Source: Natronobacterium texcoconense
GTDB taxonomy: Archaea > Halobacteriota > Halobacteria > Halobacteriales > Natrialbaceae
Reading direction: 5' to 3'
NCBI RefSeq assembly: GCF_900104065.1
Contig: NZ_FNLC01000002.1
Coordinates: 230,995 to 294,994 of the forward strand
DNA: 64,000 nucleotides
Shown here: positions 1 through 64,000 of the stretch, piece after piece
How the letters are laid out: each line of letters starts with the position of its first letter
Position numbering within the stretch: position 1 is the stretch's first letter
The notes under the pieces: generated by a model
What the model saw: the letters and a program-made list of their open reading frames with translations, nothing else
The model's database searches: none
Told to the model about the DNA's origin: nothing
Translations under genes and position numbers: made by a program

Positions 1-1
1 G

Positions 2-145
2 ACTCAGGAGCAGATCGCCGCCGAATCACGGCTCTGTTCTCGCACCGTCCGCTACGCGCTCGACAAACTCGAGGGGGCAGAACTGGTCGATAGCCGGGTC
101 TGTCTCGAGGACGCCCGCCAGTCGAAGTACTGGATTCCCGAGTGA
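2..145 (+). CDS. C-terminal fragment of a winged helix-turn-helix DNA-binding protein
   Basis: This is the last 47 codons of a gene that enters from the left edge. The visible part contains a recognition-helix-like stretch (IAAESRLCSRTVRYALDKLE) followed by a short beta-wing (LVDSRVCLEDARQSKYWIPE) and a TGA stop. That is the usual layout of the MarR/PhiH1-like winged-helix regulators common in haloarchaea. The N-terminus and any partner domain lie outside the window, so the regulated genes cannot be named. The next operon converges on it with only four bases between the stop codons. Confidence 0.7.
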   Translation, partial: TQEQIAAESRLCSRTVRYALDKLEGAELVDSRVCLEDARQSKYWIPE

Positions 146-149
146 GATT

Positions 150-1160
150 TTATCGTAGTTTTCGGTACCGGTCGACGAGGACGTCGAGGCCAAACGCACC
201 CGACGTGATCGTGTAGTTAGTCTCGAGTCGCGGGTTGAACTTCGCCTTGTAGCGGTTGATGCTCGGCACGCCCGCGCCGACGAGGTCGTATCGCTCGAGT
301 CCGTCCTCGAGTCCGTCCCGCATCACGTGCCAGTCGAGCAGGTCGTTGATCGCCAGATCGACGTCCGTGTCCGGTTTGACGCCACCCTGCCACCGGTATC
401 TGGTAGTATCGGACTCGACGACCAGGATGCCGCCGACGAACTCGCCGTCGACGCGACAGACGTACGGCCGGATCGACCCGTCTGGTAGCGTCGCGTGGGC
501 CGCCTGCGCGAAGTCGGGACTCAGGTGAAACGGCTGGCCCTGGCTCTCGTAGCGGCGTGCGACCTGCTCGACGATCCGAGCGACGTCGTCGTTACCGCCT
601 TCCTCGACGACGTACTCGTCCTCGTCGGCGTTGCGGATGTTGTTCCGTGCATCGCTGCTGAACCGCTTTGCCAGTTCCTCCTTGGACCCCTCGAGATCGA
701 CGACGTACGTGTAGCCCGGTTCGACGGCATACCCGTTCCAGACGAACGGCCTGACGTCCTCGAATTCGGCGGCCACGATCTTGGTGTAGTGGGGCGAGAT
801 TTCGCGTTCGATCCACTCGATCGATCCCTCGAGGAATCGTTTGATCCGGCGGTCCGCCTTGCGTTGTTTGAGTTTGTCGACGTTCAGCGTCGCGGGCCCG
901 AGGTAACACGACCACGACCGTGGCGCTGGAGAGAACGCACCGCTGATCGGCCCCCGCTCGTAGGAGAAAATCGGAAAGAGGCCGACGGCTTCCTGGCCCT
1001 TGAACCCCGCTATCAGGTGTGGCGTCGTTCCCGTGTCCTCGGCCTGTAGCCGCAACGCTTCCGCCCGGAAGAACGGGTTCGTTCCGTCCGATCGCTCGAC
1101 GTAGCGGTTCCACTCGTCGGCGTCGGTCCAGGGGTCGAGCGTCGTGACTTCGATACTCAT
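150..1160 (-). CDS. FemAB/GNAT-like acyltransferase (BioF2-type acetyltransferase domain)
   Basis: The protein has 336 residues. The C-terminal half (about residues 150-310) has the look of the FemAB/BioF2 GNAT fold: an RFSSDARNNIRNADE segment, a central SFVGG-like strand (DGEFVGGILVVES) and the late ASPSINRYKAKFNP-like motif (GAGVPSINRYKAKFNP) typical of FemX-type lipid/peptide acyl transferases in glycan loci. The ATG at 1160 overlaps the stop of the upstream phosphatase-like gene by four bases (ATGA), so the two are one translationally coupled operon. A role in modifying a surface glycan or lipid carrier is inferred from family and neighbours. The much longer open frame upstream of this ATG is antisense shadow. 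Confidence 0.75.
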   Translation of the reverse strand: MSIEVTTLDPWTDADEWNRYVERSDGTNPFFRAEALRLQAEDTGTTPHLIAGFKGQEAVGLFPIFSYERGPISGAFSPAPRSWSCYLGPATLNVDKLKQRKADRRIKRFLEGSIEWIEREISPHYTKIVAAEFEDVRPFVWNGYAVEPGYTYVVDLEGSKEELAKRFSSDARNNIRNADEDEYVVEEGGNDDVARIVEQVARRYESQGQPFHLSPDFAQAAHATLPDGSIRPYVCRVDGEFVGGILVVESDTTRYRWQGGVKPDTDVDLAINDLLDWHVMRDGLEDGLERYDLVGAGVPSINRYKAKFNPRLETNYTITSGAFGLDVLVDRYRKLR

Positions 1161-2785
1161 AGGTATCCGAGGTCGGAGAGTCGGTCCTCGACCATCGCCT
1201 CTTCCGTCGCCGTGGGTGCCTCGGGCTCGTAGGCCGGATACTCGGCTTCCGTACCTGCCTCGACGATCGGTAACGGCTCCCCGTCCATCGCGGCGTCGAT
1301 CGGGACGTCGAACAGCGCACAGATCGTTGGTGCGACGTCGAAGATAGTCGGGTTCGCATCCTCGAGTGCGTTCTCTTCGAACGCAGGCCCCGACGCCGCC
1401 ACGATCCCGGTCCGCTTGTGGTTCCACGGTTCCATCGGCTCGCCGAACTGCTCTTTGCCGAGGTCGGCGACGACGGCGTTGTCGAACGCAGCCGGCACCG
1501 TTACGACGTCGGGTGCCTTCTCGACGTGTGGCCCCTCGAAGTACGTCTCGCGCGGTTCGACCGCCTCGAACATCGGCTCGCCGTCGGGCGTCCGAACGCG
1601 TTCCAGTTTCTCGATCACCTCCTCGCGGACCACCTCGTACTCGGACTCGGGTACCTGGCCGTTCGGCTCGCGCCCCTCGAGGTTGATCCGGACGCCGAGT
1701 TCGCTCTTCGAGCGCATGTAGACCCGTGATTCGGGGAAGTCGACCTGTTCGCTCGCCGCTCGGATCAGGTCGTTCGGGACGCGACTGCCGATCGGTTCCT
1801 TGAGGCCGACGCGATCGAGTGCGGTCGCAACGCGCTGTGTCGTGACGCCGAACCGCGCCGCGACGTTCATCGCCTTCTCCGCGATACTTTCCTCGTGGTC
1901 GCCGGCGTCCTCTCCCTCGAGGAGGTCGTTCTCCCAACTCTTCGACCAGGTGGGCATGCCGCCACCGTTCTTGTGACTCGTCAGGTAGCCGCCCTCGCGA
2001 AGGAACTCGTTGATCCGGAACTCGTGACCGGATACTTTCCCCATCCCGTGATCGCTGACGATCAGGACGTTGTCGGGGTCCGTTTCTTCGAGCGTCTTCT
2101 CGAGTTGCTGATCGACAGCGGAGTAGACGGCCTCGATCGCCTCCCTGTCGCCGGGGCGTTCGTGGAAGACGGAGTCGGTCACCTGGAACTGCAGGAAGCC
2201 GAACTCGGGTTCCATCCGTCGACAGAGATACCGAAACGCCTTCCCACGGCATTCGACGGTTCGTTCGTACCCTTCGATCGACTGATCGGGTTCGGGACCG
2301 CTCTGGGGATAGACGCGGTAGCCGCCAGCAGCCATCTCGACGTCCTCGAGGATTCCTTCGGGGTGGCAGTCGGGATCCTCGGGTGCGGTCATCCCCGGGA
2401 TCAACGCGCCGTCGAACTCCCGTGCCGGATGCGTGACCGGCAGGTTGACGACGACGCTCGTAAAGCCGTGTTCGCTCAGAAGCTCCCAGACCGGCCGTTC
2501 CCGAACGTGCGTCGAGTTCACGACGTCCCAGTCGTAGCCGTCGAACGAGAGGAAATCGTAGACACCGTGTTTGCCGGGATTCTTCCCCGTGTAGAGCGAC
2601 GGCCAGGCACTCGCCGTCCACGGCGGGATCTGGGACTCGAGCGGTCCGTTCACCCCCGTTTCGAACAGCCGCTGAATCGTCGGCACCGTCCCCGACTCGA
2701 AGAGTGGCTCGAGGACGGGCCGGCAGCCGGCGTCGAGCCCGACGACGAGCAACTCGAGATCGGTTTCGGCGGTCGTATCCGTCAT
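1157..2785 (-). CDS. Alkaline-phosphatase superfamily protein (type I phosphodiesterase/nucleotide pyrophosphatase-like)
   Basis: The protein has 542 residues. It opens with VVGLDAG (first metal-ligand Asp), then PPWTASAWPSLYTG, which carries the Thr/Ser nucleophile region, and later LIVSDHGMG, the Asp-His metal pair of the phosphodiesterase/phosphoglyceromutase fold. The C-terminus ends in DRLSDLGYL, shared with the paralogue at 28242-29834 (DRLKGLGYME). Such proteins are regular members of haloarchaeal polysaccharide loci, but their substrate is unknown. The ATG at 2785 is chosen because an ATAACAAA element sits 25 bases upstream, the right spacing for a leaderless transcript. It is the first gene of a two-gene operon. 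Confidence 0.85.
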   Translation of the reverse strand: MTDTTAETDLELLVVGLDAGCRPVLEPLFESGTVPTIQRLFETGVNGPLESQIPPWTASAWPSLYTGKNPGKHGVYDFLSFDGYDWDVVNSTHVRERPVWELLSEHGFTSVVVNLPVTHPAREFDGALIPGMTAPEDPDCHPEGILEDVEMAAGGYRVYPQSGPEPDQSIEGYERTVECRGKAFRYLCRRMEPEFGFLQFQVTDSVFHERPGDREAIEAVYSAVDQQLEKTLEETDPDNVLIVSDHGMGKVSGHEFRINEFLREGGYLTSHKNGGGMPTWSKSWENDLLEGEDAGDHEESIAEKAMNVAARFGVTTQRVATALDRVGLKEPIGSRVPNDLIRAASEQVDFPESRVYMRSKSELGVRINLEGREPNGQVPESEYEVVREEVIEKLERVRTPDGEPMFEAVEPRETYFEGPHVEKAPDVVTVPAAFDNAVVADLGKEQFGEPMEPWNHKRTGIVAASGPAFEENALEDANPTIFDVAPTICALFDVPIDAAMDGEPLPIVEAGTEAEYPAYEPEAPTATEEAMVEDRLSDLGYL

Positions 2786-2810
2786 AGACCACCGGTTCGT
2801 GCGTTCGTGC

Positions 2811-2818
2811 TTTGTTAT
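2811..2818 (-). promoter_or_regulatory. ATAACAAA promoter-like element
   Basis: On the minus strand the sequence reads ATAACAAAGC. It ends 25 bases before the ATG of the phosphatase-like gene, the position of an archaeal TATA box for a leaderless mRNA. The same octamer recurs in front of other glycan and regulator genes in this window. Confidence 0.55.
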
Positions 2819-2957
2819 GCGAGCGTTTTGGAACTGTAGGCCGGGTCTTCCGTGGACGATCCGCGATGCCCGAATCTGTAGCCGGTCAGCGCCGGTGTCA
2901 GTAAGCGTTGGCTGTCGTTCGTTCGATGCCCGTACAGGGCATAAAAGAGCCGGGAAG

Positions 2958-4640
2958 TCACTCCTCGGCGGTCGAGAGCAGGTCCGATCGCACCTCGTCC
3001 GCGAGTGCGTAGGACCGTTCACCCTGCCGGTCGAGAACCGATTCGGTACGCAGCTCCGAGAGTAGCCCCTGGACCGCGACGGTCGACCGGTCGACGCGAC
3101 TCGCGATCGACTCCGCGTCGAGGGGTTCGTCGCGCGCGAGAACAGCGAGGACCCGTCTGGCCGTCTCGACCGTACACTGTGACTGCTCGCTCGCTCGCTC
3201 GAGTCGATCACCGAGCGGACTCGACGCCATCGCTTTCACGTGTGATTCGTCGATGGTCGAGCGGTCCCGTTCCGCCTCTACCACTTCGTCGTCCTCGTCG
3301 GACTCCTCGTTCGGCCACGTGTAGCCGAACTCCAGAGAGTCGCCGCCGACCTCGATGATGGTCTCCTCGTCGTCTTCGCCGTCCTCGAGGTCGCGGACAC
3401 GTTCGCGCAACCGCTCGTTTTCCTCGCGGAGCCGATCGATCGTCTCCGATCGGGACTCGAGTTTGTCCTCGAGTCTGGCGGCGTACTCCTCGTACTCTTC
3501 GAGTTCCGCCTCGAGTTCGTCCCGTTCTTCCTCGAGATCGACGATCTCCTCGTGTAGCTGACGGACGTCCTCACCACCGGGGCCACCCTCGGGGAGTTGC
3601 GTCTGGATCGTCTCCGGGCGGGTCAACGCGTCTGCCATCTGTTTGGCCGCACTCGAGACGTCCCGTGCTGACTCGAGTTCGTCCTCCAGGGTCTCGATAC
3701 GTTTCTCTTTCTTCTCGAGTTCGTTCTCGAGTTCGAGCACTCGGTCCTGTTCGCGTTCCTTGCGTTCGGAGATCTTCTCGAGGTCGCCGACCAGGGAGTC
3801 CGAGACGGACTTGAGGTCGGGCCGCTCGAAGTCGTCGAGTCCGGGTGTCGCGCCGGCGTCGAAGGTGCGCTTGCGGCGAAACTGGACCTTCCGGACGTCG
3901 GCCTCGTCCCAGTCGGTCTGGACGAACGCCTGGCCGTCGTCCAGATCCGAGACGAGTTCCGAGTACTCGGTATCGATGATCCGGCCGACGACTTTCGTGT
4001 CGTTGTTCCAGGTCAGGCGGTGCCAGACGAGCCAGTTCGCTTGCGTGATGAAGTCCTTCTTGACGTCTGCTGGCCGCTGGCTGATTCCGAGGATGCCAAG
4101 TCCGTGCTTGCGGCCGCGTTTCCCGATCTTGATCAGCAGTTTGCCGGTTTCGCCGACGCCGCCGCCCTCGGGGATGTACTCGTGGACCTCCTCGACCACC
4201 AGCAGGAACGGCTTCTTCAGCTTCTTCTCCTTGACGAACAGCTGGCGGGCGACCTTCCGGAGCAGTTCGTCCGCGACCTCCTCGTCGAGATAGCCCGAAA
4301 CGTCGAGAATGATCGGGACGTTCTCCTCCAGGGCGAGTTCGGCCATCTGTTCTGCGTGCTCGGGACCGATCTGGATGTCACACTCCTCGTCGGCTCCCGC
4401 GTGGAGCATCTCGTACTCCTCTTTGAGCCCGTAGTACTCGCCGTCGGTGTCGACGATCAACAGCGGGAAGCCAGCCTCGAGCAACTCTTCGGCGATGACG
4501 GAAGCCGTATTCGACTTGCCCGACCCGGACTTGCCGGTCACGAATCCGCGACCGGTCAGCAGTTCGACGACCGGCAGCCACAGGTCGTCTCCAGCGTCCG
4601 TCTCCCCGACGAGAATCTCCCGCTGGGTGTCGTCGCTCAC
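2958..4640 (-). CDS. HerA/FtsK-type ATPase (DUF87) with coiled coil and C-terminal winged helix
   Basis: The protein has 560 residues. The Walker A motif GKSGSGKS is at residues 36-43 and Walker B (FLLVVEEVHEY) at about 145-155, followed by the GISQRP sensor near 185. This is the helicase HerA central-domain arrangement. Residues 280-420 form a long charged coiled coil. Residues 485-555 look like a winged helix (VETARRVLAVLARDEPLD...IASRVDRSTVAVQGLL). It is probably a DNA-tethered or oligomeric ATPase. The coiled coil and winged helix set it apart from the canonical HerA partnered with NurA, and no NurA is next to it. The GTG at 4640 is chosen: it has GAGGTG eight bases upstream and overlaps the stop of a 16-codon micro-ORF. 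Confidence 0.85.
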   Translation of the reverse strand: MSDDTQREILVGETDAGDDLWLPVVELLTGRGFVTGKSGSGKSNTASVIAEELLEAGFPLLIVDTDGEYYGLKEEYEMLHAGADEECDIQIGPEHAEQMAELALEENVPIILDVSGYLDEEVADELLRKVARQLFVKEKKLKKPFLLVVEEVHEYIPEGGGVGETGKLLIKIGKRGRKHGLGILGISQRPADVKKDFITQANWLVWHRLTWNNDTKVVGRIIDTEYSELVSDLDDGQAFVQTDWDEADVRKVQFRRKRTFDAGATPGLDDFERPDLKSVSDSLVGDLEKISERKEREQDRVLELENELEKKEKRIETLEDELESARDVSSAAKQMADALTRPETIQTQLPEGGPGGEDVRQLHEEIVDLEEERDELEAELEEYEEYAARLEDKLESRSETIDRLREENERLRERVRDLEDGEDDEETIIEVGGDSLEFGYTWPNEESDEDDEVVEAERDRSTIDESHVKAMASSPLGDRLERASEQSQCTVETARRVLAVLARDEPLDAESIASRVDRSTVAVQGLLSELRTESVLDRQGERSYALADEVRSDLLSTAEE

Positions 4641-4687
4641 CGGTCGGTCACCTCGAGCGCGAGTTCGGTCGCGACCGCGTCGTTCAT
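4637..4687 (-). CDS. 16-residue leaderless micro-ORF overlapping the HerA-like GTG start
   Basis: ATG at 4687 opens 16 codons (MNDAVATELALEVTDR) and its TGA shares bases with the GTG start of the HerA-like gene (GTGA). An AT-rich box (GAATATT on the plus strand, about 4718-4724) sits roughly 31 bases upstream of the ATG, as expected for a leaderless start. It may act as a translational-coupling leader rather than make a functional peptide. Coding status is inferred. Confidence 0.3.
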   Translation of the reverse strand: MNDAVATELALEVTDR

Positions 4688-4825
4688 ACTATCTGTACAG
4701 TTCGGATACGATACCTTGAATATTGGCCTCGACCGCTCGGGTGGTCGTCGCTCGAGACCGTGGCGGCGACCGCGATATGACCGTCGGGAATAGAGTTAAT
4801 GTTCTGGAGTATTTATTTTCCTAAC

Positions 4826-5359
4826 ATGACTGGCGCAGTCTTTCTCGAGGAAGAAACAGTCACCCTCCGAACCATCGAAACCGAAGACGGGGAGTTCGTC
4901 CAGCAGACGTTCAACGATCCGAGAGTGCGCCGTTGTCTCTCCATGTACTCGCCGATATCCGGCCACGAGGAACGGGAGTGGATCGAATCGATCGGTGACG
5001 ACGACGGCGTCCATCTGCTCGTCTGCGTCGACGGCGACCCCGTCGGAACCGCCTCGCTCGACTCGCCGAACGAAGCCTGGGGATCAACCGAGATCGCGTA
5101 CATGATCACCCCCGAGGAGTGGGGCAACGGGTACGCCACGGACGCGGTCAGGTGTCTCTGCCGGTACGCGTTCGACGAACGACGACTCAACAAGGTCTAC
5201 GCACGCGTCTACGAGACGAACGTCGGATCACAGCGGGTCCTCGAGAAGGTCGGCTTCGAGAAAGAGGGGACGCTCCGAAAGGAAGCGTTCGTCGAGGGCG
5301 AGTATATCGACCTCTACCGGTACGGGCTTCTGGCAGAGGACTCGAGTTTCGATTCGTGA
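4826..5359 (+). CDS. GNAT family N-acetyltransferase (RimJ/RimL type)
   Basis: The protein has 177 residues and the classical RimJ/RimL GNAT pattern: LRTIETEDGEFV at the N-terminus, an AYMITPEEWGNGYATDAV segment holding the acetyl-CoA pyrophosphate loop (Q/R-x-x-G-x-G/A equivalent WGNGYA), and the C-terminal NVGSQRVLEKVGFEKEGTLR motif with NxxSxxxxEKxGF. It probably N-acetylates a protein N-terminus or small amine; the substrate cannot be told. ATG 4826 is preferred over the upstream in-frame codon at 4799 because AGTTAAT lies about 27 bases before it as a TATA box. Confidence 0.85.
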   Translation: MTGAVFLEEETVTLRTIETEDGEFVQQTFNDPRVRRCLSMYSPISGHEEREWIESIGDDDGVHLLVCVDGDPVGTASLDSPNEAWGSTEIAYMITPEEWGNGYATDAVRCLCRYAFDERRLNKVYARVYETNVGSQRVLEKVGFEKEGTLRKEAFVEGEYIDLYRYGLLAEDSSFDS

Positions 5360-5426
5360 TCGGTTCTGGGAGAGGAGTACAGGAGTAAAATCCAAATTAG
5401 TAAAATATCGATTTAGATAATCCATA

Positions 5427-5437
5427 TTATTATCTTG
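5427..5437 (+). promoter_or_regulatory. TATA-like promoter of the DUF234-type ATPase gene
   Basis: An AT-rich stretch (TATTATTATC) lies about 21-31 bases before the ATG at 5458, fitting a leaderless promoter. The whole 5390-5440 stretch is far richer in A/T than the surroundings. Confidence 0.45.
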
Positions 5438-5457
5438 GCGCAGTCCAAATAGCCAGT

Positions 5458-6852
5458 ATGACTCATCCGCGTTTCGTCAACCGAGAGGACGAACTCGAGT
5501 TCCTCAAGTCACGATTCGAGAGTGAGCGAGCTGAACTCATCGTCGTCTACGGCCGGCGTCGACTCGGGAAGAGCGCACTCGTCCGGGAAGCGATTCGAAC
5601 GCGCGGCGACGCCGTGTACTGGCAGGCAACCGAAGAAACGGCAGCCGTCCAGCTCGAGGATTTCGCGGACACAGCAGCCGAGACGTTCCCGGTGGTCGAA
5701 GACGTCAAACGCGACTGGGAAGCACTGTTACGAACACTTGGACGTCAGGACGGGATCGTCGTTCTCGACGAATTTCCGTACCTGATCGAATCCGACGACG
5801 CGCTCCCGTCGAAAATTCAACGCGTCTGGGACACGCACCTCGAGGACACTTCGGCGACAGTCGTGCTCGTCGGATCGTCGATCAGCGTCATGGAGGAGAA
5901 GGTGTTGGGCGGTGGGAGTCCGCTGTACGGTCGTCGAACGGGCTCGATCGATCTGCCACCGCTGTCCCTATCGGATGCGAGACGGTTCTATCCGGAATCA
6001 GGGCCAGATTCGGTCATTCGAGCCTGGGGCGTGTTCGGCGGGACGCCGTACTACTTGCAGGCGCTTACACCGTCTGTATCGCTCGAGGAGAACGTCCAGC
6101 GCCACGTCCTGTCGGAACACGGCGTTCTCCACAACGAACCCGAGTTCCTGCTTCGAACGGAGTTCGGCATTCAGAATCCACAGACGTACTACACGATCCT
6201 TCGCGCGATTGCCAGAGGCAGGCGCGAAGCGAACGAGATTGCCGGCTTCGCCGGTATCGATTCGAACTCGCTCGGCGCGTATCTCTCGAAACTGCGCCGG
6301 CTTCGACTCGTCGAGCGCGACATTCCGGTTACGGCCGATCCGAAGACGACCAGAAAGAGCCGATATCGTCTGAAAGAGCCGTTGTTTCGGTTCTGGTTCC
6401 AGTACGTCTACGGCCAGCAGGAGAAACTCGTTCAACTCGGTGACGACGCGTACGAACAGCTGGTCGAACCGACGTTTTCCGAGTATACGAGTGAGATGTT
6501 CGAACGCGTGTGTCAGCGAGCCCTCCCGGAACTCGTTCCGAAAACGTACCACGGCATCGGTTACTGGTGGCACGACCACCACGAACTCGACGTGGTTGGC
6601 CTGGGCGGGGACGGGACGCTCGTCGCCGGGGAGTGTAAATACACGTCCAGACCGATGGACGAAGGCGATCTCGCCGATCTCGAGCGAAGCGCTGCACAGG
6701 TTCGATGGACGCCGCCGGACGGCGGTGATCCGGCGTATCACTACTGCTGTTTCTGTCGCTCCGGGTTCTCGGACGGACTGCGTCGAACTGCCGAAAGCCG
6801 GGAGGACGTTTCTCTGTTCACGCCGGCGGAGATCGTAGATGCGTGCCAGTAG
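5458..6852 (+). CDS. Archaeal ATPase with C-terminal DUF234 (PD-(D/E)XK-like) domain
   Basis: The protein has 464 residues. The N-terminal part is an AAA+/STAND-like archaeal ATPase: FVNREDELEFL, Walker A GRRRLGKSA at 32-40, Walker B VVLDEF at 101-106, and a sensor region LVGSSISVMEE near 137. A winged-helix segment (residues about 240-285) links to the DUF234 tail. There D378 (HELDVV) and E392-x-K394 (GECKY) give a D...ExK pattern like a PD-(D/E)XK nuclease. This family is expanded in archaea and of unsolved function; a nuclease-linked switch is a reasonable inference. It stands alone, with its own AT-rich promoter, between a GNAT gene and a convergent helicase. Confidence 0.85.
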   Translation: MTHPRFVNREDELEFLKSRFESERAELIVVYGRRRLGKSALVREAIRTRGDAVYWQATEETAAVQLEDFADTAAETFPVVEDVKRDWEALLRTLGRQDGIVVLDEFPYLIESDDALPSKIQRVWDTHLEDTSATVVLVGSSISVMEEKVLGGGSPLYGRRTGSIDLPPLSLSDARRFYPESGPDSVIRAWGVFGGTPYYLQALTPSVSLEENVQRHVLSEHGVLHNEPEFLLRTEFGIQNPQTYYTILRAIARGRREANEIAGFAGIDSNSLGAYLSKLRRLRLVERDIPVTADPKTTRKSRYRLKEPLFRFWFQYVYGQQEKLVQLGDDAYEQLVEPTFSEYTSEMFERVCQRALPELVPKTYHGIGYWWHDHHELDVVGLGGDGTLVAGECKYTSRPMDEGDLADLERSAAQVRWTPPDGGDPAYHYCCFCRSGFSDGLRRTAESREDVSLFTPAEIVDACQ

Positions 6853-6894
6853 GCCTAGTACCGTTCCAAAGTCGACTGATGGGTCGAACCGCCA

Positions 6895-8844
6895 CTACAC
6901 TGTCTCGCTCGAGTCGTCGCTAGTCTGTTCTCGCTCTACGGTCTGCTCGCGAACGGTCATTCCCTTCCGGCCGAGATGCTGTAACTGCCGTCGTGCGAAC
7001 TCCTCCTCTCGAGTACCACGCGTCGCGAGCACGTAGACGAGCGCGCCGCCTGCGGGTCGCATCGTTCGGCCGGCCCGCTGGGTGCCCTGCCGTCTCGAGC
7101 CGCCCAACCCCGAGGCGACGATGGCCAGATCCGCGGTGGGGAGGTCGATCCCCTCGTCGCCGACGCGCGAAACGATCAGCAGGTCGCGTTCGTCGCGGCG
7201 GAACTCCTCGAGCAGCCGTCGTCGTTCGTGATGAGGCGTCTCGCCGCTGAGGAAGGGGACGTCGAGTGCGTCGGCGAGTTCCCGTCCCTGGTCGAGGTAG
7301 TCGACGAAGACGAGCGCCTTCGCGTCGTGGTGCTCTCGCAACAGGAATCGTACTTCGTCGATCTTCCCGCGGTTCTCCGCGGCGATCCGGTACCGTTCCC
7401 GGCCGTCGGCCGACGAGTAGGCGTTTCGCTGTTCGTCGTCGCCCCACGGCACGTACCGGATCTCGAGTTCGGGTTCGGCGACGAAGCCGGCCTCGAAGAG
7501 GGCCTGCCAGTCGGTGCCGATCGGCGGGCCGACGAGCGTGAAGATCTCGGTCTGCCGGTCGTCCTCGCGGATCGGGCTCGCGGAAAGTCCCAGGCGGTGC
7601 TGGGACTGCAGGTGCGTGCTGCGGCGGTAGACGTCCGATGGAACGTGCTGGCACTCGTCGAAGACGACGAGTCCCCACTCGCGGTCGTCGAACAGCGAGC
7701 GGTGGCGATCCATGCCGGCGATCTGGTAGGTCGCGATCGTCACCGGCCGGACGTTCTTCTGGCCGCCGTGGTACTGGCCGATCTGGTGTGGTCCGAGGCT
7801 GGTGTACTCCTCGATCGTCTCGGCCCACTGGCGTGCGAGGTCGCGACTCGGCACCAGGACGAGCGTCTCGCCGCCGACCTCTGCCATCGCGCCCATTGCG
7901 GCGACGGTCTTGCCGCTGCCCGGCGGCCCGACGAAGACGCCCTCCCCAGCCTCGGCGAAGCGATCGACCCAGGTTTGCTGGTAGTCACGCAGAGAGACCT
8001 CGAGGTCGACGTCGAGCGCCTCGCCCGAATCCAGATCGCGATGGTCCTGGACGGGGTAGCCCGCCTCGTAGAGGATTCGCTTGATCGCAGCCTCGGCCCC
8101 CTCGCGAACCCAGTCCTCGGTGTCGGAGATCGGCGCGTGGACGTGTTCCTCGTCGAGTTTCTGCCGGGCGACGTTACCCATCACTTCGGGCGTCTGAGCC
8201 TCGAGGACGGTGTAGCCGTCCTCGTGGGTGTAGAGCCGGAACTGGCGGGCGCGATCCCACTGGCTGCGGACCCACTCCTCGAGTCGCTCGGATCGCTGGC
8301 CCAACGCCTGACGCATCGTGCGTTCGAGGTCGTCGAAATCCTCGTGCGGGGCCTGCCAGACGTCCTCCGGTCGCACGACGTAGCGATACCCCTTCTCGCC
8401 GTTGCCGTCCGCGAGGTGGGCGAACTGAGACAGTTGCGCGCGCGTGAACTGGGTCGGCCGGTCGAGGACGATCTCGCGACGTTTCGGGAAGACGACGACG
8501 CGCTCTTTTTCGGTCAGGTCCTCGAGCTCCGAGGGGTACCAGACCACTGGGTCGTTCGAGACGGAGAGACGCTGGACTGCGCCACGGTCGGCGAGTTCCT
8601 CGAGTTCCCCGCTGACGTCCTCCTGGGGGCGATCGAGGGCGCGGGCGACGCCGTCGGCGGTCAGCACCGGTCGGCCTGCCTGCTGGCAGGCGTCGTGGAA
8701 TCGGTCGATAGACAGCCGATCGGACTCCCCGTCTGCCGTACTGTCGGGCGACGACTCGTTGCCTCGAGCAGGTGGCGTCTCGTCGTCCGTGTGGTTCGTT
8801 TCTCGACCACCGTTCCCGGCGTTCGAGGATCGTTCGTCGGTCAC
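6895..8844 (-). CDS. XPB/Rad25-like superfamily 2 DNA helicase
   Basis: The protein has 649 residues from a GTG start. After a low-complexity acidic N-terminus and a winged-helix-like region (residues about 45-110) it has the SF2 helicase core: LRDYQQTWVDRF Q-like motif, Walker A GPPGSGKT at 306-312, DECQ (motif II) at about 396-399, SASP (motif III) at 421-424, and the arginine-finger motif QRAGRTMRP near the end. This is the layout of archaeal XPB, a repair/transcription-linked translocase. The nuclease partner Bax1 often found beside archaeal XPB is absent here. The GTG at 8844 is used because the upstream in-frame part is Arg-rich and unlike protein, but the start is not certain. It converges on the DUF234 gene. 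Confidence 0.8.
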   Translation of the reverse strand: MTDERSSNAGNGGRETNHTDDETPPARGNESSPDSTADGESDRLSIDRFHDACQQAGRPVLTADGVARALDRPQEDVSGELEELADRGAVQRLSVSNDPVVWYPSELEDLTEKERVVVFPKRREIVLDRPTQFTRAQLSQFAHLADGNGEKGYRYVVRPEDVWQAPHEDFDDLERTMRQALGQRSERLEEWVRSQWDRARQFRLYTHEDGYTVLEAQTPEVMGNVARQKLDEEHVHAPISDTEDWVREGAEAAIKRILYEAGYPVQDHRDLDSGEALDVDLEVSLRDYQQTWVDRFAEAGEGVFVGPPGSGKTVAAMGAMAEVGGETLVLVPSRDLARQWAETIEEYTSLGPHQIGQYHGGQKNVRPVTIATYQIAGMDRHRSLFDDREWGLVVFDECQHVPSDVYRRSTHLQSQHRLGLSASPIREDDRQTEIFTLVGPPIGTDWQALFEAGFVAEPELEIRYVPWGDDEQRNAYSSADGRERYRIAAENRGKIDEVRFLLREHHDAKALVFVDYLDQGRELADALDVPFLSGETPHHERRRLLEEFRRDERDLLIVSRVGDEGIDLPTADLAIVASGLGGSRRQGTQRAGRTMRPAGGALVYVLATRGTREEEFARRQLQHLGRKGMTVREQTVEREQTSDDSSETV

Positions 8845-9007
8845 TGGCGGGCCGTAACGTCGGTGCAGGTAAACCGATTTCGCTCGCGGGAGCCGTGGCC
8901 GGCGAACCGCTTTCGCCCGGACTACTGCCACACTTCCGACGAACGAACACGTTCGGAGATGGGTTCAAGTATCACTCGTTCCAACCGACTGGAAATAGCC
9001 AGCGTGT

Positions 9008-9016
9008 TTATATATC
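9008..9016 (+). promoter_or_regulatory. TATA box of the transducer gene
   Basis: TTTATATAT ends about 20 bases before the ATG at 9037, matching a strong haloarchaeal TATA box with leaderless start. Confidence 0.65.
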
Positions 9017-9036
9017 GATCGTCGGATTGCTTTCGT

Positions 9037-10767
9037 ATGGCAACTGCTTCGAGCGACCGGGCCGACGTCGCCGACGCCGGGTTCGGTCCGATCCGCAACC
9101 GGTACGAATCGGTCCTGTGGGGGACGATGGACCGGCTGGGAGTTACCGAGAGTATCGAACGGAAGATGTTCGCAGCGGTCGTTCTCCAGTTTCTCTCGAC
9201 GATCGCCGTGTTCGCGCTGCCACTCGTCTTTCTCGGCCCGCGCGAAGCGTTCGCGGTGTTCCCGACCGCACAGATCGTCCTCACCGCCGTCGTCTTCCTC
9301 CTCGCCGTCGTCGCGTTCGTCAACACGCTGTTGATCGCCCGGAGAGACCTCATCGAACCGCTGCTGGAGATCAACACGGTCGCAAACGACATCGCTGACG
9401 GGCAACTCGAGATGCAGCCGGTACAGCGACGACAGCGCGACGAAGTCGGCGAACTCCAGCACTCCGTCGCCGAGATGCACACTTCGCTGACGACTGTCGC
9501 GAGCCAGGCCGACGCGCTCGCACGCGAAGAGTTCGACGCCGACGTCCTCGAGGAGACGGTCCCTGGGGAGTTCGGCGAGTCCCTGGAGGAGATGCAAACC
9601 GGACTCGAGAACCGCATCGAGGAACTCGAGGAGAGTCGCGAACGAATCGAGCGCCAGCGTGAGGAAGTCGAACGGCGGAACGCGGAACTCGAGGCCGACG
9701 CCGAACGCTGTCGAGCGGTGTTACGGCAGTGTGCGGACGGCGATTTCACACACCGGGTCGAGGTCGAAAGCGACCACGAGGCGATGGTCGAGATCGCCGA
9801 CGGACTGAACGCGATGCTCGACGACGTCGCGGATACCCTCCACAGCATCCAGGCGCTCGCCGACGAGGTCGACGAGGTCGGAACGGAGGTTTCGACGAGC
9901 GTCGCCGAGATGGAGACGGCAAGCGCAGAGGTGAGCGAGTCGTCCGAGGAGATTTCTATCGCGACCGACGAACAGAACGACCGATTCGAGGAAGTACTCG
10001 GCGAGATGAGCGACCTCTCGGCGACGATCGAGGAGATCGCGTCGACGGCCGATGGCGTCGCCGACGTCTCGAGTCGGGCCGCGGATAACGCCCTGGACGG
10101 CCGGGAAACCGCGAGCGACGCGCTCGAGGAACTCGATCGGCTCCAGCGACGATCTAGCGCAGTCGTCGACCAGATCGAAGCGCTCGACGAGGAACTGACC
10201 GAAGTGACCGAAATCGTCACGCTGATCGACGAGATCGCCGAGGAGACGAACCTGCTCGCTGTCAACGCCTCGATCGAGGCTGCTCGTGCGACCGGGGACG
10301 GCAGCCGGTTCGCCGTCGTCGCGAGCGAGATCAAGTCGCTGGCCGAGGAAACCGGCGACGCGACCGACGACATCGATTCGATGGTCACCGACGTCCAGAC
10401 GTCGGCCCAGGACGCCGTCGAGGAGATCAGCGCCATGCAACAGGACGTCGTCGACGGAACCGAGACGATCGAAGAGAGCCTCGAGGTCCTAGAAGAGATC
10501 GCCGACGACGTCCAGGAGGCAAACGAGGGCGTCCAGTCGATCAACGAGGCGACCGACGAACAGGCTCACTCGAGTCAGCAAGTCGTGACGATGGTCGACG
10601 AGGCGACCGAACAGAGCGAACAGACGCTCCAGGAGACCAGCAGCGTCGCCGCGGCCGCCGAGGAACAGACCGCCACGATCTCGGAAATTTCCCACGCAGC
10701 CAGGTCGCTATCGGAGACGGCCGCCGAACTGAACGGCCAGCTCGAGGAGTTCACCGTCGAAGACTGA
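9037..10767 (+). CDS. Methyl-accepting chemotaxis/transducer protein (Htr)
   Basis: The protein has 576 residues. Two membrane helices at about 46-67 and 77-101 are joined by only about ten residues, so there is no extracellular sensor domain. They are followed by HAMP-like segments (about 102-155 and 225-275) and a coiled-coil signalling domain. The hairpin tip at 397-420 contains the conserved EIAEETNLLAVNASIEAARA. The C-terminal region is Glu/Gln rich with sites suitable for methylation. It should signal to CheA/CheW, which are not in this window. Having no periplasmic domain suggests it senses the membrane, cytoplasm or a partner protein, like the Htr transducers that pair with sensory rhodopsins, though no rhodopsin gene is nearby. 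An upstream TATA box supports the ATG. Confidence 0.92.
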   Translation: MATASSDRADVADAGFGPIRNRYESVLWGTMDRLGVTESIERKMFAAVVLQFLSTIAVFALPLVFLGPREAFAVFPTAQIVLTAVVFLLAVVAFVNTLLIARRDLIEPLLEINTVANDIADGQLEMQPVQRRQRDEVGELQHSVAEMHTSLTTVASQADALAREEFDADVLEETVPGEFGESLEEMQTGLENRIEELEESRERIERQREEVERRNAELEADAERCRAVLRQCADGDFTHRVEVESDHEAMVEIADGLNAMLDDVADTLHSIQALADEVDEVGTEVSTSVAEMETASAEVSESSEEISIATDEQNDRFEEVLGEMSDLSATIEEIASTADGVADVSSRAADNALDGRETASDALEELDRLQRRSSAVVDQIEALDEELTEVTEIVTLIDEIAEETNLLAVNASIEAARATGDGSRFAVVASEIKSLAEETGDATDDIDSMVTDVQTSAQDAVEEISAMQQDVVDGTETIEESLEVLEEIADDVQEANEGVQSINEATDEQAHSSQQVVTMVDEATEQSEQTLQETSSVAAAAEEQTATISEISHAARSLSETAAELNGQLEEFTVED

Positions 10768-10811
10768 TCCGAGTCGACGCTCGACCGGACGACGTTTTGG
10801 CGATCTGGCGA

Positions 10812-10820
10812 ACAGTATAT
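10812..10820 (+). promoter_or_regulatory. TATA-like box before the 58-residue protein gene
   Basis: The AT-rich AGTATATC segment lies about 27-31 bases ahead of the ATG at 10846 and probably sets a leaderless start. Confidence 0.45.
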
Positions 10821-10845
10821 CCGAACGGCTAGCATACGCTGCGAT

Positions 10846-11022
10846 ATGTTCCGTGCCATCCTGCCCGAGGGACAGATCCTGTGTGATCGATACGAGCACG
10901 TCGAGAACGGTCTCGAACTATACGACGAGGAGGATACGCTCGTTGCGTTCGTTCCCTACGCCAACCTTCACGCGCTGGTCGACGAGGAAGTCTACGGCGA
11001 AGACGATCGGTCGATCATGTAG
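10846..11022 (+). CDS. Small conserved-looking acidic protein, function unknown
   Basis: There are 58 codons after a well-placed TATA-like box. The product begins MFRAILPEGQILCDRYEHVE and continues with YDEEDTLVAFVPYANLHALV, a pattern of short beta strands with acidic turns. That resembles the small single-domain proteins often kept in haloarchaea. It is too short to assign a role. Its stop overlaps the stop of the convergent TFB gene by eight bases, so the two transcripts can form a sense/antisense pair at their 3' ends. Confidence 0.6.
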   Translation: MFRAILPEGQILCDRYEHVENGLELYDEEDTLVAFVPYANLHALVDEEVYGEDDRSIM

Positions 11023-11986
11023 CCGGCGTCTGGTCGATCGCGTCCAGCTGTTCCCGGTATCTGTTTCTGACGGTGACGACGGTCGTCTGTGCGGTTTCGG
11101 CGACCGCGCGTTGCGGGATCGTCTCGTCACAGAGCAACCCAGCCGCGTAGATCGCCGCCGCCGCGAATCCGGTCGGTGACTTCCCGGAGTGAAGCCCCTG
11201 CTCGGTCGTCTCGTCGATGATCTCGATCGCTTTCGTCTCGACGTCTTTGTCGATATCCAGTTCCGAGCAAAACCGGGGCACGAACTGGCGCGGGTTCGTC
11301 GGCTCGAGATTGATGCCGAGTTCGTCCGCGATGTACCGGTACGTTCGGCCGATTTCGCGCTGGTCGACACGGGAGACGGCAGTTACTTCCTCGAGGCTGC
11401 GCGGAATGTCTTCTTTGCGACAGGCAGTGTAGAGGGCGCTGGTCGCGACGCCTTCGATCGACCGGCCACGGATGAGATCCTGCTGGAGCGCACGGCGATA
11501 GATGACACTCGCGGTTTCTTTGACCGGGTTCGGGACGCCGAGTGCGCTGACCATCCGGTCGATCTCCGAGAGCGCGTACTTGAGATTGCGTTCGCCGGCG
11601 TTTTTCGTCCGGATTCGCTCCTGCCAGACCCGGAGCCGGTGGATCTGGCCGTGTTTGTCGGCCGACATCGACCGGCCGTTGGCGTCCTTGTTCCGCCAGT
11701 CGATCGTCGTCGTCAGCCCACGGTCGTGCATCGACTGGGTCAGGGGCGCACCGACTCGAGAGAGTTCGTCGTGTTCCTGTGCGTTGAACGCACGCCACTC
11801 GGGGCCGTAATCGATAGGATCTTCTGTTAAGACGAGCCCACACTCGTCACAGACTCGCTCGCCGCGGTCGGGGTCGTGGACGATCGTGTCGGTTTCACAG
11901 TCGGGACACAGCTCCGTTCCTCGTTCCCGTTCCTGTTCTCGTTCGCTGGACTCACTTCTGGCATGATCGATGATGGGCTGTGTCAT
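11015..11986 (-). CDS. tfb: Transcription initiation factor IIB (TFB)
   Basis: The protein has 323 residues, the normal TFB length. The N-terminal zinc ribbon has C27-x2-C30 and C46-x2-C49, followed by the B-reader region (WRAFNAQEHDELSRVGAP). Then come two cyclin-like repeats (about 125-210 and 220-310) with GRSIEGVATSALYTACR and GKSPTGFAAAAIYAAGLL, the paired repeat signatures. Haloarchaea carry several TFBs with different promoter preferences, and this may be one of the paralogues. The ATG at 11986 is chosen at the first MTQP; the open frame upstream is not protein-like. The gene converges with a small ORF. Confidence 0.93.
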   Translation of the reverse strand: MTQPIIDHARSESSEREQERERGTELCPDCETDTIVHDPDRGERVCDECGLVLTEDPIDYGPEWRAFNAQEHDELSRVGAPLTQSMHDRGLTTTIDWRNKDANGRSMSADKHGQIHRLRVWQERIRTKNAGERNLKYALSEIDRMVSALGVPNPVKETASVIYRRALQQDLIRGRSIEGVATSALYTACRKEDIPRSLEEVTAVSRVDQREIGRTYRYIADELGINLEPTNPRQFVPRFCSELDIDKDVETKAIEIIDETTEQGLHSGKSPTGFAAAAIYAAGLLCDETIPQRAVAETAQTTVVTVRNRYREQLDAIDQTPAT

Positions 11987-12711
11987 CCGTAGCGGAGACA
12001 ATTCTGCGGTCACTGTAAGGGGCTCACATGGTTTCATAGGAAACCCCGACTTACTATTGCAGGTCGAAAGGAGAGTTCGACGCAGGCCTGACCCGTCTCC
12101 CGGGTCGTCGGGCCCGCGCCGACGACGTGTCCCATCGGTCGTCTCCGGGTGAAGCGACCGCGAGTGATCGCTCCGACCCATCAATTTCTATGGGAACGCG
12201 ACACATGAATCGTGACGATTGTTACGCCCTTCCCCGGGTGTAAATCATCAGTTCATCGCGTAAATTCTCCTTTCGATACCAAACTGTCGCTCGAATTTAT
12301 GTCGCTGGAGTCGAAGGTCGGACTAGTGACGAGTTGCCGATCCGTTCATCGACGTTCACCGGCGTATCGCTGGATTCGTCCCGATCCCGAAGTACGATAC
12401 AAATACGCGGCCCAAATCGGACGATACCAGCGATCTACGAACGCCACCCTCGACCACCAGCGATCGCGCCATCGGCCGCTATCGAGAGCTACTGGACGAA
12501 GCCGTCCCGTACTCACTTTGCAGCCGATGCGAAACGTGGCCGTGCTTAAGAGTGTCTCTGTTGGTGTACAACTTGGTGTGTCAATCGTGACTGCGAATCG
12601 CCGTCTGGAAGTACAGCGGTCGCTGCCGGGGTCTCTGTCCGGTAGCGTTCTCGACCGCAAATGCTGGCGGAGTCGGGTTCGAACTGCCCTATCCGCCGGA
12701 GGGACACGATA
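11987..12711. other. 725-base region without a convincing gene
   Basis: Open frames here (for example 12212-12712) lack haloarchaeal acidic composition and recognisable motifs. The stretch holds the upstream regions of TFB (leftward) and of the DUF7344 gene (rightward). An AT-rich patch at about 12180-12300 could be a promoter but no box stands out. Confidence 0.5.
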
Positions 12712-13311
12712 ATGTCCTCGATCGATACCTCACTCCCCGACGAAATCGCATCGTCGGTCGGCGAGTCCGAGGACGACGAACGCCTCTCGAAGGACGTCAT
12801 TTTCGAACTCCTCAAGAACCGCCGACGTCGAGAAGTCCTCGCTTACTTGCTCGAAGCCGAGGAAACGGTCACGCTCGGTGAACTCGCCGAGCAGATCGCT
12901 GCCTGGGAGAACGACACGGACGTAAACGCCCTGAGTTCCGACCAGCGAAAACGGGTATACGTCGCCCTCTACCAGACTCATCTTCCCAAGATGGACGACG
13001 CCGGCATCGTCGAATACGATCAGGACCGGGGCTTGATCTCGCTGTCGGACAACGCCGACCTCCTGATGATGTATCTCGATACCGACTCGCATCAACAGGA
13101 CCGATGGGACCGCTGGTACGGCGTACTGAGCGCGGTCGGCATCGTCCTCGTCGGCGGGGCGTTCGTTGGCGTTCCGCTGCTGGCTGCGATTCCGACGTTC
13201 GGAATCGCCGCCGCCGTCCTCGTCGCACTCTTTGGACTCTCGGTCGCTCACGCCGTGACGAACCGAAAGCAAGAACGCAACGTCAACGGCAAACTGTCTC
13301 GGATCGAGTAA
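12712..13311 (+). CDS. DUF7344-type winged-helix protein with two C-terminal membrane helices
   Basis: The protein has 199 residues. Residues 25-110 form the domain shared with the genes at 41425 and 44949: NRRRREVLAYL, a LAEQIAAWENDTD helix, then QRKRVYVALYQTHLPKMDDAGIVEYD. This is a winged-helix core ending in the dimer-like helix typical of DUF7344. Residues about 135-185 give two hydrophobic helices. It is therefore probably a membrane-tethered DNA-binding protein with the helix-turn-helix in the cytoplasm. The ATG at 12712 starts the acidic N-terminus; the frame open before it is not used. Target genes are unknown. Confidence 0.8.
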   Translation: MSSIDTSLPDEIASSVGESEDDERLSKDVIFELLKNRRRREVLAYLLEAEETVTLGELAEQIAAWENDTDVNALSSDQRKRVYVALYQTHLPKMDDAGIVEYDQDRGLISLSDNADLLMMYLDTDSHQQDRWDRWYGVLSAVGIVLVGGAFVGVPLLAAIPTFGIAAAVLVALFGLSVAHAVTNRKQERNVNGKLSRIE

Positions 13312-13552
13312 CCGACGACACCCTCGAGTCGGACCCGTTCTCGCGTTACGTAGCTTTGGTCTCTCTCAGGTCAGTTCAGGAAGGACTTTTATTCACCCCT
13401 ACCGTACAGTCATCTGGCTCCCGGCGACCGTCATCCAGTACCGGAGCAGTTCGCGTGCCAGCTTGCTGTTCCAGGCGCGGGAGCCACCTTTACTCTCGGC
13501 GATACGACGGAGCCGCTGCTTTCTCCGATCGAAACAGTCGCTGACGGGTCGA

Positions 13553-15328
13553 CTACTGATCGCGCGCGTTATACTGGACGTCGACCGTCGCGTCCCCGAG
13601 TAACCTGAAGTCCTCGAAGCCGCCGTCGAACCAGTAGGCATCCCGTTCGTCGCCGACGACGCCGCGGACGACGCCGTCCTCGTAGACGTGTTCGTCGTCG
13701 ATCGTGAGGTCGGCGAACGTCGCCTCGACTGCGTGACCCGAGACCGTAAAGGAGTACGACGTCGGTTCGTCCGTTCCGGTGCCGTCGATGAGGATCGCGT
13801 GAGGCAACAACTCGTTGTCGCCGTACTCGTCGGGGTCGATCTCCTCGCCATCGACGGAGACGACCGCGTCCCCTTCGAGGATCGTCACGTCGGTTACGGC
13901 ACCCGAGAACCGGAACGTCAGCGTCTCGTCGGTGACGGAGCTCTGGACCGTCGATCCCGAGATGGTCGTCGTCTCGTCGTCTTCCTCGCCGTCGAGTTCG
14001 ATCGTCCCCTCGACCGAAATCTCGAAGCTCGTCGGTTCACCCTGGCCCTCGACCTCGAGGGCGTGGGGCAGCTCTTCACCGTACTCGTCGGGGTCGACCT
14101 CCTCGCCGTCGAGGTACGCCGTCGCCGGCCCGTCGACGGTCAGCGTCTCGAGGTCGCCGTCGAACCGGAAGGCGTCCTTCCAGTCGGCGACGACGCCGTG
14201 AACGGTACCGTCATCGATCTCGGTTTCGTCGTCGACGGTCGCGCCGTCGTGCGTCGAGGGTTCGACGTCGCCGTCGACGACGAACTCGTAGCGGGAGACG
14301 CCCGAGTCGTCGCCCTCGAACAACAGGAGGTGTGGGAGTTCTTCGTCGTCGGTTCCTTCGTCGGGACTCGAGTCGTCACTGGATTCACCGGTCGCGGCTT
14401 CCCGGGCCGACGTCGGGACGCCGCCGGGAATCGATCGGTCGGCCGAACTCGAGACGCCCGACCGCTGGAGGCCGCCGCCCTGGACCTGTCCCTGGATCGC
14501 GCCGCCGGTCATGCGGGCGGAGCCGCTGCCGCGCATGACTGCAGCGTAGGGGTAGGAACCTGCTGCGAACTCCGAGTTCTCTATCGAGACCGTTCCGCCC
14601 GGCCAGACCCAGAGCGGGCGGCCGGAATCTTCGACGTAACCGCCCCATCCGGGGCCGTAGTCGGTGTTGTCGTTGTACGCGACGCAGTCGACGATGGCGT
14701 CGTTGCCGCCGGCGACGCGGAACGTGGAGACGCCGTTGTTCTTTCCGTAACAGCTCTCGAAGCGAGCCGAGCCACCGTAGGCGGTGTTGGAACAGTAAAA
14801 GCCGTTGTTGGGGTATCCCTGGACGTTACAGTGACGGAACGTAACGTCGCAGTTGGCGTTGCGGTGCATGAAAACGGCGCCCGGTCCGTGGGTGTGGCTT
14901 CCGCCCTCTTTGGTCGATCCGTCGCCGAGATAGACGTTCTCGACGAGGACGTTTCCGCTGGGTGCGGTGATCGAGATCATGAAGCCGCTCCCGCGGTGGA
15001 GTCCCTCGAACCCGACGTTGCGGATGACGGAGTTGCCGCCTTCGACGAGTAACGTGACGGTGTTGCCGGTCGTGAGGTCGATCAGTTTGTTCTCGAACGT
15101 CTCGCCCTGACTGATCGTGATAACTTGCCCCCGTGCGGTGATCGCTTCGTACTCCTCGTCGGCGCTTGCAGCGCCTGGCAGTGTCGCTGCAGCCGCCGCA
15201 GTCGTCACGCCGGCCAGTTTCACGTACGATCGACGATTGAGTAATCCGTCATTACTGCCATCGTCCGTCGAATCTGTCCCATCGTCGCCGATCGCTTCGT
15301 CGTCCGATACCGAAGGTTCGCGTGCCAT
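13553..15328 (-). CDS. Tat-exported right-handed beta-helix protein with three C-terminal repeat modules
   Basis: The protein has 591 residues. An acidic N-terminal tail leads to a Tat signal with RR at 32-33 (NRRSYVKLAG) and an Ala-rich h-region ending ASA. Residues about 58-300 read as a right-handed parallel beta-helix (pectate-lyase-like repeats such as NVLVENVYLGDGS, VTFRHCNVQGYPNNGFYCS). After an acidic linker there are three similar modules at about 331-417, 419-504 and 507-591, each with LPH at the start, a VDGxxxDPDEYG-like end in the first two, and an FRF/YWF core. The paralogue at 15871-16815 has only the beta-helix. Secreted surface adhesion or glycan binding/cleavage is possible; no catalytic residues could be assigned. 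Confidence 0.8.
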   Translation of the reverse strand: MAREPSVSDDEAIGDDGTDSTDDGSNDGLLNRRSYVKLAGVTTAAAAATLPGAASADEEYEAITARGQVITISQGETFENKLIDLTTGNTVTLLVEGGNSVIRNVGFEGLHRGSGFMISITAPSGNVLVENVYLGDGSTKEGGSHTHGPGAVFMHRNANCDVTFRHCNVQGYPNNGFYCSNTAYGGSARFESCYGKNNGVSTFRVAGGNDAIVDCVAYNDNTDYGPGWGGYVEDSGRPLWVWPGGTVSIENSEFAAGSYPYAAVMRGSGSARMTGGAIQGQVQGGGLQRSGVSSSADRSIPGGVPTSAREAATGESSDDSSPDEGTDDEELPHLLLFEGDDSGVSRYEFVVDGDVEPSTHDGATVDDETEIDDGTVHGVVADWKDAFRFDGDLETLTVDGPATAYLDGEEVDPDEYGEELPHALEVEGQGEPTSFEISVEGTIELDGEEDDETTTISGSTVQSSVTDETLTFRFSGAVTDVTILEGDAVVSVDGEEIDPDEYGDNELLPHAILIDGTGTDEPTSYSFTVSGHAVEATFADLTIDDEHVYEDGVVRGVVGDERDAYWFDGGFEDFRLLGDATVDVQYNARDQ

Positions 15329-15353
15329 GTATCCGGTAATACGAAACTACCAG

Positions 15354-15388
15354 CATAAACTTTCCCCTACAGTATGCATAAAATTTAC
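15354..15388 (-). promoter_or_regulatory. Promoter with conserved TAAATTTA-like element (beta-helix gene 1)
   Basis: On the minus strand GTTTATG lies about 26-32 bases before the ATG (TATA position), and a second block TAAATTT sits about 27 bases further upstream. The same pair with the same spacing occurs before the paralogue at 16815, so it is a likely shared promoter/operator. Confidence 0.5.
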
Positions 15389-15814
15389 AGATTGAAACAA
15401 CGTACATACAATTCGTTCATAGAACTTTTTACGTTCGTCATCGATGAAAAGGAGCGAAAACGGCGGACGGGACTGGAGTAACACTATATTACTGAAACCG
15501 ATCCCCCATTTCGGCAGCGTTCGATCCGATAATCCGAGGGGTAATCCGGTACTACCAGGGACGTGGTGTCGAACGGTAGCTCACTCACGTCCTGGAGTGC
15601 TGAATAGACGTCCAGGTGGCCAAACGATACGGAATCGAAACGGGACGGAGTACGGAATCGAATCCTCGAGAATCAAACGCGGAAAAGTGGAAGGCGTCAA
15701 CGGGAACCGGGGGCGGCGTTGCGTCGACGGCCACCGAGACGGACTACAGCAATCCCACCACGGAGAGCTGCGTCAGCGGGGGAGGTTTCATACGGACTGC
15801 TGTAAGTCATTGAC
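15389..15814. other. Intergenic stretch between the beta-helix genes, no gene seen
   Basis: Short open frames such as 15616-15813 have no haloarchaeal protein character. The only structure noted is an imperfect inverted repeat around 15555-15605 (CCAGGGACGTG ... CACGTCCTGG). Confidence 0.5.
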
Positions 15815-15846
15815 GGCACAACCGCGATCGTTCCTGCGGTTGCGCC
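15815..15846 (-). terminator. Hairpin after the second beta-helix gene
   Basis: GGCACAACCGC and GCGGTTGCGCC form an 11-base stem with one mismatch around a 10-base loop, 25 bases past the TAA of the beta-helix gene at 15871-16815. It could stabilise or end that transcript. There is no long T-run, so an archaeal-type terminator is only possible. Confidence 0.35.
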
Positions 15847-15870
15847 GGTAAATCGTTACAGCAGACCGTA

Positions 15871-16815
15871 TCAGTTACCGGAGGCGGCTTCTTCGGGACT
15901 TCGCGGGACGCCGTCGGGAATGAACGCGTCGGGGTCCGTCCCGACGTCGTCCTCGAGTTCGACGGTCGAACCGGCGTTTTCGCCGATACCCGCGACTTCG
16001 TCGTAGTCGGTGTCGCTGACGAGGACCTCGGTCGGGTTTCCGTTCGCGCCGGCGTCGATGGCGACGTTGTGCCCGTTCATCTCGATCTGGCAACCCTCGA
16101 CTTCGACCGTGCCAGGTGCCCAGGCCCAGATACCGCGGCCCTGGTAGCCCGAGTCGTCGACGTAGACGCTCGAGTTCGTCACCTTGCTCCCCTCCGTCGC
16201 GAGACGGAAGTGGGAAACGTAACAGTTCGCGGCGAAGCTGCTATCGATGTGGATCGTGCCGCCGCCGGCGTTCCCGGGCGCGGACGCGTAGATCGCGTTG
16301 TCCGCGAAGCCCTGGATGTTGACGTTCTCGAAGTCGATGTGACCGGCGTGGTCGGGGTCGACCCAGAAGGCGGTCTGTCCGTGACCGCTCGAGCTTCCGT
16401 TGCGGCTGTCGGTGCCGTCGCCGAGATAGACGTTCTCGACGGTGCTCGAGCCGCTCGGGTCGGAGTCGGAGATACCGAACGTGGCAGATCCGGTGCCGGA
16501 CGTGTTTTCCCCCTTGAATCCGACGTTCCGGATCGTCCAGTCGGTGCCGTGGGCGTTGACGATGATGTCCTGCCCAGTGGTCATGTCGATCAGCTTGTTC
16601 TCCCAGGTCTCTCCCGAGTCGATACTGATCGTCTGACCCTCGGCTTCGATGACCTCGTAGTCATCGTCGGCGGCTGCGGTGCCGGCTGCGCCGAGCGAAG
16701 TTGCTGCGGTCGCGACCGCTGCGAGCGATCGCACGTAGTTGCGGCGGGTTAATCCGTTGTTACGGCCAGTAGTCGGAGTAGTTTCCGTCTCGGACGTACG
16801 GGGATGCTGCGCCAT
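15871..16815 (-). CDS. Tat-exported right-handed beta-helix protein
   Basis: The protein has 314 residues and is a paralogue of the neighbouring 591-residue protein. The Tat signal has RR in LTRRNYVRSLAAVATAATSL, cleaved after AAA-like residues. The mature part aligns by eye with the larger protein (GQTISIDSGETWENKLIDMTTG against GQVITISQGETFENKLIDLTTG; NVYLGDGT; ending DGVPRSPEEAASG against GGVPTSAREAATG). It stops where the larger one continues into its three repeat modules. The ATG at 16815 is preferred over upstream codons because a TATA-like GTTTATG lies about 27 bases before it. Confidence 0.82.
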   Translation of the reverse strand: MAQHPRTSETETTPTTGRNNGLTRRNYVRSLAAVATAATSLGAAGTAAADDDYEVIEAEGQTISIDSGETWENKLIDMTTGQDIIVNAHGTDWTIRNVGFKGENTSGTGSATFGISDSDPSGSSTVENVYLGDGTDSRNGSSSGHGQTAFWVDPDHAGHIDFENVNIQGFADNAIYASAPGNAGGGTIHIDSSFAANCYVSHFRLATEGSKVTNSSVYVDDSGYQGRGIWAWAPGTVEVEGCQIEMNGHNVAIDAGANGNPTEVLVSDTDYDEVAGIGENAGSTVELEDDVGTDPDAFIPDGVPRSPEEAASGN

Positions 16816-16841
16816 ACACTTGCGTAACACCGGCTTACACT

Positions 16842-16877
16842 CATAAACTTTTCCTTGGGAGAATCGATTAAATTTAC
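16842..16877 (-). promoter_or_regulatory. Promoter with conserved TAAATTTA element (beta-helix gene 2)
   Basis: GTTTATG at the TATA position and the palindromic TAAATTTA about 27-28 bases upstream match the arrangement before the paralogous gene at 15328. Confidence 0.5.
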
Positions 16878-17154
16878 GGATATAGTTTGTAACACTATTG
16901 TATTGGTCAGAATCTACCGGAGATCGTTCTCGAAGATAAGAACGAACCAGTCGCGAAAACGGTCCCGACAAGCGGGTATTGTCGGCATAAAAGCTTCATT
17001 ACTGCCGTGATAGCTGCTGTGCATCCAGTTTTCTCCAGCCGCCCGAGAACCGATCGCGGTCCGAAAACGGTTGCTCGAACGAACAGTCCAACAGGCAGTA
17101 CCTCGTTACTACTCGAGGTCGCGTGTCCAGTTTGGGATTACTACCCCGAACGAC
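16878..17154. other. Intergenic region, no gene seen
   Basis: An AT-rich upstream flank of the beta-helix gene followed by about 250 bases with only short spurious frames. Confidence 0.5.
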
Positions 17155-18948
17155 TCAGTCCTCGTCACCCTCGACGGCGTACATCTCGAACTCGTCGTTC
17201 GAGATCACCTTGTCCGCCTCCGGACTCCGCTCGAGTTCCGCGAGTCCCTCCTCGCTATAGTAGAGTTCCTGATAGACGCCAATCTCGCGCGTGAGGTCGT
17301 ACTCGGTGACGATGAGGTAGTGGTCGACGCCGTGGTACGCGCCGCTGTAGTTGCCGGCTTCGAACTGTTCGTGGTCGACTTCACCTGTCGCAATCGTCGC
17401 ACCGCTCAGGGCGTCCTCTCGCTCGAGGCCGTGGATCGCGTGATCGTACCGGAAGGGGTCGTACCCGAGTCCGGCGTGAGGTCGATCCTCGGCTGCGTGT
17501 TCGAAGCCGGACTCGTAGCCGCTGAACTTCTGGTCGGTGACGTGCTGGCTCGGGCTGTAGATCAGCGGCGACGCGTAGATAGTTAGCAATCCGAGTACGA
17601 GACAGACGCCGAGCACGAGCGCGACGACGGCGTCCGATCCCGGTCTCGTGACGAACCCGGAGAGCCCGCCGGCGAGGTGTGCGACGGCGATCCCCGCGAC
17701 GATCGTCAGGACGACGTAGATGAACCCGATCTGTCGAAACGCCATCGTCGGCGTTCCGACGAAATACACCAGCAGGATCCCACCGAGTGGGATCAGTGCC
17801 AGGCCGAGGTACGTGACGAACGCGGCCGTCTCCCGGTCGGTGTTCGTCCATCCCAGCCACATCACCAGGACGAAGAGACCGACGACGAGGCCGATTATCG
17901 CCGCATCGAGGAACATCCTGACGAACAGTTCGCCGAGACTGCCACCGATCTCGGCGAGGGAGGCTCCACGCTGGTCGACCTCGGCACCGGCGCCGACGTC
18001 GGCGGTCACCAGCCCGTAGACGAGTCCGGCGACCGCGTTCCTGAACCGTTCGTTCGAGACCGCCCAGACGGTAAAGATCACCCCGAGGACGGCCGTGTGC
18101 GCGTAGGCGGTAGGGTGTTCGAGGATCGGATGCTCGTCTACTCGAGAGCGAGCGAGGTACTGGACGCCGGCGATAGCCCCGACGAGGACGACGACGTTGA
18201 TCATCTGCTGGGGGTGAATCAGCAACAGGGCGATCGCGCTCAGGTACAGCAGGACGCTAAACGGCGACAGCCCGAACGGGAGGCGTTCGATCGTCGCCCG
18301 CCGCCGGAGGTACGCGACGATGGCGAAGACGACGACGGGGACGAAAAACAGTGCGACGGAGTTCGTATGCACGCCCATGTGCGTCGCGACGTTGTTCACG
18401 GGCAACACCATCCAGGAGACGATCGCGCCGAAGCCGACCGCTCGTGGGTCGCCACTGACGTTCCGGACGATGAGCGGAACGAAGATCAGGAACGGAACGA
18501 AGAGGACGACCATCGTCACGAGCAGCGCCCGCTCGATCGAGAACCCGCCGACCTGGTGTAACAGGGCACCGATCGAGTGGACGGCCGGGTAAAACAGTTC
18601 GTGGGGCGCGAGCCCGCCGTCGGCGACGTCTCGCGTCCAGCCCATGTGGGTCATCGCGTCACCCATCCCCGAGAATCGATAGTTGCGGATCAGCGGGAGA
18701 CTGACGATTGCGGTGACGGTCGTTCCGCCGAGGCCGATGCCAAGCGCCTGGTACCGGCCGCGACAGGCGATCGTGGCTCCGACGCCGATCGCCAACGCGA
18801 CGACGAACGCGATCCACGTCGCCGTGGGCGACCCCGCGTAGACCGATGACTCGTAGCCGGTCGCCGGGTTCGCTCGAGCGACGAGCACGCCGGCAGCGAG
18901 CGCGAGAAAGCCGACCGCGAGCACTCCCTCGAGTGCCGACCGTTTCAT
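17155..18948 (-). CDS. Large integral membrane protein, glycosyltransferase-C-like topology
   Basis: The protein has 597 residues with roughly twelve hydrophobic helices between residues 5 and 470 and a soluble acidic C-terminal domain of about 125 residues. The first loop between helices (GMGDAMTHMGWTRDVADGG) carries acidic and His residues in the place where GT-C/ArnT/DUF6541-type membrane glycosyltransferases keep their catalytic Asp, and HPQQMINVV falls in a later loop. It may transfer sugars from a lipid carrier, but this is an inference from topology and the surface-glycan context. An ATAACAAA element lies 73 bases upstream. Confidence 0.7.
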   Translation of the reverse strand: MKRSALEGVLAVGFLALAAGVLVARANPATGYESSVYAGSPTATWIAFVVALAIGVGATIACRGRYQALGIGLGGTTVTAIVSLPLIRNYRFSGMGDAMTHMGWTRDVADGGLAPHELFYPAVHSIGALLHQVGGFSIERALLVTMVVLFVPFLIFVPLIVRNVSGDPRAVGFGAIVSWMVLPVNNVATHMGVHTNSVALFFVPVVVFAIVAYLRRRATIERLPFGLSPFSVLLYLSAIALLLIHPQQMINVVVLVGAIAGVQYLARSRVDEHPILEHPTAYAHTAVLGVIFTVWAVSNERFRNAVAGLVYGLVTADVGAGAEVDQRGASLAEIGGSLGELFVRMFLDAAIIGLVVGLFVLVMWLGWTNTDRETAAFVTYLGLALIPLGGILLVYFVGTPTMAFRQIGFIYVVLTIVAGIAVAHLAGGLSGFVTRPGSDAVVALVLGVCLVLGLLTIYASPLIYSPSQHVTDQKFSGYESGFEHAAEDRPHAGLGYDPFRYDHAIHGLEREDALSGATIATGEVDHEQFEAGNYSGAYHGVDHYLIVTEYDLTREIGVYQELYYSEEGLAELERSPEADKVISNDEFEMYAVEGDED

Positions 18949-19021
18949 CGTGACTCCGTACCACTGTCGGTCGATTTCTCGTCGATACGCATCTCTTGGC
19001 GGATGCTCGTCACTGGCAGGG

Positions 19022-19029
19022 TTTGTTAT
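19022..19029 (-). promoter_or_regulatory. ATAACAAA element upstream of the membrane protein gene
   Basis: Reads TATAACAAACC on the minus strand, 73 bases before the ATG at 18948. If used as a promoter core it would give a leader of about 45 bases. Confidence 0.4.
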
Positions 19030-19162
19030 ATGGATCCTATCGTTCGCGACTGACGCGGTCGTTTTCAGGGACGATCGATCGACGCTCCGGCTACTCCCGG
19101 GCGCGCGTTCGTTCGATCAGAGTACGATCTGCGTACACTCCGACTGCCGACGTCGATATAGC

Positions 19163-19262
19163 TCAGTTCGCGTTCAGCTTCGCCCGCTCGTGGTACCAGC
19201 CCCCGAAAGCACCGATTGGCAGAATTAGCCAGCCCGCGATCCCCAGCGCGATGACCGCCGCT
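19163..19262 (-). pseudogene. C-terminal stump of a chromosomal membrane protein
   Basis: On the minus strand an open frame reads AAVIALGIAGWLILPIGAFG followed by GWYHERAKLNAN and TGA. This is one clean hydrophobic helix plus a basic/amphipathic tail, with the codon choice of the host. It begins exactly where the low-GC transposase debris ends (about 19262). The N-terminal part is not found at the right edge of the island, so the gene appears to have been cut and partly deleted. Confidence 0.6.
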
Positions 19263-20073
19263 GGAAGTTGATCTTCGGACAGACGTGGCGCATCAACTCA
19301 TTCACAAGCCGTTGGATCTGCTGTTTCATGAGACCGTCCGGGTCGAGTTTCTCCTCGGACTCGCCTGGATTCATGTTGCCATTCTTGCTCCACAGATAGT
19401 GCATCTCGACGAGGTGGGTGTGTCAGCGGCAGTAGGCTTCGATCTCGTCGGCGACGTCCATGATGAACTTCTCCGTTCGAGCGAGGAATCGACGATTCGC
19501 ACACCGGGTGATCGTCGTCTGGTGAGGTGTCTCCGGCGTGTGGTACACCTGGAGGGCAAGATACTCGTTTTCGTCACCGAGGTCCGGTTCGAAGCCCAGT
19601 GTGAAGGCAATCGCGGGGTTGCGCTCGAGGAAGTCCGCGAGGTCTTGATGGTAGCGTATTCCACGCAGTTCGGCGTAGATGAACGACCGGAGCATTACCT
19701 CGAATTCGTAGATTTCTGGGCGGTCATCCCAGTAGGGATCGGTGAATTTCTCGAGTCGGATATTCGCGTTCGTCACGGCATTGGCCACGTCGATATCGTC
19801 GTTGAGATCGTCGATAATTTCGTGGGAGGTGATGAGAGCAGCTTGATGGGTAGAGTGTTTTGGATCAGCTGGATCAGCAGAGTAGAAACAATCATATGGA
19901 TTTTCCCCAGGCTTTCGAGAGACGTTTTCGATCTCAATCGAGACGAGAAGATTGCGGTTCCGTTCCTCCCATGAATCAGTATCATTAGAGATTGATTCAG
20001 TAGAAAGAGAGGCGTTTTGTTCCGGGAACCCGTTTGTCATCACCCATACTTTCCTGGACTCGGATAAAATCAT
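19262..20073 (-). pseudogene. Truncated DDE transposase with an in-frame stop
   Basis: The N-terminal 216 codons are intact and end in DVADEIEAYCR, where a TGA at 19423 interrupts. The same frame continues beyond it (HTHLVEMHYLWSKNGN... LMRHVCPKINFQRR) until the sequence switches abruptly to host membrane-protein code near 19262. LRSFIYAELRGIRYHQDLA and FLERNPAIAFTLGF are the N-terminal DUF772-like features of IS4/IS5-superfamily transposases. The catalytic DDE half is missing, so it cannot be active. ATG could be 20073 or 20040. Confidence 0.75.
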
Positions 20074-20288
20074 ACACTACCAGGACGAAATTATGGCTTG
20101 TTACCGTTGATCGGGGTATTCAACAACACGTGGCTCCTCTTCCGGCTCTTTACCCTGTTGAATATAGGCACAGGGCGCGAATATCGTACGTTATCTGGCT
20201 TGACTATGCCATATCGAACACCATTATGTTAGACATCACCTATCAATACATCCATTAGATATAAATTGGTTTCACAGTACATAGAATC

Positions 20289-21072
20289 ATGGATGCGGAG
20301 AAAGCGCACGCCGCCTACATGGTCCTCCACAAACGATTGTCGATATTCAAACGCCTCATTGATGGCCCGGCTTATCAAAATTACCTGGCCGACGAGGTAG
20401 ACGCCTCACAGTCGACGATTTACCGTGGACTCAAACAACTCGAAGATCACAATCTAGTGAAAAAAACAGGATGGTATGTATGCGCCGACAACGTTCGGCA
20501 AAATAATCTATACACAGTATGAGCGAACTGACGAAATCGTCCGGACGTTTGCAGAATCAGAGCGGTTACTCGAAACAAGACAGGAAATTGGAACGGTTCT
20601 TGACCCATCCGTCGCTCGTGATGCAACGACACTTGTAATCGGGGAGACGAGACCAGATCTTGTGTACGAATATCTTGAAGAAGAAGTCTCTGAGGCGGCC
20701 AAGATTAGCGGTGTCGTGCCGACTATTTTCTCGCCTATGGTAGAGACGTATTTGACTCAGACCACAGCGAACCGACTGGATGCTGAGTTTGTCTTCGGAA
20801 GAAAGGCGACTGAACACGTGCAAACAAAACTCAGTGACGAATTCAAAACGCTCATCAACACCGGGAATTTCGACGCTTATTCGTACTCTGGTGAAATCCC
20901 CATGGGGGTCGTCGTGATCACAGAACCCGTCGAACATGTTCTTGTCGTTATTCACGACGATATTGGTGTAGTTCGTGGCGTCATTGATTCTAAGGATAGG
21001 GCCGCAGTTACGTGGGCGATAGACTGGTATTCAAAACATGAAGCCGAGAGTACGCCGCTAACGCTCCTTTGA
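20289..21072 (+). pseudogene. HTH regulator with FilR1-like sensor domain, frameshifted by a 4-base duplication
   Basis: The first frame (20289-20522) encodes a winged helix (YLADEVDASQSTIYRGLKQLEDHNLVKKTGW). The rest is in another frame (20476-21072): YAPTTFGKIIYTQYERTDEI then the FilR1/DUF1724-like sensor with KISGVVPTIFSPMVE. At 20475-20482 the sequence is TATGTATG. Removing one TATG restores a continuous 259-residue reading frame (GWYAPTTFG). The gene is thus a recently broken, full-length regulator. Its AT content is higher than that of the host genes. It sits divergently from the transposase remnant inside the island. Confidence 0.8.
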
Positions 21073-21232
21073 ATACCTCCTAAAGAGCAAAATGTCGCGA
21101 GAAATCTGAGTCATATACTCTTCCGTTTCCACTTCTTTGATTTGACAAACTGTTCCACCATCGTTTAGTGATTCAACACGTCCAAGTTAAGCAAACGAAT
21201 TAAAACCAAATGAGAATCGCCCTCATAGCATC

Positions 21233-22332
21233 TTACACCCCGGATCGATTCCTCGCTCGTAGTTGGTAATGGTAACGACGAACCGTAGGCAGAGCGCAAC
21301 GACACTTCTGCTCGTGCGTGAGCGTACCGAGGCCGTAGCCCTTGATCGCGTCATTGGTTCGTTCAATTCCTGTCCGGTGGTTGTACGTCTCGTCCAGGAT
21401 AGATTGTTTCAGCTGAACATCCCCTGCTGTGTTGTTCAATACGGTCTTTGACCTTGTATTCAAGGTCCAGTGGGTTATCAGTGTTTTGCGGGTTGTACGG
21501 AGCGACTGGCACGTCCCCTGCGGACAGCAGGTGGTCGTGAGCTTGTCATAGAAAGCGTCTCATGCCCTCTACCAGGCAATTATACCGTTCCATTTCGTGT
21601 GTATGCTGGTGATTTTCGACTGAAGTCGAAATGGCCTTTTTGTTCACGCACCAAACGTGAAGAATGTCTGTTGGGAACTATTGTATGACACACTCGGTCG
21701 TGCCAGTCGAGAATGTCGTTCGTGCGGTCTCCAGGCATCCCGATCGGTGTATCGACGGCGATGCGCGTCACTCACGACACGCTCGCCGTCGCCTGATCCG
21801 CTTGTTTGGCTTGTGTGAGCTCCGCTGCTATCTGGATTTGACCTAGCGAGACAATCGTACAGCTGAAACCGTAGTAGTACTCCTCAACTACTGGATCGTA
21901 GTTCCACGACGCAGCGTCGTTGTATTGGACCGCTTCGATGTGGGTCGAATCGATAGCGTAGGTGGAGTCGAGCAGGCCGCGGACAGAGGCCTGCTCGACG
22001 AGCCTATCGAAGACATCGTCAATAACGTGTTCGAGATCGGTGAGAAACCGGCTAACAGTGTTTATAGGTGGCGGTTTGCGAGTCCGTAGTAGCATCAGAC
22101 GAAGCTGTGCTGGCGTTCTCGCGTGACTGGACGTGCACCGTAAATGTTCTCGTAGTAGGAGTGCAGAAAGCCGCAAAAGAATCTGGTGGCTGGTGAATAC
22201 GTGTTTGCCCCTCGAAACGGGGGCGAACACGTCGTATTCCAACAGGAAGTCAAATTCAAGGTTTCGAACAGCGGTACTGTCTCGGTAGCCGCCGCATTCA
22301 AGAAGTTGAATCCGAACAGCTCTTTGGATCAA
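21233..22332 (-). pseudogene. Decayed IS5-superfamily transposase with several frameshifts
   Basis: Recognisable segments occur in order on the minus strand but in different frames: YRDSTAVRNLEFDFLLEYDV, then RFFCGFLHSYYENIYGARPV, then VSRFLTDLEHVIDDVFDRLV with the first catalytic Asp in TYAIDSTHIEAVQYNDAASW, then IAAELTQAKQADQATAS, then RIAVDTPIGMPGDRTNDILD with the second Asp, and finally VQLKQSILDETYNHRTGIER carrying the late Glu/Arg motif. A full-length relative would be a single frame. At least three frameshifts are needed to join these pieces, so the element is dead. Confidence 0.8.
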
Positions 22333-22429
22333 CCAACCTAATTATCCACATAGTTTCGTGAATCCCTTGGAGTCAAGTCTCAAGGCACTCGGTCTAGCCG
22401 CTTGCAGATGGTGTTGCGGATGTATCAGA

Positions 22430-22482
22430 CTAAGCCACGAGAAGCCACGGGCCATCGCGCCCGTGCAGTTCATCTAAAGATA
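22430..22482 (+). mobile_element. Orphan right end of an IS200/IS605-family element
   Basis: The stretch GAAGCCACGGGC-CATC-GCGCCCGTG-CAGTTCA has the hairpin plus AGTTCA layout of haloarchaeal IS200/IS605 right ends. No tnpA or tnpB precedes it, only non-coding debris from 22333. Its terminal bases overlap the stop codon of the AT-rich membrane protein gene. Confidence 0.55.
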
Positions 22483-23066
22483 TTGTGAACAATATAACCA
22501 GCAGCCCCTACGACGGCACCAATGAGTGTAGCAAATATTATTCCACTTCCGATAGCTGTTGCTATCGATGGTGGGTCAGTACTTGGTGGTACTGCTGGGA
22601 AACCGGCTGCAAATAATGGGAAGATGAATCCAAGAGCGGCCATCATTGCGACGTAGCAGCTAGCGAGAAGACCTTGATCAAGATAGCCGATAATTGCTGG
22701 GAAAGCTATGAGAGCTAAGGGTACAAATGCAACTATTGCTATCGATTCATATCCGACACCAGCAAGAATGGTGATCACCGTGAATCCTGAGATGAATCCT
22801 ATTCCATAGCCGCATCCGATTAGAACCCCTTCTACAACCTGTGAATAGTTATGGGCTTTTTTGAGGCCGATATATATCATTAATCCACTAATCACTATGC
22901 CGATACCCCCTGTTAGCAATAAATTTGAACTCGGTAGCCCAGAGAGGGGGGAAAGAAGCACGCCTGCGATTATGATGAAGGCAAGGGTACCTGCCAAGAA
23001 AGAATTTAGTTGCATTGGTTTATCAGACCCAATTAAGGTTTCTTGAACCGTTTCTTTTGTGATCAT
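22470..23066 (-). CDS. AT-rich six-helix membrane protein, unknown function
   Basis: The protein has 198 residues with about six hydrophobic helices (roughly 20-40, 49-68, 78-103, 107-127, 131-158, 168-194). It has few acidic residues and an A/T-rich codon choice clearly unlike the flanking chromosomal genes, indicating transfer. No family is recognised. The N-terminus is MITKETVQETLIGSDKPM, a short cytosolic tail. It is divergent from the protease gene with about 220 bases between, and its stop codon lies in the orphan IS right end. Confidence 0.65.
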   Translation of the reverse strand: MITKETVQETLIGSDKPMQLNSFLAGTLAFIIIAGVLLSPLSGLPSSNLLLTGGIGIVISGLMIYIGLKKAHNYSQVVEGVLIGCGYGIGFISGFTVITILAGVGYESIAIVAFVPLALIAFPAIIGYLDQGLLASCYVAMMAALGFIFPLFAAGFPAVPPSTDPPSIATAIGSGIIFATLIGAVVGAAGYIVHNIFR

Positions 23067-23284
23067 GTTACTATAATTCCTGTCGCCACACTTATTTTTA
23101 TCTCCCGGAAGAGGTCGCAGAGTCTGAAAACATCTTCAAGAGGTGGCTGATTTGTCACTTTCTTAGAAGAATATCAAATATTGGCTTGAATAGAGTTTAT
23201 TGGAAATCATCAGTCAGTAAAGTGAATACAAAATAACCTAAACTCTGGATTGCATGACAGTCAGGTCATGCAACTAAAGCAACC

Positions 23285-24502
23285 ATGAAAGACAGATTGC
23301 CATCATCGATTCACGAGGAAAAGAATATCGAAGGAATGAGCCGAAGGCGGTTCACTTCGACATTGTTGGCGACAGGTTTCTCACTTGGAACTGCCACTGC
23401 GGTCAGTTCGAAGAGTGTTGCTGGTGCTAAACGTGATGAGGTTCCGGTTGTTGTCGCCCACCGGATGAGCGATGATCCAGATAAAGTAACTGAACCAGTG
23501 GAAAAGAATGTGCCTGCAAGGTGGTATGATAATCTTACAAAAGCACGGAGAGAATACCAGAAGTTCCTCGAGGGGAAGGAGATCGCGAATTATACCATTT
23601 CAGATGACGATGTGTTCTCTGCGTGGGTTTCGGCTGGAACTCTTGACGAGCAGGAGCCATATATTGAAATAGAAGTGATTGATGCGGAGGTTCTCCCTCT
23701 GGGGTATACTGAATCCGAAGGGGTTCCAGTTCGGATTGAGTCAGTAGATGCACCAGAGATTCGGGAGGATGAGAAGGAAAACTATGAAGAAGAGAACGTT
23801 GTTGAACCGGAGAGTATTGGCCGCCAAGGAGGTCTTAGTGTTGAGGATAGTGATGGTGCAAGTGGGACACTAGGCACTCCGGTCCATGACGGAGATGATG
23901 TTTACTTCTTCACTTGTGAGCACATTGGAGCAAATATGAGGGGACCTATTAATGATCCGATCAGGACAGGAGGAGGCTTCTCGGAAGGAGATACCGCCTA
24001 TACTGGTTTCGGTACCGAGATTGGTGAAGTAGTTGAGACTAGCTGTTCTGATGATATAGCCGTGATAGAACCCAACAATGATTACACTCCTGAATTCTCC
24101 ATCTTTGGAGAAACAGATCCGATCACAGGACGTGTCTATGAAGATGGTCTCGCAGATATGGAAAGCAGTGACGAAGAAGTCCAAAAATACGGTCAGACTA
24201 CTGGACACACTAGTGGGGTGGTTAAGAATCACAGTGGGACTGTAGTCCCGTATGCTGGAGTCTGTGGTACTCTCCGAACCAACCAGTTGCAATGGGGTGA
24301 GGAAGACGATAGTGATGATGGAGATAGTGGTTCTCCTGTCTATACTGATGAATACACAGATGATGACGAAATTCTAATCGCAGGGGGAGTTGATGGGGCG
24401 TGGCCAGATTTCTATATCCCAGGTGATTATGTGTTTGGCACTGCTGCCTATGAGATCCATAACGAGTATGATTACTACTACGGAAATCCGGACGAAAGCT
24501 AA
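23285..24502 (+). CDS. Tat-exported trypsin-fold (S1/S1-like) serine protease
   Basis: The protein has 405 residues. A Tat signal (MSRRRFTSTLLATGFSLG, residues 18-35) precedes a pro-region to about 180. The catalytic triad is visible in order: H213 in FTCEHIGA, D256 or D257 in SCSDDIAVIE, and S348 in DGDSGSPVY, the GDSGSP signature of chymotrypsin-like proteases. Cys211, Cys254 and Cys327 may form a disulfide. Codon use is A/T-rich like the preceding membrane protein, so the two look like cargo of one transferred segment. Translation could also start at Met18 (23336), directly at the Tat motif. Confidence 0.8.
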   Translation: MKDRLPSSIHEEKNIEGMSRRRFTSTLLATGFSLGTATAVSSKSVAGAKRDEVPVVVAHRMSDDPDKVTEPVEKNVPARWYDNLTKARREYQKFLEGKEIANYTISDDDVFSAWVSAGTLDEQEPYIEIEVIDAEVLPLGYTESEGVPVRIESVDAPEIREDEKENYEEENVVEPESIGRQGGLSVEDSDGASGTLGTPVHDGDDVYFFTCEHIGANMRGPINDPIRTGGGFSEGDTAYTGFGTEIGEVVETSCSDDIAVIEPNNDYTPEFSIFGETDPITGRVYEDGLADMESSDEEVQKYGQTTGHTSGVVKNHSGTVVPYAGVCGTLRTNQLQWGEEDDSDDGDSGSPVYTDEYTDDDEILIAGGVDGAWPDFYIPGDYVFGTAAYEIHNEYDYYYGNPDES

Positions 24503-24537
24503 TTTACAGTAGTTCTGATTTTTGCTGCGTTATTTAG

Positions 24538-24945
24538 GTATCGTGATGAGTTCGCTGACGACTGGCGACATCTCGCTGCAGACGGCCTCGAGCAACCAAA
24601 TACAGACGCGAACCTACCGACCGACGTTGACATAGCCGACCTCACCAAGTCAGTCGACGTTGACCGACGCGATCTCGAGTGAAACGGTGACGTTTGGGTG
24701 CTAGCCGATTCCTCGCTGCTCGACCAGGACACGAACGATATGTTTCGTCGACCCCTTCGCGTCGTCACTGATCGGTTGACCGAAGGTGACATTCACTACC
24801 CGTATGATTGTCTTGAGAACGGCGTCAGCGTGCCGAGTGGATCGAACGCTGCCTCAAGTCTGGAGAGATCGTCGACCCAAAGTCGGTTCGTGGTGGAGAA
24901 CAGAAAGGCGTCACGGACGACCAACGAAGCCTCGATTCTTTCTAG
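24538..24945 (+). pseudogene. Degraded gene remnant of unknown family
   Basis: One plus-strand frame reads YRDEFADDWRHLAADGLEQP through VDVDRRDLE, then a TGA, then continues DVWVLADSSLLDQDTNDMFRR and RLTEGDIHYPYDCLENG. After a frame change near 24840 it reads RAEWIERCLKSGEIVDPKSV and ends SLDSF with TAG at 24943. The acidic, protein-like composition on both sides of the stop indicates a dead gene rather than chance frames. I do not recognise the family. Confidence 0.5.
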
Positions 24946-25335
24946 AATCTGGCACCCATCATTGTCAGATATCGGATGATATGGCCTAAATAGCTGGTTT
25001 GGTTGCTCTATTGCTGGAACAAAGCCGTGTTTGGCATAGAGGTACCTCCATTAGCTCATACCGCCCCCGATATCGCAACGCGATGCGTACGGCAGCCGCC
25101 CGGGGCCGAACCGTCGACAGACCGATCCAGTCATACACCAAACTACTATTCGGTGACAGTTAAAACTGGGTTCGAGATCGGGAATCTGTCCAGTCCGTCG
25201 CGTCCTGTACTACCGTCTTACCAACCTGTACGACACACCTGTTCTCGCGAGCGCGAGACTACGGATTCCCTTCGAAACGACCGAACGGTCAACGATACCG
25301 ACCGTTTTTGACGCGGGTCGTGATGGCTCGAGACG
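24946..25335. other. Right flank of the island, no gene seen
   Basis: No frame here looks like protein. The GC content rises back to host level in this stretch, which places the right island boundary within about 24950-25100. No tRNA or clear direct repeat was seen. Confidence 0.45.
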
Positions 25336-25356
25336 GTGGCCAGCGCCGGTTATACC

Positions 25357-26661
25357 ATGTCAGCTATCGTCATCGACGAGGTTTCTGCCGACGGACAGGT
25401 TCTCGAGTGCGATCTCCGCCCGCGTGGGGACGTGAAACGGTTCTTCACCGGGAAACCGTTCGAGGTCGACTACGATCGGTCCATCGAGGGCGTACCGGAG
25501 GGCGTACTCGCGATTCCCGCCCTCGCACACGTCTGTCCCGTCGCGTGGGCGAACGGGGCCGACGTCTACGCCGACGAGGTCGACGCGACCTTCGCCCGGG
25601 CGCTCGCGGACGTTCGGGACGTTCTCGACTCGATGTACGACTTCATCGAGGGTGGGGAGCTGTACGCCCGACGCACGATCGATCCCGAACCCGACGCCCG
25701 CGGCGAGAGCGCCCTGCTCTTTACCGGCGGCGTCGACTCGACCTATTCGTACGTTCGCCACCGCGACGAGGAACCGATCCTCACGAGCATTCGCGGCTGG
25801 ACGATCACGCCCGATCCGGCGGACGACGGCGACTGGGCAGACCTCACGGAGCGCGTCTCGGCGTTCGCCGACGAACGCGGGCTGGAGACGGCCTTCCTCG
25901 AGACGAACGCGCTCTCGGCGCTCGATCACGCGATGTTGCTGGCCCACTACAGACACCGCGTCGACGGCTCCTGGTACAGCTCCGTCGGGCACGGCCTCGG
26001 GCTGCTCGGACTCTGTGCGCCGATGGCGTACGCTCGCGGCGTCGAGGACATGTACGTCGCCGCGACCCACTGGGAGGGGATCGACCTCGAGTGGGGGTCC
26101 TGTCCCGAGATCGACGACCGCGTCCGGTGGTCCGGCACCCGCTGTCATCACGACGGCTACGAACTGACTCGCCAGGAGCGAATCGACGCGATCGCCGACT
26201 ACGTCGACAGCGAGGCGCCGACGCTCGAACTCCAGACCTGTAACCGTCGGATGGACGGTAACTGCGGCGAGTGCGAGAAGTGTTACCGGACGGCCGTCGG
26301 CCTCCGGCTGTCGGGGCTCGATCCGACGGCGCGAGGGTATCCGTTCTCCCACGAGGAGTACGACGAGATCCGCCGCTCGCTCGAGAGCGGTGCGTGGGAA
26401 CTCGGCGAGGACGAACGGTACATGTGGGCGGACATCCGCGACCGCGCCCGCGAGACGGAGCCGACGTCTGCGGCCGAACGACAGTTCTTCGAGTGGCTGT
26501 CGACGGCAGACCTCGAGGCGCTCGTCTCCGAATCGGCGTCGCCGCTATCCCATCGACTCCTTCGGGCGGGCGCGCGGAACGCACCCGCGAGCGTCTACGA
26601 CGTCGCCTACCCGACCTGGCGAACCGCCAAGTCGACGCTCGAGCGGGTTCGCTCGCGGTAA
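25357..26661 (+). CDS. PP-loop ATPase/asparagine-synthase-like protein of the glycan locus
   Basis: The protein has 434 residues. LLFTGGVDSTYSYVRH at about residues 115-130 is a P-loop of the PP-type (S/T-GG-x-DS) as in ExsB, asparagine synthetase and tRNA thiolases. A later CNRRMDGNCGECEKCYRT block supplies four Cys for a metal site. Homologous-looking proteins occur in archaeal surface polysaccharide loci and probably adenylate a carboxylate or amide on a precursor; the substrate is unknown. I start at ATG 25357 (MSAIVIDEV) rather than the in-frame GTG at 25336. Confidence 0.75.
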   Translation: MSAIVIDEVSADGQVLECDLRPRGDVKRFFTGKPFEVDYDRSIEGVPEGVLAIPALAHVCPVAWANGADVYADEVDATFARALADVRDVLDSMYDFIEGGELYARRTIDPEPDARGESALLFTGGVDSTYSYVRHRDEEPILTSIRGWTITPDPADDGDWADLTERVSAFADERGLETAFLETNALSALDHAMLLAHYRHRVDGSWYSSVGHGLGLLGLCAPMAYARGVEDMYVAATHWEGIDLEWGSCPEIDDRVRWSGTRCHHDGYELTRQERIDAIADYVDSEAPTLELQTCNRRMDGNCGECEKCYRTAVGLRLSGLDPTARGYPFSHEEYDEIRRSLESGAWELGEDERYMWADIRDRARETEPTSAAERQFFEWLSTADLEALVSESASPLSHRLLRAGARNAPASVYDVAYPTWRTAKSTLERVRSR

Positions 26662-26664
26662 CTC

Positions 26665-27114
26665 CTACTCGTCCGGCCGATCACGACCCTCGTCGATGTC
26701 GATCTCGAGCGGACTCGAGTTCGTTTCGGTGCGTTCACTGCTGCTGCCGCCGACCGGGAGTTTGGTTCGGAGTTCGGAGGCAAAGGACTGGACCTGATCG
26801 ACCAGCGTCGCGACTTCCTCTTCGAACTGTTCGACGGAGCGTTCGACGTAGTGGACGCGCTTCGACGGAATCCGGCGAACGATGTCGTTGCCCTGGTCGT
26901 CCTCGTCGGTCTTGAGTATCCAGTGATCCTGGAAGTACGCGATGTGCTCGTTCGGTACTGTCTTCCTGACGGTCCCCTCGTCGGGTTCCTCGTAGACGAT
27001 CGTCGCCTCTCCCAGATCTCGTTCTAGCTCGAGGTCCTCGTCGACCATACGGTTGCGACGGCCTCGATCGGTGTAGAACTCGTGCTTGCGAACCGACGAT
27101 GTGGGTAACTCCAC
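26665..27114 (-). CDS. Conserved-type haloarchaeal protein of unknown function
   Basis: The protein has 149 residues from a GTG start (MELPTSSVRKHEFYTDRGRR). The core is TIVYEEPDEGTVRKTVPNEH, AYFQDHWILKTDEDDQGND and RIPSKRVHYVERSVEQFEEE, then an amphipathic helix and a disordered acidic tail. It may be a small beta-rich cytosolic protein with a helical C-terminus. It converges on the PP-loop gene (three bases between stops) and is divergent from the CPBP gene. Confidence 0.6.
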   Translation of the reverse strand: MELPTSSVRKHEFYTDRGRRNRMVDEDLELERDLGEATIVYEEPDEGTVRKTVPNEHIAYFQDHWILKTDEDDQGNDIVRRIPSKRVHYVERSVEQFEEEVATLVDQVQSFASELRTKLPVGGSSSERTETNSSPLEIDIDEGRDRPDE

Positions 27115-27269
27115 TTGAACGGCGCCACCCTCCGGACCGTCCGATCGGGAGCGGCCGGCGGGTAATCCACGTCTTCGAGCCTCGCGCCGCGATATGAATG
27201 TTCGGGTCGGCCTGTCGGTGTGACACCCGGTAACCGCTTTACAGGACTGTCGATAGCGTGTCCTCGAGT

Positions 27270-28238
27270 ATGCCACGAGAGCGCGATAGCTGGCTGTCAC
27301 TCGAGACACTGGATCGAACGACCGTCGCGAATCACCTCCTCGAGGACTCCGGACGATTTCGGGCGGGCGTCCGCGCGGTCCTTCCCGCAGCGATCACTGT
27401 TCCCGGTATTCTTCTTGCACTCGCGGTTCTCTCTCCCGTGACGGATCGACTCGCCGGGGACGGCGCAGTCGGCGTGGGAGCGTCGCTCGTCGCGAACTGG
27501 CTCGCGTACCTGCTTCCGATCGCCATCGCACTGTGGATCGCGGTCCGACTCGATCGCGGGAGTCTCGCCCGGTTCGGACTCGACGTCGATCGGCAGTGGG
27601 CGGGTAACTTCGGTGCCGGAGCCGTCATCAGTCTCTCGGCGATCGCCATCTCGATCGGATACGGCGCCGCTCGAGGCTACTATACGGTGTCACCAGAGCT
27701 GCTTCCCGAACTCCTCGCACCGGGTATCGTCTTCGGTGTCGTCGTCGGCCTCGCTGCGTTCTTCCTCCTGCAAAACGTCTACGAGGAACTCGTCTTCCGG
27801 GGCGTGATGTTACAGAATTTCGCCGAGGGACTCTTCGCTCGAGGCATGTCTCCCGTCTGGGCAGTTGGCGGGGCGACGGGAGCGAGCCTGTTGCTGTTTG
27901 GGCTCTTTCATCTCCCGCTTCGCGGCGGGTTCGTCGCGGCCTACTCGGTCCTCGTCGGAATCCCGTTCGCGCTGGCGTATCTCGTCACCGGTCGACTGGG
28001 GCTGGCGATCGGCGTCCACTTCGGCCGATTTCCCATCGAACTGCTGATGGGCGGCGCGTTTGGCCCCGTCGAACTCCCCACGGTCGTCGAGATGACGGGG
28101 AGCGGTGCAGGGATGCTCGAGACCACGGCGGTGCAACTGGGTGGCACCTGTCTCCTCGTCCTGCTCTGGGCCCTTCTCGTCGACGGCGAGATCGGACTCG
28201 CCGAGCGAGTGTATCTCCCGTCGTCGGATCGAGCGTAA
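27270..28238 (+). CDS. CPBP-family intramembrane metalloprotease (Abi/CAAX type)
   Basis: The protein has 322 residues and about eight membrane helices. The family motifs are present in order: EELVFRG (EExxxR) near residue 172, GLFHLPLRGGF (FxxxH) near 210, and AIGVHFGRF with a further His near 250. These bind the catalytic metal in the Rce1/CPBP fold. In haloarchaea such proteins are suspected of processing membrane or surface proteins; the substrate here is unknown. A CTTTACAG box about 26-33 bases upstream fits the ATG at 27270. It converges on the phosphatase-like gene with three bases between stops. Confidence 0.85.
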   Translation: MPRERDSWLSLETLDRTTVANHLLEDSGRFRAGVRAVLPAAITVPGILLALAVLSPVTDRLAGDGAVGVGASLVANWLAYLLPIAIALWIAVRLDRGSLARFGLDVDRQWAGNFGAGAVISLSAIAISIGYGAARGYYTVSPELLPELLAPGIVFGVVVGLAAFFLLQNVYEELVFRGVMLQNFAEGLFARGMSPVWAVGGATGASLLLFGLFHLPLRGGFVAAYSVLVGIPFALAYLVTGRLGLAIGVHFGRFPIELLMGGAFGPVELPTVVEMTGSGAGMLETTAVQLGGTCLLVLLWALLVDGEIGLAERVYLPSSDRA

Positions 28239-28241
28239 CGC

Positions 28242-29834
28242 TCACTCCATGTAGCCGAGTCCCTTCAGGCGATCCTCGACGTCCTCGAAGTCGTCGTCGA
28301 CCTCGCCGTCGGTTTCCGTCCTCGTGACGTCGGATCGACGAACCTTCGTCGTCGACGGTCTGGCCTCTTCGTCGAAGGCGTCGAACAGGACCCGTCCGTC
28401 GGCGTTCTTCGGCACCGGTTCGTCGATCCCGTGTAACAGGGTCGGTGCGACGTCGACGACTCGAGCGCCGCGCAACGTCGCGCCCGCATCGATGGAGGGG
28501 CCACGACAGAGGATGATCCCCTCGCTTCGGTGGCTCGCCGCATAGGTCCCGGTGTCGCCGAACGGTTCGTCGGCGATCGCGTTCCGGGATTCGTAGCCGT
28601 CGACGCCGTTGACGATCAGGTCGGGCGACTCCTCGTCGGTGGGGAACAGTTCGTCGCCGTCGTAGACCCGAAGGAGCTGCGTTCCGTCCTCGTCGGTGAC
28701 CGATTCGAACACTTCCGCGATCTCCTCTTTGAGCGTCGGTATCTCGCTCGGCGAGACGATGCCGTTCTCGAACCGGTCGGTGTCGTTGATATAGCAGTTG
28801 CCGGCGTCGTGAACGAACGCGACGGTTCGCTCGTAGTCGACGTCGTAGAGCGCGTGATCGCCCGGAATCTGTTCGGCGACCGAGTCCAGCAGCGGCCGAG
28901 GGAGCTTCGAGACGAGCATTTCCTCGGAGATGCCGACGCGCTCGAGTGCGTCCGTAATTCTATCGCGCGAGATACCGAGACTCGCGAGCGCGCCACGGGT
29001 TCCCTCGTCCTCGCGTCTGAAGAGGTAGCCCTCGCGCTCGAGGACGTGGTTGACGTGGATCAGTTCGTGGATCGGCCCGAAGCCGTGGTCCGAGACGACG
29101 TAGAGGTCGGCGTCGTAGCGGTCGGTGTAGTCGATCACCTCGCCGAGCAGGTCGTCGAGGTGTTTGTAGTGTGCGAGCAGTCGATCCATATCCCAGATGA
29201 GGTGCTGGAATCGGTCGGGGGCCGTATAGACGAAAAAGAACAGCCGCCAGTCGTCGCCGGCACGTTCCATCTGGAGGTTCATCAGTTTCCGTCGGTTCGC
29301 GAGCATCTCCTCGACGGCAATCTCGAAGTCGTCGAGCCGATCCGCATACTCCGGGTAGTCGATACTGATCTCGTAGTCCGGAATCCGGCCCTCGATCTCG
29401 TCTTTGAACGCCGGCGGATGAGTAAACTCCCGCTCGGTCGAGGGAGTCATCATTCCCGTCACCATCGTGCCGTCGAGTTCTCGCGCGGGATAGGTCATCG
29501 GGACGTTGCCGACGTGGGCCGGCGAGACCTGCTCCCACAGCGGCGGTTGCTGCACGTCGTGGCTCGTGTACATCTCGTGGGAGTACTCCGAGGAGAGGTT
29601 CTGGAACCCGTAGATACCGTGTTTGTCCGGCCAGACGCCGGTCGCAATCGAGGGCCACGCCAGCGGCGTCGTCGGCGGGCGAGTGCTCTCGAGGGGCCCC
29701 GAGGCCCCTTCTTCGCGCAACCGGGCGAAGTTGGGCAGTTCGCCCTCGTCGCTCCACTGCTCGATCAGACGCCACGGTACACCGTCGAGGCCGAGTACGA
29801 ACGCTCGCTCCGACGTGGTGGGAGATCCGCTCAT
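28242..29834 (-). CDS. Alkaline-phosphatase superfamily protein, second copy
   Basis: The protein has 530 residues and is paralogous to the product of 1157-2785. FVLGLDGVPW gives the first metal Asp, STRPPTTPLAWPSIATG the nucleophile Thr region, and LYVVSDHGFGP the Asp-His metal pair. It ends in DRLKGLGYME. An HXXXHH-like stretch is absent, so the exact subfamily (phosphodiesterase, phosphotransferase or sulfatase-like) is open. The gene is divergent from the deacetylase gene across a 370-base region that holds an ATAACAAA element facing each way, so the two are probably co-regulated. Confidence 0.85.
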   Translation of the reverse strand: MSGSPTTSERAFVLGLDGVPWRLIEQWSDEGELPNFARLREEGASGPLESTRPPTTPLAWPSIATGVWPDKHGIYGFQNLSSEYSHEMYTSHDVQQPPLWEQVSPAHVGNVPMTYPARELDGTMVTGMMTPSTEREFTHPPAFKDEIEGRIPDYEISIDYPEYADRLDDFEIAVEEMLANRRKLMNLQMERAGDDWRLFFFVYTAPDRFQHLIWDMDRLLAHYKHLDDLLGEVIDYTDRYDADLYVVSDHGFGPIHELIHVNHVLEREGYLFRREDEGTRGALASLGISRDRITDALERVGISEEMLVSKLPRPLLDSVAEQIPGDHALYDVDYERTVAFVHDAGNCYINDTDRFENGIVSPSEIPTLKEEIAEVFESVTDEDGTQLLRVYDGDELFPTDEESPDLIVNGVDGYESRNAIADEPFGDTGTYAASHRSEGIILCRGPSIDAGATLRGARVVDVAPTLLHGIDEPVPKNADGRVLFDAFDEEARPSTTKVRRSDVTRTETDGEVDDDFEDVEDRLKGLGYME

Positions 29835-29877
29835 AGTTGCGAGAAACCTGCTGTCGTGGAGGTGACCCGACGAACGC

Positions 29878-29885
29878 TTTGTTAT
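29878..29885 (-). promoter_or_regulatory. ATAACAAA element before the second phosphatase-like gene
   Basis: Reads CATAACAAAGCG on the minus strand, ending 43 bases before the ATG at 29834, giving an expected leader of about 18 bases. Confidence 0.5.
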
Positions 29886-30163
29886 GGGGAGTGTTCAGCA
29901 CGTTCAACGAACTGATCCGTCCGCATTCGGTACCCTTACCCCAACCCCAGATCGACGAACGGGCTGTTCGGTCCCGTTACCGTCGGCCGAGGCGAAAATA
30001 ACCGAAATCGGAGTGACTGGCACTCGAACCAGTCACGGCGAACGACCGTCGAGACGCGTACTCGCCCGTCCCGCCCTGCACCCGGACCATACGATCCGAA
30101 ACGGCGGACGCCGGGACGATCGACGACGACGTTCGGTGCCGCCTTGCTATCGAAAGGCGATCA

Positions 30164-30171
30164 ATAACAAA
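30164..30171 (+). promoter_or_regulatory. ATAACAAA element before the deacetylase gene
   Basis: ATAACAAAAC ends 25 bases before an ATG at 30197 that opens a 9-codon micro-ORF overlapping the GTG start of the deacetylase gene. The spacing matches a TATA box whose transcript starts at that ATG. Confidence 0.5.
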
Positions 30172-30206
30172 ACCGTTCGCACGAATTCCTCCACGTATGA
30201 TCGCTG

Positions 30207-31157
30207 GTGGTGGATGCCGTGGGTAGCGTCGTCCTCTCACTCGATGCCGAACTCGGCTGGGGGTTTCACGACTTCGAGAGGCCGCCAACGGATCGCGTCG
30301 AGGCCGGTCGCCGCGGCTGGGAGACGATGCTCGAACTCTGTGCGGAGTACGACGTGCCGGCAACCTGGGCGGTCGTCGGTCATCTCATGCTCGACTCCTG
30401 TGACGGCGTCCACGAGGATCATCCCGCTCCCGAGGGCTGGTTCGCCCGAGAACGCGACGTGTGGGCCGACCGCGAAGACCTCCGTTTCGCTCCCGACCTC
30501 GTCGAAGCACTCCTCGAGGCCGACGTCGATCACGAGTTCGCCAGCCACTCGTTTTCCCACGTTCTCTTCGGCCGGCCGGAAACCGACAGGGAACTCGCGA
30601 CGGCCGAGGTCCGACGCAGTCTCGAGATAGCCGACGAGTGGGGGCAGACGGTCGACTCGTTCGTCTACCCGCGAAACGACGTCGGGCATCGAGAGGTACT
30701 GGCCGACAACGGGATCAGTGCCTATCGCGGCCGGTCGCCGACCTACGACGGGGTTCGCGGGCTCGTCGACTCGACGGTCAGATCCCGCTCGATGCTCGTC
30801 GAACCCGTCGTCGACGAGTACGGACTGGTCAACGTTCCGGCGTCGCTGTTCCTGTTCGGATTCGAGGGGCCGGTACGGACGGTCGCCGAATCGATCTGGG
30901 AGGACCCGATGGTCGTCCAGGCCCACCGCGGAATCGACCAGGCGGTCCAGTCAGACGGTCTGTTTCACATGTGGCTCCATCCGAACAATCTCACGCACGA
31001 GCGCGACGACCGACGGATGCAGGCGATTCTCTCCTATCTCGACCGCCGGCGAACGGAGACCGACCTCACCGTCGAGACGATCGGCGACGTCGCTCGGCGA
31101 CTCGAGACCGCTCGCGGGGTCGACGGCGAGGCGATCGTGGTCGACGGCGACGATTGA
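30207..31157 (+). CDS. Polysaccharide deacetylase (NodB homology domain)
   Basis: The protein has 316 residues. SLDAELGWGF near residue 12 holds the catalytic Asp of carbohydrate esterase family 4, and EFASHSFSH near 115 gives the metal-binding HxxxH. SFVYPRNDVG (motif 3 analogue) and HMWLHPNNLT near the end (motif 5 His) complete the set. It should remove N-acetyl groups from a surface polysaccharide or its precursor. No signal peptide is present, so it acts inside the cell. The start is GTG 30207 or GTG 30210; no ATG fits. It is divergent from the second phosphatase-like gene. Confidence 0.85.
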   Translation: MVDAVGSVVLSLDAELGWGFHDFERPPTDRVEAGRRGWETMLELCAEYDVPATWAVVGHLMLDSCDGVHEDHPAPEGWFARERDVWADREDLRFAPDLVEALLEADVDHEFASHSFSHVLFGRPETDRELATAEVRRSLEIADEWGQTVDSFVYPRNDVGHREVLADNGISAYRGRSPTYDGVRGLVDSTVRSRSMLVEPVVDEYGLVNVPASLFLFGFEGPVRTVAESIWEDPMVVQAHRGIDQAVQSDGLFHMWLHPNNLTHERDDRRMQAILSYLDRRRTETDLTVETIGDVARRLETARGVDGEAIVVDGDD

Positions 31158-31339
31158 GACGGATTGCTGGAACGATTTACCGGCACGACCGCTGTCCAGG
31201 TCGCGGTTGCGACGAAAACGACTTACAGTAAACCGTATGAGTTCCGACAGTCCGTACGAAACTGAGTGAAGGCGGTAGGGTATCCGATCAATTCGTCCAC
31301 GGGATCGACTACTCGAGCCCGCTCGTCTGTACGACGCCG

Positions 31340-31347
31340 ATAACAAA
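31340..31347 (+). promoter_or_regulatory. ATAACAAA element before the oxidoreductase operon
   Basis: ATAACAAAGC ends 27 bases before the ATG at 31375, the position of a TATA box for a leaderless transcript. Confidence 0.55.
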
Positions 31348-31374
31348 GCCTGCACGCCGTTCCGTCTCTTGCAG

Positions 31375-32475
31375 ATGCTCTCACTACCGTTCAGCCGGCG
31401 GACCGACTCGAGTACGCTGACGCTCGGCGTACTCGGCGTCGGGAATATCGGCATGGTTCATCTGAAGTCGGCTCGCGCGATGGCGGACGTGGAGGTCGTC
31501 GCGGCCGCCGACGCGGTGCCGGACAATCGACGGCGCGCCGAACGTGCCGGCGTCGCACGGACCTACGACGACTACGCGACGTTGCTCGACGCCGAAAATC
31601 TCGACGCGGCAGTCGTCGCCCTGCCGCCCATGCTCCACCTCGAGGCGGTCGAACGAGCCGCCGAAGCCGGCGTCGACGTCTTCGTCGAGAAACCGCTGGC
31701 CCGGTCGACCGAGGAGGCCGAACGGCTCCTCGAGACTGCCGCGAACGCGGGGATCGCCGTCGGTGTCGACCACACGCTCCGATACCAGCCCGACATCGTC
31801 GGCGTCCGAGAGGAGTACGAAGACGGTGCCGTCGGGCACGTTCCCTACGCTTCGATGACTCGACTCAACGACGGCCCGCTCGGGCGACCACCGGTCGAGT
31901 CCGCGCCGGCTTCCTGGCCACTCGATCCCGATGCGGCCGGCGGCGGCTCCCTCCTCGAACTTGGCATCCACTGTTTCGACGTTCTCAGGCACCTGTTCGG
32001 CGACCTCGAGGTACAGAGCGCGGCCGTCGGTAACACGCTCGAGTTGCCGGTCGAGGACGCGGCGACGGTCCTATTGCGGGCACCGGAGACAGAGACGACG
32101 ATCACGCTCCACTGTGGCTCCTACCAGTGGGAGGAACTGCCGGAAGTGAACACCCGCCTGCGACTCGAGGGCGTGACGGGAACGATCAGCAACGAGAACC
32201 ACCTCCCCGACAACTTCTACGCGGACGCGGCGAAAGAGGCGCTGACGAACGTCGCGAGCCGGGTCACCGACGACGAGCCGACGGTGTTCGGGCCGACGTT
32301 CTATCTGCAGGCCCACTATCGGGCGCTCGAGGACTTCTGCGAGGCGATTCGTGACGGCGAGCGGCCACCGGTCGACGGCGAGGCCGGCAAGCGGACGCTC
32401 GAACTCGCCGAAGACGCCTACGAGTTAGCCGCCGAGACGGACGACGAACTCGAGAAACTGGAGGTGACACGATGA
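31375..32475 (+). CDS. Gfo/Idh/MocA-family sugar oxidoreductase
   Basis: The protein has 366 residues. The N-terminal Rossmann motif is VLGVGNIGMVH at about 19-29. VEKPLARS near 110 has the Lys of the family EKP motif, and GIHCFDVLRHLFGD supplies the catalytic-region His/Asp. It probably oxidises or reduces a nucleotide-linked sugar, NAD(P)-dependent, in glycan precursor synthesis. It is the first gene of a tight three-gene operon (four-base overlap to the next). The ATG at 31375 fits the ATAACAAA promoter better than the upstream TTG. Confidence 0.85.
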   Translation: MLSLPFSRRTDSSTLTLGVLGVGNIGMVHLKSARAMADVEVVAAADAVPDNRRRAERAGVARTYDDYATLLDAENLDAAVVALPPMLHLEAVERAAEAGVDVFVEKPLARSTEEAERLLETAANAGIAVGVDHTLRYQPDIVGVREEYEDGAVGHVPYASMTRLNDGPLGRPPVESAPASWPLDPDAAGGGSLLELGIHCFDVLRHLFGDLEVQSAAVGNTLELPVEDAATVLLRAPETETTITLHCGSYQWEELPEVNTRLRLEGVTGTISNENHLPDNFYADAAKEALTNVASRVTDDEPTVFGPTFYLQAHYRALEDFCEAIRDGERPPVDGEAGKRTLELAEDAYELAAETDDELEKLEVTR

Positions 32476-33410
32476 CCGGCCCCGTCGTTCGCCTGACGAC
32501 CGCCCGCGACGATCGGACGCGAGGCGGCTGGCTCCCGGATCTCGACCGACGGCTGGCGGCGCTCGAGCGGCCGGTCGCCAGCCTGCTCGAGGACGAACGG
32601 GAGACGCTCGCCGACGCCGACCGGGTCACGATCGTTCCCGACGCTCACTACCCGTTCCATCCCTCGACGGGAATGGTGACCGATCCGGCCGTCGTCGGCG
32701 CGCTCCTCTCGAGGCTCGAGCGCCCGGGAACGGACGTCGCCGTCGCGGGTGCGAGCGACGAGTACCTCTCCTTCGAGCGGACCGTGGAGTACCTCGGCTA
32801 TCGGAACCTGCTCGAGCGGTTCGACGCCGACCTCGTCGACCTCGCGGACGGACCGACAGTCACGGACGAGATCACGATCGACGAGCGTTCGGTTCGCGTC
32901 CGGACACCCGAACGGCTCCGCGACGGCGCAGTCGTCATCGTTCCGACGCTGCGACCGGACGAGACTGGACGAGTCGCTGGCGGCCTGCGAACGCTCTCCC
33001 GCGTCGTCGACTGTGAGGGAACGACCGACGATACCGCATCCGTCGTCGGCCCGACTCGAGCGGTCTCCCCCGATCTCTCGGTTCTCGACGCGACGACGGC
33101 CTACGCCGGCCGTCCCCACGCGGCCGACGCGTTGCTCGCGGGGCCGGCAACTGCGGTCGACGCTATCGCGACGACCTTGCTCGAGCGCGACCTCTCGGAC
33201 GACGAGGCGCTCGCGACGGCGTTTGCCGGCGAGTCGATTCGAATCGATCGAATCGGCGACGCCCCGGAACTCGAGACGCTCCGGGACGAACTTCCCGACG
33301 GCGAGCTACCGCCGTCGGACGCGACGCACCCGGCTGTCTCGGCCGCCTATCGCCTCTACGCGACCGTCGGCGGCGACGCCGTGCCGCCACAACTCGAGGT
33401 GAGAGAGTAA
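32472..33410 (+). CDS. DUF362-like protein
   Basis: The protein has 312 residues and is translationally coupled to the preceding oxidoreductase (ATGA). The pattern VTIVPDAHYPFHPSTGMVTD, then a VAVAGASDEYLSFERT block and ADLVDLADGPTVTDEITIDE, is the arrangement of DUF362 proteins (a phosphonate/ferredoxin-linked fold with no cysteines here). DUF362 members often accompany sugar-modifying enzymes, but their reaction is unknown. The absence of Fe-S cysteines argues against a redox role for this copy. Confidence 0.65.
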   Translation: MTGPVVRLTTARDDRTRGGWLPDLDRRLAALERPVASLLEDERETLADADRVTIVPDAHYPFHPSTGMVTDPAVVGALLSRLERPGTDVAVAGASDEYLSFERTVEYLGYRNLLERFDADLVDLADGPTVTDEITIDERSVRVRTPERLRDGAVVIVPTLRPDETGRVAGGLRTLSRVVDCEGTTDDTASVVGPTRAVSPDLSVLDATTAYAGRPHAADALLAGPATAVDAIATTLLERDLSDDEALATAFAGESIRIDRIGDAPELETLRDELPDGELPPSDATHPAVSAAYRLYATVGGDAVPPQLEVRE

Positions 33411-34390
33411 TGGGGAAGACCGCCGCCGTCACCGGTGCGACCGGCTTTCTCGGCACACACCTCTGTGAACGGCTGCTCGCGGACGGCTGGAACGTTCGCG
33501 GGTTGAGACGACCGAGTTCCGACTGGGGCCGGCTCGCCGACTCGGACGTCGAGTGGTACGTCGGTGACCTCTTCGACGAACCGACGCTTCGCTCGCTCGT
33601 CGACGGCGCCGACGCAGTCTTCCACCTCGCGGGCGTCGGCCTCTGGAGTGCCGACCCCGCAACCGTCGAACGGGTCAACCGCGACGGGACGGCGAACGTC
33701 TGCTCGGCCTGCCAGGGAGCCGACGTCGGTCGGCTCGTGTTCACGAGCACGGCCGGAACCAGGCGCCCGCAGGGAGACGCGGAGGTCGCCGACGAGACCG
33801 ACGTCGCGGAACCGATCGGCGCCTACCAGCGCGGGAAAGCGGCCGCGGAAGAACTCGTCGACCGATACGCGGCAAACGGCGGTGACGCCGTCACCGTCCA
33901 CCCCACGTCGGTCTTCGGCCCCGGCGACGACTCCTTTACGCCGCAGTTACTGGCGATGGGGCTCGAGCCGACGATGCCCGCTCACCTCCCGGGCGGACTC
34001 AGCATCGTCGGCGTCGACGACGTCGTCGACGGCCTCCTGCTAGCCTACGAGGAGGGTGAGTCGGGCGAACACTACATCCTCGGCGGGGAGAACCTCACCT
34101 ACGAGGAAGCAGTCGACCGGATCGCCGAGCACGCAACCGGTACCGCGATACCGGCACGAATCCGCGTGCCAGCGACCGCGATACACGCTGCCGGCCCCGT
34201 CGCCGAGACGGTCGGTGCGGTCACGAACCGACACGTCTTCCCCTTTAGTCGCGGGATGGCTCGATTGGCGACCAGCCAGCTGTTTTACTCCTCGCGGAAG
34301 GCCCACGAGGAACTCGGCTACGAGTACCAGCCGCTGGAAGCCCACCTGCCGGACGCCCTCGAGTGGTACCGCGAGGAGGTTCGCGCGTAA
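33410..34390 (+). CDS. NAD-dependent epimerase/dehydratase (extended SDR)
   Basis: The protein has 326 residues. GATGFLGTH at 8-16 is the glycine-rich NAD motif, VFHLAGVG is the second strand landmark and YQRGK near 140 provides the YxxxK catalytic pair, with Ser/Thr from FTSTAG. VHPTSVFGPGD matches the SDR substrate loop. It is likely to epimerise or dehydrate a nucleotide sugar. Its ATG overlaps the TAA of the DUF362 gene by one base, so the three genes form one operon. Confidence 0.87.
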   Translation: MGKTAAVTGATGFLGTHLCERLLADGWNVRGLRRPSSDWGRLADSDVEWYVGDLFDEPTLRSLVDGADAVFHLAGVGLWSADPATVERVNRDGTANVCSACQGADVGRLVFTSTAGTRRPQGDAEVADETDVAEPIGAYQRGKAAAEELVDRYAANGGDAVTVHPTSVFGPGDDSFTPQLLAMGLEPTMPAHLPGGLSIVGVDDVVDGLLLAYEEGESGEHYILGGENLTYEEAVDRIAEHATGTAIPARIRVPATAIHAAGPVAETVGAVTNRHVFPFSRGMARLATSQLFYSSRKAHEELGYEYQPLEAHLPDALEWYREEVRA

Positions 34391-34430
34391 TCGGTCGAAA
34401 CAGGTCAACTGCGCTGCCTGTACGTTTCCT

Positions 34431-34438
34431 ATTACAAA
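34431..34438 (+). promoter_or_regulatory. ATTACAAA variant of the glycan promoter element
   Basis: ATTACAAAGC ends 26 bases before the ATG at 34465, one base different from ATAACAAA and at the same TATA-box position. Confidence 0.5.
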
Positions 34439-34464
34439 GCCCGGAGCGACCCTCTACGGACGTG

Positions 34465-35559
34465 ATGCGGATTCTCGTCTTCGCGAACACACCTGCTCAC
34501 GTCCACCTGTATCGTCACGCCGTCGACCGACTCGAGGAGGCGGGCCACGACGTGCTCGTCCTGACCCGCGAGTACGCCTGTACGACCGACCTACTCGAGT
34601 TCTTCGGCCTCCCCTACCGGCGGTACGGCGAGCACGACGTGACCTCGTCTTCGAAATCCACGCTCGCGCGTGAACTCGGCGGGCAGATCGGGAGCATAGT
34701 CCGAGAAACGATTCGCTTTCGCCCGGACGTCGTCTTCGGCCGTGGCCCATACGCCGCCGTCGCCGGGACGGTCGCTCGTGCACCGGTCGTCCTCGTTCTC
34801 GACGACGAACCGGGCGACTTCAACCATACAGTCTCCCGGCCGTTCGCCGACTGTATCCTCTCGCCGCGGGTCACGCGCCGGGACCTCGGCGACGACCACT
34901 ACACGTTCGACGGCTTCAAAGAGTGTGCGTACCTCCATCCCGAGGTCTTCGAACCCGACCGCGCCGTCCGCGAGTACCTCGGCGTCGGTCCCGACGAGCC
35001 CTACGCGCTCGTCCGGTTCAACGCGCTCGATGCCCTCCACGACGCCGGCCTCGAGGGCTTTACCAGGAACCAGCGCCACGATCTGATCGAGCGGCTGAGC
35101 GAGCACGCGACCGTCTTCGTCTCCGACGAGGGTGGCGAGATGGATCTCCGTGACCTGCCGGCGCGACCGTACGACCTCCACCCCGCGTTGATCCACGACG
35201 CGATGGCCGAGGCGTCGCTGTTGATCGCCGACACCGGAACGATGGTCACCGAGGCCGGCCTGCTCGGAACGCCGGCGCTGCGCTATCGCGGCACCGACGA
35301 CCACGAGTACGGCGAGTTCCAGGAACTCGAGCGCGTCGGCCTCGTCGAACAGTTCGACGCCTACGACGGGGTTCGCGATCGAGGGCTCGAGTTGCTCGCC
35401 GACGACGACGCGACCGGGCGCTGGGAGCGACGACGCCGCGAGTACGTCGGTGACCTCGCGAACCTGACCGACCTGCTGGTCGACGTCGCAGAGACGCAGG
35501 GACGGCTCGGCGAACTCGATCGATCGTCGTGGGCGGCGTTACAGCCATCCTCGCGGTGA
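34465..35559 (+). CDS. DUF354-family GT-B-like glycosyltransferase or epimerase-like protein
   Basis: The protein has 364 residues. MRILVFANTPAHVHLYRHAV opens like a GT-B Rossmann domain of the DUF354 family, related to UDP-GlcNAc 2-epimerase/MurG folds. VVFGRGPYAAVAGTVARAPV, then LVLDDEPGDF and IHDAMAEASLLIADTGTMVTE follow the GT-B domain-2 pattern with the donor loop. DUF354 genes sit in archaeal glycan loci as putative glycosyltransferases. The C-terminus runs into the 27-base tandem repeat (four copies at 35547-35652). Its own promoter element suggests a transcript separate from the preceding three-gene operon. Confidence 0.75.
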   Translation: MRILVFANTPAHVHLYRHAVDRLEEAGHDVLVLTREYACTTDLLEFFGLPYRRYGEHDVTSSSKSTLARELGGQIGSIVRETIRFRPDVVFGRGPYAAVAGTVARAPVVLVLDDEPGDFNHTVSRPFADCILSPRVTRRDLGDDHYTFDGFKECAYLHPEVFEPDRAVREYLGVGPDEPYALVRFNALDALHDAGLEGFTRNQRHDLIERLSEHATVFVSDEGGEMDLRDLPARPYDLHPALIHDAMAEASLLIADTGTMVTEAGLLGTPALRYRGTDDHEYGEFQELERVGLVEQFDAYDGVRDRGLELLADDDATGRWERRRREYVGDLANLTDLLVDVAETQGRLGELDRSSWAALQPSSR

Positions 35560-35652
35560 AAGAGCGGGCCGTCGTCTTCACGGTAAAAGCGCACGCCATC
35601 GTCTTCACGACAAAAGAACGAACCGCCGTTTTCACGGTAAAAAACGGGCGAC
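35547..35652. repeat. 27-base imperfect tandem repeat, four copies
   Basis: Units at 35547, 35574, 35601 and 35628 share the pattern GTCTTCACGGTAAAAG plus a variable end, such as ATCCTCGCGGTGAAAGAGCG for the first. The 27-base length equals nine codons. The first unit overlaps the end of the DUF354 gene; the rest fill the gap to the convergent glycosyltransferase gene. Confidence 0.7.
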
Positions 35653-36743
35653 TACTCGAGCGGCTGATGTTGCTCCGGTTCCGGTTCCGGTTCGACCTCC
35701 GTGCCGTCGGCCGTTACCGTCCCCGGTTCCGGGTCGTCGTACTCGTAGTACGTCACCTCGAGTTCTTCGCTTTCTTCGGCGTCCATCCGGATCGCGGCAC
35801 CGAGCGAGACGACCCCGAGTAGCAGGGTGGCGAACGAGGCGACCGTCTCGGCGAACGCGTCCTCGCCCCGAACGGAGCGCTCGAGCGACCCTGCCAGTCC
35901 CGTCACACCGCCAGCGATCCCGGCCACCCCGGTGCCGTAGAAGACGACAGCCGGCTGGAACCCTTCGACCACGTAGCGGCGTTTGAGCCGCCACAGGAAA
36001 CTCTTCAGCAGGAGCAGGGAGACGAACCGGACGAACGACGTGTATCGGATGCTACTCTCTTCCTCGCCGTAGACGGCCGACATTGCCACGTCCGCGACGC
36101 GGAACCCGTTGACGTTCAGGTGCGTGAGAATGTGATTGAGGAAGCCGTACCGGTCCGTGATCGCCTCGAGGTCGAGTTCTTCGATGGCTTCCCTCGAGAT
36201 GGCGGTGTAGCCGTTCTGCGGATCGCCGATCGTCCAGTAGCCCGAGGCGAACTTCGAGAGCCCGGTGAGCATGGCGTTGCCGACGAATCGGAACGTCGAC
36301 ATCCCCTCGCGGTCCTCGGGGTAGAGCAGTCGGTTCCCCTTCGCGTAGTCGGCCTCGCCGGAGACGACGGGGTCGACGATTCGGTCCAGGATCTCGGGAT
36401 CCATCTGACCGTCGCCGTTCATCACCGCGACGACGTCGATGTCGTCTTCCGCTGCCCGTCGGTAGCCGGTCTTGACGGCCGCACCGTAGCCGTGGTTCTC
36501 GTCGTGGCGGATGGGGACGACGCGTCGCCCGTCGCCGCCGTCGGCGACCGCCAGGTCGGGCTCGGTGGACTCGTTGATCCGGTCGGCGACCCGGGTGATC
36601 ACCTCCCAGCTATCGTCCGGCGAGGCGTCGTCGACGGCGTAGATCCGGTCGACGAACTCCGGCACCGTCTCGATGACCTGTCCGACGAACGACGCTTCCT
36701 CGTAGGCCGTCACGACGACGGCGATGGATTTACCCTTGTACAT
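35652..36743 (-). CDS. Membrane-anchored GT2 glycosyltransferase (dolichyl-phosphate type)
   Basis: The protein has 363 residues. AVVVTAYEEASFVGQVI starts a GT-A fold; YAVDDASPDDS and AVMNGDGQMDP give the DxD-like metal-binding motif. GNRL...FRFVGN and QNGYTAISREAIE are typical of DPM1/GtrB-like polyprenyl-phosphate sugar transferases. The C-terminus has two hydrophobic segments (about 265-290 and 305-325) that anchor it, followed by an acidic tail. It should transfer a nucleotide-sugar onto a membrane lipid. It overlaps the dehydrogenase gene by 14 bases and ends the operon that begins at 40971. Confidence 0.88.
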   Translation of the reverse strand: MYKGKSIAVVVTAYEEASFVGQVIETVPEFVDRIYAVDDASPDDSWEVITRVADRINESTEPDLAVADGGDGRRVVPIRHDENHGYGAAVKTGYRRAAEDDIDVVAVMNGDGQMDPEILDRIVDPVVSGEADYAKGNRLLYPEDREGMSTFRFVGNAMLTGLSKFASGYWTIGDPQNGYTAISREAIEELDLEAITDRYGFLNHILTHLNVNGFRVADVAMSAVYGEEESSIRYTSFVRFVSLLLLKSFLWRLKRRYVVEGFQPAVVFYGTGVAGIAGGVTGLAGSLERSVRGEDAFAETVASFATLLLGVVSLGAAIRMDAEESEELEVTYYEYDDPEPGTVTADGTEVEPEPEPEQHQPLE

Positions 36744-38214
36744 CGTTTCCTCCGTCGGTTCTGCCGAGTTCGCTCGGTTCCGCTTGCGTTGCCCCTGTGT
36801 CCCGCAGGCCGTCGTTACCGTCGCCAGCACCTGCCTGCTCACGCGGTCCGCGGCCCGACTCCGAACCCGCCAGCGTGTACTCGCGGTGGTCTGTTCCAGA
36901 GAGGTCGACGGCGTCCCGGCCGTCGACGACGACCATCGACTCGAGGTCGCCCCACTCGATGCGGTCGAACTCCTCGTGTGGCGTGACGACGACTGCGGCG
37001 TCGAACGACTCCGAGGCGAGTTCGTCGATTTCGACCGGCCGAGTGCAGTAATCGGCTGGATCGACGAGCGGATCGACGCCGGCCACGTCCGCACGTCTGG
37101 CCAGCAGTTCGTCGATCACGCCGAGGGCAGGCGAGGCACGCATCTCCTCGACTCCCGGACGGTAGGTGAGTCCGAGCACGACGACCGACGCATTCTCGAG
37201 GTCGGTCCCGGTTTCGGCGAGTTCGCGCTCGAGACGATCCACGACGACGGTCGGCATCGCGTCGTTGAGCTCCCGTGCCGTCCGGACGACGTCCATCGGT
37301 TCCTCGGCCTGCGATAGCAGGAAGTGCGGATAGTACGGGATGCAGTGACCGCCGACGCCCGGACCGGGGTCGTGCAACTGGCACATCGGCAGGTCGTTGG
37401 CCGTCTCGATCGCCTCGCGGACCGAGATCTCGAGTTCGTCGGCGAGCCGTCCGAGTTCGTTCGCCAGGGCGATGTTGACGTCGCGGTAGACACCCTCGAA
37501 GACCTTGACTGCCTCCGCGGTGGTCGCATCGGAGACGGGATGGACCTCGTTGTCCGTGATCTCGTCGTAGAGCAGGCTCGCCGCTCGCGTGCTTTCCTCG
37601 TCGACGCCGCCGACGACCTTCGGGTACTGGCCACGGATGTCCCGCAGGGCCGTGCCCGTCGAGGTTCGTTCGGGACAGAACGCGATCCCGAACTCGTCGG
37701 GCGAGAGGCCGCTCTCGCTCGCCAGGTGTGGCACTAAGACGTCCCGGCAGGTTCCCGGCGGCAGCGTCGACTCGGCAATCACCAGGTCGCCCGGTGAGAG
37801 CCCCGCGGCGATGTCTCCCGCGACGGATTCGACGGTCGCGAGATTCGGCTGATCGTCGTCGTCTATCAGCGTCGGGACGATGATCACGTGAACGCGAGCG
37901 CGCTCGGCCGCGTCGGGGCCGTCCGTCGTCGCCTCGAGTCGCCCCTCCGCGACCTGCTCTGCGACGAGGTCGTCCAGTCCGGGTTCGCCGACGACGTGAC
38001 TCTCGCCGACGTTTACCGTCTCGACGACCTCGGGATCGACGTCGACGCCGGTGGCGTTGCCCGTCGTCTCGGCGTAGACGGCTGCAAGTGGCAGCCCCAT
38101 CTTGCCGAGGCCGTAGATCGCGACCGGAACCGACCCCTCGAGGAGGTACTCGCGCTGTCGCTCCTCGGGGAGCGACGAGTCGTAGAGGCAGCTGTCGTCC
38201 GTCTCTCCAGCCAT
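36730..38214 (-). CDS. UDP-N-acetylhexosamine 6-dehydrogenase (WbpA/WecC-like)
   Basis: The protein has 494 residues. YGLGKMGLP at 34-42 binds NAD, PERTSTGTAL matches the UDP-sugar dehydrogenase core, and GPGVGGHCIPYYP contains the catalytic Cys291. VFEGVYRDVNIALANELGRL is the central helix of the family. It would oxidise a UDP-N-acetylhexosamine at C6 to the uronic acid. Together with the next three upstream genes it matches the WbpA-B-E-D set. A disordered C-terminal tail of about 60 residues is unusual for the family. Confidence 0.9.
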   Translation of the reverse strand: MAGETDDSCLYDSSLPEERQREYLLEGSVPVAIYGLGKMGLPLAAVYAETTGNATGVDVDPEVVETVNVGESHVVGEPGLDDLVAEQVAEGRLEATTDGPDAAERARVHVIIVPTLIDDDDQPNLATVESVAGDIAAGLSPGDLVIAESTLPPGTCRDVLVPHLASESGLSPDEFGIAFCPERTSTGTALRDIRGQYPKVVGGVDEESTRAASLLYDEITDNEVHPVSDATTAEAVKVFEGVYRDVNIALANELGRLADELEISVREAIETANDLPMCQLHDPGPGVGGHCIPYYPHFLLSQAEEPMDVVRTARELNDAMPTVVVDRLERELAETGTDLENASVVVLGLTYRPGVEEMRASPALGVIDELLARRADVAGVDPLVDPADYCTRPVEIDELASESFDAAVVVTPHEEFDRIEWGDLESMVVVDGRDAVDLSGTDHREYTLAGSESGRGPREQAGAGDGNDGLRDTGATQAEPSELGRTDGGNDVQG

Positions 38215-39227
38215 CAGATCTCCACCTCCCGTTCCTGCTCTCGCTCCGCATCATTGTCGCGGTCGCCGTCGACCAGCGAATCGATCGTCAGCACCGTCTC
38301 GAGCGCCTCGATCCCGTCTTCGGGGCTCACCTCGGGTTCGCCTCCGGTCCGGACCGACTCGACGAACGACTCGAGTTCGTGACGCAGCGGCTCGCCGTTG
38401 TCGATCCGCGGGCGTTCGACGACGCTTTCGTGGCGATACCGGTTCTGCCCCTCGTCGTTGACGTACTCGGGGTAGGAGTCCCGATGGATCAGCACGGACT
38501 GCTCGAGGAAGTCCACCTCGACGAAACACTCCCGGGCAGTAACGGAGAGCTTCCGCACTTTCTTCTGGGTGACGCGACTCGCCGTCAGGCTGGCGACGAC
38601 GTCGCCGTACTCCATCGTCGCGGTCGCGTACCGGCCGTCGCCCGTCCCCATCGCCCCGACCGAATCCGGCGACGTTCCGAGCAGCGAGCCGACGATGTCG
38701 ACGTCGTGGACCATCAGATCGAAGACGACGTTGCCGGGCGCAGTGCGATCGATCGGCGGCCCGAGTCGCTCGGCCTCGAGGCTGATCACCTCGAGGTCGT
38801 CGATCAGGTCGGCCATCGTCCGCACGGCCGGGTTGAACCGCTCGATGTGGCCGACCTGGAGGACCAGCCCGCGTTCGCTGGCCTGCCGAGCCAGGTCACG
38901 GCCCTCCTCGACCGTCTGGGCGATCGGTTTCTCGACCAGCACGTGGACGTCCGCCTCGAGACACCGCGAGACAACGTCGTGGTGGGCAGGCGTCGGTACC
39001 GCGACCGTGACGACGTCACAGCGATCGAGCAGTTCCTCGAGCGCAACCGATTCGGTGCCGTACTCGTCGGCGACCCGGCCTGCGACCTCGACGTCGTGAT
39101 CCGTCACACCGGCGAGCGTGACGCCGGGGAGTTCGCTGTAGACGCGTGCGTGGTTTTCGCCCATCGCGCCGACGCCGACGACGCCGGCCCGTATCGTTCG
39201 TGACCGCGTGAGAGCTCGTTCCGTCAT
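38214..39227 (-). CDS. Gfo/Idh/MocA oxidoreductase, WbpB/WlbA-like
   Basis: The protein has 337 residues. VGVGAMGENHARVY is the NAD motif, VEKPIAQTVEE holds the EKP Lys, GHIERFNPAV and VFDLMVHDVDIVGSLLG with the HDxD pair match the WlbA/WbpB subgroup that oxidises C3 of UDP-GlcNAcA. It shares one base with the dehydrogenase gene downstream and overlaps the aminotransferase gene by four bases, so the operon is tightly coupled. The C-terminus (DRDNDAEREQEREVEI) is an acidic/charged tail. Confidence 0.87.
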   Translation of the reverse strand: MTERALTRSRTIRAGVVGVGAMGENHARVYSELPGVTLAGVTDHDVEVAGRVADEYGTESVALEELLDRCDVVTVAVPTPAHHDVVSRCLEADVHVLVEKPIAQTVEEGRDLARQASERGLVLQVGHIERFNPAVRTMADLIDDLEVISLEAERLGPPIDRTAPGNVVFDLMVHDVDIVGSLLGTSPDSVGAMGTGDGRYATATMEYGDVVASLTASRVTQKKVRKLSVTARECFVEVDFLEQSVLIHRDSYPEYVNDEGQNRYRHESVVERPRIDNGEPLRHELESFVESVRTGGEPEVSPEDGIEALETVLTIDSLVDGDRDNDAEREQEREVEI

Positions 39228-40387
39228 GTGTAGTGATCGTGGATGGCTTCGACGACCGTTCGCCTGTCACCCGCCGAGAGCGCCGGATGCACCGGCAGCG
39301 AGAGCACGGTCTCGGCCGCTCGTTCCGCTTCCGGAAATCTCGGTGCTGCCGTGCTGACGCCCTCGTAGGCTGGCTGGCGGTGGATCGGCGTCTCGTAGTA
39401 GACCGCGGTGTCGATCCCCCTGTCCTCGAGCGTCGCCGCGAGTGCGTCCCGGTCGTCCGCCCTGATCGTGTACTGATGGTAGACGTGGCGGTAGCCGGCT
39501 GGCTCAGTCGGGGTTTCGACCGGCAGTTCCGCGAGATGCTCGTCGTAGTACGCCGCGTTCTCTCGCCGGGCGTCGTTGAACTCGGGCAACCGCTCGAGTT
39601 GATGGCGACCGATCGCCGCGGCAGGGCTGGTCAGTCGGTAGTTGTGCCCGAGCGAGACGTGATCGTAGCCACCCGTTCCCGTCTCGCCCCGGCCGTGGTT
39701 GACGTACTGTTCGATCCGGTCGGCAACGTCGTCTCGGTCGGTCGTGATCGCACCCCCCTCGCCGGTCGTCATGTTCTTCGTCGGATAGAAGGAGAAGCAG
39801 GCGGCGTCGCCGAAGCTTCCGACGCGATCGCCCTCGATCTCGGCACCGTGAGCCTGGCATGCGTCCTCGAGGACGAACAGGTCGTGGTCGTCGGCGAGGT
39901 CACACAGCGTCGGCATCTCGGCGGGGAGTCCGTAGAGGTGGACCGGAAGAATGCCGACGACGTCCTCGCGTTCCTGCAGGACGGCCTCGACCGCCCCGGG
40001 ATCGAGCGCGTACGTCTCGGGATCGACGTCGGCGAAGACGGGTTTGCCGCCCGCGAGCCTGATCGCGTTCGCGCTCGCGACGAAGGAGAACGGAGAGGTG
40101 ACGACCGCATCGCCGTCCTCGACGCCGAGCGCCTCGAGTGCGGCGTGCAAGGCCGTCGTTCCGTTCGACGTCGCGACGGCACGATCGGTGTCACAGTAGG
40201 CGGCGAACTCCTCCTCGAAGGTCCTGACTACGGGACCGTCCGCGAGCGTTCCATCCTCGAGCAGCGTCCCTACCCGATCGATGGCGTCGTCGCCGATCGC
40301 CGGGTTCGCGATCGAGACGCCACCGTCGTGGTCCGGTTCGGCGTCGATTTCGGCCTCCGTATCGGTGTCGTAACTCGTGTCAGTCAT
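39224..40387 (-). CDS. DegT/DnrJ/EryC1/StrS aminotransferase, WbpE/WlbC-like
   Basis: The protein has 387 residues. SNGTTALHAALEAL, DACQAHGAEIEGDRVGSFGD and SFYPTKNMTTGEGGAI carry the PLP pocket with Lys204 as the Schiff-base residue. HNYRLTSPAAAIGRHQLERL is the substrate-loop signature. It would convert the 3-keto sugar to a 3-amino-3-deoxy sugar with glutamate as donor. The N-terminal 25 residues are an extra acidic tail. Neighbours in the operon are the oxidase and the acetyltransferase, giving the WbpB-WbpE-WbpD order. Confidence 0.9.
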   Translation of the reverse strand: MTDTSYDTDTEAEIDAEPDHDGGVSIANPAIGDDAIDRVGTLLEDGTLADGPVVRTFEEEFAAYCDTDRAVATSNGTTALHAALEALGVEDGDAVVTSPFSFVASANAIRLAGGKPVFADVDPETYALDPGAVEAVLQEREDVVGILPVHLYGLPAEMPTLCDLADDHDLFVLEDACQAHGAEIEGDRVGSFGDAACFSFYPTKNMTTGEGGAITTDRDDVADRIEQYVNHGRGETGTGGYDHVSLGHNYRLTSPAAAIGRHQLERLPEFNDARRENAAYYDEHLAELPVETPTEPAGYRHVYHQYTIRADDRDALAATLEDRGIDTAVYYETPIHRQPAYEGVSTAAPRFPEAERAAETVLSLPVHPALSAGDRRTVVEAIHDHYT

Positions 40388-40971
40388 GCGATCTGGTTCG
40401 GTCCCTCGAGTGGTTCGGGAAGTTCCTCGATCGTCGCCGGTGCCCCGACTGCGAGACTGTCGGCCGGCACGTCGTCCGTGACGACGGCTCCAGCCGCGAC
40501 GAACGCGTTCTCGCCGATCGTCACGCCCGGCAGAATCGTCGCGTTCGCCCCGACCGATGCACCCGACTCGAGGGTCGGCCCCTCGAGGTCGGCCTCGGTC
40601 CGGATCGGATACTCGTCGTTGGTCAGAACTGCACCGGGGCCGACGAAGACGTTGCTCTCGATGGTCGTCTCGGTCGGGACGTAGACGTTCGTCTGGAGGC
40701 TGACGTGGGAGCCGATCGTCGTCTGGCCGTCGATGACTGTCTTCGTGCCGACGAGGACGTCGTCACCGATCTCCGTCCCTTCCCGTACCAGGACGTCGTG
40801 GCCCGTCGTGAACTCGTCGCCGATCGTTACGTCGCCGTAGATGATAGAACCGTCTCTGATCGTCGCTCCGTCGCCGATTCGCGTCGGTTCGTCGAACTCG
40901 CCGTGGCCGACCGTCGCGTCGTCGGCGATCGTACACTTCGTTCCCCGGACGACGGGTTGCTGGCTACTCAT
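40384..40971 (-). CDS. Left-handed beta-helix acetyltransferase, WbpD/WlbB-like
   Basis: The protein has 195 residues built of hexapeptide repeats: TIADDATVGHGEF, IGDGATIRDGSIIYGDVTIG, TKTVIDGQTTIGSHVSLQTN, ESNVFVGPGAVLTND, VGANATILPGVTIGENAFVA and GAVVTDDVPADSLAVGAPA. It fits the UDP-2-acetamido-3-amino-2,3-dideoxy-glucuronate N-acetyltransferase group. It is the first gene of the operon. An upstream ATAACAAA element lies 171 bases before the ATG (leader about 145 bases if used). Confidence 0.88.
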   Translation of the reverse strand: MSSQQPVVRGTKCTIADDATVGHGEFDEPTRIGDGATIRDGSIIYGDVTIGDEFTTGHDVLVREGTEIGDDVLVGTKTVIDGQTTIGSHVSLQTNVYVPTETTIESNVFVGPGAVLTNDEYPIRTEADLEGPTLESGASVGANATILPGVTIGENAFVAAGAVVTDDVPADSLAVGAPATIEELPEPLEGPNQIA

Positions 40972-41142
40972 CCGCGTTCACCTCCGTTCGTCCGCGACTG
41001 GACTGTCGATCGACGCGCGCGAGGGGACGACGGGACATCCGTCGTCCGTCCCTGAACTCGTAATCGTCGTCGTAGTTGGCGCTGTGTCATCGGTTACTCG
41101 ATACCCGCGTGGGAATCGTCCTGATACAGCCGGTAACGAGGT

Positions 41143-41150
41143 TTTGTTAT
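41143..41150 (-). promoter_or_regulatory. ATAACAAA element before the diacetamido-sugar operon
   Basis: Reads GATAACAAAACC on the minus strand, 171 bases before the ATG at 40971. No other start is convincing in between, so a long leader is implied if it drives this operon. Confidence 0.45.
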
Positions 41151-41424
41151 CCTCGTCCTGAGGAATGCGTAGCCGCGAACTACAGGGACCGCGATCGATT
41201 GGCGCCAATTTCCACAGGAGGTGACGTCACTGGCCCAGTTGGGCCGCTCGATCGTTCCCAGAACCCGAAACGTCGATAGAGACGTCATTCACGGCCGCTA
41301 ACCGGTATAATTCGATTTCGACCGGGTAGCCGAGCGATAGTAAAGGGAGAGTGTCTGGCACTCGGTGGTGTGAGGTATTCGAACACCCCCGATCGGCGTT
41401 CGATTCGGGATCGCGAGGGCACTC
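41151..41424. other. Intergenic region before the second DUF7344 gene
   Basis: No gene is supported. A minus-strand frame (41094-41288) lacks protein character. This region separates two divergent transcripts. Confidence 0.4.
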
Positions 41425-41955
41425 ATGTCTGAACACGAACTCACTCAGGCCGAACTGTTCGACGTGTTCAGTAACGCTCGCAGGCGACGGACGGTCCAGT
41501 ACCTGAAACGACGTGGCGGTAGCTGCGATCTCGCACCGCTCGTCGAACAGGTCGCCGCCTGGGAGAACGATACCGATCCGGACGACGTCACGCGAACGCA
41601 ACGACGTCGCGTCTACATCTCCCTGTACCAGACCCACCTGCCGATGCTCGAGGACCACGGGATCGTCGACTGGGATCCCGACGGCCACCACATCGACCTC
41701 CTCCCGAACGAGGAGGTATTCGAGCCGTACCTCGACCGGCAACTCGGTGGGGACAGGGCATGGCACCGGGCGTACCTGACCGTCACGGCACTCGGCGCGG
41801 CGGCGTTCGCCGCTGCCTGGCTCACGCTAGGCTCGGCGAGCGTCACACCGCTCGCCGTCGTCGCGCTCTGTGCCGTCGTCCTCGCGATCGCAGTCGTACA
41901 GTACGTCTCGCGACAACCAGGGCTGGAGCTACCGTTCGGCATCGCGAGTCGATAA
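41425..41955 (+). CDS. DUF7344-type winged-helix protein with two C-terminal membrane helices
   Basis: The protein has 176 residues. It keeps NARRRRTVQYLK, LVEQVAAWENDTDPDDV, QRRRVYISLYQTHLPMLEDHG and VDWDPDGHHIDL, the domain shared with the copies at 12712 and 44949. Residues about 118-160 hold two hydrophobic helices. A membrane-anchored DNA-binding regulator of the glycan locus is a reasonable inference from its place between the sugar operon and the DUF1616/PadR pair. Confidence 0.82.
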   Translation: MSEHELTQAELFDVFSNARRRRTVQYLKRRGGSCDLAPLVEQVAAWENDTDPDDVTRTQRRRVYISLYQTHLPMLEDHGIVDWDPDGHHIDLLPNEEVFEPYLDRQLGGDRAWHRAYLTVTALGAAAFAAAWLTLGSASVTPLAVVALCAVVLAIAVVQYVSRQPGLELPFGIASR

Positions 41956-42054
41956 CAGTACAGCCGCGTCGAATCTGCCCTCCGTACCGTCCTCGAGCCC
42001 GTTCGCTCGAACTCGTTTTCGCCGACTCGAGAACCGAAACCCGCGTTCGAGCCG

Positions 42055-43053
42055 TCAGTCTTCGGCAGCGTCCTCGGTTACGGTCAGCCAGAAGTAGGTG
42101 TCTTCCTCGGCGTTCTCGTTCGTCGGCTCGAGTGGCGGGTCGTCGTCGTACAGCAAGAGGCTGACTCTGACCGTGTCACCGTCGTCCGCGGTCGGCGTGA
42201 CGTCGTACTCGCCGGTTCCGGTTCCGCCGGCCGAGACGCTGCCGTCGACTTCCCCGAGTTCGGTTCGGTCGACGATCTCGCCGTTCTCTACGTGTTGTTG
42301 CTGGACGACGACCGTGTACTCGGCCGGTTCGCGTTCGTGGTTCTCGATCGCAATGGTGACCGGCACCGACTCGCCGGGTTCGACCTCGTCGGGCAGTTCG
42401 CCCGCGACGAGGTCGCCGTCGTCGGTCTCGGAGTAGAGCCCGAGTTCGGTGAATCCGCCGGTCGCAGCCGGCGCGATAACCCCGACGAGAAGCGCACCGC
42501 AGGCAACTGCGACCGCGAGGACGAGAATCGTCGACGACGCCGAAACCGTGCTGGGAGCACGTCGAACGCGTCCGATCCAGGACGAAACCGACACTACGAA
42601 CCGGTCGGCTTCCGGCGTCCGAAGCCGTCGAACGGCACCGAGCTGTGCCGAGACGACGGTAATGAGAGCCAGCGCCCCGGCTCCCGACTCTGCCCCGATC
42701 CCAAACTCGGTGACTGCAAGCACGATCGCAACGAGCGGCACGAACGCGATCGATAACGCGAGCGAGAGCCCGAGCCGTTCGACGGCATCGATCCCTCGAG
42801 GGTGGGTTTCGGCAGTCGTCGCTGCCGTCTCGCGGGCGTTTCGCTCGGCTGCCGGGAACAACACCGACACGAAGGCATAGCCTGGGAGGAACAACGCGAG
42901 TACGAACGTCGCGGTCAGTCGGAGGCCGCTTCCAGCCTCGAGCGACGTCACGACGACGTAGGCGACGAGCGCTGCGAGCGAGACGACCGCGATATCGGAC
43001 GGATACTTGCGGACGGACGCGAGTCGCGTCCGCGTGGCTGTTGCAAAACTCAT
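42055..43053 (-). CDS. DUF1616 membrane protein
   Basis: The protein has 332 residues. Two pairs of hydrophobic helices (about 20-60, 100-150) and one more near 175-200 precede an extracellular beta-rich domain with VPVTIAIENHEREPAEYTVV and FWLTVTED, the layout of DUF1616. The family is common in archaeal surface-glycan loci with unknown role; a link to polysaccharide export or assembly is only contextual. The ATG at 43053 (MSFATATRTRL) is preferred over the GTG at 43092. It lies directly downstream of the PadR gene with an ATAACAAA element between. Confidence 0.8.
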   Translation of the reverse strand: MSFATATRTRLASVRKYPSDIAVVSLAALVAYVVVTSLEAGSGLRLTATFVLALFLPGYAFVSVLFPAAERNARETAATTAETHPRGIDAVERLGLSLALSIAFVPLVAIVLAVTEFGIGAESGAGALALITVVSAQLGAVRRLRTPEADRFVVSVSSWIGRVRRAPSTVSASSTILVLAVAVACGALLVGVIAPAATGGFTELGLYSETDDGDLVAGELPDEVEPGESVPVTIAIENHEREPAEYTVVVQQQHVENGEIVDRTELGEVDGSVSAGGTGTGEYDVTPTADDGDTVRVSLLLYDDDPPLEPTNENAEEDTYFWLTVTEDAAED

Positions 43054-43138
43054 CGATGATACACCGGCGGGTTCCAGACGGCTCCGTTCCACCAGGAAAT
43101 CTCTACCATTCCGGTTGACCAGCTAGCGTTTCGGCTGT

Positions 43139-43146
43139 TTTGTTAT
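43139..43146 (-). promoter_or_regulatory. ATAACAAA element before the DUF1616 gene
   Basis: Reads CATAACAAAACA on the minus strand, 85 bases before the ATG at 43053 and 46 bases before the alternative GTG at 43092. Confidence 0.45.
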
Positions 43147-43183
43147 GGCCGTGCTATACAGCCTGCTTCACAGTAAGACGGAG

Positions 43184-43459
43184 TCAGAAATCGACGTACT
43201 GTTCCTCCCACTCGCGTCGCTCGTCGATCCGCTGGCGGCCGGCTTCCGTAATCGCGTAGTAGTTCGTCCGCCTGTCGAGTTGCCCCTTCTCGACCAGCTC
43301 CTTGTTGACGAGCGTGTCGAGATTCGGGTACAGACGCCCGTGATTGATCTCCGAACTGTAGTACTTCTCGACTTCGTCTTTGACGGTCTGTCCCGACGGC
43401 CGATCCGCCCCTGCGATCACGTACAGTAAATCTCGCTGGAAGCCGGTCAGATCGTGCAT
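43184..43459 (-). CDS. PadR-family transcriptional regulator
   Basis: The protein has 91 residues. FQRDLLYVIAGADRPSGQTV, then the PadR helix-turn-helix SSEINHGRLYPNLDTLVNKEL and the wing RRTNYYAITEAGRQRI with the C-terminal ERREWEEQYV. It is a dimeric winged-helix repressor type. Its own promoter region carries an ATAACAAA element, and the next gene (DUF1616) has one as well. It may be the regulator or a member of the ATAACAAA set. Confidence 0.9.
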   Translation of the reverse strand: MHDLTGFQRDLLYVIAGADRPSGQTVKDEVEKYYSSEINHGRLYPNLDTLVNKELVEKGQLDRRTNYYAITEAGRQRIDERREWEEQYVDF

Positions 43460-43494
43460 TGCTCAATCACAGTGACCGTTCCATTGAGTGGATG

Positions 43495-43502
43495 TTTGTT
43501 AT
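43495..43502 (-). promoter_or_regulatory. ATAACAAA element before the PadR gene
   Basis: Reads GATAACAAACAT on the minus strand, ending 35 bases before the ATG at 43459, giving a leader of about 10 bases. Confidence 0.5.
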
Positions 43503-43688
43503 CCGTATCGTACATCCTCGTTAGGTATTCTTTCATAATTTCGGCCAGAAACTAAATCATCTGTTCTCGTGATAATCACGAAGGGCGAACTATCGATCCG
43601 GCCGAAAACGTACTCCCGCCCAAACCGAATCGAGACAATAGACGAGTATACGGCCCACTCGACCGCAGCAGGTCTCCGCAGTCGCCGG

Positions 43689-44021
43689 CTACTCGTCAGT
43701 ACTTCTGGGCGTAACCTCGATCCCGTCCGCTCCGATTTCGATCTCGAGTCGGTCGACCATCGCTTCGTAGGCCGTCGTGTGTGAGCCGTCGTCCTCGAAC
43801 CGGACACACTCCGCCAGGAAGCCACTCTCGAGGAGATTGTTGATCCGTCGATAGACAGTCGCCGACGAACTATCCGTTCGGTCCGTTAACTCTTTTGCCG
43901 TCTTGGGGCCTTCGCTGGTTGCGACGACGATCGTTCGTGCACATTCGTCGCCGAGGACGTCCAGTTGCGCCGCAGCGTCGGCGGTCGACTCCGATCGTGT
44001 GTTACTCGCTCGTGTTGCCAT
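43689..44021 (-). CDS. ArsR-like winged-helix transcriptional regulator
   Basis: The protein has 110 residues. AQLDVLGDECARTIVVATSE, then KTAKELTDRTDSSSATVYRR (recognition helix), then NNLLESGFLAECVRF with a short wing and an acidic C-terminal half. It has the form of the ArsR/winged-helix proteins expanded in haloarchaea, which act as one-component regulators. The N-terminal SESTADAAAQL stretch is disordered. Partner genes are unclear; it stands in a run of small regulators. Confidence 0.8.
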   Translation of the reverse strand: MATRASNTRSESTADAAAQLDVLGDECARTIVVATSEGPKTAKELTDRTDSSSATVYRRINNLLESGFLAECVRFEDDGSHTTAYEAMVDRLEIEIGADGIEVTPRSTDE

Positions 44022-44460
44022 CGTCGTGATCAGTCGCGTCCAGTCGGTCCGTCCGTTCGCTCTCGATCGAGAGAGGGGTCGATACGGGGGTCTCGCAGTC
44101 GTCGTGGACTGCTGTCGCGCATACCACCATTACTGTCCAACGATACGAGCGGTAAGCGTTCGGAGTATTTTATAACGATCCTCCTTATTAGGAAAAAGAC
44201 GATCATTCGCTTCCGAAATATTCTATTTCTATCCGGAAACCCCGCGTTTCTTCCCGCTTAATTGCGGCCAAACTCGGCTCGCGGTGGCCGAAACCGACGC
44301 AACCGATCTGAATTCACGTTGAGGTCACGATCGCCACCGGTGGGTCGAACCAACCCACAGTAGCCTGCTCGAGGGGGATCTCGCCCATCAAACACCGAAT
44401 TTCCCGGGTCCTTGGCCCCTGTTGGAAGTGAACAGTCTCTGCCCTTTATTCGCATCTGCC
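44022..44460. other. Intergenic region, no gene seen
   Basis: Only spurious frames. An AT-rich patch at about 44165-44240 could include a promoter for the regulator on the left. Confidence 0.45.
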
Positions 44461-44469
44461 CCCCTCGGT

Positions 44470-44497
44470 CGACTGTGTCCGGTGTATCACACAGTCG
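44470..44497. promoter_or_regulatory. Inverted repeat before the DUF7563 gene
   Basis: CGACTGTG and CACAGTCG form a perfect 8-base stem with a 12-base loop, 97 bases before the first ATG. It could be an operator or an RNA hairpin. Confidence 0.3.
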
Positions 44498-44593
44498 TTG
44501 ACCGACCACGTCTGCTGTGTCGGCAGGCGGACCAGCGGCCGACCGCGGTCGCCACCGCGAAACAGGCCGTCTCAACCCACCCCCAATCCAACA

Positions 44594-44791
44594 ATGAATT
44601 CGAGACAACACAACTGGAGGCCTATGGAATCGTCGACGGCGGGCGCCCGCTGTCGAAACTGCGGAACCCACGTCACCCAGCAGTTCGCTCGCGTCTTCGG
44701 TGACAACGGCGACGTCGTTCACGGCTGTCCGGGGTGTACGACGTATCGAGAGATGCAATCCGGCGGCCATCTCCCGACCGAATCGGAGTGA
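44594..44791 (+). CDS. DUF7563-type small zinc-binding protein
   Basis: The protein has 65 residues, or 55 if translation starts at ATG 44624. CRNCGTHVTQQFARVFGDNG and HGCPGCTTYREM give two CxxC knuckles that should bind one zinc ion. This is a small haloarchaeal zinc-ribbon family of unknown role, often near regulators. The short form starting MESSTAGARCRNCG is closer to the usual family length. Confidence 0.78.
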   Translation: MNSRQHNWRPMESSTAGARCRNCGTHVTQQFARVFGDNGDVVHGCPGCTTYREMQSGGHLPTESE

Positions 44792-44948
44792 CGAATCCGC
44801 CGGTTCGGTACCGAGAACATTAATCCACTCGATTTCTGCGGAAAATAATACCGGAGGTTAAAGTCAGTGGTTCCCAAATAGAGGGACGTGTACGATGGCC
44901 GGTGATGGATTGTCCGCAGACGACGCTTTCGCACTCTCTTCTTGATCA

Positions 44949-45464
44949 ATGTCCGTTCAGACGAATCGATCCAGTTCGCTGGCGGAAAGCGAGGTTTTCC
45001 ACATCCTCGGCAACGATAGACGACGTGCGATCGTACAGTTACTCGCTGAGGAGTCCGGACAGGTCGACGTCTCCGACGTCGCAAACGAGATCGCGGCGAC
45101 GGAGTCGGAGACCGATACGGACGCCTCGTCAGTTCCGAACAACCTCTACAAGAGCGTCTACGTCTCCCTCCAGCAGACGCATCTCCCCCAGCTCGAGGAA
45201 GACGACGTGATCGAGTATGACGCCGACACGAAGACGATCTATCCTGGGCCGAACTTCGAGGACGTCCTCACGTACGTCGACGGACACGACGACGGTGCCC
45301 CGGAAATTCTGCAGTTTCACTTCGTCGCCTGTGTCCTCGGACTCGCCGTGATCGCGCTTGCGGGGTTCGACGTCCCGATCCTCTCGTCGGTGGACCCGGT
45401 GCTGTGGAGCGTCCTCGTGTTGCTCGTCATCGGCGCGAGCAGCCTGTACCGGATCCTCGAGTGA
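44949..45464 (+). CDS. DUF7344-type winged-helix protein with two C-terminal membrane helices
   Basis: The protein has 171 residues. The shared domain is visible as LGNDRRRAIVQLLAEES, VANEIAATESETDTDASS and KSVYVSLQQTHLPQLEEDDV with IEYDADTKTIYPG. Residues about 128-165 contain two hydrophobic helices (FVACVLGLAVIALAGF; SVLVLLVIGASSLYRIL). Compared with the copies at 12712 and 41425 the WEND block is replaced by ESET, so this one has diverged more. It converges on the acidic repeat protein gene. Confidence 0.8.
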   Translation: MSVQTNRSSSLAESEVFHILGNDRRRAIVQLLAEESGQVDVSDVANEIAATESETDTDASSVPNNLYKSVYVSLQQTHLPQLEEDDVIEYDADTKTIYPGPNFEDVLTYVDGHDDGAPEILQFHFVACVLGLAVIALAGFDVPILSSVDPVLWSVLVLLVIGASSLYRILE

Positions 45465-45573
45465 TCGAACGATCCACGGCCCACAGCGTATCGACGGCGT
45501 TCTCGAGGACAACAGTTCGACCTGATCGTACGACAGGCGTACGATCAGGCGCGTACTGGCGTTCGGCGGCTAT

Positions 45574-47625
45574 TTAGCTGGCGACTCCGATTGCCGCGAC
45601 AGGTTCGTCCGCTTCGGTGTCGTCGTCATCGTCGATCGGTTCGTCAGGGTCGTCGATCGGCTCTTCGGGTTCCTCCGGTTCGTCGACCGGTGCGTCCGGC
45701 GCATCGACGAGAACGAAGACGGTCGCCTGCTCGATACTGATCTGCAGGGCGTCTTCGATCTGGTCTTCGTCGACGTCGTTCACGGGCGCGTCATCGACGT
45801 CCTCGTCCTCGAGTTCTTCGTCTTCGAGTCCGTCATCGTCCATCGGGACGTCAAGGCCCTCAGTCAGGACGAAGACAGTCGCCTGTTCGACGGTCACGCT
45901 GAGGGTCGGTTCTTCGACAGTTTCGTCATCGTCGATATCGTTTTCGTCGTCGACAGTTTCGTTATCGTCGATTTCCTCGGCGTCGTCTTCGTTATCTACG
46001 TCCCCGATCTCGTCGTCTTCCTCGTCGACACCGTCTTCGTCATCTATCTCCTCGTCGTCCTCGAGTTCGTCCGGCTCTTCCTCGACGGGCTCTTCGAGAG
46101 CGTCGTCGAGACCATCGAGGATCACGAAGGCGGTCGCCTGACCGACAGAGATCTCACCGTCGTCAGTCGGCTGAAGGTCCTCGAAAACGACGAAGGCGGT
46201 TGCCTCGTCTATGGTGACGTCACGTTCGTCATCGACCTGCTCGTCGATATCTTCGGGTTCGTCCTCGAGTTCGTCCTCATCGTTTTCGACCGGTTCTGCT
46301 TCCTCGTCTTCGACTGGCTCCAGCTCATCGTCATCCATCTGGGCCAGGTCCCCGTCACCGAGGTGGACGACGTTTACCTGATCGAGCGACACCTCGAGTC
46401 GCTGGTCAGTGAGTTCGATCACTTCGACACCGTCAGCAGGCTCGTCGTCGAGGTCGTTCTCGAGTTCGTCCTCGTTCTCGAGATCGGTTTCGTTCTCAAC
46501 CGGTAGCTCGCCGTCATCGACCGGCATCTCGTCACCGTCCTCGAGGACAGCGACGACGGTCGCCTGTTCGATGACGATGTTGATCGCCATCTCGTCTATA
46601 TCTTCGTCGATGGGATCGTCTTCAACCGGGTCTTCGACGGGATCCTCGTCAACCGGATCCTCGACGGGGTCGTCTTCGATCGGATCGACGGGATCTTCCT
46701 CAACTGGTTCCTCTACAGGGTCCTCGTCAACTGGAGCCTCCGGGATCTCCTCGGTCGGGATCTCGATTGGGATCTCGATCGGGATTTCAATCGGTTCGAT
46801 CGTATCGTCGGTCGGGATCTCGATCGGAATCTCGATTGGGATCTCGATCGGGATTTCTATCGGCTCCTCGATGGGGTCATCCTCGACGGGATCGTCAACC
46901 GGATCCTCGTCGACTGGGTCCTTCTCTGGGTCTTCATCAACTGGATCCTTCTCTGGGTCTTCATCGACCGGATCCTTCTCTGGGTCTTCATCCACCGGAT
47001 CCTTCTCTGGGTCTTCATCGACCGGATCCTCGTCTACCGGCTCTTCGTCAGGTTCGACGACAGTGATGACAGCCTCGTCGATTACAGGCTCCCCGTCAGC
47101 CGTCAGGTACGGCGGATCCTCCTGGCCCTCGGTCTCGACGAAGTCGAACTCCTGGTTGTCGTTCGTATCCTGATGCGGCATCGCGATCAGCGTCTCGTCG
47201 TCCTCGAGTGGTTCCTCGAGCGTCACTTCGACGTTCTCGTGCGTTCCTTCCTCGAGGTACTCCGAGGTGCCGACGATGCTGTCGAAGAGTTCACCGATGT
47301 AGAGCGTGCTGTCGTGGATCGCCACGAAGCCACCATCTTCGACGGTGACCTCGTCGACGACGACAGTGTCGCCCTCGGTCTCCTGATCTTCGAACGTTAC
47401 GAAGGCGGCTTGCTCGTCGACGTCATCGTCCGGTTCGAGTTCGATATCTTCGGTATCGATTTCCTCGTCCTGTGCCGTTGCGTCCGTGTCGTTCTCCTCA
47501 CCGACGTCGGTATCCTGCTCGTCGACGGTTGCCGACGCTGTAGCAGCGCCTGCAACCATCGCCCCGCTCGAGCAGACCATCATCAATACGGTGAGTAGTA
47601 CGAGTACCTTGGTGCGTGCGCTCAT
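45574..47625 (-). CDS. Large acidic secreted repeat protein with DUF7282-like domain
   Basis: The protein has 683 residues, with a Sec signal (MSARTKVLVLLTVLMMVCSS to about residue 28). Residues about 70-200 resemble the DUF7282 surface domain (FVAIHDSTLYIGELFDSIVG, VEVTLEEPLEDDETLIAMPH, DTNDNQEFDFVET). Then come a tract of DPEKDPVDE nonapeptides, an EIPI tract and a set of short beta elements, IEQATVFVL and variants, separated by highly acidic linkers. It has no PGF-type C-terminal anchor. The composition, one of the most acidic in the window, and the tandem repeats suggest a surface or matrix protein. The repeats are coded by near-identical 27-base units. Confidence 0.8.
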   Translation of the reverse strand: MSARTKVLVLLTVLMMVCSSGAMVAGAATASATVDEQDTDVGEENDTDATAQDEEIDTEDIELEPDDDVDEQAAFVTFEDQETEGDTVVVDEVTVEDGGFVAIHDSTLYIGELFDSIVGTSEYLEEGTHENVEVTLEEPLEDDETLIAMPHQDTNDNQEFDFVETEGQEDPPYLTADGEPVIDEAVITVVEPDEEPVDEDPVDEDPEKDPVDEDPEKDPVDEDPEKDPVDEDPEKDPVDEDPVDDPVEDDPIEEPIEIPIEIPIEIPIEIPTDDTIEPIEIPIEIPIEIPTEEIPEAPVDEDPVEEPVEEDPVDPIEDDPVEDPVDEDPVEDPVEDDPIDEDIDEMAINIVIEQATVVAVLEDGDEMPVDDGELPVENETDLENEDELENDLDDEPADGVEVIELTDQRLEVSLDQVNVVHLGDGDLAQMDDDELEPVEDEEAEPVENDEDELEDEPEDIDEQVDDERDVTIDEATAFVVFEDLQPTDDGEISVGQATAFVILDGLDDALEEPVEEEPDELEDDEEIDDEDGVDEEDDEIGDVDNEDDAEEIDDNETVDDENDIDDDETVEEPTLSVTVEQATVFVLTEGLDVPMDDDGLEDEELEDEDVDDAPVNDVDEDQIEDALQISIEQATVFVLVDAPDAPVDEPEEPEEPIDDPDEPIDDDDDTEADEPVAAIGVAS
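46918..47025 (-). repeat. 27-base coding tandem repeat (DPEKDPVDE)
   Basis: About four near-identical units such as CTGGGTCTTCATCGACCGGA encode DPEKDPVDE. They can expand or contract by whole units without changing the frame. Confidence 0.75.
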
Positions 47626-47793
47626 TATCGTGCCCTACGGGCATCGAAGAATCGTGGGTTACGTCGCATAAACCGACGTAACGATTTCGCCGGGAAACTG
47701 GATACTACGGCGGTGTAGCCGCCCAACGCTGGTACTGGTTATCGGTGAAACAGTCCCCTCCAAAAACTGGTAACGTCGAATTGATCACGTGGC

Positions 47794-48291
47794 TCACTGT
47801 TCGTTCTGTGGCTGTTCCGGCGGTTTCGAGGCCGTCGGCTCGTTTCCCGGCAGACAGACGAGATTCTCCCGTCCGAGGCGTAGTTTCGTGATCTGGCCTT
47901 CCTCCTCGAGTTCGGTGAGCAATCGACTTACTTTCGCTTTCGACCAGTCGACCGAGTCGACGATCCGGGACTGTTTCATTCGTCCGCCGTTCTCGCGGAT
48001 GAGTTGGCGAACCGTCTCCCGGTCCGTCATGTATTCGTCGGGCGCCGTTTCCGGTTCGGAGCCGAGCGACCGTCGACCCCGGAACCGGTTTCGAATCGCG
48101 AGAATTCCGCCGAGTAACACCAGCCCGATAACGCCAACTAGCGCCGCGAGATGGGGGGCGCCCCCGAGCTGGAGCAACGAGTCTCGCCCTGGCGCCGTGA
48201 TGATGCTGGAGTCGAGTCCAGCGATCGTCCCGTCGCTCGTCGAAAGAGTGAGCGCGCTGACACTGCACGAATGTCGGAAGTAAGTACTCAT
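47794..48291 (-). CDS. Membrane-anchored winged-helix regulator (DUF7343-like)
   Basis: The protein has 165 residues. An extracytoplasmic N-terminal part of about 45 residues, one transmembrane helix (LAALVGVIGLVLLGGILAI, about 46-66) and a cytoplasmic wHTH: RETVRQLIRENGGRMKQSRI, DWSKAKVSRLLTELEEEGQI and KLRLGRENLVCLPG. This is the form of haloarchaeal DUF7343 membrane regulators, which could transmit an envelope signal to promoters. The ATG at 48291 is preferred; a GTG at 48321 is possible. It has an ATAACAAA element upstream and stands next to the acidic repeat protein. Confidence 0.82.
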   Translation of the reverse strand: MSTYFRHSCSVSALTLSTSDGTIAGLDSSIITAPGRDSLLQLGGAPHLAALVGVIGLVLLGGILAIRNRFRGRRSLGSEPETAPDEYMTDRETVRQLIRENGGRMKQSRIVDSVDWSKAKVSRLLTELEEEGQITKLRLGRENLVCLPGNEPTASKPPEQPQNEQ

Positions 48292-48373
48292 GTGATCTCG
48301 ATTGGGGGGTCGTTCGCTCACTCGTCTCTGTACCGTCGTGACCGTTCCACAAAGTGTTTTTTATAATTCATGT

Positions 48374-48381
48374 TTTGTTAT
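48374..48381 (-). promoter_or_regulatory. ATAACAAA element before the membrane-anchored regulator
   Basis: Reads AATAACAAAACA on the minus strand, 82 bases before the ATG at 48291. A second AT-rich box, TTTTTTATAA, lies nearer the gene (about 48354-48363), so which is the functional core is open. Confidence 0.4.
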
Positions 48382-48453
48382 TTATTCTACTGTATATCAT
48401 GGGTAACGACAGGTGTGGCTGTCGACAGAGACCGTCCCGCGCGTGCCTGACGA

Positions 48454-48669
48454 TCAGCCCGGATCTGGACCTCCAACGCCCCCGCCACGATCGGCGTCGG
48501 TGGCTTCGTTGACGGGCTGGTCGTTCGGGCGGTCATCGTCGACGGGTTCGCCCGGCGGTTGATCGGGCATCTCGTCGTCGTTTTCCTCTTCCGGTGCATC
48601 GCCTGGGCCGCCACACCCCGCCAGGAGGGCGACCACTACGAGCGTCGCGACGATGGCCGCCCGCCTCAT
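48454..48669 (-). CDS. Small acidic lipoprotein
   Basis: The protein has 71 residues. An N-terminal signal (MRRAAIVATLVVVALLAGCG) ends in the lipobox LLAGC; the Cys is followed by GGPGDAPEEENDDEMPDQPP and further acidic/Pro/Gly residues. The mature part is a disordered tail of about 50 residues. It probably sits on the outer face of the membrane as a spacer or small surface component; no function is assigned. Confidence 0.6.
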   Translation of the reverse strand: MRRAAIVATLVVVALLAGCGGPGDAPEEENDDEMPDQPPGEPVDDDRPNDQPVNEATDADRGGGVGGPDPG

Positions 48670-48811
48670 GCTGGGACGTCAGACGGCCGTTCGCCGAGAC
48701 GCCGAATAAACTCGGTCGGACGTTCGGAACGATTAGCCCGGATTCGAGCCGCGTTCAGCGAGTAATACTCGTTTTCGATCCACTGTCGGCGTTCGGTACT
48801 CACGGCCGATC

Positions 48812-49165
48812 TCAGACTCCCGGCACGCCGACGGCGTCGAAACCGGTGACGCCGATGACCGCGAGGACGTAGAGAACGACCAGTACCGAGACCCACGCAA
48901 TGATCGTGATCGCCGCGGCATCGACCCAGCCGCCCGGATACCTGGCGTTGATCACCGCGAGGTACGCGATGAAGACGAGTAGCGGTCCGAGCAGCGGAAT
49001 CCAACCGAAGAAGAACCCGATGATCGCCCAGACGACCGCTCCGATCAGCGCCGTGATGATCGCGTACGTGTAATCCTCCGCGTCGACGACGACCTTCGCA
49101 CCGGCGTAAATGCCGAGTGCGCCGATCAGCAGGCTGACTCCGAATACGATGAGGCTGTCGATCAT
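48812..49165 (-). CDS. Small four-helix membrane protein, unknown function
   Basis: The protein has 117 residues with four hydrophobic helices (about 3-24, 34-52, 56-72, 82-110) and short loops. Few charged residues occur except DAEDYT and NARYPGGWVD. No family is recognised; it looks like a simple haloarchaeal integral membrane protein. It is not clearly in an operon with the lipoprotein, about 140 bases away. Confidence 0.6.
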   Translation of the reverse strand: MIDSLIVFGVSLLIGALGIYAGAKVVVDAEDYTYAIITALIGAVVWAIIGFFFGWIPLLGPLLVFIAYLAVINARYPGGWVDAAAITIIAWVSVLVVLYVLAVIGVTGFDAVGVPGV

Positions 49166-49330
49166 GCATTCGCGTGAGGCTGGCCATACCGATAGTTATC
49201 ACTCACGTACACGGACCTGAACGAGACGTGAACCGACCCGAAAAACGAGGATAGTCGGATTGCGTCCGATCGCTCTCGCCGAAATACGCCGGTACCTCCC
49301 GAACGAATCCCGACTATTTTGACCTCCTCC

Positions 49331-49350
49331 CCCGCGTTCACGCGGGGGAA
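49331..49350 (-). ncRNA. Right-end hairpin, candidate omega-RNA 3' region
   Basis: CCCCCGCG-TTCA-CGCGGGGG is a perfect 8-base stem with a 4-base loop. In TnpB systems the guide (omega) RNA comes from the 3' end of tnpB and the adjoining right end, so a longer RNA covering about 49320-49450 on the minus strand is likely. Overlapping transcripts of this kind are known from Halobacterium. Confidence 0.5.
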
Positions 49351-49393
49351 TCCCACCATGGGATTTCAGGCCCAGCGTTTCGGCCTGTTGGTT

Positions 49394-50710
49394 TCAAGAC
49401 GCATACGTTCCACACGTCACCTGCTGGGTTTCAGCATCTGCGTGGCTGTCTTGTGGCCCGGTCAAAGAGTCCCCATCCGTAGCCGAGTCATCGGCACCGG
49501 CCTTCTGCCGAGAATCGTCTTCCCGGTCGCTTCGGCGGTGACTCTCTCCACTACGGTAGCGGTCCGCAATGTTTATCGCCCCGTTCACATCGGCTTGGTA
49601 CTCACCGACCCAGCAGTCGTCGTTCAAGCATTTGAACGTCGCCTGTCGTGGCCGGGAGCCGTGTTCACCGCAGGCGTGGCACGCCTTCGACGTGTTTCGG
49701 GGATCCACTGTCTCAACGGGAATCCCCCTCTCGGCGGCTTTGTACCGGATCTGTGCGTGGAGTTTGGCAAACCCCCAGCCGTGTAACCGCCGGTTCATGT
49801 ACTCACCGTAGTCTATGTTCTCGCGGATGTACGTCAAGTCTTCCAGCACCAACACTGGATTCTCGACTGATTCGGCGTACTCGACGACCTCGTGGGTCAC
49901 ACGGTGGAACACGTCGCCGATCTGGTCCCACAGCGCGTCACCGAACGAGTCTGCAATTCGCTCACTGCCACGCTTCTGAAGACGTTTTGTAGCGGTGAAG
50001 TAGGTTTTGCGGAGCCGACGAACGGTTTTACCGTCGTCAGCCCACAATTGGGGGCGAACAGGAGACCCGTTCTCGTCGCGGTGACACACCGTGACGAGAC
50101 TCGCTTCTCCAATGTCCACGCCGATCGGCGTCCTGTCGAGCCCAGCGAGACAGGGCTCGCCAGACTCCGAGGAGTCTGGCGGCGTCCGCTCGTTGGCGGA
50201 CGCCTCAGATTGGTCCTCCACGTTGCGAGTGACGGTAACATGAAGATACCACGTTCCGTCTCGCTCGAAGAGCCGACTTTCACCTATCTCGGCGTCGTCT
50301 GCGTACAACGCTTCGAGCCACTCGCGATGTTCGGGATTGGCGTGTGCCGGAATCCAGAGGTGGTAATCCTCGTGGTGCGGGATTTTGACGTACCACTCGA
50401 GCGCGTTCTGTGGTTGGTGGTCGAGTTGCAGTCCCTCGTTGGTGAACCGCACTGGGTGATCGTCATGTAACTCGTCGGCGTCGTAGCTGTTGTGGAGTTG
50501 CGGGACGTACTTCTTGAGAGCGTTTTTTGCGTATCCGCTCAGGTCGTACTCGATAACCACGTCATTGGTTGCTGACTGTGTATCACAGCCAGCGGCGAAC
50601 GCCTCCTGAAGCGCCTGCTGGTAAGCGTCCCGTGTCTCACGAAGCTTCTGTCGCTTGTGGGCGTTTGGGTCCACGAGCTTCAGTTCAAGTGTCTTCGTGA
50701 GCTCACCCAT
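49394..50710 (-). CDS. tnpB: RNA-guided endonuclease TnpB
   Basis: The protein has 438 residues. The RuvC catalytic residues are in place: D199 in GVDIGEASL, E290 in LVLEDLTYIREN, and D374 in EYQADVNGAIN. The zinc finger has C344, C347, C361 and C366. The N-terminal half (about 1-190) is the WED/REC part. It should nick and cut DNA guided by the omega-RNA from the element's right end. It is intact. The C-terminal 60 residues are a disordered acidic tail. Confidence 0.92.
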   Translation of the reverse strand: MGELTKTLELKLVDPNAHKRQKLRETRDAYQQALQEAFAAGCDTQSATNDVVIEYDLSGYAKNALKKYVPQLHNSYDADELHDDHPVRFTNEGLQLDHQPQNALEWYVKIPHHEDYHLWIPAHANPEHREWLEALYADDAEIGESRLFERDGTWYLHVTVTRNVEDQSEASANERTPPDSSESGEPCLAGLDRTPIGVDIGEASLVTVCHRDENGSPVRPQLWADDGKTVRRLRKTYFTATKRLQKRGSERIADSFGDALWDQIGDVFHRVTHEVVEYAESVENPVLVLEDLTYIRENIDYGEYMNRRLHGWGFAKLHAQIRYKAAERGIPVETVDPRNTSKACHACGEHGSRPRQATFKCLNDDCWVGEYQADVNGAINIADRYRSGESHRRSDREDDSRQKAGADDSATDGDSLTGPQDSHADAETQQVTCGTYAS

Positions 50711-50858
50711 CGTTGCCGTGTGACACCGTTCGATTGTGATCAGTAAATACGTCAGCCAACCAGAGTGGAAGTGAAACTGTGGGGAAATCCAGTCCTGCGA
50801 TAGAACGGTGGACTGTCACACTCTGGTGTCCGCTCGACCCCCGCCTGTTCGCTCTTCG

Positions 50859-50879
50859 GTTCCGACAGGGTATCGGAAC
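50859..50879. repeat. Perfect inverted repeat near the TnpB element's left flank
   Basis: GTTCCGA and TCGGAAC, seven bases each, around a 7-base loop. It may be part of the element's left end or a transcript terminator of the epimerase gene; which one is not clear. Confidence 0.3.
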
Positions 50880-50923
50880 ACTCGTCACTCACGGGAAGAC
50901 GAGGGTATGCGCTCGTCTCTCTA

Positions 50924-51886
50924 TTAGAGGTCCATCGCGATAGCCGCCGCATCCGTCGGCAACCGTTCACCCTCCGCGACGAGCGAGCGAATCCCCGACT
51001 CGAGGCTCACCTGTGGCTCGAACGCGAGGTCGCGACGTGCCTTCGAGACGTCGGCACCGCTGTGGCGAACGTCGCCGGGTCGTGGCTCCTGGTGAACGAT
51101 CGGCGAGGACGACCCCGTCGCCGACTGGATCGTCTCGGCGAGTTCGAGGATCGACGTGCGCTCGCCCGTCCCGACGTTGTAGGCCTCGCCGACCGCGTCG
51201 GTCGTCGCCGCGGCCAGGTTCGCCCGGACGACGTCGGCGACGTGCACGAAGTCCCGGGTCTGCTCTCCGTCACCTTCGACCGTGATCGGTTCGTCCGCGC
51301 GGGCCTGCTCGAGAAACGCCGAGATAACGCCGCTGTACGGTCCCTGCTGGCGCGGCCCGTAGACGTTGAAGTACCGCAGTGCGACGGTCGGCAGGTCGTA
51401 CAGTTCCTCGTACCGGCGGGCGTACTGGTCGAGTGCGAGTTTCTGGATGCCGTACGGCGAGGCCGGTTCCGTGGCTGTCGTTTCCGATACCGGGAGTTCG
51501 TCGGGGTGACCGTAGATCGCTGCGCTCGAGGCGACGACGACGCGAGCGTCTTCCTGGCGTGCCTGCTCGAGGACGAGCAGTCCGGCGTCGACGTTCGTCC
51601 GGTTGCTCTGTCGCGGGGCATCGACGCTCTCGGTGACGGAGACGACCGCGGCCTGATGAAAGATCAGGTCGACGCCGCGTGCGGCCCGCTGGAGGAGCAT
51701 CGGGTCGCGAACGTCGCCCTCGTAGACGTCGACGGTCTCGGGGAGGTACTCCCGGTTTCCGCTCGAGAAGTCGTCGAGTACCCGGACCTCGTTGTGTGGT
51801 GCCAGGGCCTCAACGAGGTGGCTGCCGATGAAGCCTGCACCGCCGGTTACGAGTATCGTCCTGTCGCGGATCGATGGCGTTCCCAT
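50924..51886 (-). CDS. NAD-dependent UDP-sugar 4-epimerase (GalE-like extended SDR)
   Basis: The protein has 320 residues. VTGGAGFIGSHLVEAL is the glycine-rich NAD motif; VVASSAAIYGHPDELP holds the Ser of the triad and SPYGIQKLALDQ the YxxxK. RYFNVYGPRQQGPYSGVIS is the substrate loop of UDP-hexose epimerases. It should convert UDP-Glc/GlcNAc to the galacto form or a related sugar for surface glycan. The TnpB element is inserted just beyond its 3' end. Confidence 0.9.
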   Translation of the reverse strand: MGTPSIRDRTILVTGGAGFIGSHLVEALAPHNEVRVLDDFSSGNREYLPETVDVYEGDVRDPMLLQRAARGVDLIFHQAAVVSVTESVDAPRQSNRTNVDAGLLVLEQARQEDARVVVASSAAIYGHPDELPVSETTATEPASPYGIQKLALDQYARRYEELYDLPTVALRYFNVYGPRQQGPYSGVISAFLEQARADEPITVEGDGEQTRDFVHVADVVRANLAAATTDAVGEAYNVGTGERTSILELAETIQSATGSSSPIVHQEPRPGDVRHSGADVSKARRDLAFEPQVSLESGIRSLVAEGERLPTDAAAIAMDL

Positions 51887-51911
51887 CGGTCGAAGGACGT
51901 CGCGCTCGTCG

Positions 51912-51919
51912 TTTAGTAT
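51912..51919 (-). promoter_or_regulatory. ATACTAAA variant of the glycan promoter element
   Basis: ATACTAAAC ends 25 bases before the ATG at 51886, at the TATA-box position; it differs from ATAACAAA by two bases. Confidence 0.4.
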
Positions 51920-52215
51920 GGCTCGCTTACCCCAGTGTAGATCGCTCCTACAGCCACGTTGGATCGCGAATCGGTGCCGTCTCCCGCAACGTTGCGTCGC
52001 AGGTCGGCGTAAATGATACCGATACCTACCACGCCCGAAAAAACGAGTTCGAACTGCCAGGAAAGCTGTACCGGTGTTGCCCCGCCTCTATCGCCGCTCC
52101 GACGCGATGTCAGTGAAATTGGATGCCCAGAAATTACTGTGGGGCATCATAGGGTGTGGTGACTATTTCTCTTACCCATACGGCTTCTTGAACAGGGGTC
52201 GAACGACGGGATATC
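51920..52215. other. Intergenic region before the ABC importer
   Basis: No gene seen. GATGCCC and GGGCATC form a 7-base inverted repeat at about 52121-52147, which could be an operator for the importer operon. Confidence 0.35.
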
Positions 52216-53187
52216 ATGAACCGTCGAACGTTCCTCCAGACGACTGGCGGCGTCGCTGCTGGAACACTGGTAGCCGGTTGCATCGGCTCGAGCGGACGAA
52301 CCGTCACCGTCGATTACGCCTACTACAACCCGGTCAGTCTCGTGATACGCGAACACGGCTGGCTCGAGGAGGCGTTCGCGGACGCCGACGCCGAGGTCGA
52401 GTGGGTGTTGAGCCTCGGGAGCAACGAGGCCAACGAGTACTCCCAGAGCGGCGAAGCGGACGTGGCCTCGACCGCCGGCATCGCGGCGCTGATGGCACGA
52501 TCGAACGGCGTTCCGATCCGCACGCCGTACATCTACTCGGAACCGGAGTGGACTGCACTCGTCACGAACTCCGACTCCGATATCGAGGACGTCGCCGACC
52601 TCGAGGACAAATCCGTCGCCGCCACTCGGGGAACCGACCCGTACTTCTTCCTGTTACAGGCGCTCGAGGACGCGGGACTCACCGAGGACGACGTCGAGGT
52701 CGTCCACCTCCAGCACCCCGAGGGACAGACCGCGCTGGTTCAGGACGACGTCGACGCCTGGGCGGGGCTCGATCCACACATGGCCGAACTCGAACTCGAG
52801 CACGACGTCGACCTGTTCTTCCGCGAACCGGGGTACAACACCTACGGCTTCCTCAACGTCCTCGAATCGTTCCTCGAGGACCACCCGGACGACCTCCAGC
52901 GCGTCCTCGAGACCTACGAACGGGGCCGACAGTGGGCGCTCGAGAACCCCGACGAGACCGCCGGCATTCTTGCGTCCGAGTCCGAGATGTCCGAACCGGT
53001 CGCGGAACGGGTCTTCGTCGACCGGAACGACCTCGGCCAGCCACGTCCCGGTGACGAACACCGGTCGCTGCTCGAGGATCTCGCGCCGATTCTCACGGGC
53101 GAGGGGATGGTAGCCGACGACGCCGATCCAGCCGGGAGTATAGACGAACTGATAGACTCCGAGACTGCGACGACGGTGATCGACTGA
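52216..53187 (+). CDS. Tat-exported solute-binding lipoprotein of an SsuA/NMT1-type ABC importer
   Basis: The protein has 323 residues. MNRRTFLQTTGGVAAGTLVA followed by GC is a Tat lipoprotein signal. YAYYNPVSLVIREHGWLEEA and GEADVASTAGIAALMA follow the aliphatic-sulfonate/taurine/NMT1 substrate-binding fold. It would capture a small organic anion or thiamine/pyrimidine precursor. Its stop overlaps the permease ATG by one base. The three-gene importer is followed by dihydroorotase, which leaves open a pyrimidine-type substrate. Confidence 0.87.
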   Translation: MNRRTFLQTTGGVAAGTLVAGCIGSSGRTVTVDYAYYNPVSLVIREHGWLEEAFADADAEVEWVLSLGSNEANEYSQSGEADVASTAGIAALMARSNGVPIRTPYIYSEPEWTALVTNSDSDIEDVADLEDKSVAATRGTDPYFFLLQALEDAGLTEDDVEVVHLQHPEGQTALVQDDVDAWAGLDPHMAELELEHDVDLFFREPGYNTYGFLNVLESFLEDHPDDLQRVLETYERGRQWALENPDETAGILASESEMSEPVAERVFVDRNDLGQPRPGDEHRSLLEDLAPILTGEGMVADDADPAGSIDELIDSETATTVID

Positions 53188-53975
53188 TGGCGACGGCTCG
53201 CGAGAGGGTGTTTCGCTGGCCTGCACTCGATCTGGCCGATTTCCGCTGGCTGCTCGGGCTGATCGTGCCGTCGATTCTGGTCGTCGTCTGGCACGTACTC
53301 GTCACCGTCGGCGTCTTCTCGCCACACCAGCTTCCGGAACCGCTGTCGGTCGCGACGACGCTGTACGGGATGGCCGTCGCCGGCGAACTGGGCGGTCACG
53401 TCGCGATCACGCTCCAGCGCGTCGCGCTCGGCATCCTCCTCGGGGTGAGCGTCGGCATTGTCTTCGGTGCGGTAACGGGTCTGTACGGTCTCGCTCACGA
53501 TCTGCTCGATCCGCTGTTCCAGAGCACGAAGAACATCCCGTCGCTGGCGTGGGTGCCCCTCTTCCTGCTGTGGTTCGGCATCGGCGAGGGAGCGAAAGTG
53601 ACTCTCATCGCGCTCGGCGCCTTCTTCCCCGTCTACCTCAACTTCTCGACTGGGATACGGGAGGTCGACCGGGACCTGCTCGAGGTCGTCGAGGTGTACG
53701 ACGTCGGCCGACTCGAGTCGCTGCGCCGGGTGGTCGTCCCCGCTGCGTTGCCGAGCCTGCTCGTCGGGATCCGCGGCGGCGTTGGCCTGGCGTGGATGTT
53801 CGTCGTCGCCGCTGAGCTCATTGCGGCCAGCCAGGGGATCGGCTTCCTGCTTTCCGACGGCCGGGTGATGTCGCGGCCGGACGTCATCATCGGTTCGATC
53901 CTGCTGTTTGCGTTCTTCGGGAACCTGTCCGATCTCGCCGTCAAGGAGGTGCAACGCCGTGTCGTCGACTGGTGA
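53187..53975 (+). CDS. ABC importer permease (SsuC/TauC-like)
   Basis: The protein has 262 residues with six hydrophobic helices. The EAA-like cytoplasmic loop is visible as EVVEVYDVGRLESLRRVVVP followed by AALPSLLVGIRGGVGLAWMF. It forms the channel with the ATPase encoded next. Its 3' end overlaps the ATPase start by 17 bases. Confidence 0.9.
   Translation: MATARERVFRWPALDLADFRWLLGLIVPSILVVVWHVLVTVGVFSPHQLPEPLSVATTLYGMAVAGELGGHVAITLQRVALGILLGVSVGIVFGAVTGLYGLAHDLLDPLFQSTKNIPSLAWVPLFLLWFGIGEGAKVTLIALGAFFPVYLNFSTGIREVDRDLLEVVEVYDVGRLESLRRVVVPAALPSLLVGIRGGVGLAWMFVVAAELIAASQGIGFLLSDGRVMSRPDVIIGSILLFAFFGNLSDLAVKEVQRRVVDW
53943..53950 (+). promoter_or_regulatory. Strong ribosome-binding site deciding the ATPase start
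   Basis: AAGGAGGTG lies eight bases before GTG 53959, inside the end of the permease gene, and supports that start over the upstream in-frame codons. Confidence 0.6.
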
Positions 53976-54726
53976 GCACGACGGGCGCGAGTCCGTCGGT
54001 CATCCCGACGTTCCTGCGCTGGAAATCTCGGGACTGCGAAAGGCCTACGGGGAGACCGTCGCGCTGACCGACGTCGACCTCACCGTCGACCACGGCGAGT
54101 TCGTCACCGTCGTCGGCCCCTCCGGCTGTGGCAAGAGCACGCTGTTGCGCGTGCTCACCGGCCTCGAGGAGTCGTTCGAGGGCTGTGCCGAAGTCAGCGG
54201 AACCGACGTCCGTGAGGGTGGCAGCGACGACGTCGGGATGGTGTTTCAGGAACCGCGACTGCTCCCCTGGGCAACCGTCCGAGAGAACGTCGCCGTCGGT
54301 CTCGAGGGCGCGGACGACCGTCGCGTCGACGAGCTCGTCTCACAGGTCGGCCTCGACGGGTTCGAGGACGCACGACCCGGCGAACTCTCCGGCGGGATGG
54401 CCCAGCGGGTCGCGCTCGCGCGCGGTCTCGCCTACGAACCCGAACTGCTGCTGCTCGACGAGCCCTTCTCCGCGCTCGACGCGCTGACGAAGTACGAACA
54501 GCAGGACTTCCTGCTCGAGGTCCGGAAGCGTCTCGAGCCGACGATCGTCCTCGTTACCCACGACGTCGAAGAAGCAGCGTATCTCGCGGATCGCGTGGTC
54601 GTCCTCGACGCCCAGCCTGGCTCCGTCGAGCGCGTGATCGACGTCGACGTCCCCCGTCCGCGCGAGCGGACCGACGAAGGGCTCGTTCCTGTACGCGAGG
54701 AGATTACTGACGCGCTGGGCGTCTGA
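53959..54726 (+). CDS. ABC importer ATPase (SsuB/TauB-like)
   Basis: The protein has 255 residues from a GTG start. Walker A GPSGCGKST, Q-loop FQEPRLLPW, signature LSGGMAQRVALAR, Walker B LLLLDEPFSALD and H-loop VTHDVEEA are all intact. It energises the importer made with the two preceding genes. Confidence 0.92.
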   Translation: MSSTGEHDGRESVGHPDVPALEISGLRKAYGETVALTDVDLTVDHGEFVTVVGPSGCGKSTLLRVLTGLEESFEGCAEVSGTDVREGGSDDVGMVFQEPRLLPWATVRENVAVGLEGADDRRVDELVSQVGLDGFEDARPGELSGGMAQRVALARGLAYEPELLLLDEPFSALDALTKYEQQDFLLEVRKRLEPTIVLVTHDVEEAAYLADRVVVLDAQPGSVERVIDVDVPRPRERTDEGLVPVREEITDALGV

Positions 54727-54791
54727 TCCGGCCGGTCGACCCGAGAGCAGCAACCGAAGCTATATTCCGTCGCCTCGGTAAACGCTCGCCA

Positions 54792-56156
54792 ATGACCGTG
54801 GATCTCGTCGTACGCAACTGTACCGTCGTCACTCCCGCGGGTCGAACGCCCGACGCGGGCGTCGCCGTCGAGGACGGGGAGATCGTCGCCGTCGGCCGGA
54901 GCGACCGCCTCCCCGACGCCGACCGCGTCGTCGACGCCGAGGGGAACATCCTCGTCCCGGGGATCGTCGACTGTCACATCCACAACCGCGAACCCGGCCT
55001 CGAGTACAAGGAAGACTGGGAGTCCGCGACCCGCGCTGCGGCCGCTGGAGGCGTGACGACAGTCGTCGGGATGCCCAACACCGATCCTGTCATCGACCGG
55101 CCCGAACACCTCGAGTTGAAGTTCGAACGCGGCGAGGCCTCGGCCCACGTCGACTTCCAGAGTTACGTCGTCGTCACCTCCGAAAACGTCGATCTGATCC
55201 CCGACCTCGACGAGGCCGGCGCGCTCGGCTACAAGATCTTCCTCGGATCGACCGTCGGTGACGTCCCGCCGCCGACCGACGGCGAGATCCTCGAGGCGAT
55301 GGAACGCATTCGGGAGACGGGCAAGCGACTCGGCTTCCACGAGGAGAACGGCGAGATCATCGATTACTACACCGAGAAGTTCCAGGCCGAGGGGAGAAAC
55401 GACCCGATCGATCACTCTCACTCCCGGCCCGTGATCGCAGAACAGGAGGCCGTCGAACGAATGATCACGTTCGCCGAGGAGACCGGCGTGAAGATCCACA
55501 TGTTCCACGTCTCGTCAGGGTCGGCTGCGGAAGCGGTCGCCCACGGAAAGGACCAGGGTGTGGACGTGACCGCCGAAACCTGTCCACACTACCTCTGGTT
55601 CACCGAGGAAGTCATGCGCGAGAAGGGGAACCCGGCACGGATCCAGCCGCCGATCCGTGACGCCGACGAACACGAGCGACTCTGGGAGGTCGGCATCGAC
55701 GACGGTGTTATCGACTGTATCGCCACGGATCACGCACCTCACACTCCCGAGGAGAAGAAAGTCGACGACCCGTTCGGCAACACCTGGGACGCGACCTCTG
55801 GATTCGTCGGTCTCGAGACCGAGATTCCTGTCATGCTGTCGTTCGTGAACGAGGGTCGACTCACCCTCGAGGAGTGGGTCCGTCGCCACTCCGCTCGCCC
55901 GGCCCAGGTCTGGGGCATGTACCCGGAGAAGGGGTCGCTCCAGGTCGGTACCGACGCCGACTTCACGATCGTGGATCCGGAACGGGAGTGGACGCTCGAG
56001 GACAGTTCGGAACTGCACTCGAAAAACTGCGTGACGCCGTTCGTCGGCGAGTCCTTCACTGGCAAGGCCGTCACGACCGTGGTTCGTGGTGAGGTGGTGT
56101 ACGAGGACGGAGACGTAGTCGGTGAGAGCGGGTACGGGACTCGAGTTCGAACGTAA
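54792..56156 (+). CDS. pyrC: Dihydroorotase
   Basis: The protein has 454 residues. DCHIHNREPG holds the first two zinc His (62, 64), GYKIFLG the Lys148 that becomes carboxylated, VIDHSHSRP-like HSHSRP and HMFHVSSG the next His residues, and CIATDHAPHTPEEK the catalytic Asp. It closes or opens the dihydroorotate ring in pyrimidine synthesis. A TATA box (GCTATATTCC) lies about 20-30 bases before the ATG. A hydantoinase/allantoinase role cannot be excluded from motif reading alone, but pyrD lies 3 kb away. Confidence 0.85.
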   Translation: MTVDLVVRNCTVVTPAGRTPDAGVAVEDGEIVAVGRSDRLPDADRVVDAEGNILVPGIVDCHIHNREPGLEYKEDWESATRAAAAGGVTTVVGMPNTDPVIDRPEHLELKFERGEASAHVDFQSYVVVTSENVDLIPDLDEAGALGYKIFLGSTVGDVPPPTDGEILEAMERIRETGKRLGFHEENGEIIDYYTEKFQAEGRNDPIDHSHSRPVIAEQEAVERMITFAEETGVKIHMFHVSSGSAAEAVAHGKDQGVDVTAETCPHYLWFTEEVMREKGNPARIQPPIRDADEHERLWEVGIDDGVIDCIATDHAPHTPEEKKVDDPFGNTWDATSGFVGLETEIPVMLSFVNEGRLTLEEWVRRHSARPAQVWGMYPEKGSLQVGTDADFTIVDPEREWTLEDSSELHSKNCVTPFVGESFTGKAVTTVVRGEVVYEDGDVVGESGYGTRVRT

Positions 56157-56280
56157 GCCGTCGAAAACGACACGACGAACGTTCTCGAGTTCGTGACGTT
56201 CCCAGCAACTGAGAGTAACGAGTGGTTTATATTTTCCAGCGGATCGTCCAGGTTCGGTGAGGGATCGACCCGTGACTGAC

Positions 56281-56560
56281 CTCCTCCCACGACTGAAGTC
56301 GTGGGGTTCCCGTCACGGACGGGGGTCCCACAAGTTGGGGAGGTTCGCAAGTCCGTTCGAGTGCTCGAACGACTTGCGTTCTGGGTCGGGTCAGTACGAC
56401 CCCCGGTCGAGATAGCGGGCTTCATCTACCCCATCGATATATATCCTTACCTCGACCTCGGCACGTGGTAGTATTGTACAAAGTCTGGTTAAAGCTTACG
56501 TGCTTCATCCCACGAGTAAACTCGTGGGCTTTCGCGCTGTTACCGTGTAACGCCGAATCT
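56281..56560 (-). mobile_element. Non-autonomous IS200/IS605-derived element (PATE-like)
   Basis: The stretch starts with an IS605 right end (minus strand ...CACGACTTCAGTCGTG, GGAGGAGGTCA; 56281-56312) and ends with a left-end-like hairpin (CCCACGAGT-AA-ACTCGTGGG, 56510-56529). It has no transposase gene. A strong central hairpin (56347-56377) lies between. This is the form of the palindrome-associated transposable elements known from haloarchaea. It is inserted only about 20 bases upstream of a small ORF. Confidence 0.6.
56347..56377 (-). ncRNA. Long central hairpin of the PATE-like element
   Basis: GCAAGTC-C-GTTCGAG, TG, CTCGAAC-GACTTGC gives a 14-base stem with one bulge and a 2-base loop. 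Such structure could be an omega-RNA remnant. Confidence 0.35.
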
Positions 56561-56578
56561 ACCCGGAAGACGGAGAAG

Positions 56579-56764
56579 ATGGAACGACTCGAGTCAGTGT
56601 ACCTCTCGGTCACCGATGGTGACGCCGAACCCCTCGTCGAGCGCCAGCACGAGGATTCGCGCAGCCGAGAGCTTCGAGCGGCCAGAACTGACGAGGCCGT
56701 CGGACCGGCGGAACTCCACGGACTCGACGACGCTATCGACGAACCGGATCCGTCGAACGCCTGA
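56579..56764 (+). CDS. Small acidic hypothetical protein
   Basis: The protein has 61 residues: MERLESVYLSVTDGDAEPLV, then ERQHEDSRSRELRAARTDEA and GPAELHGLDDAIDEPDP. The composition is haloarchaeal and the helical pattern is plausible. The PATE-like element ends about 20 bases upstream and has probably displaced the original promoter. No family recognised. Confidence 0.45.
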   Translation: MERLESVYLSVTDGDAEPLVERQHEDSRSRELRAARTDEAVGPAELHGLDDAIDEPDPSNA

Positions 56765-56888
56765 TTTCGACGATTCGGCAGGGCGGGAACTCGTCGTCTC
56801 TGTATGTCGGTCACGTTTCTCCAGCATCTGTATCCACAACGTTGATTAGACGCTCCGACGACAGTTCAATTCAGTAACATAGTATCGC

Positions 56889-57656
56889 ATGTCCTCCACA
56901 CCACTCGCGATCGAAGCGAACGATCTGACGAAGCGGTTCGGTTCGGCGACCGCCGTCGACGGGGTCGACCTCGCCGTCGAGCCCGGGACTGTCTACGGCT
57001 TTCTCGGCCCGAACGGTGCCGGGAAGACGACGACGATGCGCATGCTGGCGACGCTCACCCGGCCGACATCGGGTGAGGCGTACGTCGGCGGCGAGTCCGT
57101 CACCGACCGCGACGCCGTCCGCGACTCGATCGGCTACCTCCCCGAAGAGCCACCGGTCTTCGACGAACTCACCGGTCTCGAGCAACTCGAGTACTTCGCG
57201 CGCCTGCGAGACGTCCCGGCCGACCGCGCAGGTCAGCGGATCGACGCGTGGCTCTCCCGCTTCGATCTGGCCGACGACGCCGGGAAGCGAATCGACGACT
57301 ACTCGAAGGGGATGCGCCAGAAGATCGGCCTCGTACAGGCGCTGCTCCACGAACCCGCGGTCGTCTTCCTCGACGAACCGACGAGCGGCCTGGATCCACG
57401 GGCTGCCCGGACGGTAATCGACGCTATCGACGAGATGGCCGACGACGGCCACACGGTCTTTCTCTCGACGCACATTCTCTCGGTCGTCGAGGAACTCGCC
57501 GACGTCGTCGGCGTCCTCTCGGACGGCCGGATCGTCGCGGAGGGACGCCCCGACGAACTGACCGCCCAGCTCGAGCGCGAGGCGGACTCCTCGCTCGAGG
57601 ACGTCTTCCTCGCGGTAACGACCGATCACGGGGCCGAACCCGCAGAGCGGCCATGA
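56889..57656 (+). CDS. ABC exporter ATPase
   Basis: The protein has 255 residues. GPNGAGKTT (Walker A), YLPEEPPVFDELTG (Q-loop region), DYSKGMRQKIGL (signature), VVFLDEPTSGLDP (Walker B) and LSTHILSVVEE (H-loop) are all present, in the drug/lipid-export (CcmA-like) type. Its stop overlaps the ATG of the permease gene by four bases. Confidence 0.92.
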   Translation: MSSTPLAIEANDLTKRFGSATAVDGVDLAVEPGTVYGFLGPNGAGKTTTMRMLATLTRPTSGEAYVGGESVTDRDAVRDSIGYLPEEPPVFDELTGLEQLEYFARLRDVPADRAGQRIDAWLSRFDLADDAGKRIDDYSKGMRQKIGLVQALLHEPAVVFLDEPTSGLDPRAARTVIDAIDEMADDGHTVFLSTHILSVVEELADVVGVLSDGRIVAEGRPDELTAQLEREADSSLEDVFLAVTTDHGAEPAERP

Positions 57657-59266
57657 GCGAGCGCGCTCACGTCAGGGCGATCGCACGAACCGAGTTGCGG
57701 CGTCGGTTGCGAGCGATCCAGGAGGAACCGGCGCAACTGATCGCGATTCTCATCGCCGGACTGTTCTTCGTTCCGGTCGCGATGTTCGGACCGATCGGGG
57801 CCTACATGTACGGCTCGAGTCTCGCTGCAGGGACGCTCGAGTCACCACTGGAGTCGGGGACGCTCGTCGCCGTGTACGGTTGGGTGTTCGTCGCCGCCTT
57901 CGGCGGCTATCGCGCCTACGCGACGGCGCTTCGGCCGGACCGACTCGACGGCTACCTGACGACCGTCTCCCATCGCGAACTGCTCGGCGGACTCCTCCTT
58001 GCCGAGGGGGTCCTCTGGGGCGTCCCGATCGTCGCGCTGGGTGGCGCTTCCTCGTTGACGTTCGCCGCAGGGACGGGTTCGATGCTCGCGGCACTCGGGT
58101 TCTTCGTCGCAATCTGCTCGACGTTCGCTACGGCACTCGTGGTCGGGTGGGCGCTGGCGCTCGTCGTCATGAACGGTGGCGTTCGGTCGACGCTACTCGC
58201 ACGCCTGCGGTTCGTCGCGCTCGCAGGAGTTGCTATTGCCTACTTCAGCCTCCTCATGACGGGGAACTTCGGCGCGCTCTTCGACCCGTTGATCCGAGTG
58301 CTCGAGCCGACGCCGGTTGCCTGGCTCGGTGATCTGCTGGTCGTCGGCGCGAGCGGTGACGCCTCGCTGATTCGTGCGGGTGGAGCGGTACTCACGAGCG
58401 CGTTCGTTCTCCTGGCGAGCCCCGTTGTGCTCTCGAGGCTCGCAGCGTGGCTGTGGTATGCCGACGGTCGATCCGTCGAACGCGAGGTGGCGGTGGCCGA
58501 CGTCGCTGGGGCCCGGTCGTCCCGTCTCGATCGATTCCTCCCGCGGTCGGTCGTTGGCGTCGTCTCGACGGACTGGAAACGAGCGCGGCGTGAGCCGATC
58601 GCGCTCTCGTTCGCCATCTATCCGCTGATCGTGTTGATCAATCCGCTCATCAGGGTTTTCGAGACCGGAACGATCGGCGGGTCGTTCCCGCTGTGGGTGC
58701 TCCTCTCGGGAGCGTGGATTACGGGCGCGCTCTTCGCGCTCAACGTCGTCGGAAACGAGGGTGCAGCCCTTCCCGCGACGCTGTTGAGTCGGACGCCCGG
58801 ACGGGCGCTCGTCGCCGGCCACGTCGTCGCCGGTGTACTCGTCTGCGTTCCGGTGACCGTCGTCGCAACCGTCGGTCTCGGCATCGCGAGTCCACACTCG
58901 CCCGCGGCCGTCGTGACGCTCGCGGCAGGCGCGCTGGTGCTTTCCCTCTGTGCCGGACCGATCGCGACCGGCATCGGCGCGATGCTCCCCCGCTTCGAGG
59001 CCGTCGACGTCGCCCGCAGTACGAAGGCAATCGTCCCGAGTACGCTGGCGTTTGCCGTGTACTCCGTGGTCGTCGTGATCGTCTCACTTCCGGCGATTCT
59101 GGGACACAGCGCGATCGTCGGTCACGCGATTGCCTCGCTGTTGGGCACCGAGCAGATCGTCGTTGCCGTCGGTGGAACCGCGCTGAGTGCCCTCGTCGCC
59201 GTCCCGATCGCCGGTCTCTCGGCCCGCTACGCGATTCGGTCAGTCGAAACGTATCACTTCACCTGA
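57653..59266 (+). CDS. ABC exporter membrane subunit
   Basis: The protein has 537 residues with roughly twelve hydrophobic helices in two halves joined by a cytoplasmic segment (RSVEREVAVADVAGARSSRL, RFLPRSVVGVVSTDWKRARR). It pairs with the preceding ATPase; the substrate is unknown. It converges on pyrD with 24 bases between stops. Confidence 0.85.
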   Translation: MSERAHVRAIARTELRRRLRAIQEEPAQLIAILIAGLFFVPVAMFGPIGAYMYGSSLAAGTLESPLESGTLVAVYGWVFVAAFGGYRAYATALRPDRLDGYLTTVSHRELLGGLLLAEGVLWGVPIVALGGASSLTFAAGTGSMLAALGFFVAICSTFATALVVGWALALVVMNGGVRSTLLARLRFVALAGVAIAYFSLLMTGNFGALFDPLIRVLEPTPVAWLGDLLVVGASGDASLIRAGGAVLTSAFVLLASPVVLSRLAAWLWYADGRSVEREVAVADVAGARSSRLDRFLPRSVVGVVSTDWKRARREPIALSFAIYPLIVLINPLIRVFETGTIGGSFPLWVLLSGAWITGALFALNVVGNEGAALPATLLSRTPGRALVAGHVVAGVLVCVPVTVVATVGLGIASPHSPAAVVTLAAGALVLSLCAGPIATGIGAMLPRFEAVDVARSTKAIVPSTLAFAVYSVVVVIVSLPAILGHSAIVGHAIASLLGTEQIVVAVGGTALSALVAVPIAGLSARYAIRSVETYHFT

Positions 59267-59290
59267 CGTCGAAGTCGCGCGAAAAGCAGG

Positions 59291-60361
59291 TTACTCGAGG
59301 TCCGCACCGACGGCTTCTTCGACCGACGAGAATCCATCCCGCTCGAGTAACTCGACCACTCCACGATTGATCTGCTTCGCGGTCGAGGGCCCTTCGTAGA
59401 CGAACCCAGTATACAGTTGTACGAGTGACGCGCCCGCGCGTATCTTCCTGTATGCGCTTTCGGGGGAGTCGACGCCGCCGACGCCGACGATCGGCAGGTC
59501 GCCGTCGGTGTGGTCCGCTATCGTCCGGATCACGGCCGTCGAGCGATCCTCGATCGGCTTCCCGCTCAGGCCGCCCCACTCCTCGCGGTCGGGCGACTCG
59601 AGGCTTTCACGAGTCGTCGACGTGTTCGTCGCGATGATTCCGTCGACGCCGAGGTCGCGGACGACGTCGACGAGTTCGAGGATCGACTCCTCGGGCGAAT
59701 CGGGACCGATCTTGACGAGTATCGGTACGTCTCGGTGGTTTTCGGCCTCGAGCGTCTCGAAGATCCGTTCCAGGTGTTCGGGCGAGGTCTCGTCGAACTC
59801 CTCGGGCGTGTTCGGACAGGAGACGTTGACGACGACGTAGTCGGCAAACGGCGAGAGCCGATCAAAGACGCGCCGGTAGTCTTCGATGGCCTCGTCCTCG
59901 CTCGAGGAGTTCATCTTGCCGACGTTGACGCCGAGGGGAACGTTCGGCGCGCCGTCGACCTGCAGTCGTTCCTTGACGCGTTCCATCCCCTGGCCGTTGA
60001 AGCCCATGCGGTTGACCATCGCGTCGTCCTCCCGGAGTCGGAACAGCCGCGGTCGGTCGTTGCCCTCCTGTGGGTAGGGCGTGACGGTTCCGATTTCGAC
60101 GAAGCCGAAGCCGAGCGCCGCGAGCGCGTGGGTCACTTCGGCGTTCTTGTCGAAGCCGGCGGCCACGCCGACGGGGTTGGAGAAGGTCGAATCGAAGACG
60201 TCGACCTCGAGTGCGGGGTGGTCGTACCGGTAGGCGTACGACAGCGCCGCCCGGGACAGCCGGGTCGCCTGGGCCGTCCGGAGCGCCTGCTTGCCGAGGT
60301 TGTGGGCCCGCTCTGGCGGGAGTTTGAACGCGAGGGGCCGAACCCGCGAGTACAGCGTCAT
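59291..60361 (-). CDS. pyrD: Dihydroorotate dehydrogenase, class-2-like
   Basis: The protein has 356 residues. The N-terminal helical part (LPPERAHNLGKQALRTAQ) is of the membrane-associated class 2. NPVGVAAGFDKNAE, GTVTPYPQEGNDRPRLFRL and GVNVGKMNSSSEDE are FMN/orotate-site segments. At the catalytic base position the motif reads NVSCPNTPE, with Cys182 where class 2 normally has Ser. Electrons should go to the quinone pool. ATG 60361 is the first Met of the class-2 N-terminus. Confidence 0.9.
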   Translation of the reverse strand: MTLYSRVRPLAFKLPPERAHNLGKQALRTAQATRLSRAALSYAYRYDHPALEVDVFDSTFSNPVGVAAGFDKNAEVTHALAALGFGFVEIGTVTPYPQEGNDRPRLFRLREDDAMVNRMGFNGQGMERVKERLQVDGAPNVPLGVNVGKMNSSSEDEAIEDYRRVFDRLSPFADYVVVNVSCPNTPEEFDETSPEHLERIFETLEAENHRDVPILVKIGPDSPEESILELVDVVRDLGVDGIIATNTSTTRESLESPDREEWGGLSGKPIEDRSTAVIRTIADHTDGDLPIVGVGGVDSPESAYRKIRAGASLVQLYTGFVYEGPSTAKQINRGVVELLERDGFSSVEEAVGADLE

Positions 60362-60485
60362 CGAGCGGTAATCGGGACCGACCGTACGTAAACCTCCCGA
60401 CACGACGTGTCCGGATCGAAGGGGTCGAAACGGGGCGCTTCCGGCGGCTACGGCTTTTTGATTCCACGCGGTGTGTGACCACTGC

Positions 60486-60716
60486 ATGGTCGAAGCGTAC
60501 CTGCTGATCACGACCGCCTCGGGAACCGCGAGGGACGTGCTGTCGGACGTCCGCGAAGTCGAAGCGGTCGGTCGGGCGAACGTCATCGCCGGCGAATTCG
60601 ACCTCATCGCCACCGTCGAAGCCGATGAAACCCAGGAACTGCTGACGCTCGTCACGGACGAGATCCAGTCAATAGAAGCGGTCGGTCGGACGCGTACCTG
60701 TATCGTCCTCGGGTAG
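60486..60716 (+). CDS. Lrp/AsnC ligand-binding (RAM) domain protein
   Basis: The protein has 76 residues and is a stand-alone RAM domain: YLLITTASGTARDVLSDVRE, EVEAVGRANVIAGEFDLIAT and SIEAVGRTRTCIVLG. It has no helix-turn-helix, so it probably modulates a partner Lrp protein or senses amino acids on its own. It converges on the thiolase gene. Confidence 0.87.
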   Translation: MVEAYLLITTASGTARDVLSDVREVEAVGRANVIAGEFDLIATVEADETQELLTLVTDEIQSIEAVGRTRTCIVLG

Positions 60717-60737
60717 CGAACCGTAACTCGCCGACGG

Positions 60738-61919
60738 TCAGGGCGACTCGAGCAGCGCCATGATCGCGCCGCCGCCGCCGACGCTCATGCCGACCATCCC
60801 CCTGGTTACGTCGTCGTCGTTCTCGAGTTGGTAGGCGAGACTCGTTGCAAGCATCCCGCCGGAGCCACCGATCGGGTGGCCGAAGGCGACCGCACCGCCG
60901 AGGGGATTCACGTTCTCGCGTGGGATACCGAGTCGGTCCATCACGTACACCGACTGTGCGGCGAAGGCCTCGTTGATCCAGAAGGCGTCGACGTCCCCGA
61001 CCGCGAGATCGTTTTGCTCGAGCAGTTCCTCGACGACGTCGCCGACGGCCTCGTTGAACTCGTCGGGGTCGTGGTAGACGAGGTCGTAGTCGACGAGTTG
61101 GGCCATCGGCTCGAGGCCGCGTTCTGCGGCCACGTCCTCGTCGGCGAGCAGGACCGTTCCCGCGCCGTCGCTGAGTTTCGACGCGTTGCCGGGCGTGATG
61201 GTCCCGTCCTCGCGGAACGAGGTCGGCAGGTCGGCCAGATCCTCGAGCGTCGAGTTGGGGCGGGGGCCCTCGTCGCGGTCGACCGTTTCTCGGCCGGTTT
61301 CGACGGGAACGATCTCTTCGTCGAACGTCCCCGAGTCGATGGCCTCGGCCGCCAGCCGGTGACTCTCGAGGGCGTACTCGTCCTGCTGTTCTCGGGAGAT
61401 GCCCTCGCGGTCGACCATCCGTTCGGTGATCTCGCCCATGTGGACGTCCATGTTGACGTCCCACAGCGAGTCGAGGATCATCGAGTCCTTGATCTGTACG
61501 TCGCCGTGGCGACGTCCCTTGCGGTAGTCCGGCAGAATCCAGGGAGCGTTCGTCATCGACTCGAAGCCGCCAGCGATTGCGAGTTCTGCGCGGCCGGCGT
61601 CGATGCGGTCCGCCGCGAGCGTGATCGCGCGGAGGCCGGAGCCGGAGGCCTCGTTGACCGTCGTGACCTGGGTCGCGTTCGGGAGGTCGGACTCGACGAC
61701 TGCCTGTCGCCCCGGCACCTGGCCGATTCCGGCCTGGATAGCGTTGCCGAGGCTCACCCAGTCGACGTCGTCACCGTCTACCTCGACGCGCTCGAGCAGA
61801 CCGTCCAGCGCGGTTCGGGCTAACTCGACGGCTTCGACGTCCGCAAGCGAGCCCAGCAACGTACCGTGTGGGGTTCGTGCACCGTCTACCAGGACGACGT
61901 TCGTCTCGGATCGTGTCAT
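60738..61919 (-). CDS. Beta-ketothiolase (haloarchaeal type)
   Basis: The protein has 393 residues with the thiolase fold: TTVNEASGSGLRAI (nucleophile position Ser92 instead of Cys), WINEAFAAQ (NEAF motif), GGAVAFGHPIGGSG (H348) and GMSVGGGGAIM (Ser379 where the second Cys usually is). Haloarchaeal beta-ketothiolases of the PHBV pathway are known to use Ser-His-His. It condenses or cleaves acetyl-CoA/propionyl-CoA. The OB-fold partner subunit often next to such genes is absent here. Confidence 0.85.
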   Translation of the reverse strand: MTRSETNVVLVDGARTPHGTLLGSLADVEAVELARTALDGLLERVEVDGDDVDWVSLGNAIQAGIGQVPGRQAVVESDLPNATQVTTVNEASGSGLRAITLAADRIDAGRAELAIAGGFESMTNAPWILPDYRKGRRHGDVQIKDSMILDSLWDVNMDVHMGEITERMVDREGISREQQDEYALESHRLAAEAIDSGTFDEEIVPVETGRETVDRDEGPRPNSTLEDLADLPTSFREDGTITPGNASKLSDGAGTVLLADEDVAAERGLEPMAQLVDYDLVYHDPDEFNEAVGDVVEELLEQNDLAVGDVDAFWINEAFAAQSVYVMDRLGIPRENVNPLGGAVAFGHPIGGSGGMLATSLAYQLENDDDVTRGMVGMSVGGGGAIMALLESP

Positions 61920-62203
61920 GAGCGCGCCTACATCGTCAACAAAAATGAACGTTGCCGGTCCGTCGGACGTCCGTCGAGACGTGGTATCGTTCTACGGAAT
62001 TTACCGCCTCGGCCCAACTGTGGGCTCCGTTCCCTCGATCGCTCGCTCAGAATCGAACGTTTGGGTACTCTTCATGACTCGATTGACAAGCATGGGAAAA
62101 TATCTTCGGAATGGGGCGATATTTATGGATTGTCAACTCCAACTGGCGGATAACGAAATAGTTTTCCTCCGGGTGACGCTTGACTCGACTAACGAAGAGA
62201 GAC
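61920..62203. other. Intergenic region before the Mnh operon
   Basis: No gene supported; AT-rich boxes at about 62120-62130 (GATATTTATGG) and 62156-62167 could be promoter elements of the antiporter operon. Confidence 0.45.
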
Positions 62204-62251
62204 ATGAGTAGCAAACGACGGTCACCAGGAGGGATCCGCGGTGGCGGCTAA
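62204..62251 (+). CDS. 15-codon micro-ORF overlapping the start of the next frame
   Basis: ATG 62204 encodes MSSKRRSPGGIRGGG and ends 11 bases inside the next GTG frame. Its product is basic and disordered. It may be a coupling leader. Confidence 0.25.
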   Translation: MSSKRRSPGGIRGGG

Positions 62252-62390
62252 ACGACTGATCGTACCGCTGTCGGACACGGTGACCGTCCGACAGTCGACT
62301 GTCTACAGGTTCGACAGTCGTGTATCCGGGAGGGGAGCGTCCGACGACGCATCGACCGGATCAGCCGCCGATCGGAGGTGGGGAACGTGA
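62241..62390 (+). pseudogene. Truncated universal-stress-like domain upstream of mnhE
   Basis: A GTG with GGAGGG eight bases upstream opens 49 codons, starting MAAKRLIVPLSDTVTVRQST and then losing the pattern (SGRGASDDASTGSAADRRWG). It has the first strand and loop of the USP-like domain and then breaks off. It may be a shortened gene or a frameshifted remnant. Its TGA overlaps the GTG of mnhE. Confidence 0.4.
62374..62380 (+). promoter_or_regulatory. Ribosome-binding site deciding the mnhE start
   Basis: GGAGGTG lies six bases before GTG 62387 and supports that start rather than the GTG at 62378, which lies within it. Confidence 0.55.
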
Positions 62391-63418
62391 CTACCGGGAA
62401 TGGCGTCGCCGTCCCGGTCAGCCCGTCGTCGACGCTCGAAAAGACGGTTTCCTACGCTATCGACGCCGTCCAGAGAGGCGAGGGATCGGGCACGATCCAT
62501 CTCGTCCTCACGACGCCGGGCCACCACGTCGGCGAACAGGGACTCGAACGCGACAGGCGACTCCTGTCGGAAACCAAAGCCCACGCGTCCAACGTCAGTG
62601 ACGACGTCTCCGTTCAGACGGCACTGCTCGGGGCGGACGAGTACTTCGCCGATCCGCTCGATCACTTCGAGTTGCTCCTCGAGTACGTCGAGGAACACGA
62701 CCTCGAGCGCGTGATCATCGATCCGTCCTACTCGGTCGACGCGACGGCACACGCGCTCCAGTCCATCGAAACGGTGCTCGACGACGCGAACGTCCACTAC
62801 GAACTCGCACCTGTCTCGGGGACTTGGCGTCCCACGCAGGCAGAACTCGTTCGAGGTGGCATCATCGGCGCGGTCGCTTTTGCCTTCTACGTGGCACTTG
62901 GCGGCCCGACCTACCCGTTCGCGCTCGCCACAGGTGTCGTCACCGGGCTCATTGCAGCGGTACTGTTGCGAAACGTCGCGTTCGAACGGACGCCACACCT
63001 CGTTCCCGCGCTGTCGGTCGTCGCTCGCGGTGTGGTGTTCGTTCCGTACCTGCTGTGGGAGATCACGAAGGCGAACGTCCAGTTCGCCTACGTCGTGTTA
63101 CATCCTTCGCTGCCGATCGATCCGTGTCTCGACCGGGTCGACGCGGCGGTCGGCGACGGCCTCTCGGTGACGGCCTTCGCCAACAGCATCACGCTGACGC
63201 CGGGAACGCTGACCGTCGATACGGTCGGCAACGAACTGCTCGTTCACTCGCTCGCGCCGTCTGCCCGCGACGATCTCGTCGAGGGCGTCCACGAGCGGGC
63301 GGTTCGGTACCTCTTCTACGGACGAGAGGGGCTCGAACTGCCCGGTCCGGCAGAGCGGGACGACGTCGAACCGATCGTCGAACCGTCCGAACCGACTGGA
63401 GGTGTAAGTGATGACTGA
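62387..63418 (+). CDS. mnhE: Mnh/Mrp antiporter subunit E with N-terminal USP-like domain
   Basis: The protein has 343 residues from a GTG start. Residues about 5-150 are a universal-stress-like domain (NGVAVPVSPSSTLEKTVSYA, LVEYV-like LLLEYVEEHDLERVIIDPSY). Residues about 160-320 are the MnhE domain with helices and the conserved SVVARGVVFVPYLLWEITKA and LTVDTVGNELLVHSLA. It is a subunit of the multisubunit Na+/H+ antiporter; the fused N-terminal domain is a haloarchaeal feature. Confidence 0.88.
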   Translation: MTTGNGVAVPVSPSSTLEKTVSYAIDAVQRGEGSGTIHLVLTTPGHHVGEQGLERDRRLLSETKAHASNVSDDVSVQTALLGADEYFADPLDHFELLLEYVEEHDLERVIIDPSYSVDATAHALQSIETVLDDANVHYELAPVSGTWRPTQAELVRGGIIGAVAFAFYVALGGPTYPFALATGVVTGLIAAVLLRNVAFERTPHLVPALSVVARGVVFVPYLLWEITKANVQFAYVVLHPSLPIDPCLDRVDAAVGDGLSVTAFANSITLTPGTLTVDTVGNELLVHSLAPSARDDLVEGVHERAVRYLFYGREGLELPGPAERDDVEPIVEPSEPTGGVSDD

Positions 63419-63695
63419 CCTGGCAAACGCCGCGCTGGTACTTGCCGCAGCGATCGTCGTTCTGCTCGCTGCTGCCGTTCTCTACCGGGTCGTCGCCGGT
63501 CCGACGACTCACGACCGCGTGATCGCGATCAACGTCATTGGTACGAGTATCGTCATCGTCCTGGCGCTCGTCGCCGCTGGACTCGATCGACCGGAGTACC
63601 TCGATATCGCGATCGTTTACGCGATCCTCAACTTCGTCCTGAGTCTGGTCGTCGGACGGTTCTCCTACCGTAGCAGGGAGGTGGAGTGGCGATGA
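63411..63695 (+). CDS. mnhF: Mnh/Mrp antiporter subunit F
   Basis: The protein has 94 residues with three hydrophobic helices. RVVAGPTTHDRVIAINVIGT is the conserved MnhF/MrpF segment. GGAGGTG six bases before ATG 63411 supports the start; it overlaps mnhE by eight bases. Confidence 0.9.
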   Translation: MTDLANAALVLAAAIVVLLAAAVLYRVVAGPTTHDRVIAINVIGTSIVIVLALVAAGLDRPEYLDIAIVYAILNFVLSLVVGRFSYRSREVEWR

Positions 63696-64000
63696 CGCTC
63701 GTCACTGTACTCGTCGTCCTGTTTGCCGCCCTCGGCGTCTTCTTCACGATGGTCGCCGCGGTCGGCGTGCTCCGACTTCCGGACGTCTACACCCGCTCGC
63801 ACGCAGCGACGAAGGCCGACACGCTCGGGGCCGGGTTCGCGATTCTGGCCGTCGGGATCTACTTCGGCACCGCCGGCGAACTGCTCAGAGTCGGCCTGCT
63901 GCTCGTGTTCGTCTACATCACGAACCCGACGGCAGCACACGCAATCACCCGCGCCGCCTACAGTCAGGATATCGAAATCTGGACCACTGACGGAAACGAC
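63692..64000 (+). CDS. mnhG: Mnh/Mrp antiporter subunit G, runs off the right edge
   Basis: The visible 103 codons begin MTLVTVLVVLFAALGVFFTM and contain VGVLRLPDVYTRSHAATKADTL, the signature of MnhG/MrpG. Its ATG overlaps the mnhF TGA (ATGA). The gene is still open at base 64000, so its C-terminus lies outside the window. Confidence 0.9.
   Translation, partial: MTLVTVLVVLFAALGVFFTMVAAVGVLRLPDVYTRSHAATKADTLGAGFAILAVGIYFGTAGELLRVGLLLVFVYITNPTAAHAITRAAYSQDIEIWTTDGND

Follow-up and report, generated by a model that had tools for sequence, protein, structure and literature searches.

Haloarchaea possess many TBP, TFB and winged-helix paralogues, and for few of their regulons is the DNA code known. 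The systems closest to the one described here, a repeated octamer (ATAACAAA) in a 64-kb stretch of haloarchaeal DNA (the whole stretch analysed, hereafter the window), are the canonical haloarchaeal promoter, several archaeal regulators and the histone HpyA. The octamer shares with the BRE and TATA box of the canonical promoter the distance to the start codon, with a short leader or none in part of the genes; unlike them, it contains a C, misfits the TTWT box and has no adjoining CGAAA box, as these boxes are given in PMC4983044. In place of the canonical boxes the element has an A nine bases upstream (the -9 A) and phased TA steps. According to PMC6396743, ArnR and ArnR1 of Sulfolobus acidocaldarius control surface structures from sites upstream of the core promoter, form oligomers and have an N-terminal helix-turn-helix and two C-terminal membrane helices, a make-up that the candidate regulator proposed below (DUF7344-TM), with its two putative membrane helices, would resemble. 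They differ in that their sites are inverted repeats (TCGAC-N5-GTCGA) between -43 and -84 next to an intact BRE and TATA, and in that ArnR also carries HAMP and sensor parts. EarA of Methanococcus maripaludis, also a winged-helix activator, binds short sites that recur (four copies of TACATA) and probably assists TFB recruitment, but it regulates archaella and binds upstream of the BRE, with no octamer at the TATA position (PMC6396743; PMC13286277). CsmR of Haloferax volcanii is likewise haloarchaeal and acts at a promoter-proximal site close to the TATA box, but differs in that this site is a semi-palindrome, TATCA-N4-TGATA, that adjoins canonical promoter elements (PMC13286277). HpyA-bound loci resemble the element in their A/T dinucleotide periodicity of about 10.4 bp, whereas PMC10128011 gives no sequence motif for HpyA and describes coding and intergenic regions as bound alike.

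The initial annotation had reported nine octamers pointing toward the genes they precede, and had put the number expected by chance below one. All nine are present where it placed them, against 0.14 expected and a largest count of one in dinucleotide shuffles; all are intergenic (outside called genes), and 9/9 have a called gene downstream on the same strand. Gene starts were placed by a codon-usage gene caller and some are uncertain; names such as GlmS, FemAB-like, archaellin and CheW for proteins outside the Pfam matches are judged from the sequence starts. The sites of the window are as follows.

2811..2828, minus strand: element AAACGCTCGC-ATAACAAA, 25 nt before a type I phosphodiesterase-like gene (1157-2785, minus)
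19022..19039, minus strand: element TAGGATCCAT-ATAACAAA, 73 nt before a gene (17155-18948, minus) with a weak DUF6541 match below the Pfam cut-off
29878..29895, minus strand: element AACACTCCCC-ATAACAAA, 43 nt before a second phosphodiesterase-like gene (28242-29834, minus)
30154..30171, plus strand: element AAGGCGATCA-ATAACAAA, 35 nt before a polysaccharide deacetylase gene (30207-31157, plus), forming a divergent pair with the 29878 element
31330..31347, plus strand: element TACGACGCCG-ATAACAAA, 27 nt before a Gfo/Idh gene (31375, plus)
34421..34438, plus strand: variant element TACGTTTCCT-ATTACAAA, 26 nt before a DUF354 gene (34465, plus)
41143..41160, minus strand: element CAGGACGAGG-ATAACAAA, 171 nt before an acetyltransferase/aminotransferase/Gfo-Idh operon (40971, minus)
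41327..41344, plus strand: variant element TAGCCGAGCG-ATAGTAAA, 80 nt before the DUF7344-TM gene at 41425 (plus)
43139..43156, minus strand: element TAGCACGGCC-ATAACAAA, 85 nt before a DUF1616 gene (42055-43053, minus)
43495..43512, minus strand: element TACGATACGG-ATAACAAA, 35 nt before a PadR gene (43184-43459, minus)
48374..48381, minus strand: exact octamer in AT-rich DNA with G at -9, 196 nt before a start, probably spurious
49192..49209, minus strand: variant element TACGTGAGTG-ATAACTAT, before a small-protein gene (48812-49165, minus) with no Pfam match
51912..51929, minus strand: variant element TAAGCGAGCC-ATACTAAA, 25 nt before an NAD-dependent epimerase gene (50924-51886, minus; Pfam)

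The spacing of 25-27 bases that had been proposed for five of these sites holds at 2811 (25), 31340 (27), 34431 (26) and 51912 (25) and fails at 30164 (35), where the ATG 25 bases downstream of the octamer does not share the reading frame of the deacetylase ORF; the first start listed for that ORF is GTG 30207. Eight of the nine octamers, together with the variants 34431, 41337, 49192 and 51912, stand before the same genes in related genomes. Among three sister genomes (G001, G002 and G003), the sites 29878, 30164 and 31340, the octamer of 43139 and the 49192 variant are retained in all, as are the previously noted variants 34431 and 51912, each with T-10/A-9; the 19022 site is retained in G002 and G003 with diverged flanks and the octamer of 2811 in G003, while 48374 has no exact retention in the sister genomes. 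The octamer with its upstream A is found at the 41143 position in 26 of the 27 named haloarchaeal loci (of 65 loci), TA-N8-ATAGTAAAG stands before the DUF7344-TM gene (the 41327 variant) in 20/20 f1-type named loci, and the best PadR match is preceded by the octamer in 14 f1 and 2 f5 genomes alike. Overall, the same element marks glycan clusters of five haloarchaeal families (f1, f17, f7, f4 and f5). An Rfam search of 40900-41500 gave no match at E up to 1. The 49192 (minus) and 41337 (plus) variants, the -9 A and the phased TA steps had escaped the initial annotation.

Genome-wide counts bear out the octamer itself and not its relaxed form. The 4.0-Mb genome (G000) contains 27 copies of ATAACAAA vs 11 of the reversed word, 13 of the 27 lying within 94 kb (C2:233805-327849); with the upstream A required, 18 copies remain vs one reversed control, and 12 of these 18 are in the same 94 kb. 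Some octamers elsewhere in the genome fall in AT-rich or coding DNA. Because the relaxed pattern shows no genome-wide enrichment in G000 (90 vs 100 reversed), variants are claimed solely where they are conserved.

Alignment of 112 cluster sites, drawn from 41 octamer-rich stretches of twelve genomes, revealed an A exactly nine bases upstream of the octamer in 111 and a G at -10 in none (0/112); the lone exception to the -9 A is 48374. This set leaves out L142, L131, which repeats part of G102, and L140 and L141, which together hold four octamers in G082, three of them called inside genes and one outside. One-mismatch octamers with A-9 and without G-10 make up 31/39 in promoter places, 8/27 inside genes and 31/65 elsewhere. 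The octamer sits at the TATA position: the nearest octamers end 25-29 bases before the start codon, where short-leader genes have an AT-rich box (about 26-34 bases before the start) and where the AT content of control promoters from these loci peaks (-34 to -26 from ATG). Read by eye, the element sites are without a TTWT-type box preceded by a CGAAA-type BRE.

Upstream of the octamer, TA steps recur with a period of 10.5 bp over about six helical turns in the aligned test, with a phasing power of 68.5 vs a null 99% value of 15.0; none of 1000 randomisations attained the observed power. The phased TA is confined to about -70 to -12, CG is periodic as well, and no phased TA was found in 66 TATA-aligned or 180 ATG-aligned control promoters, so that phasing is restricted to this promoter class. 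The phasing tests took in L142, used by design only sites with the -9 A and have little power for single genomes. Ten sites away from clusters in f17 genomes have 18/28 TA steps in phase (p 6e-5); 28 octamers without the upstream A have just 14/68. Since the unaligned histogram of TA-pair lags is less clear (88 pairs at lag 8-13 in control promoters, 46 at element sites), we limit the claim to the phase-locked test. The box near -20 is directional (TAC 20 vs mirror GTA 3), and the boxes from -31 onward have no strand preference.

These observations leave little doubt that cell-surface glycan genes have a promoter class of their own with the octamer as its core, and they uphold the earlier proposal of such a class, which serves glycan and regulator genes and in which the octamer stands where the TATA box would be. 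At the TATA position the full promoter has ATAACAAA or a near relative of this word, and one helical turn further upstream a near-invariant A (H-A-N8-octamer); a directional CTAC box is frequent around -20, and helically phased TA steps extend to about -65. No description of such a promoter class was found in the literature searched.

As to what reads the element, a TBP/TFB pair, PadR and a membrane-anchored regulator had been suggested. The genes of the window that bear on this question are listed below.

11015..11986, minus strand: TFB (general transcription factor B) paralogue, Pfam TFIIB 2.1e-44, only in f1 among the matches listed
12712..13311, plus strand: second DUF7344-TM gene, divergent from the TFB gene (Pfam)
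41425..41955, plus strand: DUF7344-TM gene, winged-helix domain and two C-terminal hydrophobic helices (Pfam PF24035, 1.2e-27; AlphaFold2 model)
43184..43459, minus strand: PadR regulator gene, an element target and a rival candidate
44949..45464, plus strand: third DUF7344 gene (Pfam)

A special TBP is rejected because the element-rich G094, with 38 bipartite sites among the matches listed, has a single TBP gene, its two adjacent TBP repeats being one gene. PadR as a general reader is likewise rejected, since seven of the eight clusters outside f1 lack a homologue (the sole match being in G096) and the number of PadR genes does not follow that of the elements. In G000 three PadR genes themselves carry the element, which counts against DUF7344-TM in so far as regulators of another family bear it too. 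The membrane-anchored regulator proposed earlier, a DUF7343 protein, was derived from the doubtful 48374 site, and neither was used further as evidence, given the AT-rich surroundings and the lack of the -9 A; DUF7344-TM, from a different winged-helix family with helices of membrane type, is the best-fitting regulator.

DUF7344 is the sole regulator family in all ten clusters compared (10/10, and 8/8 in a further comparison outside f1), a distribution shared by two sugar-enzyme groups, and the DUF7344-TM gene adjoins the acetyltransferase gene divergently in 25/27 named loci. The family is large, however, with 24-43 DUF7344 matches in each of four genomes, so that its presence in a cluster is by itself weak evidence. 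Element excess follows DUF7344 number (rho 0.75; 0.60 as a partial correlation on genome size), with partial values of -0.12 for PadR and 0.02 for TFB, across the 97 of 117 genomes that are at least 90% complete, kinship being ignored and the DUF7344 (up to about 29 per genome) and TFB counts being those among the matches listed. Family f14, however, has about 15 DUF7344 genes per genome, yet a weak element excess (54 vs 37). In three f17 genomes, ten element places lie at most 500 bp upstream of a DUF7344 domain, with 0.43 expected; in G000, which has 26 DUF7344 domains, 1/27 octamers comes as close as 500 bp to any of them. These counts drew on 34 listed element places per f17 genome, two of these lists being incomplete, on the full set of 27 octamers in G000 and on 23-40 of the 24-43 DUF7344 matches, without second fragments or rows below threshold. 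The ten f17 places represent largely the same three genes per genome, and 3/10 are divergent. No element is found in the region before the second DUF7344-TM gene (12712).

The AlphaFold2 model of DUF7344-TM has the winged-helix order H-H-E-H-H-E-E, with residues 11-90 at about 87-96 pLDDT, and two long hydrophobic C-terminal helices at lower confidence; the winged-helix matches that Foldseek gave against the PDB are weak (best E 0.0098). No paper on DUF7344 was found in the literature searched. DUF7344-TM is the candidate that fits best among the regulators, and we give it an even chance of being the element binder; should it be so, activation is somewhat more probable than repression.

Among the alternatives, one TFB paralogue might, in line with the earlier proposal, read the octamer as its own core element, making a TFB-specific promoter class. 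The octamer's TATA position without a canonical TATA would suit this, as would the location of the window TFB gene, which is divergent from a DUF7344-TM gene in 14/14 f1 loci and lies about 23-36 kb from the best PadR match in 9/14 f1 genomes (among the matches listed); another TFB is on the 48-kb cluster-bearing contig of G096. We nevertheless regard this rival as unlikely: among the matches listed the window TFB has no orthologue outside f1 (83-100% in f1, at most 69% elsewhere), although the f17, f7, f4 and f5 clusters use the same element, seven of the eight clusters outside f1 have no clear TFB (one weak 27% match in G045), and TFB number among the matches listed is not tied to the element. 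The contacts at -9, -20 and beyond would also be larger than a B-recognition element.

Slightly less probable is that a histone of the HpyA type or another chromatin protein wraps the upstream 55-60 bp, the phasing being a nucleosome-like positioning signal, while a separate factor reads the octamer. The 10.5-bp phasing of TA with periodic CG, the extent of the phased A/T steps (about 60 bp) and the boxes without strand preference from -31 onward are as such wrapping would predict, and PMC10128011 describes a 10.4-bp periodicity at HpyA-bound Halobacterium loci and none in the genome as a whole. However, the phase is locked to a single sequence class, the other promoters at these loci show no such phasing, the box at -20 has a direction, and HstA of Haloferax has a different motif (PMC10128011). 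A degenerate TATA box overlapped by a DUF7344 or PadR repressor site appears more doubtful still: the element does occur in the own promoters of PadR and DUF7344 genes, as with autorepressors, but the canonical TATA expected under such a site is in none of the site sequences, and PadR again fails by its absence from 7/8 clusters outside f1 and its number. An artefact of chance or base composition, to which the 11 reversed words and the AT-rich and coding octamers elsewhere in the genome might point, can be practically dismissed given nine copies vs 0.14 expected, conservation across families and the -9 A in 111/112 sites.

Taken as a whole, a glycan promoter class read by the candidate factor DUF7344-TM is the best explanation, and we hold it at about equal chances of being right or wrong. 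A sequence-specific factor would bind along a single face of the DNA for about seven turns and would recruit TFB/TBP to a promoter without a canonical TATA. DUF7344-TM is the most likely such factor: each of the clusters compared encodes it and it appears to regulate its own gene, and through it the surface or membrane state could directly set glycan-gene expression. More speculatively, and in our judgement improbably, promoter DNA may run along the inner membrane face, gripped on one side by winged-helix proteins that are tethered to the membrane in an array, with one contact per helical turn over about seven turns, and that would replace the function of the TATA box and let the surface state switch the glycan genes.

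In H-A-N8-ATAACAAA with phased TA, a surface-glycan regulon of several families has a code precise enough to be tested, and the large family DUF7344 gains a first candidate role. The element also ties nucleosome-like helical phasing to one promoter class in halophiles, whose model species showed no genome-wide phasing in PMC10128011. If the regulator is indeed membrane-bound, it would constitute a direct membrane-to-promoter switch in archaea.

The nine copies of the octamer ATAACAAA that the initial annotation had located in the window are all in place, and its estimate that fewer than one would arise by chance is borne out by dinucleotide-keeping shuffles of the window, which give 0.14. The 4.01-Mb assembly of Natronobacterium texcoconense (G000; 9 contigs), in which the window occupies C2:230995-294994, contains 27 octamers and 11 copies of the reversed word. 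Thirteen of the 27 are found in C2:233805-327849, a region covering the window and 33 kb beyond it, and all 13 are intergenic, each followed on its own strand by a called gene. Among the 14 octamers elsewhere, one is clearly intragenic and several lie in AT-rich DNA. The bipartite element H-A-N8-ATAACAAA, with A at -9 and H at -10, occurs 18 times in G000 versus once for the reversed pattern, and 12 of these 18 places fall within the same 94 kb. A genome-wide count of the octamer and its one-mismatch forms had been suggested: the exact octamer with upstream A is enriched, but the relaxed pattern is not (90 matches versus 100 reversed). A conserved octamer with upstream A is also found far from the octamer-rich surface-glycan cluster, at C2:788507 in G000 and C1:3011018 in the sister genome G001 (stretches L018 and L045), with no called gene close downstream.

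The upstream A is nearly invariant. Forty-one stretches from twelve genomes yield 112 distinct sites (38 from family f1, 43 from f17 and 31 from f4, f5 and f7); 111 of these have A at -9 and none has G at -10, where T is the commonest base except in f17, which has C; G directly follows the octamer in 42 of the 43 f17 sites. The sole site without A at -9 is that at window position 48374, where the octamer itself is present as claimed. The proposed variants at 34431 and 51912 hold up, each keeping a variant octamer with T-10/A-9 in three sister genomes, as does a further variant at 49192. One-mismatch octamers with A at -9 and no G at -10 account for 31/39 of those in promoters, 8/27 inside genes and 31/65 elsewhere. 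Within a 160-kb region around the window, HA-N8-ATWVYWAA has 21 matches, 18 in promoters and none intragenic; spacers altered by one or two bases give 5-7 matches, of which 4 or 5 are in promoters.

The element is a conserved, oriented and helically phased promoter class whose core is at the TATA position. Non-octamer promoters of the same loci (66, 52 and 78 promoters) have their AT peak at -34 to -26 from the ATG, and octamer ends cluster 25-29 from the start, with none of 34 distances below 25; the octamer therefore stands at the TATA box position, as initially suggested. Known haloarchaeal promoter boxes include TTWT and CGAAA (PMC4983044). The element is undescribed in the literature searched on archaeal promoters, exopolysaccharide motifs, TFB/TBP, ArnR, regulons, histones and membrane-bound factors, a search outside which most subscription papers fall; papers in which the octamer's letters do occur deal, judging by their titles, with dCas9 interference and a bacterial deaminase.

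Upstream of the octamer, TA steps in a discovery set of 63 sites (six genomes, five families) peak at -10, -20, -31, -41, -52 and -64. With -10 omitted, their periodogram peaks at 10.5 bp with a power of 68.5, whereas 1000 random rotations reach 18.3 at most, with 15.0 at the 99% level; CG is periodic as well. The phase is constant from -70 to -12 and the signal is absent farther upstream, while a weak downstream signal (p 0.018), which takes in the base before the ATG, is not claimed as phasing. No TA phasing is found in 66 control promoters aligned on the AT-rich box or in 180 aligned on the ATG. When the phase is taken from the discovery sites (76/115 in phase there; expected fraction 0.28 throughout), in-phase TA steps number 18/28 at ten f17 sites away from clusters (p 6e-5), 9/16 at five out-of-cluster sites of G000 (p 0.015), 35/50 and 31/48 in orthologous clusters, 56/71 at acetyltransferase loci of named genomes and 28/51 at PadR loci, versus 14/68 at 28 octamers that lack the upstream A. 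The box at -20 has a preferred strand (TAC 20 versus mirror 3; CTA 16 versus 3; at out-of-cluster sites TAC 7 versus 0), and boxes from -31 outward have no such preference. From the sequences, we read the putative contacts as sequence-specific at the octamer, -9 and -20 and as structural, by bending or wrapping, farther upstream.

The initial annotation had suggested looking for the element before orthologues in relatives, and eight of the nine window octamers recur upstream of the same genes in one or more of the three sister genomes (G001-G003), where their flanks have mostly diverged. A scan for the cluster acetyltransferase in named genomes yielded 65 loci, of which 27 are haloarchaeal (Natrinema, Natronorubrum, Haloterrigena, Natrialba and others; Haladaptatus; Halomicrobium); the octamer with upstream A is present in 26 of the 27. 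Judged by these genus names, f1 would be Natrialbaceae and part of f17 Haladaptatus. The acetyltransferase operon has a 171-base leader (window 40972-41142), which is well conserved at its beginning within the genus and varies in length elsewhere; an Rfam search of it gave no match. Clusters in stretches read from f17, f7, f5 and f4 have 6-12 distinct sites each, and small contigs bear them in G096 (f5, 48-kb), G102 (f4, 121-kb) and G082 (f7, 153-kb). The same octamer sites, along with a DUF7344 gene, are found at both ends of the G102 contig (C3; L127 and L131), perhaps through terminal overlap of a circular replicon or duplication. Counted in 97 nearly complete genomes, bipartite matches outnumber those of the reversed control in f17 (444 versus 77), f7 (115/26), f1 (206/54) and f4 (90/43), do so weakly in f6 (68/41) and f14 (54/37), and show no clear excess in f12 (39/29), f5 (73/61) and f10 (26/33).

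Targets common to several families are phosphodiesterase-like proteins, a deacetylase, DUF354, DUF1616, the acetyltransferase operon and a DUF6541-like membrane protein, along with what we take, judging by sequence starts, to be GlmS and a FemAB-like protein. In G094, G112 and G035 (L115-L120), the cluster is flanked by what are presumably, judging by protein starts, archaellin-type and CheW-like genes on one side and succinate dehydrogenase-type genes on the other. In a Haloarcula polysaccharide cluster, two glycosyltransferases are required for acidic exopolysaccharide and influence adhesion and low-salt growth (PMC5467301). Window features that bear on the region and on the regulators discussed below are:

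7231-10767, within the glycan region, large protein carrying HAMP and MCP signalling domains
11015-11986, TFB gene
20476-21072, + strand, ORF with a FilR1 middle domain, inside a low G+C island
41327-41344, TA-N8-ATAGTAAAG before the DUF7344-TM gene

The island (19500-25000; 44-53% G+C in 1-kb windows versus 62% for the whole window) has no called gene between 19788 and 25357 and is probably acquired DNA.

A TFB/TBP pair, PadR or a membrane-anchored regulator had been suggested as reader of the element. A dedicated TBP is disfavoured by G094, which has one TBP gene and 38 bipartite sites. The window-type TFB gene is divergent from a DUF7344-TM gene in 14/14 f1 loci; yet among the matches listed from 117 genomes its orthologues (83-100%) are confined to f1, so it could hardly serve the f17, f7, f4 or f5 clusters that use the element. 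This divergent pair (window 11986-12712; f1 loci L167-L180) is kept even far from the glycan cluster, and the promoter of the TFB gene carries a conserved box of its own, approximately GAAACCATGT..CCCCTTACA. The PadR gene is itself an element target in f1 and G096, and 18 of 32 PadR-type loci read have the octamer upstream: the best match of each of 14 f1 genomes, two f5 genomes and two further G000 paralogues. The octamer is absent from the other 14, all from other families, several of which have ordinary AT-rich boxes. As a general reader, PadR is disfavoured by the clusters of G094, G112, G035, G045, G106, G102 and G082, in which no homologue was found.

The best candidate is DUF7344-TM, a predicted winged-helix protein with two C-terminal hydrophobic helices. 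By BLAST grouping, it and two sugar enzymes are the three protein groups common to all ten clusters. Its gene is divergent to the acetyltransferase gene in 25/27 haloarchaeal named loci, and TA-N8-ATAGTAAAG precedes it in 20/20 f1-type named loci. Ten of the element places listed for three f17 genomes are found ≤500 bp upstream of a listed DUF7344 domain, versus 0.43 expected; three of them are divergent and the other seven share the domain's strand, and most recur at the same genes from genome to genome. The corresponding number in G000 is one, a divergent place, with 0.09 expected. Across the 97 genomes, with kinship ignored and gene numbers taken as "at least" values, element excess rises with the number of DUF7344 genes (rho 0.75; 0.60 as a partial correlation on genome size; 0.47 without f1 and f17) and does not track PadR (-0.12) or TFB (0.02) number. 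Pfam classes DUF7344 as a domain of unknown function, and no paper on it was found in the literature searched. In the AlphaFold2 model (176 aa; mean pLDDT 78, about 87-96 for residues 11-90), helices and strands succeed one another as in a winged helix, and after them come two long helices that are hydrophobic in sequence and modelled less confidently; the best Foldseek match in the PDB is TubR (E 0.0098), and further weak matches include MarR-type winged helices. We propose that a DUF7344-TM oligomer would bind one face of the element DNA and recruit TFB/TBP. Because no canonical TATA is left under the element, we prefer, by argument, activation to repression of these promoters.

Follow-up and report, generated by a model that had tools for sequence, protein, structure and literature searches.

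A tailed and a tail-less beta-helix protein, predicted from sequence, are encoded together with an exclusive promoter type in Natrialbaceae

Introduction

The mannuronan C5-epimerases (AlgE) of Azotobacter are composed of an A-module, a beta-helix, and one to four R-modules, which bind the substrate, tune processivity, group by position and, like the A-module, are beta-helices, with nonapeptides that bind calcium (PMC4444821). In a window of 64,000 nucleotides from Natronobacterium texcoconense (assembly GCF_900104065.1, contig NZ_FNLC01000002.1, positions 230,995–294,994), two neighbouring genes encode proteins, here called BIG and SMALL, that can be compared with this system. BIG resembles AlgE in that it is a predicted secreted protein whose right-handed beta-helix leads into repeated C-terminal modules, in that the number of modules varies (three, four or more in BIG relatives) and the repeats group by position, and in the fold of the helix (AlgE4 2pyh, Z 18.0; AlgE6 5lw3, Z 18.2). 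It differs in that no sequence similarity to AlgE was detected and in that its modules are predicted beta-sandwiches, with no RTX nonapeptide motif in the module alignments. AlgE serves as a working analogue of BIG and SMALL, the families being distinct.

Other glycan-active proteins also come close in fold. The best structural match of the BIG helix is to the PL6 alginate lyases and chondroitinase B (Z 19–20), from which it is set apart by the lack of a Pfam or PDB sequence match and by an identity of about 8% among structurally aligned residues. VexL and AlgG (Z 17.4 each) are periplasmic bacterial proteins, and both are glycan-active beta-helix proteins whose genes lie with those of the capsule or exopolysaccharide that they serve; to our knowledge, neither has tandem tail modules or a tail-less twin. 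In the open-access literature, we found no published work that deals with parallel beta-helix proteins of haloarchaea or with a gene set of this kind.

Results

BIG (13,553–15,328, reverse strand) has 591 residues and SMALL (15,871–16,815, reverse strand, with its start ATG at 16,815) has 314. Both open reading frames lie where the initial annotation had placed them, and the promoter spacing given there was also correct. Its claim that the two secreted proteins are paralogous through the beta-helix was borne out by an identity of 41% over 295 residues (z = 54). In BIG, an acidic N-terminal stretch starting with MARE precedes a Tat-type signal at residues about 30–57 (NRRSYVKLAG..., 15,158–15,241). 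The twin arginines R32 and R33 were invariant in 45 relatives, and a hydrophobic stretch is found in both BIG and SMALL, so that the two are predicted to be Tat-secreted proteins; TIGR01409 gave a weak match to the BIG N-terminus, under its cut-off, and the signal region had low pLDDT in the AF2 model. A short acidic linker joins the helix of BIG to the three-module tail, which SMALL lacks.

The AF2 model of BIG had a mean pLDDT of 81, with residues 60–316 mostly above 90. Residues 58–316 (14,381–15,157) are predicted to form a right-handed parallel beta-helix, i.e. a solenoid of stacked coils, and this fold would be common to BIG and SMALL. The best structural match was the PL6 alginate lyase 7dmk (VIA Z 20.0, rmsd 3.9, 249 residues aligned), and the helix superposed at Z 17–20 on PL6 lyases, chondroitinase B, the epimerases AlgE4, AlgE6 and AlgG, PL9, VexL and phage depolymerases. 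The adhesin PfbA also matched (Z 18.3). Searches with the sequences gave a different kind of result: neither BIG nor SMALL matched any beta-helix family of Pfam at E ≤ 1 (PF13229 Beta_helix or related), PF13229 being reached by some more distant haloarchaeal relatives; no Pfam carbohydrate-enzyme family matched either protein; a PDB sequence search returned no carbohydrate-enzyme relative; and a profile of the whole family yielded just chance and signal-peptide-like matches in the PDB. Viral contigs and phage records held no relative of BIG, so an origin from a phage tailspike is not indicated.

The fold by itself is no proof of catalysis, as a parallel beta-helix can be non-catalytic. BIG and SMALL might then be structural or adhesive proteins, in which the helix is a rigid spine for attachment to matrix polysaccharide or to adjacent cells, with extra contacts made by the modules. 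This would agree with the occurrence of the same fold in adhesins (PfbA) and tailspikes, with the absence of matching Pfam enzyme families, and with the secreted, acidic nature of the proteins and the repeated tail of BIG. However, the nearest folds are mostly enzymes, and residue conservation goes further than a spine needs. Across 93 relatives, one of them bacterial (myxobacterial), N104, G109, E130, N131, G137, R204, R237, P301 and P305 were invariant and R103, D84, N80, Y133 and D136 nearly so; the charged residues E130, R204, R237, R103, D84 and D136 are those that exceed the demands of a spine. We regard the non-catalytic explanation as unlikely. Within the helix, E79-R103-E130 and N80-N104-N131 are spaced by 24–27 residues, about one coil, which suggests that N80, N104 and N131 are a candidate asparagine ladder with an adjacent candidate charged stack of E79, R103 and E130.

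The tail of BIG comprises module 1 (residues 331–417, LPHLLL..., 14,078–14,338), module 2 (residues 419–504, ELPHALE..., 13,817–14,074) and module 3 (residues 507–591, LLPHAIL..., 13,556–13,810), all on the reverse strand. Pairwise local alignments among them scored 10–17 SD above shuffled sequence, with 0 of 1000 shuffles as good, in agreement with the initial annotation of three similar tandem modules of about 85 residues on the larger protein. When module 1 was modelled alone with 87 relatives, AF2 gave nine strands at a pLDDT of 94.5 and a pTM of 0.84; the module is confidently predicted to be a small beta-sandwich. It had also been said to resemble nothing known, and none of the known domain families gave a clear match. 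No Pfam or NCBIfam family covered the modules, and no CBM family of Pfam matched in a set of 87 modules; the best Foldseek E-value against the PDB was 0.69, nothing fell under E 0.3 when the PDB and viral models were searched, and VIA against the PDB gave noise-level Z of at most 4.9. Of similar size and likewise sandwiches are DUF4425 (4qey; VIA Z 4.9, rmsd 2.9, 74 aligned) and a Pyrococcus chitin-binding domain (2cwr; VIA Z 4.7, rmsd 3.0, 65 aligned), both of them at noise level and with no sequence relation to the module. A match to 6er2, a sialidase-associated chain (CBM40), reached no better than E 0.015 and was too weak to use; in fold comparison, all solved structures were at Z < 5. Pfam MRP-S35 on module 2 (E 0.0014, under the cut-off) and mitochondrial S28 matches in the PDB were short, covered a single stretch and were attributed to chance.

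Among 295 genomes of the phylum that were scanned, the module was confined to the order. Its other haloarchaeal carriers are a subtilase (seven copies, L087), a GH16 protein (L088) and many other beta-helix proteins, and the search for stand-alone copies proposed initially turned one up, as a protein of 109 residues with no signal peptide. The module is thus demonstrably mobile between proteins. Carbohydrate or cell-surface binding, as the sequences were first read, is plausible for the modules. Glycan binding is not the sole reading, since the module is also found on the subtilase and on its own without a signal peptide; generic Ig-like spacers or stabilisers, or modules that bind S-layer protein, would fit these contexts as well, and the noise-level nearest folds include cohesins and Ig-like domains along with chitin-binding domains. 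The position-specific conservation, however, is more than a mere spacer would need: across genomes, module identity was 62–66% within one position and 30–38% between positions, the three positions in BIG being separate lineages. We hold the spacer or S-layer reading to be somewhat improbable.

We surveyed 125 Natrialbaceae genomes and read the gene order in 32 loci and three plasmids. Relatives of the BIG tail were present at E ≤ 1e-6 in 114 of the 125 genomes and in 27 of 29 genera, and close relatives (E ≤ 1e-50) in about 107 genomes. SMALL adjoined BIG in nearly all loci read. The usual order is MEMB-SMALL-BIG-winged-helix DUF7344-TFB; certain genera depart from it, with BIG in the opposite orientation or the regulators at a distance of several kb. 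MEMB (17,155–18,948, reverse strand), which has a conserved place upstream of SMALL, is a 597-residue membrane protein that is DUF6541-like (PF20176, 1.6e-5, under the cut-off). The winged-helix regulator DUF7344 (12,661–13,311, forward strand; PF24035, 1.1e-34) has two apparent C-terminal membrane segments; its gene, whose true start may lie downstream of the listed one, lies tail to tail with BIG and is adjacent to it in most loci. The paralogue of transcription factor B (TFB; 11,015–12,184, reverse strand, start uncertain; TFIIB repeats, 3.9e-44) has orthologues at the same place that are 72–93% identical, compared with 67% for the nearest other TFB in the genome.

BIG and the winged-helix gene were both present in 106 of the 125 genomes and both missing in 12; six genomes had the winged-helix gene only and one, 66% complete, had BIG only (Fisher p 1.3e-11, kinship ignored). 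Three genomes without either gene (G008, G020, G094) have congeners with both. Of the six genomes with the winged-helix gene only, five are from a single genus (g11). In Halovivax asiaticus, the winged-helix gene is equally close to that of the window (68%) and the gene order persists with diverged helix proteins; the same may therefore hold for g11. Helix-plus-module genes outside the family, in Haladaptatus and Halomarina, adjoin a DUF7344-like gene (45% and 38%). The pair lies in a surface-glycan locus, whose genes at 28–41 kb of the window encode a UDP-sugar dehydrogenase, an epimerase, two Gfo/Idh oxidoreductases, a DegT aminotransferase, a hexapeptide transferase, a phosphodiesterase and a glycosyltransferase-like protein. 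Plasmid relatives have genes for polysaccharide deacetylase, GNAT and flippase proteins beside them.

In several lineages the helices have been replaced or homogenised, the tail and the promoters staying in place. A tree of the helices placed the SMALL and BIG of one genome together as sisters for L063, L043 and L065 (support 100/98 to 100/99); for L050, SMALL fell inside the BIG clade. The helix identity between SMALL and BIG was 85, 84, 71 and 65% in L063, L043, L065 and L050, respectively, as opposed to the usual about 35–50%. At the nucleotide level, the two genes of L063 were 91–99% identical over residues 102–250, against 52% for the first 50 residues; in L043 the pattern was the same, with 44–57% in the N-terminal region. 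In both L063 and L043, each gene retains its own N-terminus and the tail is found on BIG only. These sequence patterns indicate that gene conversion has homogenised the SMALL and BIG helices in at least two genomes, sparing the signal peptides and the tail. L065 and L050 are more diverged, and in them conversion is indistinguishable from an older replacement.

The opposite arrangement was seen in seven loci, where the tail was 56–64% identical to that of the window and the helix only 32–38%; such retention of the tail also speaks against its being a mere spacer. A second BIG in Natronorubrum aibiense combines a very different helix with a tail that groups as sister to the tail of the first BIG of that species (100/99). 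Since conversion spares the tail, and since the seven loci and the second BIG diverge in the helix, the helix and the tail are separable units. What is kept is one tailed and one tail-less version.

When the sequences upstream of 35 BIG and 26 SMALL genes were aligned, three conserved elements emerged, all on the reverse strand in the window. Element A is TAAATTT at both genes (BIG, 15,381–15,387; SMALL, 16,870–16,876) and is represented in the BIG and SMALL alignments by TGTAAATTTTA and GTAAATTTAA, respectively. Element B, a BRE with a TATA box, reads GGGGAAAGTTTATG at BIG (15,354–15,367) and ...GGAAAAGTTTATG at SMALL (16,842–16,855), with GGGGAAAGTTTATG and AAGGAAAAGTTTATG as the aligned forms. 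Element C lies between the TATA box and the start codon and is an inverted repeat, GGTAGT-TTCGT-ATTACC at BIG (15,335–15,351) and GTAAG-CCGGT-GTTAC at SMALL (16,824–16,838); in the alignments it appears as GGTAGT-n5-ATTACC and GTAAG-n5-GTTAC, ending 6–8 bases before the start codon, and it looks like an operator. TAAATTT and the BRE/TATA sequence GGAAAGTTTATG are at fixed spacing at both genes, the start-to-start distance from TAAATTT to GTTTATG being 27 bp at BIG and 28 bp at SMALL. Since element B is about 25 bases from the ATG, the arrangement suggests a leaderless transcript.

Could this be an ordinary haloarchaeal promoter, alike at the two genes through having been copied with them and free of dedicated regulation? 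The sequence GGAAAGTTTATG does match the haloarchaeal consensus (BRE CGAAA, TATA TTWT; PMC4983044), and GTTTATG alone, a normal haloarchaeal TATA box and as such nothing special, was not enriched in the window (3 vs 1.4 expected). However, TAAATTT followed by GTTTATG at this distance occurred exactly twice in the window, with 0.00 expected, and the pattern TAAATTT-N16-24-AAGTTTATG exactly twice in the whole 4.0 Mb genome, at the BIG and SMALL promoters. In the 125 family genomes (about 500 Mb) it gave 81 matches, in 61 of the genomes and all within 6 kb of BIG, and the reversed control pattern gave none; where an exact match is lacking, a version altered at one or two places is usually present. 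Moreover, elements A and C are kept base by base across many genera, and the intervening sequence is much less conserved. An ordinary promoter is thus very improbable. A 683-residue acidic repeat protein (45,574–47,625) has GTTTATG upstream and was left out of the regulon because element A is absent.

The matching promoters noted at the outset, with TAAATTT and GTTTATG 27–28 bp apart, are thus real; element C had been overlooked, and GTTTATG by itself is unremarkable. The statement that the duplication kept regulation understated the case, as the pair predates the family, being old rather than recent or local, and the promoter is exclusive to the pair.

Discussion

The simplest reading is a secreted beta-helix protein that would act, presumably as a catalyst, on a polymer of the cell itself that probably contains uronic acid. 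SMALL and BIG would be two forms of one lyase-, epimerase- or hydrolase-like protein: to judge by the architecture, SMALL would be the free form and BIG would have a like active domain, held on the polymer or the cell surface by its three beta-sandwich modules. The winged-helix protein and/or the TFB encoded next to the pair probably read the promoter type shared by both genes, as adjacency and co-occurrence suggest. For this reading speak the closest folds of the helix, which are mostly glycan enzymes, the sugar-nucleotide genes in the locus and the presence of the modules on GH16 and glycan-type beta-helix proteins. We give an even chance to the explanation as a whole, i.e. that BIG and SMALL are a module-tethered and a free version of a secreted polysaccharide-modifying beta-helix protein, acting on the cell's own envelope or exopolysaccharide under a dedicated promoter type.

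A more detailed version can be envisaged, in which the two genes form a dedicated regulon, membrane-anchored DUF7344, perhaps with its own TFB, reads the genome-unique promoter and so sets the balance of free and anchored enzyme, the helix is swapped or homogenised by domain-limited gene conversion in step with changes in the polysaccharide, and a previously undescribed glycan-binding module provides the anchor. This version appears unlikely to hold in full.

The module represents an unnamed extracellular domain family of haloarchaea, found on several different secreted proteins, and the surface-glycan locus is near-universal in Natrialbaceae, with genes that are currently annotated as hypothetical proteins. 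The exclusive three-element promoter, the winged-helix gene and the TFB paralogue make up a compact system for studying the division of labour between TFBs and one-component regulators. Conversion of a single domain between tailed and tail-less paralogues is an unusually clear natural experiment on the purpose of the tail. With the pair, the tail and the promoter all conserved, the locus lends itself to testing whether one envelope-glycan enzyme exists in a free and an anchored version.

Neighbouring genes of the pair

The membrane protein gene MEMB (17155–18948), upstream of SMALL, the helix protein without modules, was kept beside SMALL in most loci; its likeness to DUF6541 was weak, and its product is probably a polytopic glycan-related enzyme. 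A DUF7344 winged-helix protein (12661–13311) may be a membrane-bound regulator, since two apparent membrane segments lie at its C-terminal end. Elsewhere in the window, a secreted 683-aa protein with DUF7282 (45574–47625) carries long acidic PVDEDP/IEIP repeats; upstream of its gene, GTTTATG was present and TAAATTT absent.

Further helix proteins

The same genome encodes a third helix protein of 662 aa (C2, L008:1406–3394), in which one module is well preserved and two are degenerate. Its gene lies ~70 kb from that of BIG, the three-module protein, adjoins flippase-like and ATP-grasp-like genes, and lacks the special promoter (TAAATTT, BRE/TATA and inverted repeat) of BIG and SMALL. A bacterial-looking lipoprotein (L164:3230–4834), from a MAG labelled Nannocystineae bacterium, has a helix 51% identical to SMALL, preceded by a different, unassigned domain in place of the haloarchaeal modules; the gene may have crossed between domains of life, or the contig may have been mis-binned.

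Modules on other proteins

Natronorubrum aibiense has a second BIG-like gene (L040:1815–3632), whose product combines a tail that is sister to that of the species' own BIG with a very distantly related type of helix; the gene adjoins a second MEMB-like gene, which carries the annotation MFS transporter. Seven tandem module copies occur in a subtilase (L087:478–4464), together with a GH26-like stretch. The module also stands alone in a protein of ~109 aa (MARDDPVR...LPNLVTIVGRG; L009:2131–2460) and in further ORFs (L102:1045–1533; L103:984–1310). Module-bearing short ORFs in many other Natrialbaceae suggest that the stand-alone protein is widespread. The ~109-aa protein has no signal peptide and is at odds with a purely extracellular role.
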